Assembly: GCA_034638255.1 (NCBI GenBank)
Contig: JAWPGT010000026.1
Coordinates: forward strand, 1 to 64,000
Direction: 5' to 3'
DNA from: Coprinus comatus
Taxonomy: Eukaryota > Basidiomycota > Agaricomycetes > Agaricales > Agaricaceae
Length of the DNA stretch: 64,000 nt
Position 1 is the stretch's first letter. Every line of letters begins with the position of its first letter. Positions 1-64,000 of the stretch are shown piece by piece. The notes beneath the pieces are model-generated. The model was given only the letters and a program-made list of their open reading frames with translations, ran no database searches and was not told where the DNA came from. The position numbers and the translations under genes are program-made.

Positions 1-487
1 AGGGTGATGATCTACTTGCTATAGCACACGAGTATGACATTGATCTCGAAGGTGCGTACGATAAATCTAATCCTTGAGCCAATTTACTAAATGGTATCTC
101 TCTGCATTCCATCCTCTCTGGACGTCTACCTCACACATACACCTACCCAATTCACTACCAACAATATACAATTCCAATCATACAGGAGCATGCGAAGGCT
201 CTGTAGCATGCTCAACGTGTCATGTTATTCTGACTCCCGAATACTATGACCAATTACCCGAACCCGACGATGACGAAAACGACATGCTTGATATGGCTTT
301 TGGTCTTACAGATACCAGTCGGTTGGGCTGCCAAGTCAAGCTCACAAAAGATTTAGATGGGATTACTGCGACACTGCCATCCGCAACGCGTAATATGTTT
401 GTTGACGGTATGTTGTCGAGAAACTCTAGGAACAAACATGAAGTCCTAAACTGTTTATTACTAGGCAAAAAACCCACAAAACATTAA
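1..487 (+). CDS. Mitochondrial adrenodoxin-type [2Fe-2S] ferredoxin, 3' part
   Basis: C-terminal part of a Yah1/Etp1-like adrenodoxin, the electron carrier for Fe-S cluster assembly and heme A or ubiquinone synthesis in the mitochondrial matrix. Exons are (<1)..51, 186..407 and 465..487; the 5' exons lie outside the window. The joined frame shows the cluster motif [10 protein letters not shown] (Cys-x5-Cys-x2-Cys), the fourth ligand in RLGCQV, the acidic segment before it and the family C-terminus [14 protein letters not shown]. The last intron (408-464, 57 nt, branch-like CTAAAC) is a multiple of three and has no stop, so its retention would add 19 residues before the KKPTKH tail without shifting frame. 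The family is clear; the exact member is inferred. Confidence 0.9.
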
Positions 488-1178
488 TACCTGAGTCTCT
501 TTAATACTATGCCCATAAACCCCCGCCAGAGGCACAAAGTGTCTTGCCTATTCGATTCATATTCATGTTCATTGAATCCCATTCCACTAGATCAACGTCC
601 AACTTGGCATTAGAAGTTATGTATCGTATTTTATGTCAGTGAAAATAGTTGAACAACTTAGCACAGTTTATAGCCAAGGACATGAATAAAAATAACGACA
701 AGAATATTTTTCTGGGGCAACGACATTAAAGCTGTCGATTATGATACTTACGTCTTCCGCAGCTATTAATAAACAAAACGTTTAGTCAGCGGACCGTTCG
801 ACCAGGAAATTCAGTGACCGATAGAATCGAATCGTCCGGTTGTTGTCCAATCAAACTCATCCGCCTTCCTGTTGTTCTTTTCCTCTCTATCCTAGGTACT
901 AATGCCTTTCCTTCCTCGTAACCTCGGACAAAACAACTTGCCGTTCCTCATCATTTTTCTTCTCCTTTTCAAGTGTCGTAAATTTTGCGTAAAGTCGTAA
1001 TATACCCTCCAATCCGGCCTTTCCATAAACCACACGACTTAGCGTGCCTGGATTCTAGTGTGTTTCCCGCAAACCATCCGACTCATTCCAGCTTTCTGTT
1101 TGTCCTTTCATAAATACAGGATCACATTCGGCAGATTCGTCTTGAGTTTAGTTTTTTTCTTCATTCCTGTTATCCCCT
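488..1178. other. Intergenic region, no gene recognised
   Basis: About 690 bp between the ferredoxin stop and the next start. It is AT-rich at first and becomes pyrimidine-rich toward 1150, as expected for the promoter and 5' UTR of the downstream gene. No coding signal or repeat was recognised. Confidence 0.5.
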
Positions 1179-2586
1179 ATGCTTGTACCAACACCCTCCC
1201 ATTCCCACCACATTGACCGTCCTTTGGTATGTATACCAACATACTATTACAAATGTAACATCATGAAACGACATTTACCTCCGAGCCTTACAGTCAATGG
1301 TACCGCCCAATCGTGGATTGCTCGTGGTAGACTCTTCCCTGCACCCTCCATTTTCAGGTCAACGTTCTTCCATGAACCCGACTCGAAATCGAAAACCACT
1401 CCGTTCATCTCCGCTGGCGGGACCAGCACTTCAATTGGATTCCTCTATCCCTGAGGTGAAAGAAGAAGACGAAAATAGGCCGAACAAAATATCATCAACG
1501 CCAAACCTTCTCTCCCTTCTTCCACCTCCAGCACAACTTGCAAGGCCCAAGAGTGCTGAAACTCCGTGCGAGTCGCGGTTTACACTATTTCCTTCAACTA
1601 CCTCACCGTCTCTCAAAAAGTCTTTCACTTCTGTATTCACTTCTGGAAGTATCAAACAAGAAACGACCCATAAATCCGAACAGCCATCAGGTGCTCGACA
1701 ATCCAAAAGTGCAGATGGACGTTCCCAAAATGTCAAGATTTACAATTCCGCTCAAGTACCTGAACATCCCCTCCCTAAAGCTCATGATCCAACAGACAAC
1801 TCGTGGCTAACTTCAAATACATATGAAGTGACTCCAAAGTTCACGCGTCTAGGTCTTGGATCCTCAAATGTCGTCCTCCCCGTGTCAGCCAAACAACACA
1901 AACGTCAATCATATTCTCAACAAAATCTAACTACTAGTTTCAAAGCGGCAACGACGCGACTTTACTGGAACGATAATAACCATCCCCCCAATCCCTCCAC
2001 TTCACTCAGCCCCACTAACTTCCCGCAAGATAGTTTGAGCTACCCAATCAATAGGAGTCCGACGAATAGTTTCACTTCGTCTTCGGAAAGTTTGGATTCG
2101 TCCTATCCACGAGGAAGTTCAGCTTCGAGTGTCACTACTTCATCGAACATTACTACCATCGCGGAAGGAGATGAAACCAATGAATATCGGTATGAAGAAA
2201 GTCCCATAGATACTTCCAATGGTGCTACGCATTCTCCGAATGGACCATTGGCACGGATTAGGAGTTTACCAGGTCTTCGTTCCATCAGATTATTTAGCAA
2301 TGATGTTCGCAGTCAATCATTGACCGGTCTAAAACCTGCCGTCGCTCAAGCTGATACTCCTATACAAGAGAAGATGATTGTTGACACCGTTGAAACTCAT
2401 CAAGAACTTGGTATTGGTATCATAATTTCCAAGTTTGACTTGAATGCAATTACTACTACTGTAATTGGACAGGGGGAACAAGCTAAAGGGACTAGTTTTG
2501 AAACAACAACGAAATTGAAGACGAGGAGGATTTCCGTTAAGAGACTATGGGGATCTATTTCTAAATGGCAGCAATCTCGTTCATAG
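1179..2586 (+). CDS. Ser/Thr/Pro-rich hypothetical protein (446 aa)
   Basis: Unrecognised protein, almost entirely low-complexity and rich in Ser, Thr, Pro and Asn, so probably disordered. I propose two exons, 1179..1226 and 1294..2586. The first ATG (MLVPTPSHSHH) lies just after a long pyrimidine tract, exon 1 ends at GTATGT, and the 67-nt intron ends in TTACAG with phase 0 kept. A single-exon start at 1297 or 1372 is possible. Features: an EVKEEDE acidic patch near the start, scattered SP/TP sites and a basic C-terminus (KTRRISVKRLWGS) that resembles a nuclear or membrane-binding tail. Such proteins are often signalling or cell-polarity substrates, but I infer no function. Confidence 0.6.
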
Positions 2587-3725
2587 TAAAAAAAAAACTC
2601 CATTCCTATCTACTTTCTACTAGTCGTTCATTAGTTCTAAATTCTGACATACTACATCATTCTTATTTCTATCAGGCTACGCTATTTGTTTTTGCTTCTT
2701 ATCTCCGTCTGCACTAACTTTCGACTTTGACTTGATGTTCCCTAGTCAAATTTGGTGCGACAAGTAATGTACCTCTATTTTTCTTTGTATTTGACACCTT
2801 TGCGAAACATACGGAATACGTACAAATTAATATATATCTGACGGACAGGTTTTCGTATTTAATACATGTCTGACGCGTGGTGTATGCAGATGCATGTCTG
2901 CCACCCAGTTCATTCAAGGCCTTGGTACACATCAGAACGGAAGCACTTTGAAGAAGTTCTATTGCCCATCCCTTTTTTCAATCTCGAATCTCCGCTTTTA
3001 GTCCTCGAGGCTCCTCCACAAGGGAAGATTCATAGTAGCTGTTACCAGGAACAAGTGGAGCAAAGCTTATTAAAGGTTGTACAACGTGTAAACGTAACTT
3101 ACTACGTAGCTCCAAGTGGAGTTGGCTTGAGGTATGTAGGCCCGGCGAATTGATTGCCGTGACGAACTCCGTTCACTTCAAAGTAACTTGCCGCCCTAGA
3201 GAAGTAGAAGTTCTCCGAGCAGGGCAGTATTTATCCAAGAATGTTACTTGCCTCTTTAGACTTTAGTCGGCGACTCGGATGGATTCTTGGACTCGTCGGC
3301 GAGGAAATTTTATGACACACAAACTTGAAGAACTCGCACTGTTAGTCGAGTTCCGACATCCATACCTTTCAACGTTTCCTATACTAATGAGAGAATTGAG
3401 CGAGAACACTGGCACCATCGTTAGAAACCACCGAACGTTTGATGTGCCAGTGACCGAGTCCGAGTCTCGCGTCAATCCGTTCTGAGTGATTACGTTAACT
3501 AGGAACTTCTAAACACGACCACTTCATGTCAACGGAGAAAAAGAGAGAATCGTTACCCCATGATCCTCTTGCTGGAGCTCGTAGTAAGAAATAAGCCTTC
3601 ATTTTCTTTCGCATTGTATATATCTCGGCTTATAAGTTATTACTAGAAGTTATTTGCAGTGATACACCATCATCACCATCCTTTGGAGCTCGAATTCACT
3701 CTATTGTCTTTGGTCTTATCATATC
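2587..3725. other. Intergenic region, no gene recognised
   Basis: About 1.1 kb without a convincing gene. Short open frames at 2866-3153 and 3279-3485 have no splice-compatible extension or known motif. The last 150 bp carry AT-rich promoter-like sequence (TATATATC near 3617) in front of the desaturase start. Confidence 0.45.
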
Positions 3726-5660
3726 ATGGCTTGGTTCAACATCTTCCGGGATGGACCAGAATTCGAAGCACGCAAGGTCAAGAATAAATTCATACCACCA
3801 GATATATCGATAAAACAATTACACGATGCCGTTCCTCGCCATCTCTTTGAACGTTCAACTTCGAAGAGCTTATTCTTCATAATCAGACACATCCTAATCA
3901 CATTAACATTCCACTTGTGTGCACAAAGAATTCCAAGCTTCCTGGTATTAATGGAGAATCTTGTTGACCATCAATACTGCGTGCGTTTTATCCTGCGGCC
4001 TCTCACATGGTTATGTTTCTGGGGTTGGCAAGGAATGGCATTGGCTGGAATATGGTGTCTAGGTAAGTCAGTCACGATTCAGCCTTTTGGATGACCCTAA
4101 ATGTGTTCCATCAGGTCATGAAGTCTGTTTTTTATTATTTTCTCGAAGTAAATGAACAATAATTTATTTTCAATTAGGCTGGTCACAATGCACTTTCGCC
4201 ATATCGCTGGGTTAACTCTACTCTTGGACTGGTCCTTCATAGTTTTGTCTTGACGCCTTTCTACTCGTGGCGCGCTACTCACCGTTCTCATCATGTACGC
4301 AGTCGTTTAATTTTTAATTTGTCTTTTCTAATTCGTGTATATAGAAATATACGAATGACCTAGAAAGAGATGAGACATACATTCCACCTGTGAGAACCGA
4401 TATTAAGCGATTAAAAGAAGGACAGAAACACTCGGAAATGGCAATGTTTGATGAAATTCCGGTCTTTACTCTGTTTAAGCTATTCATTCGTCAATTCTTG
4501 TACGTCTTGATAATTGATTTTTGATTCATATATGCTCAAGTTTTAATAGCGGATTTCAATTGTACCTTCTGTAATCTTTGTATAATCTGCTAGGTTGCTC
4601 GACTCACTGACTCGCAAGGCGAATGTAGGCACAACAGGAAAGGAAACCCAAAATATCCTCCTAGAACTAGTGTAAAGTAAAATCACTGTTTTCATTACAC
4701 CCAATCTCATCATAGTCTCCTTGTCTAGCATTATAGACCTTCGTGTCAGCTATTTCGACAAGAAGAACGTACGTATTATCTGTCAAGAATGCTGAACGAT
4801 TGCCTTAATCTAAACTCAGGATCGCTCGTTGTCATCTCGGACATCGCGGTTACGACAATGCTATTTCTCCTCTACATTTATGTTCAGATGGTTGGCTGGG
4901 ATGCTTTATGGAGATTCTACTTATTACCTTGGTTTGTACGTTGGATAACAATTTTTATTAACCCAATCACTAATATCGTGTTCAAGTTCGCTCACAAATT
5001 GGTAGGAGGAGGACCCGTCGCCCTTTACCTAAATGGTAATATTAATATCCCCAAGGCTCGTCATGTTTACCTATCTACAACATAGTGACCCTACGGTCCC
5101 GTACTACCGAAAGGTAAGGCAATCTAACGAGTTCTCTTTTCTAAGGTACTCATATTAGCTTCAGGATCAATGGTCTTTTGCTCGAGGAGCTTTAGCAACT
5201 GTAGATCGACCTATCTTTGGTTGGGCTGGTCGCTTCTTTTTACACAATGTAAGTCCCATCCTTCAGTTCAGATGCAACTCTATAGTAAGAGAACTAACGT
5301 CCTCCGTTAGATCAGCACGGACCATGTCGCTCATCATTTCTTTACACAAATTCCATTCTGTAGGTGACTAGCAGTGCTCTTTGATTTCTTGTTGTTCCGT
5401 GATGAATTAATCTTGATTTTGCCGTAGATAATCTACCCGCTGTTACAGAAGCCATCAAACCGGTCCTTGGGGATTACTACAACTATGACTCTACGGTAAT
5501 TTATCTTCTTCAATGATAAATCACAGGGACTCAAATGACATCATGATAGCCTGTTTTATATGCACTTTGGAGGTCATTTACACAGTGTATTTTCGTTGAC
5601 GATGAAGGCGACATCGTGTTTTTCAAGAATCGGTGTGGAGAAGCTGTTCTGGAGTCCTAG
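3726..5660 (+). CDS. Delta-12 (oleate) fatty acid desaturase, 14 exons
   Basis: Membrane di-iron desaturase of the FAD2 family, which inserts the second double bond into oleoyl chains in the ER. Joined exons: 3726..4062, 4115..4122, 4178..4294, 4345..4499, 4550..4570, 4629..4671, 4729..4768, 4820..4931, 4987..5001, 5056..5113, 5165..5248, 5311..5359, 5428..5495, 5550..5660, giving about 405 aa with all phases kept. The three histidine boxes are present: HEAGH (about residue 114), HRSHH (150) and HVAHH (335). Other family landmarks are GALATVD-equivalent RGALATVDRPIFGW, TYLQHSDPTVPYYR and EAIKPVLGDYYNYDST. Two microexons (8 and 15 nt) are needed; the 8-nt one sits in His box 1. Introns are 50-69 nt. 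The middle part (4500-5055) was rebuilt by aligning to the family from memory, so single splice sites there may be off. Confidence 0.88.
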
Positions 5661-6789
5661 TTCAGCTTTAAATATAGTAGGGACGACTGTTACCATGAAA
5701 AAATTCGGAAGAGAAATTTAGAATATATATATTTGGTGTAGGTCAGAATCGGATGATGACGATGTCATCTTTGTACCAACCCTTGATATATAGTTAAAAT
5801 TATACTCTCTAGGAATGTTCCTGGTGCAAGATGATGTTTTCTCCGAGGCCTGCGGGGTTGAGAAGGGTCCGAAAATGGTCTACGAGGTCAATTCGAGAGA
5901 CCCTACTAGACATTTATTAATATTTCTATGACGTTTTACCTGAAGGCGGAGAAAACATTGAACTTCTTGTTCCCATAAAAGATGATCTTACTCACAAGTG
6001 AGGCTTAATCTCCTCACATGCGCGGTGCCCTCCAAAATATTCTAGACCGTGTTTTTGAGTGGGTTCTGGGAGAGAACACTCCTTTTAGAATGCGTAAACC
6101 AAATTCACTGTCACCTTACTCAGGTCCTTAACTTTTCCACCATCTTCTTCACATGCAACCTTGAGCTAATGGGACGGATTTAAGACACGGGGCTAGTAGG
6201 GTCTAGTAAGGGCTAGTGTTGACTGCGGGGTACTCAAGTACTAGCAGTACTAGTCGATGCGGAAGAGCAAATGTAACTGTTTCTATGCCAATAATTTATT
6301 ACTCCACGTACTTAGTAGGTTATGTATAGTAATTAGGCGTTAAAAATGGCTGTTGCTAAAGTACTATGTAAAGCTAAGCCTAAAGTTGGTCTGTAGGAGA
6401 CCGGCTTTCACACGGCGAGGTTGAAGAAGTTGAATGAATCCTCGGGTGTTTTCCTGCTTCCTGATGTTCGTAATGGGTAATATGTGTACGGTCCGTTTGA
6501 GTCTCTTACAGCGATCCGCAGAAAGGCCACCCCTATTATCTCTCAGCACTGCGATGCAATCCCCTGATTTATCCATACACGTGGTGAGTTTCCTTTTTTC
6601 TAAGCTCTCAGAATTCTTTTCTAAGCGCTAAGAACCGTACCTGCCTGAAGACGTGCATTTTCTGGCCTGCCCTAGGACTACAAGAGCTCTATCTGAAGCA
6701 TTCTCATCACACTTCGACTTCCCTTCTTTCGCATATCCTTGGGCGTTGCTTTCTCCCCACATTTCTCCCCTCTTTCAAACTTGCCCTCC
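5661..6789. other. Intergenic region with an ACTAG-rich patch
   Basis: About 1.1 kb with no supported gene. Around 6190-6260 there is a dense run of CTAG/ACTAG words with a short direct repeat. The last 150 bp are pyrimidine-rich, as expected for the 5' region of the thioesterase gene. Small open frames at 6364-6631 lack any coding signature. Confidence 0.45.
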
Positions 6790-7632
6790 ATGCGCTCAGA
6801 CATTCCACAAGCAACGAAGCCTTCTTCCCTCTCCAAGGCTTGGGTTGACCCTGCTTCTTTGCCAAATCATGGTGATATTTCCCAAGTGGGAGGAAACGCA
6901 CCAGACTTTATAAAGCAACTCAACTTAAACACCTATATCTCATATGGCGTCGGTAACGAAGATACATTTGGTTACAAAGTCGGCAAATCAGTCACTTTTA
7001 CCGATATCAGTGTGGATCGCAAGCAAGAAAGGAACGGTAGACTCGAGGCAACTACGGTCGCTGAATTAGTGGTGACGAAAGGTGCGTGGGATGTGGTTCT
7101 TGTCTAGTTGCCGAATGACCGGACGTCTTACTGAGTGGCCTCACACGAAAATAGATATGCTTAATGGCGCCGGCATGTTACACGGGGGTTGTGTGGCATA
7201 TCTTATCGACAAGCAAGTCGTGTAACGAGCTACTTGATGGGCTAAGTTATACTGATGTGATTTGTGATCCACCAGCTGTTGTAGTACCCCGCTTGTCGTC
7301 CTTGGTTTGGCCCAAAATGTGAATGGAGTAGGGGTTACTCAATCCATGAACGTGTTGTTTCATGCACCAGCACCAATGTAAGAACCCAACTCGTTAATTT
7401 CAATTTCATTTATTAAAAATGTATGGCCAGAGGTACACACCTTCAAATCTTTAGCACTTCTATAGCTTTGGGTGGAAGGGTAATGACTTCTAGGTGTGAG
7501 GTAAAGTATCCGCATTGACATTGATGAATCCAGTTACTAACGGAGATGTGGTAGATCATAGATAGAGATACGGGAAGAATCATTGCTTCAGCATTTCTTA
7601 ACAAGATGCAACCTGTTATGTCGAAGCTCTAA
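6790..7632 (+). CDS. Hot-dog fold acyl-CoA thioesterase (ACOT13/PaaI-like), 199 aa
   Basis: Exons 6790..7081, 7155..7212, 7276..7377, 7431..7500, 7555..7632. The joined protein shows the 4HBT thioesterase core: MLNGAGMLHGGCVAYLID, with HGG as the usual substrate-binding and catalytic turn, then CCSTPLVVLGL, a GVTQSMNVLFHAPAP strand, and the C-terminal DRDTGRIIASAFLNKMQP. Enzymes of this family hydrolyse acyl-CoA or similar thioesters. The second intron (7213-7275) starts with GCAAGT and is a GC-AG intron: using it restores the family sequence, while no GT donor does. Start chosen at MRSDIPQ; an in-frame ATG at 6739 would add 17 residues. Substrate unknown. Confidence 0.85.
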
Positions 7633-7964
7633 CTGTCACTGCCATACGTAAACGCGTAAACGACAATCATCCAATTGTTGTCAACTTGTTCAATCTCTCT
7701 AGTTATATTTTTCACGGACTTTTATCTCAATAGTAGCAATGTAAACACAATAGTACTATGGTAAATGTATTATCGCAGTAAACACTCCCCGGGTAATTGA
7801 TACTGGTGTAGCGGTACTTAGCGTATGTCCGAATCTAACGATCGGGATATTGATGGTGGTGGTAACGAAGAAGTTTATTTGATATTAGAGTCCGAGCGCC
7901 AAAAGAAGCGCAGTACTAATAACGCATCCCGCGCAATTCTCCTCCACCTCTTTCTGCATTCCTC

Positions 7965-9388
7965 ATGGATTTTCTCAACAGCCCTGAAGTTATTCAAGAA
8001 GCCATACGAGTTATGAAATCCGAGATAACCGTTCTACAATCACAAATACCTGATCTTGAGACTCAGCTTTCAAAGACAAGAGTCAGTTGGTCTTTCCTCC
8101 TTTACTGAGTTTTGACAGGCTCAAGTACAACAGGCCCTGTTAAGCGAAGAACCCTTTGATATACAACGCCGCCTACAAGCAGGAGAGATACTAGTAAATG
8201 CTTTGACGATTCAAGCAGAGAAAGACGCCCACGAGAACTCTTTTCTTACGAATGAGATCAATGCACTCCAGGACAATGTCTTAGAGTTGGAACAGGTAAG
8301 TGTATATTATTTTAACTTATAAGCCTCAGTTCCAAGACGATATATGATTGCAGTTCTTAGAAACGAATTCCACATCTAAGGTGAGTCGTACCCTAGTTTT
8401 TCGACGTTTGATACGAAGAAGACTATGTGGCTTCCAATATCAGGATGATTCTGGCTGCTTGGCGTCGCGGCTGGAATCTTATATCGAAAAGAGTAAGAAG
8501 CTGCAACAACGCATATCGTCGTGGGAGTCGGTAAGTCGAAATTGGTACACAAATATTCTTCAACTGACATTAATGCAGAAGAATAAGAGACTGGAGGACG
8601 AGATCACAAAGATGACAGAAGAAAAACAAGGGATAGAACAACGAATCGTAGAACAGAAGTATCAATACTTGCAAGCTATTGCCACCTTCCCAAGAATATT
8701 CAAATACCCAAGTGTCAGAGATCTCTATCCAATTGCGCATGCTTGGGAGAGCCTCGATGGTGTTCTTCATGGCGTACGTCCACTATTCTCTGAAGATAAG
8801 GTCTCGCTTTAATATGTGACATATGTAGGCTGGCCTTGATAGGTGAATCATTCTGAAACTCGACATGAACATTATTTAATAAGAGAATTTTAGCTATATC
8901 GACCATTCACACTATCACCCAGAGCGATTGGTCTGGCGCGGCTATCATGGGATAACGTTTTTTCCTAAGTGCAACGTGGATGCTCCGATAAAAAGGGAAT
9001 ACGATCTGCTTTTTAACAAAGTAGATGGGAGGTCATATCACATATTTCATAGACGGAAGTCCTTTATTTACTACCAAGGCCTCTATCGCCTCCGCCGTCT
9101 CAAGCCACATTGTTTCACAGATGTTTCTTGTGAACATCGCAACTTTGTGAGTGTCAGGTATTTTCATTGTTTCAACGCAGTTTATATTTACCTCATGCGT
9201 ACTCTCAGGTTATAATTCAGGCGCTCGAGGCGCTATTACCTTTCTCTAATACCCGTGCTGATACACAAGTTGTAGAGAGGCTGGTCATAGATGGAGTCAT
9301 ATCGTTTGATTGCTTAGTTCTCCAATGCCTTGGATTCGATGAGAAGATGTACTCTGCATTGGTTCAACATTTCAAGCGCATTAGATAA
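7965..9388 (+). CDS. Coiled-coil hypothetical protein A with C-terminal LQC-GF domain (349 aa)
   Basis: Eight exons: 7965..8081, 8119..8295, 8354..8380, 8444..8530, 8579..8773, 8829..8842, 8894..9146, 9209..9388. The N-terminal half is a heptad-like coiled coil (KSEITVLQSQIPDLETQL, later KNKRLEDEITKMTEEKQ). The C-terminal half has FIYYQGLYR, then VIDGVISFDCLVLQCLGFDE and a tyrosine a few residues on. The same order is found in the next gene, so the two are tandem paralogues. I associate this layout (coil plus a YY-G-YR / LQC-GF domain) with a large Agaricomycete family of unknown function, possibly DUF6697, but could not check it. The 14-nt exon 6 is tiny but phase-consistent. An open frame at 7825-8016 overlaps in another frame and is not used. 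Confidence 0.72.
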
Positions 9389-9555
9389 CTATAATCGTAA
9401 CCAAGTGGCGAGTCGAATAAGTATAGTCATTCTCAGTCCAAAATCGGAACTTAGTCAGAACGGATCAAACCCAGAACGACAGTGTCAACTTTTTTCGCAA
9501 GATATAAATTCTAGGTATCTATATATTTTTAAGTTGCTCTCTCACCCTCTCCATA

Positions 9556-11048
9556 ATGACTTCCAGCAGCCAGAAGTCGGCAGACGATGAAATCAGTGCT
9601 CAAGCAGCCAAGGAACTAGCCAATCTCCTTGGAAAAGAACTGGTGTTAACGAAGAGAAAAGTTTCTGAGCTAGAGTTAGGAGTATGATGCTGCCTTCGTT
9701 CATTCATAAAGCATCACTGATCAGGATTGAAGGTAGCAAAAAACAAGAAGGAATACAGTCAATCTCATGTTAAGTCATTAAACAGCTCTGTTGATGCCAC
9801 TGCGGGAGTTGCAAAAGAACTACGACAGGAACTAAATCAATATAAGCAAGAGAAGCACGAAAAGGAAATGGAACTCGCCTCTCTGAAGCAGAAAGCAAAG
9901 GAATTGAAGGTGTGAGATACTCAACTACCCTAACGAAATACCTCTATTAATAACATCTGATTATAGACTCAGGTTAGATCTTCGCTTTCAACATAAGCCT
10001 GTCGAGTCTCACGCTGTTATATACAGGAGAATAGGGTGAAGATGCTTCAAAGCCAACTGTCGTCTCTTGAGGATCAGCTCAATAGAGAGAAAGAGCAGAA
10101 GAAGAAGCTGAAGCAGGTAATGTAGCGATTAACCATCCTTCGAAAGGGCAAAGCGTTACTCACACTAGCTCTGTTAGAGTCATTATGAGCTCACCGAGCG
10201 TATTAATGCCCTACATGCGGCTATAAGGGAGTTGAAATCAACTTGTGGGGAATGTAAAGTGCTCAACGATTGCATGGATTTCCTCGGCTCCCTTCCAATG
10301 AGCCCTGATCGACCAAATCATAGCAAGCTTTTTCAAATTGGGAGAAGGCCCGTCGGCGTAACTGATCTGCTCAATGCAGTATGTAAACTTGATTCAATAT
10401 CTACTTCCTTGTCTGATTCTCGGGACATAACCACAGAACGGCTACACACAGGAATTCATAAACAAGTATCTGTTTCTCCCAGGAAGGACTTTATGGTGCT
10501 CCTCCAAACGAGGAAATCATCACGCACTTGCCATTGCACCAACCCACGCTTTCGATATCTACTCCAGGAAATGGCTCAAGACTTCATGCTTCAGTGACTT
10601 ATACGGTCAGACGAAAGAGCTCTTTTATGAAGAAAAAGGCGGTATATACTATGGAGGAACTTACCGGTGCATCCAACTTCATGAAATAAACTGGCCAGAG
10701 TCGCACCCTGAGATTGTAAGTTAATTTACGGTTACTACCTACGATTTACATGGCTTTGTCAAATTTCTACAGTTACCTTATATCGTCGCAGAGGTATCAA
10801 TGTCAAAGGAGTACGCTGATGCACCATGCTCAAACGTTCACAAAGGCACAATCAGCAAACTTTATCGCGAAGGTGTTCTCAAAATCGAGTGCATGGGCTT
10901 ACAATGCGTTGGCTTCAATTTGAAACTTTATGAAAATTTGTTGTCCCAGGCACAACTTTCCTCTACACCAGGTTTCTTGAGGAAAAGAAAGACTTCCCAG
11001 AAATTAGGAATCAGTAACAGTACGATAAAACGGAGACGCAGAGTCTAG
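9556..11048 (+). CDS. Coiled-coil hypothetical protein B, tandem paralogue of A (384 aa)
   Basis: Exons 9556..9681, 9733..9909, 9967..9972, 10027..10116, 10178..10378, 10437..10715, 10773..11048. Lys/Glu/Gln-rich coiled coil over about the first 160 residues (ELNQYKQEKHEKEMELASLK; DQLNREKEQKKKLKQ), then a globular part with GGIYYGGTYRC and KIECMGLQCVGFNLKLYENLL, matching gene A, and a basic tail (TIKRRRRV) that could be a nuclear signal. It starts 167 bp after the stop of gene A, on the same strand. Between 9910 and 10026 a single 117-nt intron is possible, but a 6-nt exon (ACTCAG) would split it into introns of 57 and 54 nt, the usual size here. Function unknown. Confidence 0.72.
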
Positions 11049-11845
11049 GTATGTTTCTCATCCGGATGCTGTGTAATAACGCTATATAACTGTACCCTTG
11101 CGAATAGTGCTAAGTAACTTGAGAGAGAGGAGTATGTTCGTCGGATTTTGAACTCCTTGAGTGTTAACGTGACGCTCATCGTTAAGGGGGTTACGAGGTA
11201 GTACGAAGGTTACGGATTGGGGTCATAGTTTTATATGAGATTAGAAAAAAGAACGATTCAATTATTAGTAAAAGTAATGTTGAAAGATGAGATACTATTC
11301 GAATTTCAGACTTGCAGTTCATATATTTCCCGTTTCACCCCCGTCGTCCCGTTACTTTCCCGCTACCTTCCCGGCGAAATCTAGTTGCCCCACTGTATGC
11401 AGTGTACTATAAACTTGAAGTACTGATGGAGCAGCTACGAAGATTCAAAAGCTAAAATACAGGGTTCTTGAAGGCCGTCTCTAGCCTACAGCCGCGTCCT
11501 TCATTGTCGTGGAAGTTAGTTGGCGTCTAACCAATAGTATTTGTAGATATTGGAGCAGGCTCTACAACAACGTGCAATTTGGATTTAAAGGCAACATTTG
11601 ACAGCGTTGTGATTCTTGCAAAGGGAATGCAGAGGTTTGCACTCGGGGGTACTGAGATGACCTCTTCATGTTGATAATAATCCTTTGTACACGTGTATAC
11701 CTGCCGGAGACGCCAGAACAGAAACAGTAAGAGTCACATGTGACGGGCCATTGGGTTGTAGAAATCATTGTTCTCCCGGGCGTCTTTTCAGTCCCGAATT
11801 ATCTTCCTTACGTTGCTCATCTTGGATCGAGAAGGCTGCTGCTTG
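11049..11845. other. Intergenic region with a diverged copy of arm sequence
   Basis: No gene recognised. About 11625-11760 resembles 23830-23970 inside the left inverted-repeat arm on the same strand: both run GCAGAGGTTTRCACTYGG, then ATGACCTCTTCAT, then TCACATGTGAC-like sequence. It is an older, clearly diverged copy just upstream of the F-box pseudogene, so pieces of the arm unit were already duplicated before the near-identical arms formed. Confidence 0.5.
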
Positions 11846-13357
11846 ATGAAGAACGCCGTCATCCAATCCCACCACTCTCACTGCGGATTCCCGTGTTTGT
11901 TATGCTCTGACAATCTTCCTCCGATGACGAGATCACCTATATCAACGAGGAGTGCACTGCAATCGAAGAGCACCGTCGATTGCTCAAGCTACGAAAGGCT
12001 CATCGTCGGTATAGGTTGAATGAGCTACAGTCAAGGACCAAATCTCTTCCACCGGAAACCCTCTCCGAAATATTCCGACATGTATACCATGATATCAACG
12101 ACAAACAGCCTCTTTTCCAAGTGTTAGCTGTTTGCAGTCATTGGTATGAAACGGCTTGCTCAACCCCAGACTTATGGTCAAAACTAAAATTATCATTGAA
12201 ACCCAGAAACTTGATAGACAAGGCCAACCTTCTTCGGTTTTGGCTCACCAACTTAGGTTCAGTACCACTCAGGCTAGAGCTGGTGAGTGGTGCCTACTCT
12301 TTGGATCCACTCATGGCAGTCCTTTCTGTGAAAGACAACGCCATGAAAATACGAGAATTATCGTTTCATCACCCCCTTCCCTCTTCAATGTCTGTAATTA
12401 CACAGAATTGTGTCAACCCCGAGCAACCCGAATCGGTTGGATCATACTCATATGCATTGTCACTCTTTGGTGGACTTGGTGGACTTAACACCCCTCCATC
12501 TAATCATATTATCAACCTCGAGAACCAACTTCGGCTTCGGACCCTCACGTTACGAGACTGGTCGCACGGTGGTTTTAGTGTTCCATCCACTCTCCATATT
12601 ACCACCCTCAGGATTCAATATGGTGGCGGTGTCTTGTTTTACCTCGATCTTCTCTCTCAGTGTCAACATACTCTCACCAACTTGTACATATCCTTCCAGT
12701 TCGGAGAACGCCATTTGCCAGTAATAGTAGAACACCCTAACAGTGACCAAAAACCTACTATCACCCTTGATTATCTCCGGACACTCCATCTGGAACTTTC
12801 ATCCCATCTACCTGTACTGTTTCATAAAATGAAATTCCCCATAAATGAAAATCTTGAACTGGAGGTTAATATTACTGCTCAGGGCTACGATCGAAACCTT
12901 GATGTTGCCAAGATATGTCGATTACTCCCATACACACACACCACGCTTACGATTATTGTCGACGGAAATTTTGATTCTCGTTGGCTTACCCTCTTTGAAT
13001 ATCTGCTAGACCATGCAGATCAGATCCGGAAACTTAGTGTTATTAATTGTTCCCAAGATTCCGGTGAAAATGGGCTCATACCAGCATCTCTCTGGAACAA
13101 ATTCCCCTAATCCAGCATCCCCAGCTCTTCCAAACCTATGCCAGCTGAAAATTTACGATTGTAATGGATTCTGGTTTGATTATTTATTCCATATGATAGG
13201 AAACAGAAGATTCGGATTGCAACAACATTTTCATTTAGAGGTGTTGAGATTGGATGAACGTCAAAAAGAGGAGCTTGATAATCTTGTGAAATATCTTGTC
13301 GGAAAGGGCCACTCTCTCTCGATCGTCGTTGATATTATCGACCAACACTCATTTTAA
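11846..13357 (+). pseudogene. F-box protein pseudogene
   Basis: Diverged copy of the intact F-box gene at 40,915-42,462. The F-box core is readable (LPPETLSEIFRHVYHD, then VCSHWYETACSTPDLW), followed by the same leucine-rich beta-strand region. Compared with the intact copy there is a deletion of about 16 nt near 11,912 (after CLLCSDN), so the ATG at 11846 is out of frame with the F-box, and a second frame change near 13,060-13,125. The C-terminal end continues in another frame (LCQLKIYDCNGFWFDYLF, stop at 13357). The second break could be bypassed by a 62-nt intron starting GTGAAA and ending CCCCAG, but the N-terminal break has no such escape and no in-frame ATG precedes the F-box. Confidence 0.75.
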
Positions 13358-13573
13358 TAATGCGAATAAAAAGCAACCACTAGCAATATAAATATGCATA
13401 TAGTTGACATGTGCTACTCGCCTTGTGACACCTTTTGAAGCTTGTCGCATTTACACTATGGTTAAACCGGGTCCACCAATTATTTTGCAGTGTTTGATGA
13501 GCTGGGTTCATATTATGGTTTCCAGAAAGTGTGAAACGTACGGTGAGCCATGTCCCACGGTGTTACGATTCCA

Positions 13574-13576
13574 TTA
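13574..13576. repeat. TTA target-site duplication, left side of CACTA element
   Basis: TTA directly before the left CACGG terminus; the same triplet follows the right terminus at 19149-19151. Confidence 0.8.
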
Positions 13577-13651
13577 CACGGCGGGCAAAAGCTTGTCAAA
13601 TGCCGACGCGGCATGCGCTGTCAAATGCTCTGTCATATGCTTGTCAAATGC
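13577..13651 (+). repeat. Left terminal inverted repeat of CACTA element
   Basis: 75 bp matching the reverse complement of 19074-19148 with about six substitutions. It begins CACGGCGGGCAAAAGCTTG and contains repeated TGTCAAATGC words, typical of transposase-binding subterminal repeats. Confidence 0.85.
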
Positions 13652-13760
13652 GGCTCTGGTTCGGCCACTAGTGAGCCGGTTGATTGCCGGACAGTGGCTC
13701 CACGTTGTTGTAACAAACCAGTCCGACTCTTGCTGAAGCCTGATAGCCCTCCGAAAGACG

Positions 13761-15739
13761 ATGGATAACAACATACTCGATATGTTCCGTGCTGAACTCC
13801 AGAACGAAATTGCGAAGGTTACCAATGCATACAAGGAACAGGAGGCAGTCACTACAGCCCAATGGCGACAACGTGAGGCTGTTTTGCAGGAGGAAAAGCG
13901 GTTGCTTCATCATGAAATCTTGCAGCTACGGGCTTCTCTGGAACGCACTTCAATTGACCAGACTAGGTATGGTATATCTGATAGTTTATGCTTCCTTAAG
14001 TTACTGATATAATTATTATCTAGTATTGGCGTCAACGTGGCTTCTTCCATCATCGATGTAGATCACACGATGGTACAGGACCCTTTGCCGGAGCCTCTGG
14101 CTCAACATGATGTGCAACCTTCGAAACCTCCAGCAACACCTCGCCACCGCTCCTCTGGTCAAGCTAGAGCTTCCAGACAGTCACCACGAACTCCACAAAA
14201 TGCCCAGATGTCCAATACTCCTCCAGTTCAACCAATTCCGGAGTCAATATCACAGGCCAGCCCTCGATGTCAACAGCCACAGGTCACACCTAAGCAAACC
14301 TGCAAGGCTACATACCAGGATCCTGTCAAGAAGGCAAAACAATATCAGTTACACAATGGCGATCTGACTAAATCCACAGAGAAGGTGAAGGTACGTGCTC
14401 ACTGCTATCTTATCTTCTTGCAATGAAGACCTCACAAATCATCTTCGTGTATAGGTAGCAATGCTCACCCATCTCCGTGCACTAGGCGGGCTTACTGAAG
14501 CAACCTCAGTTCCCTCAGACCCTACCCCTGACATCCTTGAACACTTCCATCTACGTTTTCATGATGAGGATGACTTAACCCAGCAGTGCCGAGGTTCCTC
14601 TATCATTCCCAAATCGTCAGTTTCTATTCAACCCTATACACCTCAACAGTCACGTCAACGTACCCGCACTCGTTTAGGAAAGCTTGAAGAACATGTACTT
14701 GATTACATGGCAACAATGCTATCCTGCTTTGGTCTTCCTCACTGGGGGCCAAATCTCCAAGAGTCACCCTACTCCCTCTACAACTCAGCTACACGAATTA
14801 TTGCCCTTGATACATTCAAGCAAGCTCTTGTTTCTCACGCATATGCTTTCCTTGGAGTTTCTGCAAAGTATGCTACCGACATGGACCTTTTAGTCAAAAT
14901 CTATGACCACATTGTACACTTCTACTTCTATCAGCTGTATGTCAAGGAGATGCGAAATCCTGGTAGTGTTGAAGCTATGGTAAAAACAAGTCCTCTCTAT
15001 ACTGCGCGCATTCGTGTAAGATTTCCTTTCCTATTATTATGAAACATATACTAACTTTGATATGTTATAGCTTGCTGCTGCTCGGCTCAAATATCTAAAA
15101 GAAAATGGACACCCACCTCGCCATCAAAGACTTATTGATCCCAAGGCTACATCTGATGATGAACGTGATCCTGCTGGTAGTATTGAGGATGGGCGGCCTG
15201 TTTATTTCATTAACAAGCGCCCTGAACGTTCTACCAGTGCTGAAACTTTTATTCGTCTCCTTGATCAGCAGCGTGAACTTTCTGCTGGATTACGTTCAAG
15301 GCGCAGAACCGACCGTATTCGTAAAGTTCCACCTCCTGATCAGCAACGCATTACCACCTTTACTGTTCTTCCCAACAATATGCCTATTGACTACTACGAT
15401 GCCAACTACTACAATAGCCTCCCACCTCGAATTCGTGCTGAAGCTGGTGTTCATGAGGTTTCACTCCTCCCCGATCCTACTCTCTCATTCGACCCCAGGC
15501 ATCCTGACTTCAAACTTAGTGATTCAGCCTTTACTAATAAATATTGCAACACTGTTTTTCCCTTCTATGACTTCCTTGATGTTGAGGAGCTCAATGCTAC
15601 TGCCGAGGGTGAAGAGGAAGATATTTTGGATGATTATACAGATGAAGATATATCAGTACTTGAGGATGATGAGGAAGCGGAATATATCTCAGCAAAGCGC
15701 TCAAAGGTGGTTGAACAACTCTCTGTAATGATAGAATAG
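13761..15739 (+). CDS. Companion protein of the CACTA element (600 aa)
   Basis: Exons 13761..13966, 14024..14390, 14455..15015, 15071..15739, all phases kept and no stop. N-terminal coiled coil (ELQNEIAKVTNAYKEQEAV), a Pro/Ser/Gln-rich linker, then a folded part (KLEEHVLDYMATMLSCFGL; LVKIYDHIVHFYFYQLYVKE) and a conserved-looking C-terminal part (VYFINKRPERSTSAETFIRL; MPIDYYDANYYNSLPPRIRA) with a strongly acidic tail. I recall similar proteins beside Tnp2-type transposases in Agaricomycetes; the role is unknown and a TnpA-like DNA-binding or accessory function is only an inference. Unlike the transposase beside it, this frame is intact. Confidence 0.8.
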
Positions 15740-15788
15740 GAGTAAATACTAAGTAGTGAGCATAATATAAATATATTTATTTTTACAT

Positions 15789-18700
15789 TTAATTACGATT
15801 CCGGTGTAAACTATTTATGATAACTAATGTTTCTTGCTTAATACCAAATGTTCCACAGGGACGAGCATAAAAAGGTACATGTCCAATAATCTGACTTGCC
15901 TCTATAACAATATGCAGGTGTAATGAAGGCTTTCGAGCATATACAATATCAGTCATAAATCCAGGATATTGTGTATATGGATTTAGCATAGAGTCCTCTT
16001 CCTCAAGCCGAACATGAGGTGCAATAAGAAGGTATACCTTTAATTCACCACAAAGCTCATGCTGCCATATAGCCTGAATAAAGCCTACAGTTGAACTGTT
16101 GTTTGTGTTCTGTTTGAAGCTGATTGAGCTATTACCCTTGTGGATATCATAAATTGAATAAAGATAACCATTATGGTAGAAATGCTTCAAGATAGAAGTC
16201 CAATTAGGAAGGACTTCTATGCCATCTGGGTGTGGGATCATTGTATGATGACGAAGTGGTGATAATACAAATGGTGTACATGTGTTGAGATAATTCAACC
16301 ATGTTGAGTACTGGTGTTCTGAGAGTGGTTGGAGGCCATTTTTGATTAGTGTAGTCTTTTGGGATAAGAGTGTTTTTGCAAACTGCTGGCTACCATCTTC
16401 CTGGCCTGGGGCATTCAGAAGTGAGTCTTCTTCTAAAAGTGATGCTATACGACCACGTCTACAGATCTGACGTAGTATTGTCAAATCAATTTCCCCTAAA
16501 AATTGAGATTCAATTAGTTAAAATTAGATAATATGATATATCACAATAAATAGAAAAAACATACACATGTGACCATTTGTTTTGATTTTCTGGAGTGTTC
16601 CATTATGGCGTTCATATGGAAACTCACTAAGCAAAATTAAAGGACCCCAGAATTTTAAGAGATCAGCATTGTGCATGGCAAAGTGGTGATTGGGGCGAGA
16701 TGGTGCATGAGGGAAGAGGAGACTAGATGATCTTCGATAATTGATATAGTGGTGAAGATATAGATCTGCCAAATCTTTGGAAACTTCATAAGAGCAAACT
16801 AGATTGGTACAAAGCACAAGGCTATAGAAATTGGCAAGAAGGTTTTGTGATAGTGAATCTTGAGCTAATGTCCAGAGTTCAGGAAGAATAAGTGGGAGGA
16901 AGACAATAAAAAGCTTTAGCCATTGATCAGCTTTTAGTTTTCCGTGGGATTTTTCTCCAAGATTTGATGGGGGACGTTCAATCCAACTCGGAATGTTGGC
17001 TTGTGCATGCATAAGTGGATTGCGGATAACTGCTCTGGTGTGAAATTCTTGATACCAGGGATAGGAGCTGGGTCTTCATCATCTTCATCAGATCCAACAA
17101 AATCACTATCATCTTCGGAGTCTGATAAGTCATCTCCAAGAGAGTGAATATTCCAAAATGAACTGGTAGCTGAAAAAGTAGGCAGAAATTGAGGTTGAGT
17201 TCTTGCCCTCTCACTCTCTTCATAGAGATCCTGAATTTCATCATCCATCATCTCGATATCACTATCAGCAGAACCATTGGAACCATTATCACTATCAAAT
17301 ACCATTGCTTCATCATTGCTTTGCACTTTTGGCTCATCTGCACCCACACCCCACCGGTTGCGTACATGGTATTGCAGTACCCCTTCAATCCAATTATGCA
17401 TTAACCCTAGGACAGTATGCTGAACAGGGTCACGGTAGATCAATTGATTCAACGATGATGAGCGAACACCATTAACATCAAAAAGTTCCTTCCTTTGCTT
17501 CTTCGTTGTTGCCATTTCCCACGCCTCAGCTGCAGCTCGCACATCTGTTCCTATACGGCGCTCAAATGCTCTTGGATTAAGTTCTTCAATATCTCTCTTA
17601 TGTAGTTTGCAAAATGAGCAGAAATGTACATTTGACCCAACACCAGCAAACCCAAGACCTTTTCGAATGGCAAGCAAATCGCCAATAGCTGCTAATACCG
17701 CAACCTTGATACAAGTGCCTTCTGGGTGTTTATATGTTGGGATAAACTTTCCGCTCCACATTTGCTCGAATTGCTTAATGATTGGATCAGAGACAGCCGA
17801 AATTGTTTCCATTGTTGGTTCTTTGGGGGGAGGTGTAATTCCAGCAAAGAAAGTATATTCAGGGGTGATGTTGGAGATGGGGGGGAAGATTCAGGCAAAA
17901 AAACATGATTGCACCTGCAGAAGCATGTTTCCCTGCAATTTTGTTGCCGAAAGGATTAAACCAGTCAATGAAGTAGGTGAAGGTGAGATTTCCAGGGGTT
18001 GTTGTGAATGAGCCAAGGCTTCGCCATGCTGGACTGTCCCAAATTGACTTCATTTTGTTAGGATTTGGTTGATGTGCATATGACTTGTTGATTTCGTCCT
18101 CAATTCCTGGGCATGAGAGAAAGTACTCTAACCAGGATTCAAAATCTTGGATGTTGTAAAGTCGAGCTGGAACAATACGAGGGCCTGCGCGTGTTGAACG
18201 GGTTGTCCAGAGTTCTTCCCCACATCTTCGACTCCGTGGTGTTGCACGATAATCGCATACCTGTGGGAGATAACTCAACGGATATTGTTTGAAGCACCTG
18301 GGACAGCAAATTGAGCGGATGAGTTTGGGTTCAAGTGATAAGTTGTTCATTGCAGTTCGAACATCATGTGGAAGGCTCAATGAGATAGTAGGGATTGACT
18401 GGGAGGTGGAGATCTGGCCAAGCTTGATGGCGAGGTGCACAATGAGGTCAATAGCCTTAAGTGTACGGTTCACTGTAGACCGGCTTACACCACAGACAAG
18501 GTGCAGCCAAGCAGCGAGCTTGCTTGTAGAAGATTGGATCATTCCACGCAGGTAGGCAATCGCTGAAGAACTCTATCAGATTGAGCACGCCAATAACTGA
18601 TATTTAAAACTTACTATAATCATTTCGGACCTGGTCCGAGTCTTCAACATGTTGCCTATGCAGTCTAACGACTCTAGCCTGAGATAAGGGTGCAGCAAGG

Positions 18701-18924
18701 TTTGGTGGACTCAGATTTTGTCCAGTTACAATAGGTGGAACATTTTCTGTAGCTTGCGCAACCTCGTCTCTCTTTAGATGTTGTGATCGAGTGCGTGCTG
18801 CCACAAGAGCACCAGGTAGCTCATCTCCATCACTATTCAGGTATGTCTTCTTGCTGCACTTCCAGCGGCAGGTGCACACCACTTTAACAGAAGCAGGAGG
18901 TGTGGTAGGAGCAACGGAGGCCAT
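15789..18924 (-). pseudogene. Tnp2-type CACTA transposase with two frameshifts
   Basis: Exons on -: 18924..18615, 18562..16565, 16495..15789 (about 1,000 codons). The N-terminus has a Cys-x-Cys-x3-Cys cluster (VCTCRWKCSKK), then a helical segment and CCPRCFKQYPLSYLP. The core shows GDLLAIRKGLGFAGVGSN, FCSFCKLHKRDI and YRDPVQHTVLGLMHNW, the Tnp2 (Transposase_21) signature, then PPSNLGEKSHGKLKADQWL. The frame changes at a GGGG run (17862-17865, + strand), where one extra base breaks the LPPHL-HHP segment, and again near 17,005, where one base is missing. The two cancel in phase, but about 285 codons between them are out of frame. No splice site explains either. Homopolymer sequencing error could account for the first. 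Confidence 0.82.
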
Positions 18925-19073
18925 AAAAATTTGTGTTATACAGAAGGAAGACGATATCTTGAGGTTCAACGTATGCTACTCTACTATGGTTGACTCGTTC
19001 CTGCCGGCTCGGATCAGCCCGTGCGAGTTCGGATCGGGTTTGGATCAGGCTGTGCCGAGCTGGTCCACCAAGT

Positions 19074-19148
19074 GCATTTGACAAGCATATGACAAATCAC
19101 TTGACAGTGCATGCCGCGTCAGCATTTGACAAGCTTTTGCCCACCGTG
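19074..19148 (-). repeat. Right terminal inverted repeat of CACTA element
   Basis: 75 bp, reverse complement of the left terminus with about six substitutions, ending CCCACCGTG next to the TTA duplication. Confidence 0.85.
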
Positions 19149-19151
19149 TTA
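19149..19151. repeat. TTA target-site duplication, right side of CACTA element
   Basis: TTA immediately after the right terminus, matching 13574-13576. Confidence 0.8.
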
Positions 19152-19183
19152 TCTGCTGAGTATTGGTACAATGGGGACAAACA

Positions 19184-19666
19184 TTAGGAAAGTAGTATAA
19201 ACATACTACAGCATGAGGTTTTGACTTGTGCAGAACTGTCCTTCAACTCCTTGTCTTCCCCTGTCTGTCCTTCACCCTCTTCCAATTCTTCCAGTGACAA
19301 TGTGGGTTGATTCGTGTTACTCACTCGCCTGGGATTTCGGACTACTTCTTCTGTAGTTAAGCATTTGTACATCGAGAAGAGCGATAGACCGATCATAAGA
19401 ACAAGGATAGGGATGATTACGAAGTAGACCCATAAATCATTTCTACCTCCCGTACCTCGGTTCTCGTCGGTGTTGAATGACGTAGGTAATGGTAATGCTG
19501 GTGAGATCTCGTGTTGGAATGAAGTATGTGAAGTAGTTGTGTCGGATGTCTGGAAAGTACTTGTAATACTGGGAGTGGATGCAGTGAATGCGAGTTCGGA
19601 ATTGGACCAGGTAGTGTAGCTATTGACCAAGTCGCTAGCGATGTGCATAGAGAGGATATGTGTCAT
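19184..19666 (-). CDS. Small single-pass membrane protein, left paralogue (160 aa)
   Basis: Unrecognised. Ser/Thr-rich N-terminal half (possibly glycosylated and outside), then one hydrophobic segment LWVYFVIIPILVLMIGLSLF at about residues 82-101 followed by a Cys/Lys stop-transfer and an acidic tail (LEELEEGEGQTGEDKELKD). The opening, the membrane segment and the tail match the gene at 47816-48358 (opposite strand), so the pair belongs to the diverged outer part of the inverted duplication. No signal peptide is obvious; it may be a type III or tail-oriented protein. The last residues after the acidic tail differ from the paralogue and may be an unspliced intron. Confidence 0.6.
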   Translation of the reverse strand: MTHILSMHIASDLVNSYTTWSNSELAFTASTPSITSTFQTSDTTTSHTSFQHEISPALPLPTSFNTDENRGTGGRNDLWVYFVIIPILVLMIGLSLFSMYKCLTTEEVVRNPRRVSNTNQPTLSLEELEEGEGQTGEDKELKDSSAQVKTSCCSMFILLS

Positions 19667-21169
19667 TGTATGTAGAGGTCGGTGAAATGCTATTGGGATT
19701 GGAAGGCTAGTACAGAAGTAATGCGGGTGTGAGAAGTTTACAGAAGAAAATGGTCGATCGCCGAGCCGGCTAGCTACTTAACCATTGACAAAAGGCTGTT
19801 TTGAAACTCGACCAGTGGCGCTATTTCCAGACATACGCATAAGAGAAAACTCTAACATCCTCCTAATGTTGCCAAGTAGCCTGAGTATCGTGTATTGAAG
19901 CTTCGAAGACTGTATCATTATGACAATGGTTTTGCAGGAGGGATTCGTGGTAAGAAAGGGTGACGTCACGAAGTGACCTGCCGCTGGAGTTTAGCTCATG
20001 CGAATGGGTTAGAAGGGCCAGAACACATTACATTTATTTGTAAAGAACAATTATCACATCATTACTATATGTTCAATCGCATTTACATATCTCTGAGCCT
20101 CTCACAACATCAATCGCCCTGTGCACCTTACCAGAACCCACTAACAAGTGGTAGGTCAGGTTTACAGGGACGAGGTCTTAATGGTTCGGGATATGAGTGA
20201 TTGCACTATAAGCATCAATTAGATCATGAGAAGGTAGGCCTCACAATGTATAGAATATGCTATTTTTTCGTTCCTCGGTAGGAATGTAATTATTCCGGTG
20301 TAGTAAAGTGTGTGGGTTGAAGGAGTTGGATCGAGTGTGGATGTTTGAATATTTGATCTTTTACTTTAGGGGCATCAGTCTACCAGATAAAACGGCATCA
20401 ATATGAGTGACACCTACCGACAAGACAAAGAATGGAGTAAAGATAGGTATCGCGTGTCATTAACATTGAAAAGATCTAGCTAAAGCTATATCAATATACG
20501 AATCGAATGAAAGATAAACAACTCACTCGTGGTTTGTTGAATTTGAGATCTACAATATATGAATGATTGAAATAAAAGAGGAGATTGATGTTTAAGCAGT
20601 AAAATATAACGTAGATAAACTCGGAGATGACTGGATGAAAATAAGTGAAATGAAATAAGAGAAATTTTGCAATATAGTGCAAGAGAAAAGATGAGTGAGA
20701 TATACAAAATCGCAAGAGTGATAATGTATGGTTTATTTCGAGAAGTTGGTTTTGGTGGGAATGTATATGGCTGAGAATGTAGAAGCAACAAGAGTGAACG
20801 TCGCGTGGGTGGAATAGATGCGAGATTTTTATCGCGGAGGTTTGTTTGGACGTAGGGTTAGGAAAAGAGTATTCTCTCCTGCGAAGAGAGGTTTCTGGAG
20901 AGTAGAGGAACAGTTATCCAGATTTAAGAGGACTGAGAGTCGAGCTGACATACGTTGAGTCACCAACGACAAGGAAAGGACGAGAGGACGGATATTTTTG
21001 GTACAAGAGAACTAAGCGGATAGAAGGTCGAATCCGAATATTATATAGAAGCGACTCGTTGCGAGGATATTCTCGAGGAGTTGATGTGTTTGAGATGTAG
21101 ACAAAGATAGAGTGGTGGTATTTAACAGAGAAAGACAGTTTCCTGGATAAATGCAACATCCAAGTAGAA

Positions 21170-21950
21170 GCGAGATTGATGTGACGACCTTGACATATAG
21201 AAGGCAAAGAGAACAGGAAAGTATGGAAGTCGGGTTGGAGAAAAGGAAGGAATAGACTGTGGGGAGGCCTCAGGTGCCAATAGAAAAGACAAATACAAAT
21301 CTAGAAAGCTCAAACAAAATTCCAGATAGTCGGAAGAACGAGAAAAAGGAGGGATATCAGAAGGCTCTTTATGACCTTGATCCGGAAACGTTGGCAAGTA
21401 ACACCCATATAAACTGGGTCCATGTGCTATGACCTTGAGATATGGAACGAATGTTGAGGAGATCGTAGTGGAAGGGTAATGGTATTCCAGAAAGATGTTG
21501 TACTAGATCAGTGATCCAGTGCTTGATGACCATTGAAGTTGAACATTGGCTTGAATGCAAGTCGAGGAGAGATGAGGGGAACATCAGGAAGACAAGGGTG
21601 TTGGGTTCAAGAAAAGAAAGGGATAGATTGAGCGAGGACGTTGGACGACAAATACAAATCCAGAAGAAAGAAGAGACAAATGCAGAGAGATGGATAAGGA
21701 TGTCGGGTTCAGGAGAAAACGGATAGACTGTGATGGGACACTGGATGTTGATACAAAGGGAATGAAAGGAGAGAGAAAAGACAAATCCAGAGTGATAAAT
21801 CCATAGAAGAATGTTCAACAAGGGAGTCGGAAACAAAACCAGAGAGAGATATAGAGGGACCCAGAGAAAGACGACAAATCCAGACCGAGACACAAGAGAG
21901 AGAAACCCAGAGAGAAATGACAAACCCAAGAGAAAAGACAATTGATAGAC
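21170..21950. repeat. GA-rich low-complexity tract, left arm
   Basis: Strand-asymmetric purine-rich DNA with loosely repeated AGAGAGAAA and ACAAATCCAGA words. The long open frames on the minus strand here (Ser/Leu/Phe-rich) are a by-product of the composition and are not called as genes. The mirror copy is at about 44790-45560. Confidence 0.6.
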
Positions 21951-22333
21951 ATGTGACAGAATAAAACCGATGCTCGAAAATTGGAATTTAGATACTGCAT
22001 ATATGCAGACTAAAATGAGAATAGCTACCTTGTTGTATGCGTTAAGAATCTTTCAACCTCCCCTACAGTTCTTCCACCTTTGTGTAGGAAGAAAACGACA
22101 GAAGATCGCATGAACTGAGGATGCCAGCCAATAGCGATGTTGGTGATCGCCCTTCATGGAACTTGTTTGCCGGTTCCCGAGTGCATGGTCGGAAGACTAG
22201 ATCACCATATAATACATAACCGACGTAGGTCAGTCATGGAGATGGGAGTGTAGAATGTGTTGCGATGTTATTTGAAATTCTGTTTATGAAAGATTTGGTA
22301 AAAAGCGAAGAAAATAACGATGTAACGCTTACC

Positions 22334-22834
22334 TCAGTCCCAGACTGAGAATGAATCGAGCTGTATGAGTGTGGTTAGTATGTAAAACTGAGGCCAGAAC
22401 ATGATACCCACGCTGAGGGCCCCAACCAATGGAAGTTGGATCAATCCATCGAAATCTACAGAGGCCAGCCATGAAGTGATGTTGGAAAGTCCAAAAGGGC
22501 GTGACGAGGGTTTGGCATTGTTCTTAGCTTCTGTGTCGATGCTTTTGGTCTCGTTGATCAGCGTTGCGGTCGAGCTGTAGAGAGTGTATGTAGTGACCGG
22601 CAGAGGAAGAAGGTCACTCATGAGAACATCGTCATCGACATTGATTCCTCCAAAGGTAACATCAACGGCAACAGGACTTCCCATCATGAAATCCCCATCG
22701 CAGTCAAATTCCACTGTGGGATACTCCATGTCAACATCGTCGTCGCATACTAGGCGATTCTATCAGTAATAAATCTGATCTCATAGGGAACATAACCTAC
22801 CTGACATTGGTGAGCCTGGAGAATCCACTTCCAT
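22334..22834 (-). CDS. Acidic hypothetical protein, left-arm copy (149 aa)
   Basis: Exons 22834..22801 and 22749..22334 on -, the mirror of 43895-44395 and apparently identical in protein. The N-terminal half is rich in Asp and Glu (VCDDDVDMEYPTVEFDCDGD), the C-terminal half is more hydrophobic, with a possible membrane stretch VGALSVGIMFWPQFYILTTL. No family recognised. The biased composition and the intron (phase kept) favour a real gene. Confidence 0.5.
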
Positions 22835-22850
22835 TGAAGCTGGGAAACAA

Positions 22851-23336
22851 TCAACATAGGGGAACAAAAGATAAGACGACGACGAAGGATGAATTACTCT
22901 GAACCCTGTAACTCTTCCCTCTTGGCTCTACAAGTACACGCTAGTCAACAAAACCATTTTCTCACAGCAGAGAAATAAACTCACTATTGGTGGTCGGGAG
23001 CCTTGCCCATTTTCATAAATTTAGTTGTAGAGTGACGACATTCTTAAGGTTGACTTGTGCTCAGTATCCTAGAGACGTTGTAGATGTACACCCATACGTA
23101 CTCGGAACCACTTTCTTCATAGCTACTATTTTGTGCTGGGAGATCTTGACAGCAGCACGAGCTGAGTGAATCGCCTTGAGGTGACGCGTCATCTTCCCAT
23201 TCTCCAGCGGGGAAGATCGAGCCCGCTTGTTGAATGTGGTCGAAGGACGTATGGTACACTGATATCCAAGATAACTCTGCTGTAAGGCACCAGGCCAGTA
23301 CACAACAGAGGGAACTTGAGTATAAATGTAATCCAT
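22851..23336 (-). CDS. Hypothetical small protein, left-arm copy (tentative)
   Basis: Mirror of 43394-43878. The single-base difference between the arms (about 23013) falls in the proposed third intron and would not alter this model. See the right-arm entry for the exon reasoning. A TATA box lies about 100 bp upstream of the start in both arms. Confidence 0.3.
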
Positions 23337-24244
23337 TGAGAGAAATATTGTTGGGATTGTTGTTTGACTTGTTGCGACGATGTATTGGTTACAGTTCAAG
23401 ATGAAGGAAGCTCCGTTTGTAACGAGAAGGCCTTATATAGCTGTCGAGGAAAACGCGATCGGTGAAATCAACAATCGACACCGAGGGGATCGTAATTGAA
23501 CAAGGATACCGCCTACACCAGAAATCAAGCCATAGATAGATAGAAGGTATTGAAAGTGTTTGACGCGTTATTTTTGGCAACTGGTGCGCTTTTGGATTGC
23601 ATTTCTGGACATTGACAGAGTATATGTTTATCGAGTATGTTATTCTTGGAAAGGATCGGCGGATATTTATAACCACCCCGTATGACGCATGTGACAATGA
23701 CCAGATGGCAATAAGCTCTCCTAAAAGCATTGAGAATCAATCTTCAAGACGCGGTCCTCAAGCTTGAGTAACAACCTGGATTTTCTAGCATTCCAGGTCA
23801 ACAGACAGGAGTAGTTTTGTTGCGAGAGGTGCAGAGGTTTACACTTGGCATACTACAATGACCTCTTCATAGGGGTCACTGGTAATGATCCTTGCCAGAC
23901 GTCAGACGTGTGTACTTTGCAAGAGTCGTTTAAGGCTGGAGAGAGTTGGTAGTAACATGTGACATGGTCGGCGCGTTACCAACCTGCCAGTCCATTCTTT
24001 CGACTCACAAATTGCGGCCATTAAATGCTAGTATCCTTCCACTTGGGAAGCACGTAAACTGCCTAAGTAGATTAGACAGAACATCCCTACGCTATTCGAC
24101 ACCTGCCTCTCAGCCTCCAATCCCATCAATACCTCGTCTTGACCTTGTTCCGGGTGACCACACTTATTTGATTCTAATTGCCACCATCCTCGCCCTTTCC
24201 GATATTCTCAATGCCGAGATTCTGATTTTGGAGACTGTAAAGTA

Positions 24245-25815
24245 TATATTGAGAAATTCATAGGGGTTGTAGATAGAATTGTCAGAATCATCGACCCCAA
24301 CCTCCTTAGAAGGGAGGTGAACAAAAGAATCTTCGTGTTCCAAGGAGACTTCTTGACGCAATTCTTCATGGATAACGCCCTAGTCTCCAATGTTCTCTTA
24401 AGAGATAGGAATCTTGTTATTGCTAGATTCGTCCAATGGTTCAAATATTGAAATATTGAAGGAAGGCCTATGCCGATGATAACAGATACCTCCAAGATGT
24501 GCTGATCCTCAAATTTAACCAAGGTAGGTCCTTTCCTTGAGGGCGAAAGAAGAATAATTCCTTCCCTTCCAAAACTTGATAGCTCTTTCGACTATCCTTA
24601 TCTTCAAATAAAAAGCAGTAAAGAGTTAAAAGGTACTAATGTTAGGTTTTTCCCAGATATCTCCTTATCTTATCCATCTTTCCTAATCACTCCACTTATC
24701 TTATCCTGATGTTCTGGACTCTTTCATAATGTTCTTTTCCCTTATTATGTTACTTACATATTCCCTTTGTGTGCTGGCAAGGGTCCTTATTGTTCTCCCC
24801 TTTTGGTTGTTCTTTGTTCTGGTAGATATATAAGTCCCTCATGTCTTAGCCAAACCATCCAATCAATTCCCTTCTTTCTGTGTCTGTGTCTGTGTCTGAG
24901 CTTTATTCTCTCTCATTACTCCTCACATTCTCTTCACTACTCTCTACCATTCTGACAACTAAAACGGTTCTTATATTTTTCTTGCATTCACCTTCTTGGG
25001 TGTTTCCGTTTGCTTAATGACATCCATGACATCAGCATCAATCTCTTCAATACCGACATCTTTCTCCTTGGAAATCTCAACCACTCTTCGACAATTTTTT
25101 TCAAAGTATCCTAGTTGGCCTCTGAGTTCATGGCTGTGCCAATCCGGGATGAACGATACAAAGATAAAGGGGTGGACTGAGATAAATGTTGAATCATTTT
25201 CTCACATCGTGAGAGATGGGTAATTCCATCCCAACTTCCAACTTCCCACTGTCAATAGATCAATCTGATGTTAAGTACCATAATAGAATCATCTTGAAAA
25301 CATATGTCTACAATAATGGTAGTACAAGTTAGTTAATTTGACATTCATTACATGGGAGAATAAACCTCACCTCAGTGTCAAGAAATGTAAAGGTAAACAC
25401 TGAGGTACACGAGTGAAAATTTACATCTTAACAACCATCGAGTGACAAACAAAGTGCGGAACATTTGAAGATAAACAAACATAGAAAAAGGAAAGAACAT
25501 TTACAAATCGGGAAGTCTGTAACATGTTCTTGGTACCACCTTCCAACACATCTTGTTCATGAAACTCATGTAGGTGGTAGATGATCATGTATAGAGTATG
25601 TATATAAATGTATATAATGATCTTATGGAATAACACTTTGAAGTTTTGGGAGAGGAGACTGCATCATGTCCATTTAGTTTAGAAGAGGGAGAATGTTGGA
25701 TATGGAACATGATGTGGATGAGCCTGGCCAGCTGCGATGCAATGGAAGAACGATGAGAGCTCACCCAGTCGTTTGGAGTTGCACCTGATGTTGGGGGCAG
25801 GAGACTGTTATAAAT
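24245..25815. other. Spacer DNA between left arm and Gypsy-1, with a promoter-like duplicate
   Basis: No complete gene recognised. 25175-25290, read on -, is homologous to 40740-40870, the region just upstream of the intact F-box gene (shared words ACAGTGGGAAGTTRGAAG, CCATCTCTC, GTGAGAAAA). Here the sequence after it is not F-box-like but keeps a short Lys/Glu/Asp-rich open stretch on - (about 25000-25100). 24871-24898 is a short TCTGTG repeat. The region may be the decayed partner of the right-hand F-box unit. Confidence 0.45.
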
Positions 25816-25905
25816 GGATACCACTAGTCATTTCAAATAGGTACATACATATGTATCTTACTTGGCACATATGTCTGTACCTATTTGAAATGACTAGTGG
25901 TATCC
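25816..25905. repeat. 90-bp perfect hairpin (29-bp arms, 32-nt loop), MITE-like
   Basis: GGATACCACTAGTCATTTCA at 25816 onward is the exact reverse complement of the end at 25905; all 29 bp of the arms (25816-25844 and 25877-25905) pair. The loop is AT-rich. The Gypsy-1 LTR begins at the very next base. It could be a miniature inverted-repeat element or a stable hairpin target; no coding content. Confidence 0.8.
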
Positions 25906-26528
25906 TGTTATGACCACGAACCATTAAGCTGAACACCCTGGAACTTAAACGCTAGGTGCAGTCGTTTAGGAATGTGCTTTCAATAAACACTCTGCTGCAA
26001 TCTCAAGGCCTTTCAACCTAGTGACCGAGAGGTATGGAGACAGAGATGTATAAGGGATACAACAGAAGAGATTAAAGCTTAGGGCTTTAATCATCTAATA
26101 CAGTGAGTATTTATACTATTCTAGGGATGTACCTATTAATAACTACTAACTACGTATATCCTAAATACTCATCATTGCTTTATAATCTACTCCATACACA
26201 ATGCTAGAACTGTCAACAGGAGTAGGTGAGACATCGGGGTCGGGGACTATTTACTCCATATACAATGAAAGATTAGTCAACAGGAGTAAAATGACAAAAC
26301 AGATAACTAATACTGGAGCTGGGGAAATGCAGACTTCTAAGCATAAGTGGAGTCTCATACTTAGTTCGACGTTAGGTCATAGCGATGTCATAGCGATGTC
26401 ACCAGGGAATGGTATGTCAGGCGGAGTCGTCCATGGTGTCGTCATTGGGAATGAGTTCGGGGAAGATGGCGAACAAGTCTTCCTTGGTGGTGGTGGTACG
26501 GGCTGGTGGTTTGGGTGGACTCGTAACA
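25906..26528 (-). repeat. 3' LTR of Gypsy-1 (LTR family a)
   Basis: 623 bp with termini TGTTATGACC... and ...CTCGTAACA on +, that is, TGTTACGAG to TCATAACA on the element strand. It is preceded on the element strand by a purine tract AAGGAAGGAAGTAA, a good polypurine tract. The same family recurs at 38608-39242 (opposite orientation) and 40100-40733. Confidence 0.82.
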
Positions 26529-27746
26529 TTACTTCCTTCCTTAGGGGGAATGTCCTCATTCTCAACTTCAGAGGTCTCTGCAAGGGGAGCCAGTGATGTT
26601 GGCCTCGGCGATGGGGTCGTAGTCTTCTCCAAAGTCTTGTCCAAGGTCTTCTTGATTTGATCCAGTACTCTGGCATGAGCGGCGGCGTGTTTGGTGAGAG
26701 TGGGAATGGCATCGATGATGTCTTTCACTGCAAGATCCAGTCGGAATCGGGGTACGGGGTCCTGTCGATCGTGAGCGGCATATCTCTGGTGGTTCATGAA
26801 TGCTAGGACGTGTTGTCCCTCGATTGATTGGTCGTTGTGTCAGTTGCTGTTGTAGAAATGTCCTATCTCCTTGTAAAATGTTACTGTTCGTTTTATCGGC
26901 AGGGCAGAGTTTAGGGTTTTGGATGTAGTGCTCCTCAATAACGGAGGTCAGGATGGTGTTGGAAGGGAGGCCTTTGTACTTGTTGCGGGAACAATGCTTG
27001 GCATAGTGGCCTGGAGCAGTTTGCTTACAGTGGTTGCAGAAGTAACTTTCGCAATGTGGTAGGAAGTGGTTATGTCCGTTACATGCAGGGCACCGACGCT
27101 GTGTGGATTTAATTGGTGGCATGTATGGGGTCTGGGGACATTGGCTGGGAATGTTTGGTGGGATAGTAGGTTGGTCAGGTAGTAGCTTTCCTGAGTGGTC
27201 AGGTTCCAGGCCCATTGTTCGAGCATGTAGTGGTTCCTGAGGAGGGGTGTGAGTCGCTTCCGAGTCTCCAGAAAGGGTTCCATCCCTTCGAGTCTCAAGG
27301 TTGCTAGTGCTAACATATCGTGGTCCAAAACTAACGCTGAAGAGCGAAGGTCTTGAATTTCGGGATCTGTCAAGATCCTGGAAAAGCTGGTGGAGGCTAG
27401 CATGCTCTGGTTGTGAAAAACCATTCAATTGGAGTTTTTGACAAGTGTGGGCCAAGGTGTCCCAAAGGTACAGTTCCTTAGCTCTTTGAGGAAAGTAAGC
27501 AGATAGGTCTTCCCGAAGGGTATGAAGGAGTGTGCGGCGTTCAGAGTTGTTTCGATGAACGGATTCGAGGTCAGCGATGTATGTTTCACATGATAGTCGG
27601 AATCGAACAAGCTGAGTGTCAGGGGAATACGGGAGAGGGATGTGTGTGGTGGAACCATTGGCAGGAGCCAAGGTTTGGGTTGGGAGTACGGTGGAGGAGG
27701 CATTGGCGATAGTAGTGATGGGTGTATTGGGAGGAGAGTAGAGCAT
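26417..27746 (-). pseudogene. Gypsy-1 downstream ORF (env position) with zinc-knuckle domain
   Basis: Starts 17 bp after the pol stop. The N-terminal part is Pro/Thr-rich with an ESVHRNNSERRTLLHTLRED helical stretch, then a Cys/His cluster (RRCPACNGHNHFLPHCESYF, followed by CNHCK and a GHYAKHC) that resembles a double zinc knuckle. Near 26,830-26,880 the frame changes; the second frame then reads DLAVKDIIDAIPTLTKHAAA, a coiled-coil-like segment, and continues across the polypurine tract into the 3' LTR, stopping near 26417. The equivalent LTR end in the copy at 38608-39242 keeps the same reading. Role unknown; a displaced gag-like or nucleic-acid-binding protein is one guess. Confidence 0.65.
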
Positions 27747-27763
27747 TGAACTGGGGAATTGGA

Positions 27764-30700
27764 TTAGAGTCTGTGTCTCTTTTTATAATCTTTTAGGATT
27801 GCTCCTGAATTAGTAAGATTCGATTCAGGCTCCCAAGAATCTTCCGTGGAAGAGTATCCTTTCCAATGAACAAGATACCGTCTTGTCCTCGGTGTTCCTT
27901 GGTGGTTAAGGATGTTTTCGACTTCGTATTCTTCTTCTCCATTTACAATGTCTGGAGGTGGTGCTGTAAACATTTTGCCATATATGTCATTTTCTTTGGC
28001 AGGAGTGAGGAGTTGGATATGGAATTTGTTGTGGATCCTCCACGTCATTGGTAACTCTAGCTCATAGGTGGTTGTTCCTATTTTGCGTAGAATTTTGAAG
28101 GGGCCTTCTCGGCGCTATGCCATTTTCTTCGATTTGTATTTGATTTGGAGGTTTCTGTTATCGAGCCAGACCCGTTGTCCTGGTTCTAGGGTTGGTAATG
28201 GTCTGTTCGATCGAGCGGCCATAAGTTGACACATATGTTCATGAGCTTCTTGAGCCTGTTCTCTAGTTTGCTTGAGGTATTTGAATCGGGATGAGATAGA
28301 TGGGATGTTTGAAGGTTCTTCCGTAGTATGGAATGTTTTTGGTGCATAGCCATACATTAGTTCGAATGGGGTTTGAGTGCGACCAGCATGGGTGCGGGAA
28401 TTGTGTGTAAATTCAAGGATAGGCAGTGCTCGTGCCCAGGAGTTGGGATTTGCAGAGCAATAGATGGATAGGAATAGTTCGATCTCTTGATTGAATCTTT
28501 CGGTTGATCCGTCGGATTGAGGGTGATAGGTGGTCGAGTATGCAGGTTCTATATTTAGTTTGGAATAGAATTCTTGCATTGACTTAGCAATGAATTGGGG
28601 TCCTTGATCTGAGATAACCTTTTCGGGCATTCCGAATTTGGCAAATAACCGTTCTATCAATAGCTCGGCTATGTCATCGGCTGTGGCTGTTTTCGCAGTA
28701 GGAATAATTAATATCCCCTTTGTAAGTCCATGGTCCACTATGGACAATATAGAGTCATAGGGGCCGTCTGGAGGTAGATCCGTTATCATATCCATGGAGA
28801 TTTGGGTGAATGGACGGATGGAAGCAGGTCCTTTTATGGGTTGTAACAGTGCTTTGAGTGGGTGGTGGTTGATCTTGTATTGTTGACAAGTTCCACAACC
28901 TTGAACGTAGTTGTGTACGAACGAGTTCATACCGGGCCAGTAACAGTATTGCTTTAATTTTTGTAAAGTTTCTGTAATTCTTGGGTGTCCAGTGGTGATA
29001 TGGTCGTGTACTCTTTGTAAGAGGGATCGTCGAAGAAGGAGATCGTCGGGGATGACAATCTTATTCTGATAGTGGAGGAAACCATCGTCATCGATGACGT
29101 ATGTTTTGGGAATAGATGAAGACCGTTGTTGAGTGACGTCCTTTATTTTCTGACCAATGAGGTCATCAATAATGCAGATTGACGTTTCTTGTAAATCTGT
29201 GGAGAATAATGACGGGGGTAGTGCAGTTACATCATGGTTATCATCTCCAATAGGTATGTGATCAGGTCTTCGGGATAGATGATCAGTGGGACCATTTTTC
29301 TTGCCAGGAATATGTTGGATTTCAATGTTGAATCGTTGCATGTACGCTGTCCATCGTGCTTGTTGTCGGTTGAGATCTTGAGGGTTCTTCCAACGTTTGA
29401 GGTTTTCATGATTGGACCATACAATGGTTTTGTGTGGTGATCCTTCGAAGTAGTGTCTCCACTCTGTGAGTGCTCGAATTATTGCGAGAAATTCCTGCTC
29501 TGAGCAATGATAATTTCATTCGGCGGGATTGAAACTTCGGCTGTGATAAGCAACTGGGTGCTTGACTCCATTTGTGTCTCATTGTAATAGGACAGCTCCT
29601 GTTGCGTATAGAGATGCATCACATTCTATTTCAAATGGTTTAGTTTGATCGGCAACTGTGAGGATGGGCTGTGTGAGAAATCGCGCTTTCAGATCTTCAA
29701 ATGAAGACTGGCATTCGGATGTCCAATCAAATACTTTAGTATTAGACATAAGAGCGTTAAGCGGATGTGCGAGGTCGGAGTAGTTTCGAATGAATTTGCG
29801 GTAGAAGTTGCAAAATCCAATGAATTTGCGAACGTCTCGTACTGATTTTGGTACGGGCCATTGTTGGATGCCTTGTAATTTTGCGGGGTCCATGGCGACG
29901 TTGTTGGGAGTGATGATTACACCGAGATACTCAAGGTGTTGTTTTTCAAATTCGCATTTCTCTGTTTTGAGAAATAGATCATTCTTCAGGAGGATTCGTA
30001 GTACTTCTTTAGTAATATGGCGAAGTTCCTCTTTAGTTTTGGCATGAATGAGGATATCATCCATATAGACAATGACTTCTCCATCATCTATCAGCTTTCT
30101 AAACAATGAGTCCATCATTGCTTGGAAGGTAGCTGGCGAATTGCACATTCCAAAGAACATGACTGTGGGTTCGAAAAGTCCTTTAGTTGTTTTAAAGGCT
30201 CCTTTCCATTGATCTCCATCTTTTATGTGGATATTGTTATATCCTAGACGAACATCAAGTTTTGTGAACCATTTCGAATCTCTCAATTTATCGAGTATTG
30301 ATGAGATGAGGGGAATGGGATATGCGTTCTTGATGGTGTGTTGATTTAGATATCTGTAATCTTGACAGGGGCGTAGTTTTCCATCTTTCTTTCCTACAAA
30401 GAAGAAAGGGGAGGCCATAGGTGATTTTGAAGGTCGAATATAACCTTTTTCAAGATTTTCTTTCAAGAAGGTGTCAAGTTCCTTCTCTTCTAGAGGTGAT
30501 AACCGATATGGTTTAATTGAACGAGCTTCGAATGAATCTTCAAGTTCAATTTTATGATCCCAAGGTCAGGTTTGAGGAAAGTGTTCTGATGCTTTCTTGT
30601 CAAAGAGTTTGTAGAATTCGGCAAACTCTTTAGGAACGACTTTCTTAGGGTTGTCTTGTTTCTTGTCACCAAATTGTTGAGCAATGGTGTTAGAGGATGA

Positions 30701-30965
30701 TGTTTTGACATTGATTTCAACTGAGTCTTCCTCGTCGAGGCAGATTTTGTTCAGTTGTGTGTCATCATCTGTAATGGTTTGAATTAGATCAAGGTATATC
30801 TCGTCGCTTGATTCTTCTTCTCTCCATTTGAGTAATCTGTCAGACCAATTGATGTCTGGATTATTTTCCTGTAACCAGGGGAATCCTAAAATGATTCTAG
30901 GTTTTCTGAGACTGATTATTTTGGCTTCGATGGTTGTTTGTCGACCATTAACTGTACAGTTCAAT
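27764..30965 (-). pseudogene. Gypsy-1 pol (protease remnant-RT-RNaseH-integrase-chromodomain)
   Basis: Protease: only the end remains (PRIILGFPWLQENNPDINW); the active-site part is lost at the Gypsy-2 junction. [32 protein letters not shown] and [12 protein letters not shown], catalytic aspartates present. RNase H with [16 protein letters not shown]. Integrase: zinc-binding GHPRITETL...CGTCQQYK, core SMDMITDLP, ISDQGPQFIA and HPQSDGSTERFNQE. C-terminal chromodomain: ENILNHQGTPRTRRYLVHWK, GYSSTEDSWEPESNL. In-frame stops are at 30566-30568 (TGA), 29579-29581 (TGA), 29516-29518 (TGA) and 28115-28117 (TAG); three sit where the family has Arg or another CGA codon. Confidence 0.87.
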
Positions 30966-31330
30966 TGTAAGGGCGACTCACGTCGGCAACAAATGGCCTG
31001 ACAGCTAGCGAGGAATCCAAAGTTATATTTGATCGGAAACATATTACAGAGCAGATACAACATACCTAGCAAGGAATCCAAAGAGAAAGAGTTGGGGATT
31101 CACTCACACAGGCTACACACAATATATACTACTATACAAACAGAGATGCCAGCTATTGTCCAGAGGGATGTCATAACATGGACAATGGGAACAATGGGGG
31201 ACGAGTCACATGAGGGGGCAAGTCGTGAAAGCGCGAAGTCGGGAGGTGTTCCGATGGAAGTCAGAACATCGGAGGGTCGGTCGGTAGTCGGTGTGTCAGT
31301 GTAAGGGTCGGTGAGGAAGGTCCCCTTACA
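30966..31330 (-). repeat. 3' LTR of Gypsy-2
   Basis: 365 bp with matching termini: TGTAAGGG on the left and CCCTTACA on the right. It interrupts Gypsy-1 protease coding sequence at TCAAT/TGTAAGGG (30961-30965 is the candidate target duplication). On the element strand it follows the Gypsy-2 chromodomain end after removal of the Copia insertion. Confidence 0.75.
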
Positions 31331-31393
31331 TCTACCCCCCCTTCTAGGGTGCAGCGTCCCGATGTACCTGTGAACTGAGTGTGAGGTTGGAAA

Positions 31394-31398
31394 GGAAT
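31394..31398. repeat. GGAAT target-site duplication, left of Copia-1
   Basis: GGAAT precedes the left LTR and is repeated at 37795-37799 after the right LTR. Confidence 0.85.
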
Positions 31399-31616
31399 TG
31401 TTAAAACAAGAGTGTAGCATGTATGCTAAGGTAGGTACGACTTAGACTTACTGAGGGTGGTTGTTGAGGTAGAAAAGAACTTAAGTATATAATGCAACTA
31501 CTACAAGGTTTATATACGTTAATGCAATGGTCCGTGCGAGAACATATTTGAGTCACATGTTCATCTAGCGTAATGCCATTAGAGAATGTCATTGTAGAAC
31601 TAATAATAGTTCAACA
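31399..31616 (-). repeat. Copia-1 3' LTR
   Basis: 218 bp, TGTTAAAAC...GTTCAACA on +. It differs from the other LTR at three positions, each a CG in one copy and a TG in the other. Confidence 0.93.
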
Positions 31617-31652
31617 CTCCCCTGAATTCAAACATGGCAGCTTAGAAGCGCC

Positions 31653-34600
31653 CTATGTTGAGGACATATTATTTGAGCGCTTGGCAGCGCTATATGTAGG
31701 ATTAGAAAACTCCAACCCGTAATAGTTATCACGGAAGTATTCAAACTTCACACGTCCGAGATTCTTCGTGAGAAGATCTGCAGGGTTCTCAGTGCCTGGG
31801 ATAAAATAGAGCTGAACCTTCTTTTCATCAATTACTTGACGAATGAAGTGGAAAATGATATCTATGTGTTTTGATCTCTTCTTAACAGCAGGATTTTGCG
31901 CGATAAAGAGAGAGCCCATATTGTCTCCACAAATATCCATTGGTTCATTGTTGTGTAAACCAAGTTCAGTCATTAGGCTTCTGATCTAGATGGACTGATG
32001 ACTACAATCGGAAATAGCCATGTACTCAGCCTCTGTGGATGATAACGCAATAGTCTTCTGTGATCGACTAACCCAGGCTACCGGGCAGGATGCAACAGTG
32101 GACAGATAACCAGTTTGGGATCTTCGATTAGAAGGATCACTAGCCCAATCAGAATCACTGTAAGCGATGAAGCCCTCGTTACCAGAACCATCAAGCGTCA
32201 TTCGGTATTCCCGAGTCGCTAGTAGGTATCTGCAAATATAGAGAGCTCTACATAAATGTTCTTCTGTAGGGTTATGAGAATGTTGACTAAGCTTAGTCAC
32301 AGCGAACGAAATGTCCGGACGCGTGCCAATAGCTATGTACAACAGTGATCCGATCACCTGTTGGTACCTAGAACGGATGGAGGAGTTGATCGGCTTATCG
32401 TTAGGAACTGGATAGTACCCTTCTGGCAGCGGAGTTCGTGCCGGTTTGGTATCACGGTCAGAGCCAGTGATTTTAAACCTTTCCAGGATCTTTTCTAAAT
32501 AAGCACATTGATCAAGATAGATCTTTCGATTAGCTCGATCTCTCCTGATGCGCATACTGAGAAATTCTTTGACTTCTCCAAGGTCGCGGCATTCCCACTT
32601 TTTCATAAACTCTCCTTTAAGCTTTTTAAGCAGGGCTGAGTCATTTCCCATAAAAAGTACGTTGTCAACGTACACGACAGCAATGACAAACTTGCCATCT
32701 TTTTGACGATATATATAAATACCGGCATCGGATTCACATTGCTTGAAGCCTAGTTTGTTCATGGAAGATGCCATCTCCTTCCACCAGGCCAAGCCAGCTT
32801 GTTTAAGGCCGTACAATGCACGTCGTAACCTCCACACCATATGTTCCTTGCCCTTAAGTTTGAAACCTTCGGGTTGATCCATATAGATTTCCTTATCCAG
32901 TTTGCCATAGAGATATGCTGTCTTTACATTGACAGACTCAATATCCCAGTCTTCAAGGGCAGCTAACCCGAGCAGGATTCGAGCGGACTCATATTGTACT
33001 ACTGGAGAAAATAATTCATCAAAATCGATGCCCTCGACTTGAGAAAATCCTTTAGCAACTAGTCTAGCACGTTTGCGACCGTCACTTTTTTCATTAAAGA
33101 CCCATCTATTTTTTACGGTTTTCCTTCCTTCCGGAAGTTTCACCAACTCGTAAACTTCTCGCTTTTTAAGTGCTGCTAGTTCTTCGAGACAAGCTTCGTG
33201 CCAGTGTTTACGTTCCTCCGGATTCAATTTTACAAGATCACGGAATTGCTCAGGAACTGTATTTGAACTCGCTTTTGCCAATAAAAATTTCATCAATTCT
33301 AACCCCCCTTCCTTAGTTATCTGTTGAATCTTGCAATCTGCATCTTCTTCCATTGCGTCAGGATTTTGTTCCCTTGCATATCCCCTTGAGGCATCCTCGT
33401 GTTGTCTGCATATCTCATCGCGACGTTCTCGGATTTCCTCGGGTGGAATTGGACGTGGATCTGTTTTGGGACGATCTCGTTGATTGTGGATTCTATAATC
33501 GTGTCCACAGAGACGAACTCTCCCCTGAGGTGGTAGAGGTTCATTGTGATTATAGTCTTGTAGGATCTCAGACAGATGTGTTCTCTCCCCATAAACATTA
33601 CCTTCTCTAAACAGAACAAACTTTTCTCGGCCAGAACGGCGAGGTAAAGGTTCAACTGGTCTAGGAGGTCGTTCAGGTGATGGAGAAATGGGACGGGTGG
33701 AGTCAGATCGAGGAGCAGGGCTCGGACTTGGGTGACGAATAGGTGATTCGGGATCAGCGTATGATAGCGCGTCATCATCATCTTCATCAGTTACTTCCTC
33801 GACTGTTGTTTTCCTAGGAGCAGGTTTGCTCGGACCAGGAACAGGAGGTTTTTGAGAAGTAGATGGTCTGGGAATCTGACCTTGCAGTCTAGGCGGTAAC
33901 GGTGTTCTATCACTGTCGTCTTGTCGAGATGTGTCCATAGGATCATCAGGATAAAGATCAGGTGTAGTATCCTCGTCATCTTTGTCAGACGCCGGAGGAG
34001 GAGGATTTATTTTGGGGTTTTTAGAAGAACCGGAGTCCTTACGTTTTTCGTGATCTGGCTTGCATTTGGGATACCAGCCCTCGTCGAAAATAGCTGTTTT
34101 TGCAGTATAAATAACATTTCCTTTTTGATGTCGCATGAACATGAAGTTAGAGCCATTATAACCAAGGAAGATCATTAATTCAGATCTGGGAGATAATTTG
34201 TCATCCCTTGATTCCTTTGGAATGAAAACGTAAGCTGCACAGCCAAACACATGAAGCTCACATAGATCTGGCTTTTTCCTGGTCACCATTTCCATGGGAG
34301 TTTTCCATTCAAGATGTTTGATGGGAGTTCGATTATAACAATGAACTGCCGTGTTAAGGGCAAATTCCCACCAAGAATCTGGTAAGCATGCAGTAAGTCG
34401 CATGGCCTGCGCCTTTTCCTGAAGTGTGCGGTTCAGTCTTTCTGCTCTACCGTTCTGCTGGTGTATATGTGGTGCAGACATCTCGTGTACTATCCCTTTT
34501 GAGTGAAGGAATTCCTCAAATTGTTTAGAGACATATTCACCACCATTGTCTGTCCGGATCCGCTTAATCGTTTTACCAAATTGTTTTTCCTCAAAGGCAC

Positions 34601-37292
34601 AAAATCTTTCAAGTGCCGCAAAGGCATCAGATTTGGCTCGTAAGAGGAGGATCCAGGCATGGCTAGAATAGTCATCATAGAACGTCATTGCCCACTTGTA
34701 CTTGTGATACGAGGCAACGGGGAATTCTAGAAGATCACTGTGGATCAATTCTAGAAGATCACTGTGGATCAATTCTAGAAGATCACTGTGGATCAATTCT
34801 AGAAGATCACTGTGGATCAATTCTAGAAGATCACTGTGGATCAATTCTAGAAGATCACTGTGGATCAATTCTAAAAATGTCTTCGCTCGTGTCGAAGAAG
34901 GATGATGTGCATCATCGGACATTTTGCCATGAGCACAACCATCACATACTTGACGGGAGATAGGAATGTCAAACTCGGGTACTTTTTCCGAGTGTTTTGG
35001 GAGTTGTCGCAATACTTCCTTTCCAGGATGTGCTAATCGACGGTGCCAAAGATCATAAACAGAAAGTTTTGATGCGCAATAAGATAGCACCTGGTTCACA
35101 GTATAGTGACACACCAACCTAGTGTGAACATGGTGGAGGGCATCTTCCATAACTTTAAATGTTGTGATGCGTGATGCATGCATGAACAATTTTCCGTTTG
35201 AACGAAATATGTTGGTTCTCTTTAAATTTGACTCACTCCTCATTCCTTGCAGCCATAAGGTGCCAGGTGAAATGATTCTAGTGGAGAGAGACTCTAAATA
35301 ATAGACCGGATACAGTGGAGTCATTCTAGTGACTCTGTCTACTTCGTGTTGGAAGAGAACTTTCCCACGACCTTTTATGGTTATGAGGTTGTTGCTGGCA
35401 TCTCTGACACCACCAAATTCTCCATTCTCTAACTCGATAAAGTCAGCTATATGTGGTGTGCAATTAAAGCTAGCGCCTGAATCAAGGAGCCAAATAGCAG
35501 ACTCTCTAGCATAATTAGGTTTACTTTTATCTTCGCAGAAGTTGCATAAGCAATCATCAAGATGATTCGATGATTCATCACTATTCTTAGGATCTTTTAG
35601 ATATTTCGTTGGTAAGACAAAACGATCACAAATAGAAACAGGAGAAGGGATCATATTGAAAACAGGAGTACAAACAGTAGTAGATGTAAAAGGAGAACTC
35701 GTAATAGTCCGACTAATGTCCGGCAGTCCGATATGACGCTCTAGAACATGGGGTCTGATGGAGCCATTGGTTCGTCCCCCCAAGCAAGCTTGGGGGCATC
35801 TCTGTAAGTTCCATTTAGTAATGAAGAATTCTTGAGAGAAGAAAGGAACGTACTCATTATACCATCCATCATCGACCTCGTAGTCAGCATCTGCGTCAAA
35901 GTCCGGATCATTCATATAGGCATCAGCCTCAGCGATTGCATCAGGAACATCGGAAGGTGGGACATAAGAAGGAGACTGAGATCGACACGTGGGGGACCCA
36001 GGTGTAGAAACTGAAGACGAATCAACTTCCTCTTCAGGAAGGATTGTAGCAACCATCACATCAAGGGATGGTGGAGGTGACGGGGGAGAGGGTTCAGCCG
36101 GGCCGAAGCCAAGGCAAGCACCCATCCTTTCAAAGACCTCTGCCTTCTTTTTCTGGTACCGGGTACAACCGACCAGGTGTCCAACCGGAGGAAGAAGAGT
36201 GGCACGAGGAGCAACATAAGGCTCAACTCCGTGCACGACAACTTCATCAGCAGCCTTTTTCAAGGCTACTGCCTTGAGTTGGGGATCAGTAGTCTTCATC
36301 CTCTCAACGAGAGAACGAGTGGAGGAAGGTTTGTTAGTGGGAGTCGTGAAGGACTCCAGAACAGCGGGTGACAGGATCATGTCGACATTACCATCTTCTC
36401 CTTCGGCTTTGTTTGCCTTGTTGCCTCCACATTTTCCATGTCGATGCTTCTTCTTTTTATCTTTATCCCCCCCAGAAGCATCACCAGAACTGGAGTTCTG
36501 GTTCTGATTTGGTCTAGAATTAGACCCAGAAGCATTCTGTTGTTGTTGTTGGGGCTGCTGGGGAGCGCCACCAGAGGGTTTAGAATAGGGCTTTGCACCC
36601 TTGTAGTTTTTAATGCCGGTGGAAGCGGCACGAGAAGCAGAAGCAGCTCCACGGGAATCTCGCCATGCACCCATAATTGCATCGGAGACGATCTGAACCG
36701 TGAGGTTCGAGAGGGAGTTACCATATTGAACAAGGAGGGCGGCACGAGTAGCACTCCATTGAGGGGGAATGCGAGTCATTAACATCAACGCACGGAGGAT
36801 ACCAGGGATGTTAATTGGGGGCGAGGCTTGCTCGAGCTGCATGAAATAATTTCGGAAGGTAGAGATCTCCTTAGAGGGATCATTCACACCAGATAACCGA
36901 AAAGAATCTGCAGAAGCATACAGCTCGTAGGCTGCACCTGCCGAAAAAGTGCCATATACTCGTCTCAGGTGTGTCCAGAGACCATCAGAGGTTGTTTCAC
37001 CATGCCGGAGCATGTCATCGCTCAATCGGGAATTTAACATCCCAAGGGCAAATGCCTCACAATTATCGAACTTTCGAATTTCATCGATGTTCGTGGGGGG
37101 TACCATAGCAGTGGTGCCAGTTGCGGGGGAACCACCAACAGCTGCAGGCCTTGCGGCGCTGCCGTCGATCATTCTCGCTACACACCATCCATCCATGTGG
37201 ATCATATTGGCAATTGACAAAACACGTGCTTTCCACACTTGGTAGTTAGCAGTGCCTGTGAGAACTGGGATCGAGGGGATCAAAGCGGCCAT
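31653..37292 (-). pseudogene. Copia-1 gag-pol polyprotein, one nonsense codon and altered RT active site
   Basis: Start at ATG 37292 (MAALIPSIPVLTGTANYQVW). Order: gag with Gln/Asn-rich and Lys-rich tail (no clear CCHC knuckle), protease LLDSGASFNC, integrase zinc region (HRRLAHPGKEVLRQL...CDGCAHGK), integrase core with an expanded octapeptide carrying the first Asp, then IRTDNGGEYVSKQF and HQQNGRAERLN, long Pro/Ser linker, RT and RNase H. RT has VNVKTAYLYGKL (codon at 32928-32930 is Asn where the family has Asp) and YVDNVLFMG (32661-32663 is Asn in place of the second Asp of YVDD). A TAG at 31986-31988 splits RNase H; the end MTELGLHNNEPMDICGDN continues in frame. Otherwise about 1,870 codons are open. 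Confidence 0.9.
34724..34871 (-). repeat. Six tandem 24-bp repeats inside Copia-1 integrase
   Basis: Unit CTAGAAGATCACTGTGGATC plus AATT (24 bp), six times, in frame, giving LELIHSDL repeated six times. A normal integrase has this segment once, as the strand holding the first catalytic Asp (IHSD). Confidence 0.92.
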
Positions 37293-37576
37293 GAGTGATG
37301 TTTGGAGATAAAATTCTACAACAAAACATGTGTCAGATCTATGAACTAAAGCTGCACTACATGCACTATGTTCTACAGAGCTATGTGCTGCCCGTCTAAC
37401 CGAGTACGGTAAGGGTATGCATAGAGTACACTGATGGGTCAAACGTCTCGAGTGAGCGGAACTCGGACTTCCCTCACAGGTGAATCCAGCTTCACCCTCG
37501 AGCTCAGTGCTGCACGATGAGTAGTACTCATCAAGTGTGCATCGTGAGTCGTACAGGCTAACCGGGGCCCATAACC

Positions 37577-37794
37577 TGTTAAAACAAGAGCGTAGCATGT
37601 ATGCTAAGGTAGGTATGACTTAGACTTACTGAGGGTGGTTGTTGAGGTAGAAAAGAACTTAAGTATATAATGCAACTACTACAAGGTTTATATATGTTAA
37701 TGCAATGGTCCGTGCGAGAACATATTTGAGTCACATGTTCATCTAGCGTAATGCCATTAGAGAATGTCATTGTAGAACTAATAATAGTTCAACA
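37577..37794 (-). repeat. Copia-1 5' LTR
   Basis: 218 bp, partner of 31399-31616; on the element strand it is followed by GGTTATGGGCCCCGG, the likely primer-binding region. Confidence 0.93.
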
Positions 37795-37799
37795 GGAAT
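37795..37799. repeat. GGAAT target-site duplication, right of Copia-1
   Basis: Exact repeat of 31394-31398. Confidence 0.85.
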
Positions 37800-38607
37800 G
37801 GAGTCGAAGGCCGTGGAATGGATAAGTCGAGGTGCAGTGGGGTTCTTGCGATAGAACTTGGCGATCTTTTCGGGGGTGTGGACATCGGCTGCGAGTTCCC
37901 AAGAGTTCTCTTCCATGCTGAAGTCTTGCCACTTGATCAGAAATCTGAGTTTACCTCGTTGCACTTTACTGTCCAATATTTCTTCTACTTCCCATTCCTC
38001 TTCGTTGTCCACCAGTATTGGCATTGGTATTTTTGTCGGCTTCCGACCAGGGATTGGGTCTTCGGGAGCTGGAGTGAGTTTAACCACATTGAACACCGGG
38101 TGCAGGTGAGACAACCTTCAGGGAAGCTTGAGCCGATATGCCCCAGGCCCAACCTTGCAGTCGACGGCGAAAGGACCTAACCGTGTGTGCTCAAACTTCT
38201 TTGAGGGCTGACTCGTTGCGATGTCCGATGCATCAAGGTAAACCATGTCACCCATCTTGAGCTCAGGGGCAGGGGTCCGACGTCGATCATAGTACTTCGC
38301 CATATCGTCCTTTGCCTTCACCAGTGCCGATTTTGCTTCTTCTAGTGCCGACTCCATCTGGGTTTTGAACTCATTGACCGTTTTGAGTCGGGAGGGGTGT
38401 TGTCGGGGTTCAAAGCCCATGCGAGGGTCGCGGCCGGTGTCTAACACAAAGGGCAATTGGTGGGTCGCAGCATGAACGTGATTGTTGTGTTGGAATTTGG
38501 CGAGCGGGAGAAGGTCATACCAGTCATTCTGTCGCTGGTTAACAAAGACTCGGATGTACTGGTCGAGTTCTTGGTTAACTCGTTCGGTTTGACCGTCGGC
38601 TTGTGGG

Positions 38608-39242
38608 TGTTACGAGTCCACCCAAACCACCGGCCCGTACCACCACCACCGAGGAAGACTTGTTCGCCATCTTCCCCAAACTCATTCCCAATGACGACAC
38701 CATGGACGACTCCGCTTGACATACCATTCCCTGGTGACATCACGGTGACATCACTATGACATCGCTATGACCTAACGTCGAACTAAGTATGAGACTCCAC
38801 TTATGCTTAGAAGTATACATTTCCCCAGCTCCAGTATTAGTTATCTGTTTCATCATTTTACTCCTGTTGACTAATCTTTCATTGTATATGGAGTAAATAG
38901 TCCCCGACCCCGATGTCTCACCTACTCCTGTTGACAGTTCTAGCATTGTGTATGGAGTAGATTATAAAGCGATGACGAGTATTAGGTTATAATTAGTTAG
39001 TAGCTATTATTAGGTACATCCCTAGAATAGTATAAATACTCGATGTATTAGACGATTAAAGCCTTAAGCTTTAATCTCTTCTGTTGTAGCCCTTATACAT
39101 CTCTGTCTCCATACCTCTCGGTCACTAGGTTGAAAGGCCTTGAGATTGCAGCAGAGTGTTTATTGATCGCACGTTCCTACACGACTGCACTCTAGCGTTT
39201 AAGTTCCAGGAGTGTTCAGCTTAACGGTTCATGGTCATAACA
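38608..39242 (+). mobile_element. Solo LTR of family a, inserted in Gypsy-2 integrase
   Basis: 635 bp, TGTTACGAG...GTCATAACA, flanked by GTGGG (38603-38607) and GCGGG (39243-39247), a 5-bp duplication with one mismatch. Opposite orientation to the Gypsy-1 LTR. Removing it rejoins the integrase motif WHP-QADGQTE. Confidence 0.82.
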
Positions 39243-39477
39243 GCGGGTGCCAAGCTGTAGTCGCAGCAACCTTGATGCCTAAGAGTCGGTACAACTCCCG
39301 GGTGAATTCCGACACAAACTGCGGGCCTTGGTCGGAGACAACACATTGAGGTAGGCCGTGGAGCTTCCAGATGTTGTGGAGGAAGAGTCGGGCGACACCT
39401 TCAGCAGTGCAAGTCATGTGGGTCGGCAGGAAATGAACTCGTTTCAATACTGAATCAATGACTGTGAACACTGTGTC

Positions 39478-39885
39478 AGAATGGTAGAGAGTAGTGAAGA
39501 GAATGTGAGGAGTGAAGTTTGAATACTTCCATGATAACTATTATGGGTTGGAGTTTTCTAATCCCACATATAGTGCTGCCAAGCGCTCAAATAATATGGT
39601 CCCAACATAGGGTGCTTCATAGCTGCCATGTTCATATTCAGGGGAGTGTTGAACTATTATTAGTTCTATCATGACATTCTCATATGGCATCATGCTTGAT
39701 GAATATACTTTCATGATCTATATCATGTGACCTAGTATATTCTCGCACAGACCACTGTAAATATGTATATAAGTTTGTACTCCTGCATTATATACTTCAG
39801 TTCCTTTTCTACTAACAACCAATACCCTCAGTAAGTCCAGAGTTGTACCTACCTATGTTTCATACACTACAATCTTGTTTCAACA
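39478..39885 (+). mobile_element. Copia 3' fragment with LTR (39648-39885), + strand
   Basis: Encodes the end of a Copia RNase H region on + (FEYFHDNYYGLEFSNPTYSA, as at the end of Copia-1) followed by GGGGAG and an LTR TGTTGAACTATTATTAGT...GTTTCAACA, clearly diverged from the Copia-1 LTR. It truncates Gypsy-2. Confidence 0.75.
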
Positions 39886-40099
39886 TTCATGAGCAAGTAA
39901 AGCTTGAGGATTTACTTAGTTCTATCCTTGGAACTAAAAAGCTCCTCAGAGTACCTTGGGCCATGTTAAAACAAGAGTGTAGCATGTATGCTAAGGTAGG
40001 TACAACTTAGACTTACTGAGGGTAGTTGTTGAGGTAGAAAAGAACTTAAGTATATAATGCAACTACTACAAGGTTTATATATGTTAATGCAATGGTCCA
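39886..40099 (-). mobile_element. Copia 5' fragment: partial LTR and leader
   Basis: 39965-40099 matches the first ~135 bp of the Copia-1 LTR on + (TGTTAAAACAAGAGTGTAGC onward), with leader-like DNA at 39886-39964 (reads TGGCCCAAGGTACTC on -, next to the LTR end). The rest of this copy is missing. Confidence 0.65.
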
Positions 40100-40733
40100 T
40101 ATTATGACCACAAACCATTAAGCTGAACACTCCTGGAACTTAAACGCTAGAGTGCAGTCGTGTAGGAATGTGCATTCAATAAACACTCTGCTGCAATCTC
40201 AAGGCCTTTCAACCTAGTGACCAAGAGGTATGGAGACAGAGATGTATAAGGGATACAACAGAAGAGATTAAAGCTTAAGGCTTTAATCGTCTAATACATC
40301 GAGTATTTATACTATTCTAGGGATGTACCCAATAATAGCTACTAACTAATTATATCCTTACTACTCGTCATTGCTTTATAATCTACTCCATAAACAATGC
40401 TAGAACTGTCAACAGAAGTAGGTGAGACATCGGGGTTGGGGACTATTTACTCCATACACAATGAAAGATTAGTCAACAGGAGTAAAATGACCAAACTGAT
40501 AAGTAATACTGGAGCCAGAGAAATGTAACCTTCTAAATATAAATGGAAACTTATACTTAGTTCGATGTTAGGTCATAGTGGTGTCTTGTAGACCACAGTG
40601 GGGCTTGGAGTCTCTTCATCATACGATGTCATCCATGACAGAGTCGTCTTGGGGAATGAGCTCAGGGAAGATGGCAAACAGATCTTCTTCCATAGTAGTG
40701 GTGTGGGCCGGTGGATTGGGTGGGCTCGTAACA
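40100..40733 (-). mobile_element. Solo LTR of family a, diverged
   Basis: 634 bp, TATTATGACC...CTCGTAACA (first base pair changed from TG), in the Gypsy-1 LTR orientation and clearly more diverged. Flanks GTCCA (40095-40099) and GTCCG (40734-40738) look like a 5-bp duplication with one mismatch. Confidence 0.72.
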
Positions 40734-40914
40734 GTCCGTGTTTAACATCAGATTGATCCATTGACAGTGGGAAGTTAGAAGTTGGAAGTTGGAATTGCCC
40801 ATCTCTCTTTGATCATTGATTTGATCATCATTCATGACGTGAGAAAACGATCCTCAACGATTCACTGACATCTATCTCTATCTTTGCGTCACCCATCTGG
40901 ATCCAGATAACTTG

Positions 40915-42462
40915 ATGAAGACCACCATCGCCCAAGCCTGCTCTCGCTGCGGCTCCCCGTGTCTGTTATGCCCTGACAATCCCCAGTCATTCCCACCCGA
41001 GTCGTCTGATGACGAGATCACGTATATCAACGAGGAGTGCGCTGTAATCGATGAGCAAATTCGATTGCTCAAGGGAAAAAGGGCTATTCAGAGACGCAGG
41101 TTGAATGAGTTACACTCGAACACCAGGTCTCTTCCACCAGAAACTCTTTCCGAAATATTTCGACACATATACCATGATATCAACGACAAACAGTCTCTTT
41201 TCCAAGTGTTATCCGTTTGCAGTCATTGGTATCAAACTGCGTGCTCAACCCCCGACCTATGGTTAAAGCTCTCACTATCATTGAAACCCAGCAACTTGGT
41301 GGACAAGGCCAACCTACTGCGATTTTGGCTTTCCAACTTGGGATCAGTACCACTCAAGCTAGAGTTACTGAATTGTCGTCACTCACGTCCTAGTTTGGGT
41401 CCAATAATGACAATCCTTTCTGAGAAAGACAACGCCAGGAAAATCCAAGGACTATCATTTCATTATCCACTTCCCTCCTGCATGTCTGTTATCACACAGA
41501 ATTGTGTCAACCTCGAGCAACTTGAATTGCTTGGATCATATTCATATGCGTCATCATCATCAACACTTGGTGGAATTAATACTACTGAAGCTCAACACAT
41601 CGTCAATCTCGAAAACCAAACCCAGCTTCAGACCCTTACATTACAGGACTGGCGGCACGGTTCTTTCAGTATTCCATCTACTCTCAATATCACAACCCTC
41701 AGGATTCAAGATAGTGAAGGTGTTTTTTACCTCGATCTTCTTGATCAGTGTCAACATACCCTCATCAACTTGTATATGTCCTTCTGGGCAACCTATACCC
41801 TTTCCAACTACCCCAACGAAAAACCCCCTGTCACCCTTCATCACCTGCAGACGCTTCATCTGGAACTTTCAGTCCATCTACCTGCTCTGTTTGGTAATTT
41901 GAAACTCCCTACCATTAAAAATTTCGGGCTGGAGGTCAACATTACTGCACAACGGTATCACGACGCGGATGTTGATGTCGCTAGGATGTGTGAATTACTG
42001 CCAAACATACACACTACACTCACCATAGCTGTTGATGGAGAGGTAAAACCTCCTGACCCGCGTTGGTTTCCTTTCCTTGAACACTTGCTTGGCCATGCAG
42101 ATCAGATCCAGAAACTCATTATTAGTACTAGTGGCTTCCAAAATTTTGGTAATAGCCAGTTCACAACACATCTCCTCCAACTTCTCTCTACAACAAAATC
42201 ATCTGATCCTGAAACCATAGTCCTTCCATACCTATGTGAACTGAAAATTCACGATCGTCGCTTATTCCCATATTGGTTCGATTCCCTGCTCACAATGTTT
42301 CGAAACAGGAGGATTGGGCTTCATCAGCACTTCCATTTGGAGCTGTTGACACTTCACGAACGGCAGAAAGAGCTGCTTGATAATCTTGTAAATCAGTTGA
42401 TAGAAGAGGGTTATTTGATATCAATCGACATTCAGATGGTGGACCTATCTCCAGTTATGTAG
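40915..42462 (+). CDS. F-box protein, intact single-exon copy (515 aa)
   Basis: N-terminal Cys pairs (CSRCGSPCLLC) may bind zinc; an acidic/helical linker (DDEITYINEECAVIDEQIRL) leads to the F-box at about residues 70-115 (LPPETLSEIFRHIYHD ... VCSHWYQTACSTPDLW). The rest is a long Leu-rich region of beta/alpha repeats typical of Agaricomycete F-box proteins. Such proteins recruit substrates to SCF ubiquitin ligases via Skp1; the target is unknown. No intron is needed. The stop lies 23 bp before the right inverted-repeat arm. It has a pseudogene relative at 11846-13357 and relics after 48.8 kb; the upstream region is duplicated at 25175-25290. Confidence 0.85.
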   Translation: MKTTIAQACSRCGSPCLLCPDNPQSFPPESSDDEITYINEECAVIDEQIRLLKGKRAIQRRRLNELHSNTRSLPPETLSEIFRHIYHDINDKQSLFQVLSVCSHWYQTACSTPDLWLKLSLSLKPSNLVDKANLLRFWLSNLGSVPLKLELLNCRHSRPSLGPIMTILSEKDNARKIQGLSFHYPLPSCMSVITQNCVNLEQLELLGSYSYASSSSTLGGINTTEAQHIVNLENQTQLQTLTLQDWRHGSFSIPSTLNITTLRIQDSEGVFYLDLLDQCQHTLINLYMSFWATYTLSNYPNEKPPVTLHHLQTLHLELSVHLPALFGNLKLPTIKNFGLEVNITAQRYHDADVDVARMCELLPNIHTTLTIAVDGEVKPPDPRWFPFLEHLLGHADQIQKLIISTSGFQNFGNSQFTTHLLQLLSTTKSSDPETIVLPYLCELKIHDRRLFPYWFDSLLTMFRNRRIGLHQHFHLELLTLHERQKELLDNLVNQLIEEGYLISIDIQMVDLSPVM

Positions 42463-43290
42463 TAACGTGAATGTTGTGCTGTATCTACTTTACAGTCTCC
42501 AAAATCAGAATCTCGGCATTGAGAATATCGGAAAGGGCGAGGATGGTGGCAATTAGAATCAAATAAGTGTGGTCACCCGGAACAAGGTCAAGACGAGGTA
42601 TTGATGGGATTGGAGGCTGAGAGGCAGGTGTCGAATAGCGTAGGGATGTTCTGTCTAATCTACTTAGGCAGTTTACGTGCTTCCCAAGTGGAAGGATACT
42701 AGCATTTAATGGCCGCAATTTGTGAGTCGAAAGAATGGACTGGCAGGTTGGTAACGCGCCGACCATGTCACATGTTACTACCAACTCTCTCCAGCCTTAA
42801 ACGACTCTTGCAAAGTACACACGTCTGACGTCTGGCAAGGATCATTACCAGTGACCCCTATGAAGAGGTCATTGTAGTATGCCAAGTGTAAACCTCTGCA
42901 CCTCTCGCAACAAAACTACTCCTGTCTGTTGACCTGGAATGCTAGAAAATCCAGGTTGTTACTCAAGCTTGAGGACCGCGTCTTGAAGATTGATTCTCAA
43001 TGCTTTTAGGAGAGCTTATTGCCATCTGGTCATTGTCACATGCGTCATACGGGGTGGTTATAAATATCCGCCGATCCTTTCCAAGAATAACATACTCGAT
43101 AAACATATACTCTGTCAATGTCCAGAAATGCAATCCAAAAGCGCACCAGTTGCCAAAAATAACGCGTCAAACACTTTCAATACCTTCTATCTATCTATGG
43201 CTTGATTTCTGGTGTAGGCGGTATCCTTGTTCAATTACGATCCCCTCGGTGTCGATTGTTGATTTCACCGATCGCGTTTTCCTCGACAGC

Positions 43291-43298
43291 TATATAAG
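43291..43298 (+). promoter_or_regulatory. TATA box of arm gene
   Basis: TATATAAG, 96-103 bp upstream of the ATG at 43394; mirrored in the left arm at about 23432-23439. Confidence 0.5.
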
Positions 43299-43393
43299 GC
43301 CTTCTCGTTACAAACGGAGCTTCCTTCATCTTGAACTGTAACCAATACATCGTCGCAACAAGTCAAACAACAATCCCAACAATATTTCTCTCA

Positions 43394-43878
43394 ATGGATT
43401 ACATTTATACTCAAGTTCCCTCTGTTGTGTACTGGCCTGGTGCCTTACAGCAGAGTTATCTTGGATATCAGTGTACCATACGTCCTTCGACCACATTCAA
43501 CAAGCGGGCTCGATCTTCCCCGCTGGAGAATGGGAAGATGACGCGTCACCTCAAGGCGATTCACTCAGCTCGTGCTGCTGTCAAGATCTCCCAGCACAAA
43601 ATAGTAGCTATGAAGAAAGTGGTTCCGAGTACGTATGGGTGTACATCTACAACGTCTCTAGGATACTGAGCACAAGTCAACCTTAAGAATGTCGTCACTC
43701 TACAACTAAATTTATGAAATGGGCAAGGCTCCCGACCACCAATAGTGAGTTTATTTCTCTGCTGTGAGAAAATGGTTTTGTTGACTAGCGTGTACTTGTA
43801 GAGCCAAGAGGGAAGAGTTACAGGGTTCAGAGTAATTCATCCTTCGTCGTCGTCTTATCTTTTGTTCCCCTATGTTGA
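43394..43878 (+). CDS. Hypothetical small protein, right-arm copy (tentative, 98 aa)
   Basis: Tentative exons 43394..43439, 43472..43628, 43728..43744, 43802..43878, phases kept. It starts MDYIYTQVPSVVYWP; the main exon reads FDHIQQAGSIFPAGEWEDDA and a Cys-rich SSCCCQDLPA. The first intron would be only 32 nt, and other joins are possible, including a longer product running into the next reading frame. A well-placed TATA box supports transcription. No family recognised; the gene may be specific to this lineage. Confidence 0.3.
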
Positions 43879-43894
43879 TTGTTTCCCAGCTTCA

Positions 43895-44395
43895 ATGGAA
43901 GTGGATTCTCCAGGCTCACCAATGTCAGGTAGGTTATGTTCCCTATGAGATCAGATTTATTACTGATAGAATCGCCTAGTATGCGACGACGATGTTGACA
44001 TGGAGTATCCCACAGTGGAATTTGACTGCGATGGGGATTTCATGATGGGAAGTCCTGTTGCCGTTGATGTTACCTTTGGAGGAATCAATGTCGATGACGA
44101 TGTTCTCATGAGTGACCTTCTTCCTCTGCCGGTCACTACATACACTCTCTACAGCTCGACCGCAACGCTGATCAACGAGACCAAAAGCATCGACACAGAA
44201 GCTAAGAACAATGCCAAACCCTCGTCACGCCCTTTTGGACTTTCCAACATCACTTCATGGCTGGCCTCTGTAGATTTCGATGGATTGATCCAACTTCCAT
44301 TGGTTGGGGCCCTCAGCGTGGGTATCATGTTCTGGCCTCAGTTTTACATACTAACCACACTCATACAGCTCGATTCATTCTCAGTCTGGGACTGA
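43895..44395 (+). CDS. Acidic hypothetical protein, right-arm copy (149 aa)
   Basis: Exons 43895..43928 and 43980..44395; 51-nt intron with phase kept. Starts MEVDSPGSPMSVCDDDVDME. Asp-rich first half, hydrophobic possible membrane segment near residues 120-140. The reading frame stays open upstream of the ATG (SSSYLLFPYVDCFPAS), so it may be the last exon of a longer gene with 43394-43878. Confidence 0.5.
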
Positions 44396-44789
44396 GGTAA
44401 GCGTTACATCGTTATTTTCTTCGCTTTTTACCAAATCTTTCATAAACAGAATTTCAAATAACATCGCAACACATTCTACACTCCCATCTCCATGACTGAC
44501 CTACGTCGGTTATGTATTATATGGTGATCTAGTCTTCCGACCATGCACTCGGGAACCGGCAAACAAGTTCCATGAAGGGCGATCACCAACATCGCTATTG
44601 GCTGGCATCCTCAGTTCATGCGATCTTCTGTCGTTTTCTTCCTACACAAAGGTGGAAGAACTGTAGGGGAGGTTGAAAGATTCTTAACGCATACAACAAG
44701 GTAGCTATTCTCATTTTAGTCTGCATATATGCAGTATCTAAATTCCAATTTTCGAGCATCGGTTTTATTCTGTCACATGTCTATCAATT

Positions 44790-45560
44790 GTCTTTTCTCT
44801 TGGGTTTGTCATTTCTCTCTGGTTTTTCTCTCTCTTGTGTCTCGGTCTGGATTTGTCGTCTTTCTCTGGGTCCCTCTATATCTCTCTCTGGTTTTGTTTC
44901 CGACTCCCTTGTTGAACATTCTTCTATGGATTTATCACTCTGGATTTGTCTTTTCTCTCTCCTTTCATTCCCTTTGTATCAACATCCAGTGTCCCATCAC
45001 AGTCTATCCGTTTTCTCCTGAACCCGACATCCTTATCCATCTCTCTGCATTTGTCTCTTCTTTCTTCTGGATTTGTATTTGTCGTCCAACGTCCTCGCTC
45101 AATCTATCCCTTTCTTTTCTTGAACCCAACACCCTTGTCTTCCTGATGTTCCCCTCATCTCTCCTCGACTTGCATTCAAGCCAATGTTCAACTTCAATGG
45201 TCATCAAGCACTGGATCACTGATCTAGTACAACATCTTTCTGGAATACCATTACCCTTCCACTACGATCTCCTCAACATTCGTTCCATATCTCAAGGTCA
45301 TAGCACATGGACCCAGTTTATATGGGTGTTACTTGCCAACGTTTCCGGATCAAGGTCATAAAGAGCCTTCTGATATCCCTCCTTTTTCTCGTTCTTCCGA
45401 CTATCTGGAATTTTGTTTGAGCTTTCTAGATTTGTATTTGTCTTTTCTATTGGCACCTGAGGCCTCCCCACAGTCTATTCCTTCCTTTTCTCCAACCCGA
45501 CTTCCATACTTTCCTGTTCTCTTTGCCTTCTATATGTCAAGGTCGTCACATCAATCTCGC
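44790..45560. repeat. CT-rich low-complexity tract, right arm
   Basis: Pyrimidine-rich with recurring TTTCTCTCTGG and TGGATTTGTC words; mirror of 21170-21950. One of the two arm indels lies here. Confidence 0.6.
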
Positions 45561-46837
45561 TTCTACTTGGATGTTGCATTTATCCAGGAAACTGTCTTTC
45601 TCTGTTAAATACCACCACTCTATCTTTGTCTACATCTCAAACACATCAACTCCTCGAGAATATCCTCGCAACGAGTCGCTTCTATATAATATTCGGATTC
45701 GACCTTCTATCCGCTTAGTTCTCTTGTACCAAAAATATCCGTCCTCTCGTCCTTTCCTTGTCGTTGGTGACTCAACGTATGTCAGCTCGACTCTCAGTCC
45801 TCTTAAATCTGGATAACTGTTCCTCTACTCTCCAGAAACCTCTCTTCGCAGGAGAGAATACTCTTTTCCTAACCCTACGTCCAAACAAACCTCCGCGATA
45901 AAAATCTCGCATCTATTCCACCCACGCGACGTTCACTCTTGTTGCTTCTACATTCTCAGCCATATACATTCCCACCAAAACCAACTTCTCGAAATAAACC
46001 ATACATTATCACTCTTGCGATTTTGTATATCTCACTCATCTTTTCTCTTGCACTATATTGCAAAATTTCTCTTATTTCATTTCACTTATTTTCATCCAGT
46101 CATCTCCGAGTTTATCTACGTTATATTTTACTGCTTAAACATCAATCTCCTCTTTTATTTCAATCATTCATATATTGTAGATCTCAAATTCAACAAACCA
46201 CGAGTGAGTTGTTTATCTTTCATTCGATTCGTATATTGATATAGCTTTAGCTAGATCTTTTCAATGTTAATGACACGCGATACCTATCTTTACTCCATTC
46301 TTTGTCTTGTCGGTAGGTGTCACTCATATTGATGCCGTTTTATCTGGTAGACTGATGCCCCTAAAGTAAAAGATCAAATATTCAAACATCCACACTCGAT
46401 CCAACTCCTTCAACCCACACACTTTACTACACCGGAATAATTACATTCCTACCGAGGAACGAAAAAATAGCATATTCTATACATTGTGAGGCCTACCTTC
46501 TCATGATCTAATTGATGCTTATAGTGCAATCACTCATATCCCGAACCATTAAGACCTCGTCCCTGTAAACCTGACCTACCACTTGTTAGTGGGTTCTGGT
46601 AAGGTGCACAGGGCGATTGATGTTGTGAGAGGCTCAGAGATATGTAAATGCGATTGAACATATAGTAATGATGTGATAATTGTTCTTTACAAATAAATGT
46701 AATGTGTTCTGGCCCTTCTAACCCATTCGCATGAGCTAAACTCCAGCGGCAGGTCACTTCGTGACGTCACCCTTTCTTACCACGAATCCCTCCTGCAAAA
46801 CCATTGTCATAATGATACAGTCTTCGAAGCTTCAATA

Positions 46838-47815
46838 TGTGATAATCAGTCTCCTTGGCGAAAATCTAACAAACCACTTCAATGTTCTATGACCTGATGA
46901 ATCTTAACAGGAGACGGACCTATAAAATCGCTACATATACTATCTACAAAGTTGATGGTTCTAATTCATGAAGAGATTGCTCGCGGTGTAGAGGTCTCTA
47001 TCGATGTTGAGGTTGAAAGGTAGTGGAATCGTCTAGAAAGAAGTAGCGGGTGGATGCGTGGAAGAAGATACAGACGCGTTTTGGGGTATGTTTACCCACT
47101 TTCTCTATAATTTAATTCTCACTGACCAAGGTCGGGTCATAGAACCGACGTCTCTGCCTTTCGTCAAGTAGAAACCCTACCTGCACGATGTCAAATCAGG
47201 CTTATATGTTGAGACGAGGCTATTTCTGTCTACCAGAGACAATTCTACTGAAGAACTTTGAACGAATTCGCCTCTTAGGGAACGTGTGTATCCTCATTGC
47301 TTTACTGTTTAATTATCTGAAGGATACTGATTAAAAGCGAAAGACGTAATGCATTTCTTCCGAGAGGTATAAGTGCACCAAAATATTTCCAGTTTATCAT
47401 TCTAACTCCTTGCCTTGTTCAGTCTGGAACCTTCGATACACGAATTGCCTTCGGAGACATCATCGCTTTCCAAAAGACGCATCCCAAGGCGGTATTCTCT
47501 ATTATTTCTGCACGAGTACTACACTGGAGACATTGGTGGAGCAGAAGTTTGTCCTGTGCTTCTCCTTTGGCAGTAGTGTTAGGAGGATATTGGAGCATTC
47601 TCCTGTGCGCATGTCTAGAAATAACGCCACTGGTCGAATTTTAAAATGGCCTTTCGTCAATTGCTGAAAAGCTGGTCCGCTCGACAATCAACCGTTTTCT
47701 TCTGTAAACTCTTCCCCTCACATCCGCATTACTTCTTCCGTACTACCCTTCTCAACATTAACGCTATATTTGACTTGTAACAATCCCAACAGCATTTAAC
47801 CGACATCTACATACA
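46838..47815. other. Outer flank of right arm: diverged homology split by about 0.7 kb of extra DNA
   Basis: 46838-46866 and 47570-47815 are homologous, at clearly lower identity than the arm, to the continuous left flank 19667-19892 (reverse strand): for example ACGCCACTGGTCGA and CTTCTGTAAACT in both. The roughly 700 bp between (46867-47569) have no left counterpart here, so there was an insertion on the right or a deletion on the left. No gene recognised in it. Confidence 0.6.
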
Positions 47816-48358
47816 ATGGCACCTATCCTCTCTTTGCGCATCGCTAGTGATATGGTCAACAGCTACACTACCTGGTCCAATTTCATTTCATATTCCTCAA
47901 CTTTCCCAACTACGATGGAAACGACTTCCGAATTCGCATTCACCGCATCCGCTCCCAGTACTACAAGTACTCTCCGGTCATCAGACACAACTGCTTCACC
48001 CATTCCCTTCCTACACGAAATTTCGCCAACATTACCATTACCTACGTCATTCAAGATTGATGAGAACCGAGGTACAGGAGGTAGAAATGATTTATGGGTC
48101 TACTTTGTAATCATCCCTATCCTTGTTCTTATGATTGGACTATCACTCTTTTCGGTGTACAAGTGCTTAACCACGGAAGTAGTCCGAGCTCCTGGGCAAG
48201 TGAGTAATCCGAATCAGCCCACACTGTTACTCGAGGAATTGGAAAAGGGCGAAGGACAGAAATGGGGGGAAGATGAGGAGTTGGAGAAGGATCCTGCAAA
48301 GGAGGAGGTTGGAGGAATGGGGTGCAATGAGATTGGTCCTAGTAGGACGTCTGAGTGA
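47816..48358 (+). CDS. Small single-pass membrane protein, right paralogue (180 aa)
   Basis: Starts MAPILSLRIASDMVNSYTTW. Ser/Thr-rich first part, then a hydrophobic segment LWVYFVIIPILVLMIGLSLF and an acidic C-terminal tail (LEELEKGEGQKWGEDEELEK). It aligns along its length with 19184-19666 but has an extra stretch after the first 20 residues and a different end. The membrane segment is almost unchanged between the copies while the flanks differ, which suggests selection on that segment. Function unknown. Confidence 0.6.
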   Translation: MAPILSLRIASDMVNSYTTWSNFISYSSTFPTTMETTSEFAFTASAPSTTSTLRSSDTTASPIPFLHEISPTLPLPTSFKIDENRGTGGRNDLWVYFVIIPILVLMIGLSLFSVYKCLTTEVVRAPGQVSNPNQPTLLLEELEKGEGQKWGEDEELEKDPAKEEVGGMGCNEIGPSRTSE

Positions 48359-48842
48359 AGAAGAGGATCCGGAATCTCAGCGGGTAGCCGACTCTAATGA
48401 TGATTAGCATTCCCAATCGCAAGGTGTGTTTCTATATCTTGTTTGTCGAGTAGAGCTTTCTGATTAATATTCTGAAAGGAGCGGGATAAAAGGTATGCGT
48501 AAGGCGTACCTAGGATCAAACCTATCGACAATTCCGTGAATCCCAATTAGGAGCTGGGCGTAGTAGCTGGAGGATCTAGTCCTCCAGTACTAGTGGTTCC
48601 AGGTAAGGTTCTGGTGAACAAGGAAAGCGCAAAATGGGACAACACCAGGAGTCATGAGTACCCTCTCTTGATCAACTACAATAAGCAACTCAGCTGTTCT
48701 CCGAATGACTGGCCTCATCAAAGTATAGTGTATTGTACAGGTAGATTATAGAATACGAACTTTAATAATAACAGGCTTGCCTTGTATTTCCTGTCATTTC
48801 TCTCTAAAACACATTATACAAATGTCTTGTCTAGGTGCAATC

Positions 48843-48970
48843 ACGATCCTTCCATACCTATATAAGATGAAAACTAATGATTGTAGAGGAATCTAGAAAA
48901 TAGAAGGCTAGGGTTACAACGGCAGTGGAAGAACTAATACTTGACGAGGGAGAAAGTGCTATTGATAAGG
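48843..48970 (+). pseudogene. F-box gene relic, 3' part
   Basis: Shares ordered words with the end of the intact F-box gene: TCCTTCCATACCTAT followed by a TGAAAA-T-A-GATYGT block, then an AACAGRAGG-like block and CTTGA-GA-GG with AGTGCTATTGATAA-like sequence, with deletions between them. Far too short and broken to code. Confidence 0.5.
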
Positions 48971-49194
48971 AACAGGGTTGTTATTGTTCACCTTCAGTCA
49001 CTCCAAGCAGGATCTAAGGATATTTACATGTATTCAAACACTCAATGTCAACTGCAATATGGCGATGAAATTCCGTGGTACTACTTTCCTAGCTATAGGA
49101 AATAATAGCTTTCTTTTACTTCTGTATTTCCAACAAACCCCGAGAACGAAGTTGTTGGCAACCAGAAAATCCTAGACGCCCTTGTCATTGTCTC

Positions 49195-49245
49195 AAATTA
49201 CTCATACAAACGTCCTCTATTCCAAATGTTATCTATTGGAACATG
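49195..49245 (+). pseudogene. F-box gene relic, 5' part
   Basis: ACAAACGTCCTCTATTCCAA and the following ATGTTATCTATT resemble the F-box gene stretch just after the HDINDKQ codons. It lies downstream of the 3' relic, so order is inverted relative to the gene. Weak by itself. Confidence 0.3.
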
Positions 49246-50107
49246 ACTGTACACTCTTGGGGTGGAAACTATTCTTGTCCCATCGGCCCCCAACGATTGA
49301 ACTCTGCGTTACTATGTCACCCCTAACCCCAATATACCGACTTCGGTGTAAATTCAACATGGGATTTCACTACCGGCGTTGCGACTACAGGTAACAATGA
49401 CGTACTGTAGGTTCCTAATGCTAGAACTTTCGGAGGATCCGCATCTACCGGTAGCCGAGACTCGACCGTCTCCATTGCCAGGGTGTTGGTAGATCTACTA
49501 GGATCAATACTACTACTACTAGGCTTGGTCAACCACCTCCGATCATAGATTCTGGACTGCCGAGTACATTGCCAAGTATTATAAGCAGTTTATGCCTCCA
49601 GTTCCAGGTCCAACTTTCCCAATCACGATTCGAATTTCGCTCTCCAGTGTGTTTTGTTACTATCGCACCGCTCTACGAAGATATTTCAATAGTCTCACGT
49701 TCAATTCTGAATCTGGCAGCAGTCTTGGATTGACTGTAACTTTTGAGTAGTAATTGTCATTGTTTGGCTCATCCTTCTACTAGTACTACATTTTGCCGTA
49801 TCACAAGGTAGTACGTTGAGCACATAAGTTAAAGGTGGGGCTGCTGACGCCGAAACGGCTAGCCGGCTCACTGGCTCAGGGTCAATATTCTTGAAGCCTG
49901 CGAGATTAACGTTGCTGATCAAGCAACTAATCACTAACCCTAATGGGACCAAATTTTACTGCTTGAAGATCGCTTGAAGAAACTCTTTTTGCTTAAAAGT
50001 GAAGTTATGATTGAAACAAGTTTGCTTTACTTTCCTCTGCTGGTTAGACCCCCCACTATCCATCTACATCTATATCAAGTTATCAACCTCTACTTGTGAT
50101 ATCTGAT

Positions 50108-51574
50108 ATGTCGACCCCTGTTCGTATTACCAATGACCCAGCACCCGGTGTTCCCTACTTCACACCACATCAAGTTATTCCAGCTGGAACTGCTCTCAAA
50201 CCTCAGTCAGATGGGAAGGCTATACCAACTTTATTCCAGCCCATCAAGATTCGTGGTACTGAATTCCAGAACAGAATATTTGTGGGTGACCTCTTTACTT
50301 CCGTGGAAAATCAAAGCCTCATACTGCAGTATATGCGTACTTTCCTAGCTGTCCCCATTATGCCAATACTCAGCAGATAATGGAATCATAACACCATGGC
50401 ACATGGCTCACCGTACGTTCCATGCTTTCAGGAAGGAAGAATATGAATTCAGCTAACCAATCACTACAAAATAGTTGGTGGAATACTCACTCGTGGACCC
50501 GGTTTAACCATGGTGGAAGCCACTGCTGTCCTCCCAAATGGTCGTATTGGCCCAGAAGATGTTGGAATCTGGTCGGATGCCCACATGGAGGCTTTAAAGG
50601 TTATCACCACCTTCGCTCACACTCAGAATCAAAAGATTGGTATTCAACTAGCACATGCTGGCCGTAAAGCCTCGTGCATGGCTTCTTGGATTCCGGGTTC
50701 ACCTGTAGCCGCCGCTGGACCAGTGGAACGTGGATGGCCAGATGATGTTTGGGGTCCTAGCACCAAACCGTTCCACCCCACCTATCCTCAGCCAAAGGCA
50801 TTGACAGTGGAGGGCATCAAAGCGGTCGTTAAGGCCTTTACGGATGGGGCAGAACGAGCTGTGAAGGCTGGATTTGATGTCATTGAAATTCACGCTGCAC
50901 ATGGCTATCTTCTCAGCTCTTTCCTGAGCCCGAATGCAAACCAGAGGACCGATGACTATGGAGGATCCTTTGAGAATAGGATTAGATTTTTACTCGAGGT
51001 TGTAGATACTGTAAGAGAAACTATTCCTCAGGATATGCCATTGTTTGTTCGGTCAGTCCTACATTATTCACATATCCGCGCACTGCACAGTGAAGCTGAC
51101 CTATTGTACAGTATTTCCGGAACAGAATGGCTTGAGCAGGTAGCTCCAGATGAACCATCATGGCGTGTAGAAGACACAGCGCGCCTTGCTCTTACTCTCG
51201 CAGAACATGACGTTGATTTGCTGGACGTCTCAACAGGTGGAATGGACCCTCGCCAAAAGGTAATTCTTGGTGAAGCATACCAAGCACCATTTGCGGAGGA
51301 AGCTAAGAAAGCAGTTGGGGACAAAATGTTAGTCAGCTCTGTCGGTTCACTCCATGACGCCATTGTTGCTCAACGTGTGTTGGATAACGGACAAGCCGAC
51401 GTTGTGTTTGTTGGTCGCCAGTTCCAGAAAAACCCTGGAACCGTGTGGGCTATGGCCGATGAACTCAATGTTCAAATTCAGGCTGCAAAGCAAATTGGGT
51501 GGGGTTTCCATGGACGGGCAAGGTCAATTATAGGATACGATGACTCCAAGAAACCAAACAAAAAACTTCTTTAG
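50108..51574 (+). CDS. NADH:flavin oxidoreductase / old yellow enzyme, YqjM-like (425 aa)
   Basis: Exons 50108..50281, 50349..50412, 50475..51051, 51112..51574, phases kept. FMN-dependent ene-reductase family (TIM barrel): LFQPIKIRGTEFQNRIF, then LSPLCQYSADNG across intron 1, WHMAHLGG, QLAHAGRKAS (about residue 140), the strong signature IEIHAAHGYLLSSFLSP with NQRTDDYGGSFENR (about 218-245), and the C-terminal ADVVFVGRQFQKNPG phosphate-binding part. Such enzymes reduce activated C=C bonds of enones and similar compounds with NAD(P)H. Subclass is inferred from the HAGRKAS and CQYSA motifs. The substrate is unknown; no biosynthetic cluster is visible nearby. Confidence 0.92.
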
Positions 51575-52094
51575 ATAGTGTTCAAAGGGTTATCTATTAT
51601 TTGTACTATATACAGACCTGCTTAGATTTTGGAGCAGCAAAATATCCACTCAAATTACTACTACTACTTGCAAGATTTATCTCAATGCCCAGCTATAATA
51701 TTTACAAGCTGGTACTGCTATGATTGTGTTGGCGTATCATCAGCGGCATATAGTCAGTCCACGGTCAATTGAATCGACTCTCGATTGTTTAACAAAGTTA
51801 CGAGAAGACGTTGATTTGAGATTCAGATTCAACTTGAAGCTTACTATCCACAAATTCTGACGCGAAACAAGAATATTTTAAATTTATGGAAGTATTGAAG
51901 GTGGGGTATCATAGAAAAGAGTCAGAGTGGGCGTGCAAAACAGAATATAAATATTGAGGCCAGAGCGCCGTCACAATCAGTGGTTGAGAATTTTATGTAA
52001 TTTAAATCGGAACAAATGGTTGACTAAAATACTACCCCCTCCAGACTCCAACCCCCGGGTTGAACGAATATTGAAATGCCCAAATGACCAGACA
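51575..52094. other. Convergent intergenic region
   Basis: About 520 bp between two convergent genes, AT-rich; nothing recognised. Confidence 0.5.
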
Positions 52095-54511
52095 TCACTC
52101 CTTTGTCATATGCAAATGTTCCACCGCTGATCCATCACCTCTGAGTTGAAGCGTTTGGCCGTTTTCAACAGGCACCAAACGCGGTTCTCCCTCTTGTTCC
52201 CACACAAGTAAAGTTTTGTTCTGGATACTACCAGGTAAAACAGCATCCACGTATGGTTGAAGACCAGCGTAATTCTTCTCCACCCTTCCAGCCCTGAACA
52301 ATTTGGAGGAAAACAACATCTCAAGAGTCATCAGGAGAACAACAAAAGCAGCAAAGAGCAGAGGCACAAAAGCGATAGCGTAAGGAGTTCTGTAACATGT
52401 AGCTTCTTTCCCTCCAGTGGTAATAACCGTCAAAGGTCCATCTGCCATAGCATTTACAGCCCACCCATTGAATGCGGCACTTCCGAGAAGGAAGGATGCA
52501 CCCATTTGACCTGCCCATTTTGCGACCCGAGCAGGGGCTGACTTATAATCGACTACGTTGTATTCATTTTACAAGAAAGAGAGTCCGAGAGATTGATCGT
52601 CAAGATCTAATGTTCCACCAGTGTTCAACATGATTCCACTAAGACGAGGAATAGGGCCACCACCGCTTCCGGCACCCATGGTATAATCGATTCTTGCATT
52701 ACGAGAACGAATGAAATGTTGCGTTGGACCGTTTGAATTGGGTGAGAGCGTGTAGCGATAAACCGTATCCCACCTACTGAAACTGGTATCGTTTCCTTCT
52801 TGCATTATGTCCCAATAATCTGCAACAACGGTGTTCAGGTCACTAGAAACTCTTTGGAAGGATACTGTGACATTCCCATTCCCCTCGACTTCCACCTCCG
52901 CATCAACCAGATTGACTTGCGTTGCTGTCGCACCTACAACATTCGAAGTAGCCAGAATTCCTCCACTAACTATCGATCCACCAAAACCAAGAAATCCACA
53001 CGAATTCTCGTCTTGGGCTGTACGCAGATGGGGAGTGCTCACATTCAATTGAGACTCCAAACGTTCAGAACAGTTGCCAAAAATAACTCTATGAGCATCA
53101 ACATTGGCACTGAACTCGTCGGTAGGGCGGTTTGGAATAAAGTATGAGCGCACGTTTGCAGCAGAGGTGGTTCCAGTCTCTGAGTCATTGATTCCAAAAA
53201 CAAAACCATCATCCGTCAATGTAGACACATTCCACATTGGTTTCAAGTATTCTCGAACTTCACCAACTGTCCTTGAAACCTCCGCCTCCAAGTAATCAGG
53301 TCCAACGTATTGTTTGAATGGTCGACTTTCGTTTGTTTGGAATAAGTCGAGATCGCTGCTCATGTAATTATTCGAAATTCTTTGGGTGTACATGCCAACG
53401 GTCATACAACCAATGTCACTTTCGATGGCGAGGGTCTGGGAGAGAGAGACTCGAGTGTTGGGTTGAAGGTTTGGTACTCCAATGAAAGCGCGTAGACCGG
53501 TTTCATGAGGAACAACAACAATTCCATTCATGATTGTAGGCTTGAGTACACGAGTGAATCCTTAAAGGGACCATAATAATACCCATTCAGATCGAATACA
53601 TCTTCGCGAGCATGATGATACCTTCCGAGCTGACGTGGCATAAGTGTTATGAACTCGGCTAATGGTGGGTCATGGGTCACGATCACTAAGCCCGGGCTTA
53701 TGACCAGTCGCTTGTGTTTTCCTTTGTAATAACACTCTTTGTTGACTCGATATCATAGTCAAAATGACTACTTTCTCTTCTCTAAATGACTCATTATAAC
53801 CAGGTAGATAGGTATATAAGATTGTATTCAGTACTTGGTGAACCAGTTTAGTCTGGTTACCCCCAGAATCATATATTTCTTATCCACTCCTAATCTCTAC
53901 CTCTGGGCCAAGAACCCGTTATAAACCTCTCTAGTAACGGATCATCCTACCGGATAACAATAAGTATCTGAACGATTGAGACCAGTGAATATGGATTAAT
54001 CGGAGTAGGTAGAGTTGATCCATTGCGTACACATATCCAGGGTGTCTTTTGCATTTAACTGGATGGTGTGTGCGGCTTCGCATCGGGGGTGTTTAACCGG
54101 CGGAGCAGGATCTGTCCCATTCAATATATTGGTATTGACAATGGCTCGAGCGGCGTCGTCGTTGGAAACAGATGAAGGATTGTCGTGGATGTTGTCACCG
54201 GCAGTGGTGCAAGCGTGAAGACCGATGAGACCAACGTCGCTGAGCTTAACGAAAAGAGAAAAGGAAAGCATAAGGAAGACACCGAGGGCTAATTTTGAAG
54301 TGCTAGTGGGGTCATTGGTCCTCCACCGTTTGTAGAATAACCATTTGATGGAGATATAACTTGCTCTCTCCTTGCTTGAAATGCGACTGAGGACATCATG
54401 GGTAGTGATGGGTTCAATTCTGGGTGCATTGCCGAGGATGACGAGTCGAACGAGGAAGAGACCTCCAGCTGAGATGATTTGAATGGCAACACGGAGTATG
54501 AATGTGGTCAA
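52095..54511 (-). pseudogene. Membrane protein gene interrupted by a solo LTR
   Basis: N-terminal exon from 54511 (MTTFILRVAIQIISAGGLFL, a second membrane segment LALGVFLMLSFSLFVKLSDV). The downstream exons run from about 53625 to 52573 (reading GFTRVLKPTIMNGIVVVPHE, then a long extracellular-type Asn/Ser/Thr-rich region) and 52537 to 52095 (membrane segment AIAFVPLLFAAFVVLLMTLE and an acidic end), joined by a 35-nt intron. Between them lies the LTR 53645-53959. After its removal a short exon (YLCHVSSEG) and two introns would connect the parts, and the LTR falls inside that exon. Fungal hypothetical membrane proteins of this layout (2 membrane segments, large ectodomain, 1 membrane segment) are common; function unknown. 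If the LTR is spliced out the gene might still work. Confidence 0.6.
53645..53959 (+). mobile_element. Solo LTR (315 bp) with ATAAG target duplication
   Basis: Termini TGTTATGAAC and CCGGATAACA, flanked by ATAAG on both sides (53640-53644 and 53960-53964). Contains TATATAAG near 53812 on +, giving the likely orientation. Not the same family as LTR family a. Confidence 0.85.
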
Positions 54512-56466
54512 TATTGTAGAGATGAGTATTGGTTATATTTTGAATGAAGGTAAGGATTTTTGTTTTAGCGAGAGTTTTAGAATGGGGCCTAGGCCAGAGA
54601 ATTAAGGCGCTTTATGCAAATCCTACCGTTCTTTTGTGATATCTTTAAATGTAAATCCGATCTCTTTGTTTACACTTCGGCAGATCCTGAGTGATACATA
54701 TCGATACAATATCATGATCTGAACTACCCTAGACTATCAAGTGGACCACCGCCGATGTTGACAATGTTTTCTTCAATTCTTGGAGTATCAATGAATTCAA
54801 CGTCAATTGGAAAAGAGCAACGTGTTGCTAATACCGCTAATTTTAATGCAGTTACAAAGTATTTAAAGCAAAGAACGTGACGTTCTCAACTATAGAAATT
54901 GGAGACTCAAAGCCAGTGTGAGACAAGTAGGTCAGTATTTTTACTCACCAGCGGTCTTCTCATTATAATTATATCCAAATCGAGAGGACCTTCAGGACCA
55001 ACGCGCAGTAATGGAAGAAGACGAACTCCACCGAAAGCGTTTGAAGTTTTTGACAAAGACTACTCCACTTAGATATGTGACATTTGGCAAGAACGCAAGA
55101 TTTTAATAGACATGATGGCGTTACAAAAATAGCCGCTTTGGATGGAGGTGGTTCCGGGGTGATTCAACTACTCCAATGCACATACTAAATGCTGTGTCCA
55201 CACATGAGAGTGAACTTGTACAATGTATCTCTTCAGAAGAGGCACATTAGAAAGATGCATCTAAAGAATGATAACCATTTAAGAACTTTATACCTTAAGA
55301 CTACAGTCACCAGTGAGGTTTTTATAAGGAACATTGTAAGTATCTAAGTTTTGTAAAGAAATTGACCCGAGATGCCTATTCTGAATAGATTCAGTAGAGT
55401 ATATATGTAGTACCAGGTATGGGGTTACATAGATAGGTCGCATGAAATGAGATCTAAGTTGCGCCTCGGATATTATAAAGGGTCCAATGGGCTATGGGCA
55501 AGACTGAATGAGTTAAACTTGTTGCATCGTCCTGGCCTGAATGAAATACGTGTACGATAGAAGACAGAGCGCGGGCTACCTCACTGGGCCCGGAATAATA
55601 ATCTCATAGTCTTGGGTTAACTTTTAGTCTAGCTTATGAGTCGTAGAAAACTTGCCTTCTGATCGTCTTGAGAAATCTTGAAAGGTTACATATAGCCTTT
55701 CATGCTGCTCAACGGTAAATTTAAACCGAGTTGATAACCACAGGTACAATATATTCATATGATTTTTTGTTGAACATGAACCCTTACATTCTGAAGCGGT
55801 ATACTGTATCACTGACTTCATCTATTTCGATGAGATGAACCCAGTGAGGACTGTACTGAGTACACACAAGTGGCCCCAAGAACTGAGATACGCGTTGAAA
55901 CATTAGGAAAAAAAATTGACAGTTCGACAGGTGTCACTCAACCTACAAGTTACGATTTATGACTTAAACTGTATGCTAACCACTAGTACATACCAATAAC
56001 ATAGTTAAGTAGTTGGCGTCGGCAGCAACAAACAATAATCCAATCCCTTACGTGCCAATAATGATAGCTTGAGATCCGAGAAGTGGAATCGTACTATACC
56101 ACATAATGTTTTTGGTCAAGCTCCTTGAATAGAATTAGTAAGGTTGGTTTCAAGTTGCCCAACTATCGATCAAGCAAGTCATATGCATGCCAGAACTCCT
56201 TCCTAGTCGTCGGAAAGGACATGCGATATTTTATCCGAGAATTACCGCAAAAAAAGTATTGAAAGCCTCCGAATTTACGATGTTTTATGCCAGATGTAAA
56301 ACGCACAAAAGCTGACACAAAATGAACGGAACATACTGATACATTTCATCAACCATCAACACAACATGCAGATGTACGAGGGACAGAGTCAAGAAGAACA
56401 CAGAGAGAAAGAAAGAGAGAAAGACAAAATAAACCGAATCAAAAACGAAGATTTATTTCATCCGTT
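54512..56466. other. 1.95-kb gene-free interval
   Basis: Read on both strands; no splice-joinable coding region, no terminal repeats and no known element recognised. Short open frames such as 55624-55821 on - have no supporting signal. It may hold decayed repeats. Confidence 0.45.
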
Positions 56467-57206
56467 TTACAACTCGACTTCCCTAACACCATCCTTATCC
56501 ACAATCTTAACTTTATACTTTCCAGGACTAACAACCAACCTCTTTGATACTTCATCAATACACCTTCTCAAAGTATCCAATCCATCTTCCAAACTCGCTT
56601 CAGGATCATGATACCTAGAAAAACGATATATCAATACCAATAACAATATACCAATAACCCCGCCCAAAAAAAAAGTAAAAGAATCAAACTCACCTATCCA
56701 ACAAACTCAACGCAAAATAAGCTCCATATCCATGAGCAGCAAACGGAACCTCAGTGGCAGTTCCCAAATAATCCATCCAATACAACTTTGGTTCAAAACT
56801 CGTTTGATCATAACCACCCAATAACAAATTAACACTATAAGGTTTTCTAGATCTTAACGATTCAGCTAAAGATCTTCTTATCCAAGAAGATGCAGCTGAT
56901 GGTCGTAATGGGTATAAATTACGAATTTGATAAAGTCGAAGGTTACGTTCGACGTATTCTGCAAATTGAACTGTGTCTCCTATTGTTTTGGTTAGGCGAG
57001 TTAAAATATTAAGAAGATAAGAGCAGAGAGATGGGAAGGAAGAAAAGGAACGTACCAGGTTCACCAGAATAAGCCATTAACAAATGAGGACCAAGTACTT
57101 TAATCTTATCCTCATCAGTCTTCATCTTCACAATAGACCTAGCAGCTGTAGTATCAGCAGCTACAATAACATATCCCTTCCCAATCAACGCAAACGAAAT
57201 ATCCAT
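56467..57206 (-). CDS. PRE1: 20S proteasome subunit beta type-2 (beta-4, Pre1-like), 194 aa
   Basis: Exons 57206..57056, 56979..56694, 56614..56467 on -, phases kept. Non-catalytic beta subunit of the 20S core: starts [20 protein letters not shown] without propeptide or active-site Thr1, then [49 protein letters not shown] and the C-terminal [17 protein letters not shown]. Length fits the family (about 195-200 aa). It assembles into the inner rings of the proteasome in cytosol and nucleus. Confidence 0.96.
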
Positions 57207-57526
57207 TTTCTTCTTCTGCTTCTTGTTTCTTCAAATCTCCGTATTTTTCTTGTTTTATTTTCTGAGCGATATATACCAAACAATGTTGTTGGAGTGGTAT
57301 TGGTTTGGATGAGTATTGATGATGAAGGTGTTGTGGTAAATACAATGACGCGTCAATCGTTATAGGAGAGAGAAAGGGGACGCGCGTGACCCTAACGATA
57401 CAATCAAACCCTAACCCTAATTTAAGTCCAAGTACTTCGGATACAATTCAACGTCACTCGCATGCAATAATCAATATCAACATATAACCGGAAGACACTG
57501 TCCTTCTTCTCCTCTCCCCCTAAGAT

Positions 57527-58082
57527 ATGACAGACACCCAACTCAAATCAAGAACCAGAACTGACTACAGCTATTTCTTAACCTACCGTACACGATGGTA
57601 ACAATGGATCTTTATATATAATCCAAAAACTAATTAGTTGGTAGGAGTGACAATGACCAATACGCGCACATGAACAACTCTATATACTACCACCTCTTCG
57701 ACTCCATCGTCAACACCTACCTGATCCAACAATGCAACCTCGACCCCACCTCATCACCTCTCATCGGTCTCGTCGTTTCTTCCTATTGCCAGGTGATTAT
57801 TATTAATCCTCAATAAACGGATAGTTCTAACATTATTCCTAGTTCTTTTCCCCTGTTTCATTCCCAGAGGTAGTAGACCTCGGCTTGCGGGTAAACAAAC
57901 TCGGCAACAGTTCCGCCTCATACGAAGTTGGGGTATTCAAATCAGGGGAAAACTCAGTTGCCGCAGTGGGCGGTTACACACACGTCTTCGTAGATAACAA
58001 AACTCGAAAGAGCAATTCAATGGCAAAGGAGACAAAGCTGGGACTGGCAAAATTACTGGGTCCGAGCACCGCTAAATTATAG
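57527..58082 (+). CDS. 4-hydroxybenzoyl-CoA-type (hot-dog) thioesterase, 152 aa
   Basis: Exons 57527..57597, 57645..57792, 57843..58082. The first splice creates the family motif YRTRWSDNDQYAHMNNSIYY, where Asp and the H-x-N-N element belong to the YbgC/4HBT active site; then PEVVDLGLRVNKLGNSSASY and GGYTHVFVDNKTRKS. Predicted to hydrolyse acyl-CoA esters. It is unrelated in detail to the ACOT13-like gene at 6790. A single-exon reading from 57671 would lose the catalytic part, so the three-exon model is preferred. Confidence 0.85.
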
Positions 58083-58276
58083 TTCACACAGATCATTACC
58101 CCCAATATTAGAACATACACATGATGAGGCATTGGCTTTTTAAGCAGCATGAAAGCATACGTGAGACGACAGGGACAGGATGGATGCCAGTTTCAAGGTA
58201 CGTAGGTAATCTACAGTGATCGTTCCATCTGCTGGGTGGGTGAAGAGGGTGATGTGGAGAATAAGTGCATATGCAC

Positions 58277-58921
58277 TCATGAGCGACCAGCACCAGGAAC
58301 ATTTCGTCGCTCACGGCGGGGAGCCCTCTCGGTGACAGCGGTGACGGGGACGACGACATTGACAGCGATAGAGTCAAAGTTGAGCGAGTCAAGGAGAGCC
58401 TGATCAGATCATTAGCCAATACATGAAATCAATATAATCATCTACGCACCTTGGTATCGGGGTCAACCTCAAGACCAGTTGCGCTGGTGTCAAGAGCAGA
58501 GACTTCGGGAACGTAGTTGTCCTTGCGCTCACGCTCCTCCTCCTGGAGCTTGAAGGAAATACCACGGACGGGACCCTTTTGGATACGCTTCATCAAATGG
58601 GTGGTGAAACCGGCGACCTTGTTACGGAGACGCTTGGAGGGAACGACTGCCTAGAATAAGATTGATATGCGGTTTTCAGCGAGAAATGACAAGTCCAACG
58701 CACGACTTCATCGATGATACGCTTGTTGGTGTGGAAGTCGAGGGTCAAGCGGGGGTAGCTGCGAGTTCATCAACATGCGCCCATATCTTTCTTTCTGCGG
58801 GATAAACGCACTATTTTTCGATGAGAACGCGGGAAGCCCTCTTGGTGGTCTTGGTGCGAACACGGCCCTAGAATACACGGTCAGCACAGGACGTCGGACA
58901 GCGCACGAGCATACTGACCAT
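58277..58921 (-). CDS. RPS17: 40S ribosomal protein S17 (eS17), 145 aa
   Basis: Exons 58921..58919 (only the ATG), 58867..58812, 58758..58704, 58650..58450, 58399..58277 on -, phases kept. Reads [60 protein letters not shown] and [20 protein letters not shown], matching eukaryotic S17 nearly residue by residue, with a basic Arg/Ala tail. The first coding exon holds just the start codon. Shares its upstream region with RPS22. Confidence 0.95.
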
Positions 58922-59312
58922 GATGCAAAGTACGTCGAGATCGGTGGTCTTGTTGTCCGAGATGAGTGCAGCAGAGCGGATGATCGGGATCTGCCGAGTG
59001 GCTTTGATGGGCTGTACAGTGGACAGAAACCAAACAATGGGCAACAAACGGCTTGGAGAGATCATCGGGTAAAAGTCCCTTGCATTTCAACGTCCGTCGG
59101 CCTCCTCAAGACTCGAGCCAAGGTAAATAAACATTCGAGTGTCGCTTGCAAACGGAATGGCCTGGACGGCGTCGACACCTTTATCCCCGCCTGAATCGCG
59201 CTTTCTGTAGCACGACACTCAGTCTGGGGCGTATTTCGTGCTTATCACCTATTTGTAGTCTCCTCCGCATCCCTTTCGACGCTCGCACTGAAAAAAAGGA
59301 ACTTTATTCAAA
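58922..59312. promoter_or_regulatory. Shared divergent promoter region of RPS17 and RPS22
   Basis: 391 bp between the two start codons of divergently transcribed small-subunit ribosomal protein genes. It must contain both 5' UTRs, so the core promoter is short. Co-regulation is an inference from layout; I did not identify specific factor sites. Confidence 0.6.
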
Positions 59313-59815
59313 ATGGTCCGCGTATCTGTCCTAGTGAGTCTATTATCTGGATCTCGTGACTTGGCAAAAATCTTAATGTTTAATACGAATCAGAACGACT
59401 GCCTCAACAACATTGTCAATGCTGAGCGCCGTGGCAAGCGTCAGGTTCTCATCCGTCCTTCTTCCAAGGTCGTTGTCAAATTCCTCAGTGTCATGCAGCG
59501 TCATGGTGTGTTGTTATCCCTTTTTATCAACTTGATTTACTTAATTAATTTTCAGGTTACATTGGTGAATTCGAAATCATCGATGACCATCGCTCTGGCA
59601 AGATTGTGATCCAATTAAACGGTCGTCTTAACAAGACTGGAGTCATCTCTCCCCGCTTCAATGTCCAAGTCAACCAAATTGAGTCTTGGGTCAATTTGCT
59701 CCTCCCTGCTCGTGGCTTTGGCTTGATCATTCTTACCACCTCTTCTGGTATCCTTGACCACGAAGAGGCCCGTCGCAAGAACGTCGGAGGCAAGCTCTTG
59801 GGATACGTCTATTAG
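59313..59815 (+). CDS. RPS22: 40S ribosomal protein S22/S15a (uS8), 130 aa
   Basis: Exons 59313..59333, 59394..59505, 59556..59815, phases kept, exactly the family length. Reads [60 protein letters not shown] and [20 protein letters not shown], ending LLGYVY. It binds helix 21/25 region of 18S rRNA in the small subunit (family knowledge). Confidence 0.96.
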
Positions 59816-59976
59816 ATATAGTTTTTGTTGTATCATTTAGGAGTAGTAACCGTGCGAATGTTGCCACAAAAGGCAAATCATGGCCGATGAGAGTCGTGTG
59901 CTTTCCGCGCTTGTTTTCAACCCCGACGTCGACGACACCGCAAAATCTTTACGTCCTCGTCATCTATTATTCTGTA

Positions 59977-61415
59977 ATGTCCTCTGCTGCCTCATTGGAT
60001 TCACCTTCTCAACCTCGTCGACGCCGTTCTGATTCTTCGGCTGCACAACAACGTTCCGTTCTCACATTCACGCCTACCTCACTACCTTCCTCAGACAACG
60101 GTGTTCAAAATATCACTCGTAAAGTCATCAAGAGGCTAGAAGGACTGGGTCATTTGGAAATGGTCAATGTGGATGTGGAAGAGGAAAATGAGAGTGAAGT
60201 TCCGTCGTCTAATGTAAGCGACGGAGACCAAACAGAAGTTGAGAACGGAAATGAAGCAAATGGACTATCGAAAAAAATACAGAAACAGAAAGTGGATTGG
60301 GAGATTCCTAGAAAGCTGTTGCATAGTTCTATTGGTACGTCCTCTCCAAGTTTAAAATGAAAATAAATATGATTTACTAAATACACAAACATAGGATTCT
60401 TCACATTGTATCTCTATATATCAGAAAGTGACGTGTCAAAAGTGACGTTGGTGTTATGGAGTTCGTTGTGTATTATTATACCTGCGGATGTGTTAAGGTT
60501 GAATTCGAAGAGGTTTGAGAAGGTTTATGAAAGTGTTCTTGGGTTTTTGATGAGGGAAAGTGAGAAGGTGTGTGTGTGTGTGTTTTTTTTTTTATTACCC
60601 TTTCTTTTGTGAAACAATTTGAAAACGGAATACTGAATTTTATGTTATAGTCTTCGACTAACGGTGTGATTTGGTATATAATTGGAGTTGGTACAGCACT
60701 TCAATTTTATCCTAAAGATATAGCTACAGTTGCTATCTTAATGTACGTGTGTCCCTTCCCTCTCTCTACCAAACTAACTTTTCTTTTTTTTTTTTTTTCA
60801 ATACAGCCTATCGTGGGCAGATACAGCTGCATCAACAATAGGTAGATTATACGGTCCTTCATCACCACGTTTACCTTCCCATCTACCTCTCATTCCATTC
60901 TCATCATCATCAATCCTACCTAATTCATTAAAACGTCTATTACGTATTCCATTAGCTCCAAGAAAAAGTTCAGCAGGATTTATAGCTGCAAGTATAACTG
61001 GAACTTTAATAGCTATTGGGTTTTGGACTTGGATTGCTCCATTAAGATATGGAGGAAGAGAATTAAGTTGGACTTGGGATGAGGGAGTTAATGTGGCTTT
61101 TGGTTTAGGTAATAATAATGTTGTTCAGGATATGAGTGAGGGTAAAGGAATGTTGAATGGTTGGGTTGGATTGAGTGTTATAGGGGTTGTAGCTGGTTTA
61201 GTTAGTGGAATTGCTGAAGCTATGGGTAAGTCGTTTCTGTTTTATTCTTTTTTTTGATACGTTTTTTTAATGATGGCTAATGTGCCCCCTCCCGAATAGA
61301 TCTAGGATCGTTAGATGATAATTTGACATTACCGATAATTTCTGGAGGTTGTTTGTTTGGGTTTTTGAAATTGGTTGGATGGTTTGGATCGGTGTTTGGG
61401 AATACTTCGTCATGA
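59977..61415 (+). CDS. DGK1: CTP-dependent diacylglycerol kinase, DGK1-like (385 aa)
   Basis: Exons 59977..60334, 60395..60567, 60651..60742, 60807..61225, 61300..61415, phases kept. Disordered acidic N-terminus, then the family core: WEIPRKLLHSSIGFFTLYLY, DVLRLNSKRFEKVYESVLGF with LMRESEK, NGVIWYIIGVG, YPKDIATVAILILSWADTAA and STIGRLYG, with several membrane segments. In yeast Dgk1 makes phosphatidic acid from diacylglycerol with CTP at the ER and nuclear envelope and opposes the lipin Pah1. Intron 2 contains a GT repeat followed by poly-T. An upstream in-frame ATG at 59887 would add 30 residues. Confidence 0.92.
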
Positions 61416-62892
61416 GAGAGAGAGCTAATACCATCCATTCTTATTCCTATTCCCTGTTTTTTTTTTGCTTGTGGTTTTCGAATTTGGGTGTAGAATTGAA
61501 GAAGGGTTTATGAAGGATTTTTCTCTTCTAACGATGATGATGATGATGAGATGGACACGAAACGAACTGCGAACGAAAACACAAGGAAAAAAAAAGAACG
61601 GAAACTAGAAACAAAAGAGCCCAGAAACTCCTAAACCCAGAACTCGATTTTCTTTCTCTCTCTTTTTCCATCTTTTTTTTTTTTTTTTTCATTTGGTGAT
61701 GAGCTGGTATCTTAATAGGATGACTTTTCTTTTCTTTTTTCATATTACCACAATAACCAGCTATGGTCTAGAATATTTCCCTTTCTCACTTCCTTCCCCT
61801 TCCTTCTTAACTAGAATTACCAATTAGCGATTTTCCAAATATTTCAAATCTATCCATACATCCATACGTTCAGATAGTGGATACTTTTTTTTTTCTTGTT
61901 ATCCGTTTCTTTTTCGTCTTTTTTTACGATGCCCATTTATCGATTGCTTCTATCTACTATCTATTCAACCCTATCCTCTTACAGTCACAGTATACTACCT
62001 ATACATACATTTATATATACCTGTTTTCCAACGAATTAACTACTCTTCTCTACTTTTCAATTATTTACTTGTTCTTTTCCTTTTCCTTTGTTATAACGTA
62101 CCGTATAAATCCATTCATTTTTTTTTCTTCAACTTTTGAATGAATGAGCTTTAAACCATACGTATGACATCGAAAGTTTGAAACAGACTCTACATACACA
62201 TTCGCTCGACTTATTCTTGTTCGGCGAGTCAGATAATCAATCAAAAGGGTATAATGATATTGTCTATGTGTGTAGTAATGAATGAACAACCACCTACGAT
62301 GTGGGTGAGGAGAACCGAGGCCATTACATTTTTCCGAGCGAATTTGAGTAGGAGAAAAAGGGAGGAAAAATATAATGCTGTTGGTATCCGGGCGGCACGT
62401 CGATTGGATGAGCATGAAGGCTCATTCGTCAACGTGTCTGGTGGTTGTAAGGGGAGGTGGTGGGTTTTAGGAGTTAGTTAGCAAGAAATTGAATTCACAG
62501 ATGTGAGAGCGAGGACGTATGGTAGTAGATGAATTAAAATTAAAGTGAGACGCGACTGAGCTGTTTGAGGCACGTGACTCTTCTACAAGAAAGCGCATCT
62601 GACGAAGTCAGATGCTTCACATATAACGGAACCCATAAGAAACATAATTATTCCTATACCATTGTTACAAAATACATCCAGATCCCGTTTTCCCAATTAA
62701 ACAATTGATTGTCCCATAACGCCAAAAAACCCTATTTATTTATTCTTATCCTTATCCTTCCTTCCAATTTACTCCCAGATAAAAACACTTGATTTTCACC
62801 CAACCCCTACAAATTTACCAAAATAACCTTCACCAAATCTTCATCTCTTATAATGGTGCACTTGAGTAACCAATCCGTCTCTCATAAATAAT
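61416..62892. other. AT-rich intergenic region with simple repeats
   Basis: Convergent intergenic DNA. Contains a GAT repeat near 61533-61548, poly-T near 61671-61690 and pyrimidine-rich stretches. No gene recognised; open frames such as 62254-62481 lack support. Confidence 0.5.
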
Positions 62893-64000
62893 CTAGGTTT
62901 TCTGAAATTCGATCATCTAGGAAAGTGGATTCCAACATTGAATGTTTAATCTCCAGAAAATTGAGAGTGAGCAAACTCAATTTTAACACACAAATAAAAA
63001 GAAAACCTATTTACCAAAGCAGACCAAATATACTCTTCAGGATCATTAACACAACGAAACACAATATCTTGATATTCGAAAAGTTCCATATCCGTCGTAG
63101 TATTTGGGTCATTACCACTAGTCTGGATAAAATATTTTGCAAGATCATGTGCCTTAGGATTGAAAGAAACGTCCCGGCCTGTGGATCTACCACCAAATCG
63201 TTCTTGAAGGTCCCATAATACCACGTTTGTTTCATTTAACAGGTATGGCGTTCTGATTATATGTAGTGCCGTGAAATAATCTATTGGAGTACCGGAATCA
63301 CGAAACCAGATGGAGGAGAGGTGTAATATTTGATAGGGATCATCCATCGTCATAGCTCGTTGTTTCATATCGTTTGGAAGTAGATTAAACAAAATCTTTT
63401 GACGTTTCCGAAGGCATTCCGTATGTAAAACGGCGAATCTTGAACTTGTCTCCTCGTCAAGTGGAAATACTGCATTGTCATCATCGCAATTAAGAATGGA
63501 AGATAAAAATGGCTCATGGACCATAAAATCAAAGGGGGCGGCTTTGAAATGTTCATCCGGGTTTTGTGATTGAGTGCCGTAGTACCTTCGTGCTATGGCT
63601 TGGTCACTCTTACGAATGCGTTCTCGTTCCTCGTACCACTGTTTAAATGTGGTTGCAAACGCTTCAGCATTCCTACAAATATGTTCCCGTTGCCAACCCA
63701 ACCTTCCTTCTTCCAAAATTGATATTATTTCTGGACAAATTTTAGCCCATTCTATGTATCAAAGTTGTTATTAATTTTCGAAGATCATAAAACAGATGAA
63801 AAAGATCACAAACCTCCTCGAGTTAATTTAGATGACCTTTGGAATGTAGGTAAATTGTCGATCCTGCGGAACCTAGTATATTTGACATATTCCAGAACCT
63901 TCTCTTTCTGCCATCCTGTTTCACGAGTTCATTTATGAGTATTTATTTGATATAAGAATAGAAACCTAGTACCTATCTCAGCAAGCTTCTCAAAAATACT
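62893..64000 (-). CDS. Hypothetical protein, 3' part (runs off the window)
   Basis: Exons on -: (>64000)..63973, 63915..63814, 63751..63015, 62916..62893, phases kept. Joined sequence: SIFEKLAEIGWQKEKVLEYV, then RLGWQREHICRNAEAFATTF, KQWYEERERIRKSDQAIARR and a helical soluble protein ending WSALMIEFQKT. No family recognised. Charged and Trp-rich opening segments recall Agaricomycete hypothetical proteins with an unknown helical domain. The 5' end lies beyond the window. Confidence 0.65.

What the first reader, a model, noticed from the sequence alone, without database searches (positions are those of the whole stretch)
19893..46837. Near-identical 4.35-kb inverted repeat enclosing 18 kb of nested elements
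Arms 19893-24244 and 42486-46837 are mirror images with only two single-base indels seen. Such palindromic architecture is rare outside sex or mating regions and telomeres, can flip the spacer by recombination, and is prone to gene conversion. The spacer holds an intact F-box gene and a stack of retrotransposons. It could also be a local assembly product.
Basis: seen in the sequence. Interest (0 to 1): 0.78.

Follow-up and report, generated by a model that had tools for sequence, protein, structure and literature searches.

The report
Gene-converted inverted repeat in a fungus
Two mirror-image 4.35-kb stretches in a fungal chromosome are nearly identical most likely because one copy recently overwrote the other by ordinary gene conversion inside a much older, decayed inverted duplication: a clean case of a known process.

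Summary
The repeat is real at the stated coordinates: 19893-24244 and 42486-46837 are inverted copies of 4352 bases with two 1-base indels and one substitution. It is the young core of an older inverted duplication whose mirrored flanks are 75-89% alike. A second contig, C79, matches C26:1-72974 in order and is probably the other haplotype. It has a left copy, but on the right only the outer ~83 bases of the arm. At sites where C79's two copies differ, the window's left copy is left-type at 65 of 65 sites outside the arm (19240-19892), then right-type at 7 of 8 inside (19893-19975); the right arm is right-type at the same 7. This indicates one-way copying from right to left, not a simple reciprocal inversion. 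The spacer holds an open F-box-like frame and nested retrotransposons, as stated. STE3 and homeobox matches lie on other contigs. Whether the spacer flips is untested. No reads were available; C79 as haplotype rather than segmental duplicate is inferred. Verdict: real; a known process in a new place; moderate interest.

The parts
19893..24244 (+). left arm of the near-identical inverted repeat (inferred recipient of the conversion)
   Evidence: right-type at 7 of 8 diagnostic sites in its outer 83 bases
42486..46837 (-). right arm of the inverted repeat (inferred donor type)
   Evidence: its outer flank matches the second contig's right flank at 93-100% in 11 of 12 alignment blocks with more than 20 compared sites, the outermost block at 77%
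19184..19666 (-). left-flank frame of 160 aa that looks like a small single-pass membrane protein (by eye, not computed), mirrored paralogue of 47816-48358
   Evidence: 29 of 58 left-right differences on third codon positions, 6 of 8 gaps multiples of three
47816..48358 (+). right-flank paralogue of the same frame (180 aa), outside the converted core
   Evidence: no Pfam match
13472..13576 (+). outermost left remnant of the old inverted duplication (mirrors 50378-50482 at 83%)
50308..50482 (-). outermost right remnant of the old inverted duplication (81% to the transposon-free left side on C79)
25142..25287 (-). fragment resembling the upstream region or 5' end of the F-box-like frame (82% to C79), part of it mirrored to 40742-40807 (91% over 66 bases): inner left remnant of the old duplication
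40912..42462 (+). open F-box-like frame (516 aa), 23 bases from the right arm's inner edge
31399..37794 (-). Copia-type LTR retrotransposon: 218-bp LTRs differing at 3 of 218 sites, the same 5 bases on both sides, 1870-aa open frame
26568..31081 (-). Gypsy-type retrotransposon frames in several pieces (integrase and reverse transcriptase matches at 28115-29341 and 29579-30466)
13577..19148 (-). DNA transposon with about 75-nt terminal inverted repeats (91%) between two TTA copies, absent from C79 (precise empty site with one TTA); Plavaka-like match only at E 0.087, below the cut-off

Best explanation
An old inverted duplication (left unit about 13472-25287, right unit about 40742-50482) had decayed to 75-89% identity. 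In the haplotype represented by the window, the left unit then received about 4.35 kb of sequence copied from the right unit by non-reciprocal homologous recombination (gene conversion). The outer end of the copied tract lies between 19892 and 19900, inside sequence that both units share. SHOWN: near-identity of the arms, older mirrored flanks, and the switch from left-type to right-type at 19893. INFERRED: that the whole tract came from the right arm (diagnostic sites cover only its outer 83 bases), that C79 is the other haplotype, and that the inner end was set either by the limit of homology or by end joining after strand-annealing repair.
For: Arms differ at 3 places in 4352 bases, while mirrored flanks 19241-19866 and 47579-48286 are 75% alike with gaps (87-89% in ungapped blocks). 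At ungapped sites where C79's two copies differ, the window's left copy is left-type at 60 of 60 (19240-19865) and 5 of 5 (19866-19892), then right-type at 7 of 8 (19893-19975); the right copy is right-type at 52 of 60, 5 of 5 and 7 of 8. The window's left side matches C79's left side at 99.93% over 1-13576 and at 96-100% in the eight 150-column blocks from 19163 to 19867; inside the arm 26 of 29 blocks with data up to 23897 are at 85-99% and three at 59, 69 and 79%. C79 matches C26:1-72974 in order, including a precise empty site for a transposon.
Against: C79's right copy stops matching about 83 bases into the arm, so only 8 sites test direction inside it, and at 1 of the 8 both window arms are like C79's left copy (a change on C79's right copy would explain it). 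Five further sites printed at 19984-19990 were left out as lying beyond the homology; there the left copy is left-type at 2, right-type at 1 and neither at 2. The part 21805-23453 is 91-99% like C79's left copy, closer than old paralogues should be if the outer gene (83-89%) is the yardstick. At the inner edge, homology to C79's left copy ends near 23958-23970, some 275-286 bases before the arm ends, so a tract bounded by homology is not shown there.
Confidence: 0.74

Rival explanations
1. Recent inverted insertion: a break inside the left unit was repaired by one-ended copying of 4.35 kb from the right arm, finishing with non-homologous joining near 24244-24249. The inner part of the left arm would be new sequence there, not an overwritten older copy.
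For: The outer edge lies in shared sequence, but the inner edges share no alignable sequence beyond 24248/42482; a query of 23900-24260 found no match on C79 at E 1e-3.
Against: C79 has a left copy reaching to about arm base 4066 next to the same left flank, so a left copy existed there already; overwriting needs fewer steps. Inner neighbourhoods hold transposons in both contigs, which can hide the original edge.
Confidence: 0.15
2. Assembly product: the two arms really differ by several per cent and the assembler used one consensus twice, or placed the spacer wrongly.
For: No reads are available; two of the three arm differences are single-base indels in short runs, as read errors often are.
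Against: Both outer flank contexts are found independently on C79. The window's left sequence changes type between 19892 and 19900, where C79's left and right copies differ on both sides of the switch; a collapse would need true near-identity there. At 23010 the right arm agrees with C79 and at 21902-21906 the left arm does, so each arm carries a private change.
Confidence: 0.09
3. The arms are a working flip switch: recombination between them inverts the 18-kb spacer, as at some fungal mating loci.
For: Length and identity of the arms are ample for crossing over; the F-box-like frame lies in opposite orientation on C79 relative to the shared flanks.
Against: C79 has no full right arm, so it is not the flipped form; the two F-box-like genes are only 77% alike, and opposite orientation is also expected of mirrored paralogues. 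A single reciprocal crossover at the outer edge would leave the right arm left-type; it is right-type at 7 of 8 sites.
Confidence: 0.05

Closest known systems
Arm-to-arm gene conversion in palindromes of mammalian sex chromosomes (PMC8981503; search listing with start of abstract only)
   Same: near-identical inverted arms explained by conversion between arms
   Different: here one tract in a decayed duplication, no evidence of repeated conversion, no sex chromosome, no conserved gene shown in the arms
Sclerotinia sclerotiorum MAT inversion with 250-bp inverted repeats around 3.6 kb (PMC3574095; passages incl. part of the abstract)
   Same: inverted repeats around a gene-bearing spacer in a fungus
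   Different: no mating-type gene found here, arms 4.35 kb, spacer 18 kb, no evidence of flipping
[quoted passage not shown] passages)
   Same: inverted gene copies as possible conversion templates in a basidiomycete
   Different: that is a mating locus and conversion is proposed there; here diagnostic sites show a direction, and mating-type matches lie on other contigs

Membership tests
Gene conversion tract between inverted paralogues | outer edge: near-identity ends abruptly inside older, more diverged homology | tested here: met
Gene conversion tract between inverted paralogues | inner edge: near-identity ends abruptly inside older homology | tested here: inconclusive
   no alignable homology directly beyond 24248/42482; only small mirrored fragments further in
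Gene conversion tract between inverted paralogues | non-reciprocal: recipient carries donor letters, donor unchanged | tested here: met
   left copy switches to right-type at 7 of 8 sites, right copy is right-type at 7 of 8; only the outer 83 bases are testable
Invertible (flip) switch bounded by inverted repeats | both spacer orientations occur | not testable with these tools
   one window copy only; the second contig lacks a full right arm
Mating-type-linked palindrome | STE3 or homeobox mating genes in or near the repeat | tested here: not met
   25 STE3 matches on C8, C3 and C40; 3 homeobox matches on C4 and C9; none on C26 or C79
Subtelomeric repeat | telomere repeats at the contig end | tested here: not met
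   no run of three or more TTAGGG units in C26:1-124000 or C79; other motifs not tested, and contig ends need not be chromosome ends

The most novel reading that the evidence does not exclude
The arms sit in a block of about 43 kb (19.9-62.6 kb) in which the two probable haplotypes differ by several per cent and by many structural changes, while the sequence on both sides is 99.0-99.9% identical. The block, with its mirrored small genes, F-box-like genes and a duplicated family of long frames, could be a locus kept polymorphic by selection (for example for self/non-self recognition), in which conversion between inverted copies makes new alleles.
Probability: 0.08. Interest if true: 0.65.

Novelty: new member of a known kind. 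Interest (0 to 1): 0.36.

Why it matters
It is a well-marked natural example of gene conversion between inverted copies, apparently away from the mating loci of a basidiomycete-type fungus, with direction and one tract edge readable to within 8 bases thanks to a second, probably allelic, contig. It also shows that a near-perfect palindrome need not be young as a structure: here an old one was refreshed.

Tried and rejected
Mating-locus explanation: rejected, the 25 STE3 and 3 homeobox matches lie on other contigs. Subtelomere: no TTAGGG runs. Arms as copies of one spread transposon: of 14 matches in the assembly 2 are full length and the other 12 are pieces on C79 or short fragments elsewhere, among them one 76% piece on C124. 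Arms kept identical for a protein: a candidate frame (22334-22759, 141 aa) shows no codon-position bias against C79 (3, 4 and 3 of 10 differences); against C124, 8 of 15 gaps over 22201-22985 are not multiples of three and no phase stands out consistently; it has no Pfam match at E 0.1 and none of 174 candidates scored E 0.001 or better; so it is probably not a conserved exon. The SKICH match of frame 23044-23388 (E 0.012, below cut-off) was disregarded. A simple reciprocal inversion at the outer edge does not fit the right arm's letters. The protein search with the F-box-like frame gave 2 unnamed proteins on short contigs and no species. No Rfam match at gathering scores and no tRNA in the window (ARAGORN ran with the bacterial code). 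Literature: searches returned no paper; some searches returned the works cited or others not used; no search was made that could show this locus to be unpublished. Doubling of the whole assembly was checked at two places: a 3.1-kb piece of the HD locus and a 3.6-kb piece around the C3 STE3 gene each have one match, so if the strain carries two nuclei, those parts are collapsed or purged.

Full report
OBSERVATION. 19893-24244 and 42486-46837 are inverted copies of 4352 bases with three differences: a 1-base indel at 21902/44827, a substitution at 21906/44823 and a 1-base indel at 23010/43720. Compared with the second contig C79, the right arm is the changed one at 21902-21906 and the left arm at 23010. 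In the 35.7-Mb, 134-contig assembly (window = C26:1-64000) 2 of the 14 reported matches to the arm are full length.

SETTING. The genome looks like that of a basidiomycete: 25 exon-level STE3 matches on C8, C3 and C40, two homeobox matches on C9 in opposite orientations 1.1 kb apart, and a Plavaka transposase match on C79. That these marks point to basidiomycetes is recalled knowledge, and the species was not identified. None of the STE3 or homeobox matches lies on C26 or C79 (pheromone genes were not searched), and no TTAGGG run was found in C26:1-124000 or C79.

AN OLDER INVERTED DUPLICATION. Outside the arms the mirror symmetry continues at lower identity: 19241-19866 against 47579-48286 (75% with gaps, 87-89% in ungapped blocks), and 13472-13576 plus 19149-19227 against 50308-50482 (79-83%; one 81% match when the transposon-free left side on C79 is used). 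The mirrored outer pair is an open frame that looks like a small single-pass membrane protein (by eye); 29 of 58 differences fall on third codon positions and 6 of 8 gaps are multiples of three, so it behaves as coding sequence. Inside the spacer, 25142-25287 resembles the upstream region or 5' end of the F-box-like frame (82% to C79), and 25211-25274 is mirrored to 40742-40807 (91% over 66 bases). The near-identical arms are therefore the core of a larger, decayed inverted duplication.

THE SECOND CONTIG. C79 (101,528 bases) matches C26:1-72974 in reverse: 99.93% over 1-13576; 94.0, 84.4 and 93.9% over 19149-20454, 20737-21688 and 21684-23958; 94.6, 97.7 and 98.7% over 47024-47555, 47821-48799 and 49046-51684; then pieces at 87.7-98.2% over 52514-62214, partly at shifted places; 99.6% over 62621-69972 and 99.0% over 70172-72974. 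C26 begins inside C79, and C79 ends inside C26. A transposon at 13577-19148 with about 75-nt terminal inverted repeats is absent from C79, which has a precise empty site with one TTA. Another contig, C69, matches C26 directly at 94001-95811 (100%, same orientation) and 96120-100000 (98%, reversed); that it runs parallel to C26 to about 126 kb is inferred from pairs of equal-scoring matches. C26:74001-82000 has no near-identical partner over most of its length. The simplest reading is that C79 and C69 are pieces of a second haplotype. Against that, a piece of the HD locus and one STE3 locus are single copy, so the assembly is not doubled in general; a segmental duplication in a haploid is not excluded. 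The argument below needs only that C79 is a sister copy of the region.

DIRECTION OF COPYING. C79 has a left copy with its left flank, and a right flank that holds only the outer ~83 bases of the arm. Columns without gaps where C79's left and right copies differ were used; gapped columns were dropped. The window's left copy is left-type at 60 of 60 sites in 19240-19865 and 5 of 5 in 19866-19892, then right-type at 7 of 8 in 19893-19975. The window's right copy is right-type at 52 of 60 (7 left-type, 1 neither), 5 of 5 and 7 of 8. The switch lies between 19892 and 19900. The one exception inside, 19970, has both window arms like C79's left copy and is most simply a change in C79's right copy. 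Five further printed sites at 19984-19990 lie beyond the shared stretch and were not counted (left copy: 2 left-type, 1 right-type, 2 neither). The windowed profile agrees: left copy against C79's left copy is 96-100% in eight blocks from 19163 to 19867, then 85-99% in 26 of 29 blocks with data inside the arm and 59, 69 and 79% in three. So sequence of right type was copied onto the left copy, and the right copy was not altered in return, as far as the outer 83 bases show. A plain reciprocal inversion at the outer edge would have left the right arm with left-type letters. For the rest of the arm the donor is inferred: 21805-23453 is 91-99% like C79's left copy, which is closer than the outer gene's left-right identity (83-89%) would predict.

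INNER EDGE. The arms stop at 24244/42486 with no alignable homology beyond 24248/42482. C79's left copy matches the arm only to about 23958-23970 and is followed by sequence with 98% inverted copies (65015-65190 and 64518-64693). Both spacers hold transposons, so whether the tract ended at the limit of homology or by end joining cannot be told.

WHAT THE ARM HOLDS. A purine-rich strand (62-74% purine in the six 250-base steps of 20393-21892) and a part at 22201-22985 with a 76% relative on C124. The candidate frame there lacks the marks of a conserved exon. No function of the arm is shown. The effect of the event is most likely neutral homogenisation (inference).

SPACER. An open F-box-like frame (516 aa) lies 23 bases from the right arm. 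A Copia-type element at 31399-37794 has 218-bp LTRs differing at 3 of 218 sites, the same five bases on both sides and an open 1870-aa frame. Gypsy-type frames are in pieces at 26568-31081. If rates are similar, the conversion (3 of 4352) is younger than the Copia insertion (3 of 218); this is inference from few changes. C79's interval differs: Tc3-type and Plavaka-type transposase frames and another F-box-like frame.

COMPARISON AND VERDICT. Conversion between inverted arms is well known, for example in mammalian sex-chromosome palindromes (PMC8981503, listing and start of abstract), and has been proposed for pheromone gene copies in Cryptococcus (PMC12510652, passages). Inverted repeats that flip a spacer are known at the Sclerotinia MAT locus (PMC3574095, passages). 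The window is a new, clearly marked case of the first kind, on contigs without mating-type matches. Flipping is untested. The surrounding block of strong haplotype difference is the part most worth following.

Noticed in passing
window 19893-62620 versus C79: Block of about 43 kb where the two probable haplotypes differ by roughly 1-16% in aligned pieces and in structure, between flanks 99.0-99.9% identical.
   Followed up: partly
window 13577-19148: DNA transposon with about 75-nt terminal inverted repeats and TTA flanks, present here and absent at a precise empty site on C79.
   Followed up: partly
window 34723-34873: A 24-base unit repeated 6.3 times in frame inside the Copia-type open frame, giving an eight-residue repeat just before the integrase core match.
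   Followed up: no
C69 (about 84.6-117.9 kb) versus C26 (about 94-126 kb): Another contig matching C26:94001-95811 at 100% and 96120-100000 at 98%, probably a further piece of the other haplotype.
   Followed up: partly
window 20393-21892 and its mirror in the right arm: Purine-rich strand over 1.5 kb of each arm, with weak internal repeats.
   Followed up: partly
window 52095-54533, C26:68033-70172, C79:2784-4722 and 41883-44324: A family of long frames without Pfam match, hydrophobic in parts by eye, duplicated in and around the block and differing in place between the contigs.
   Followed up: no
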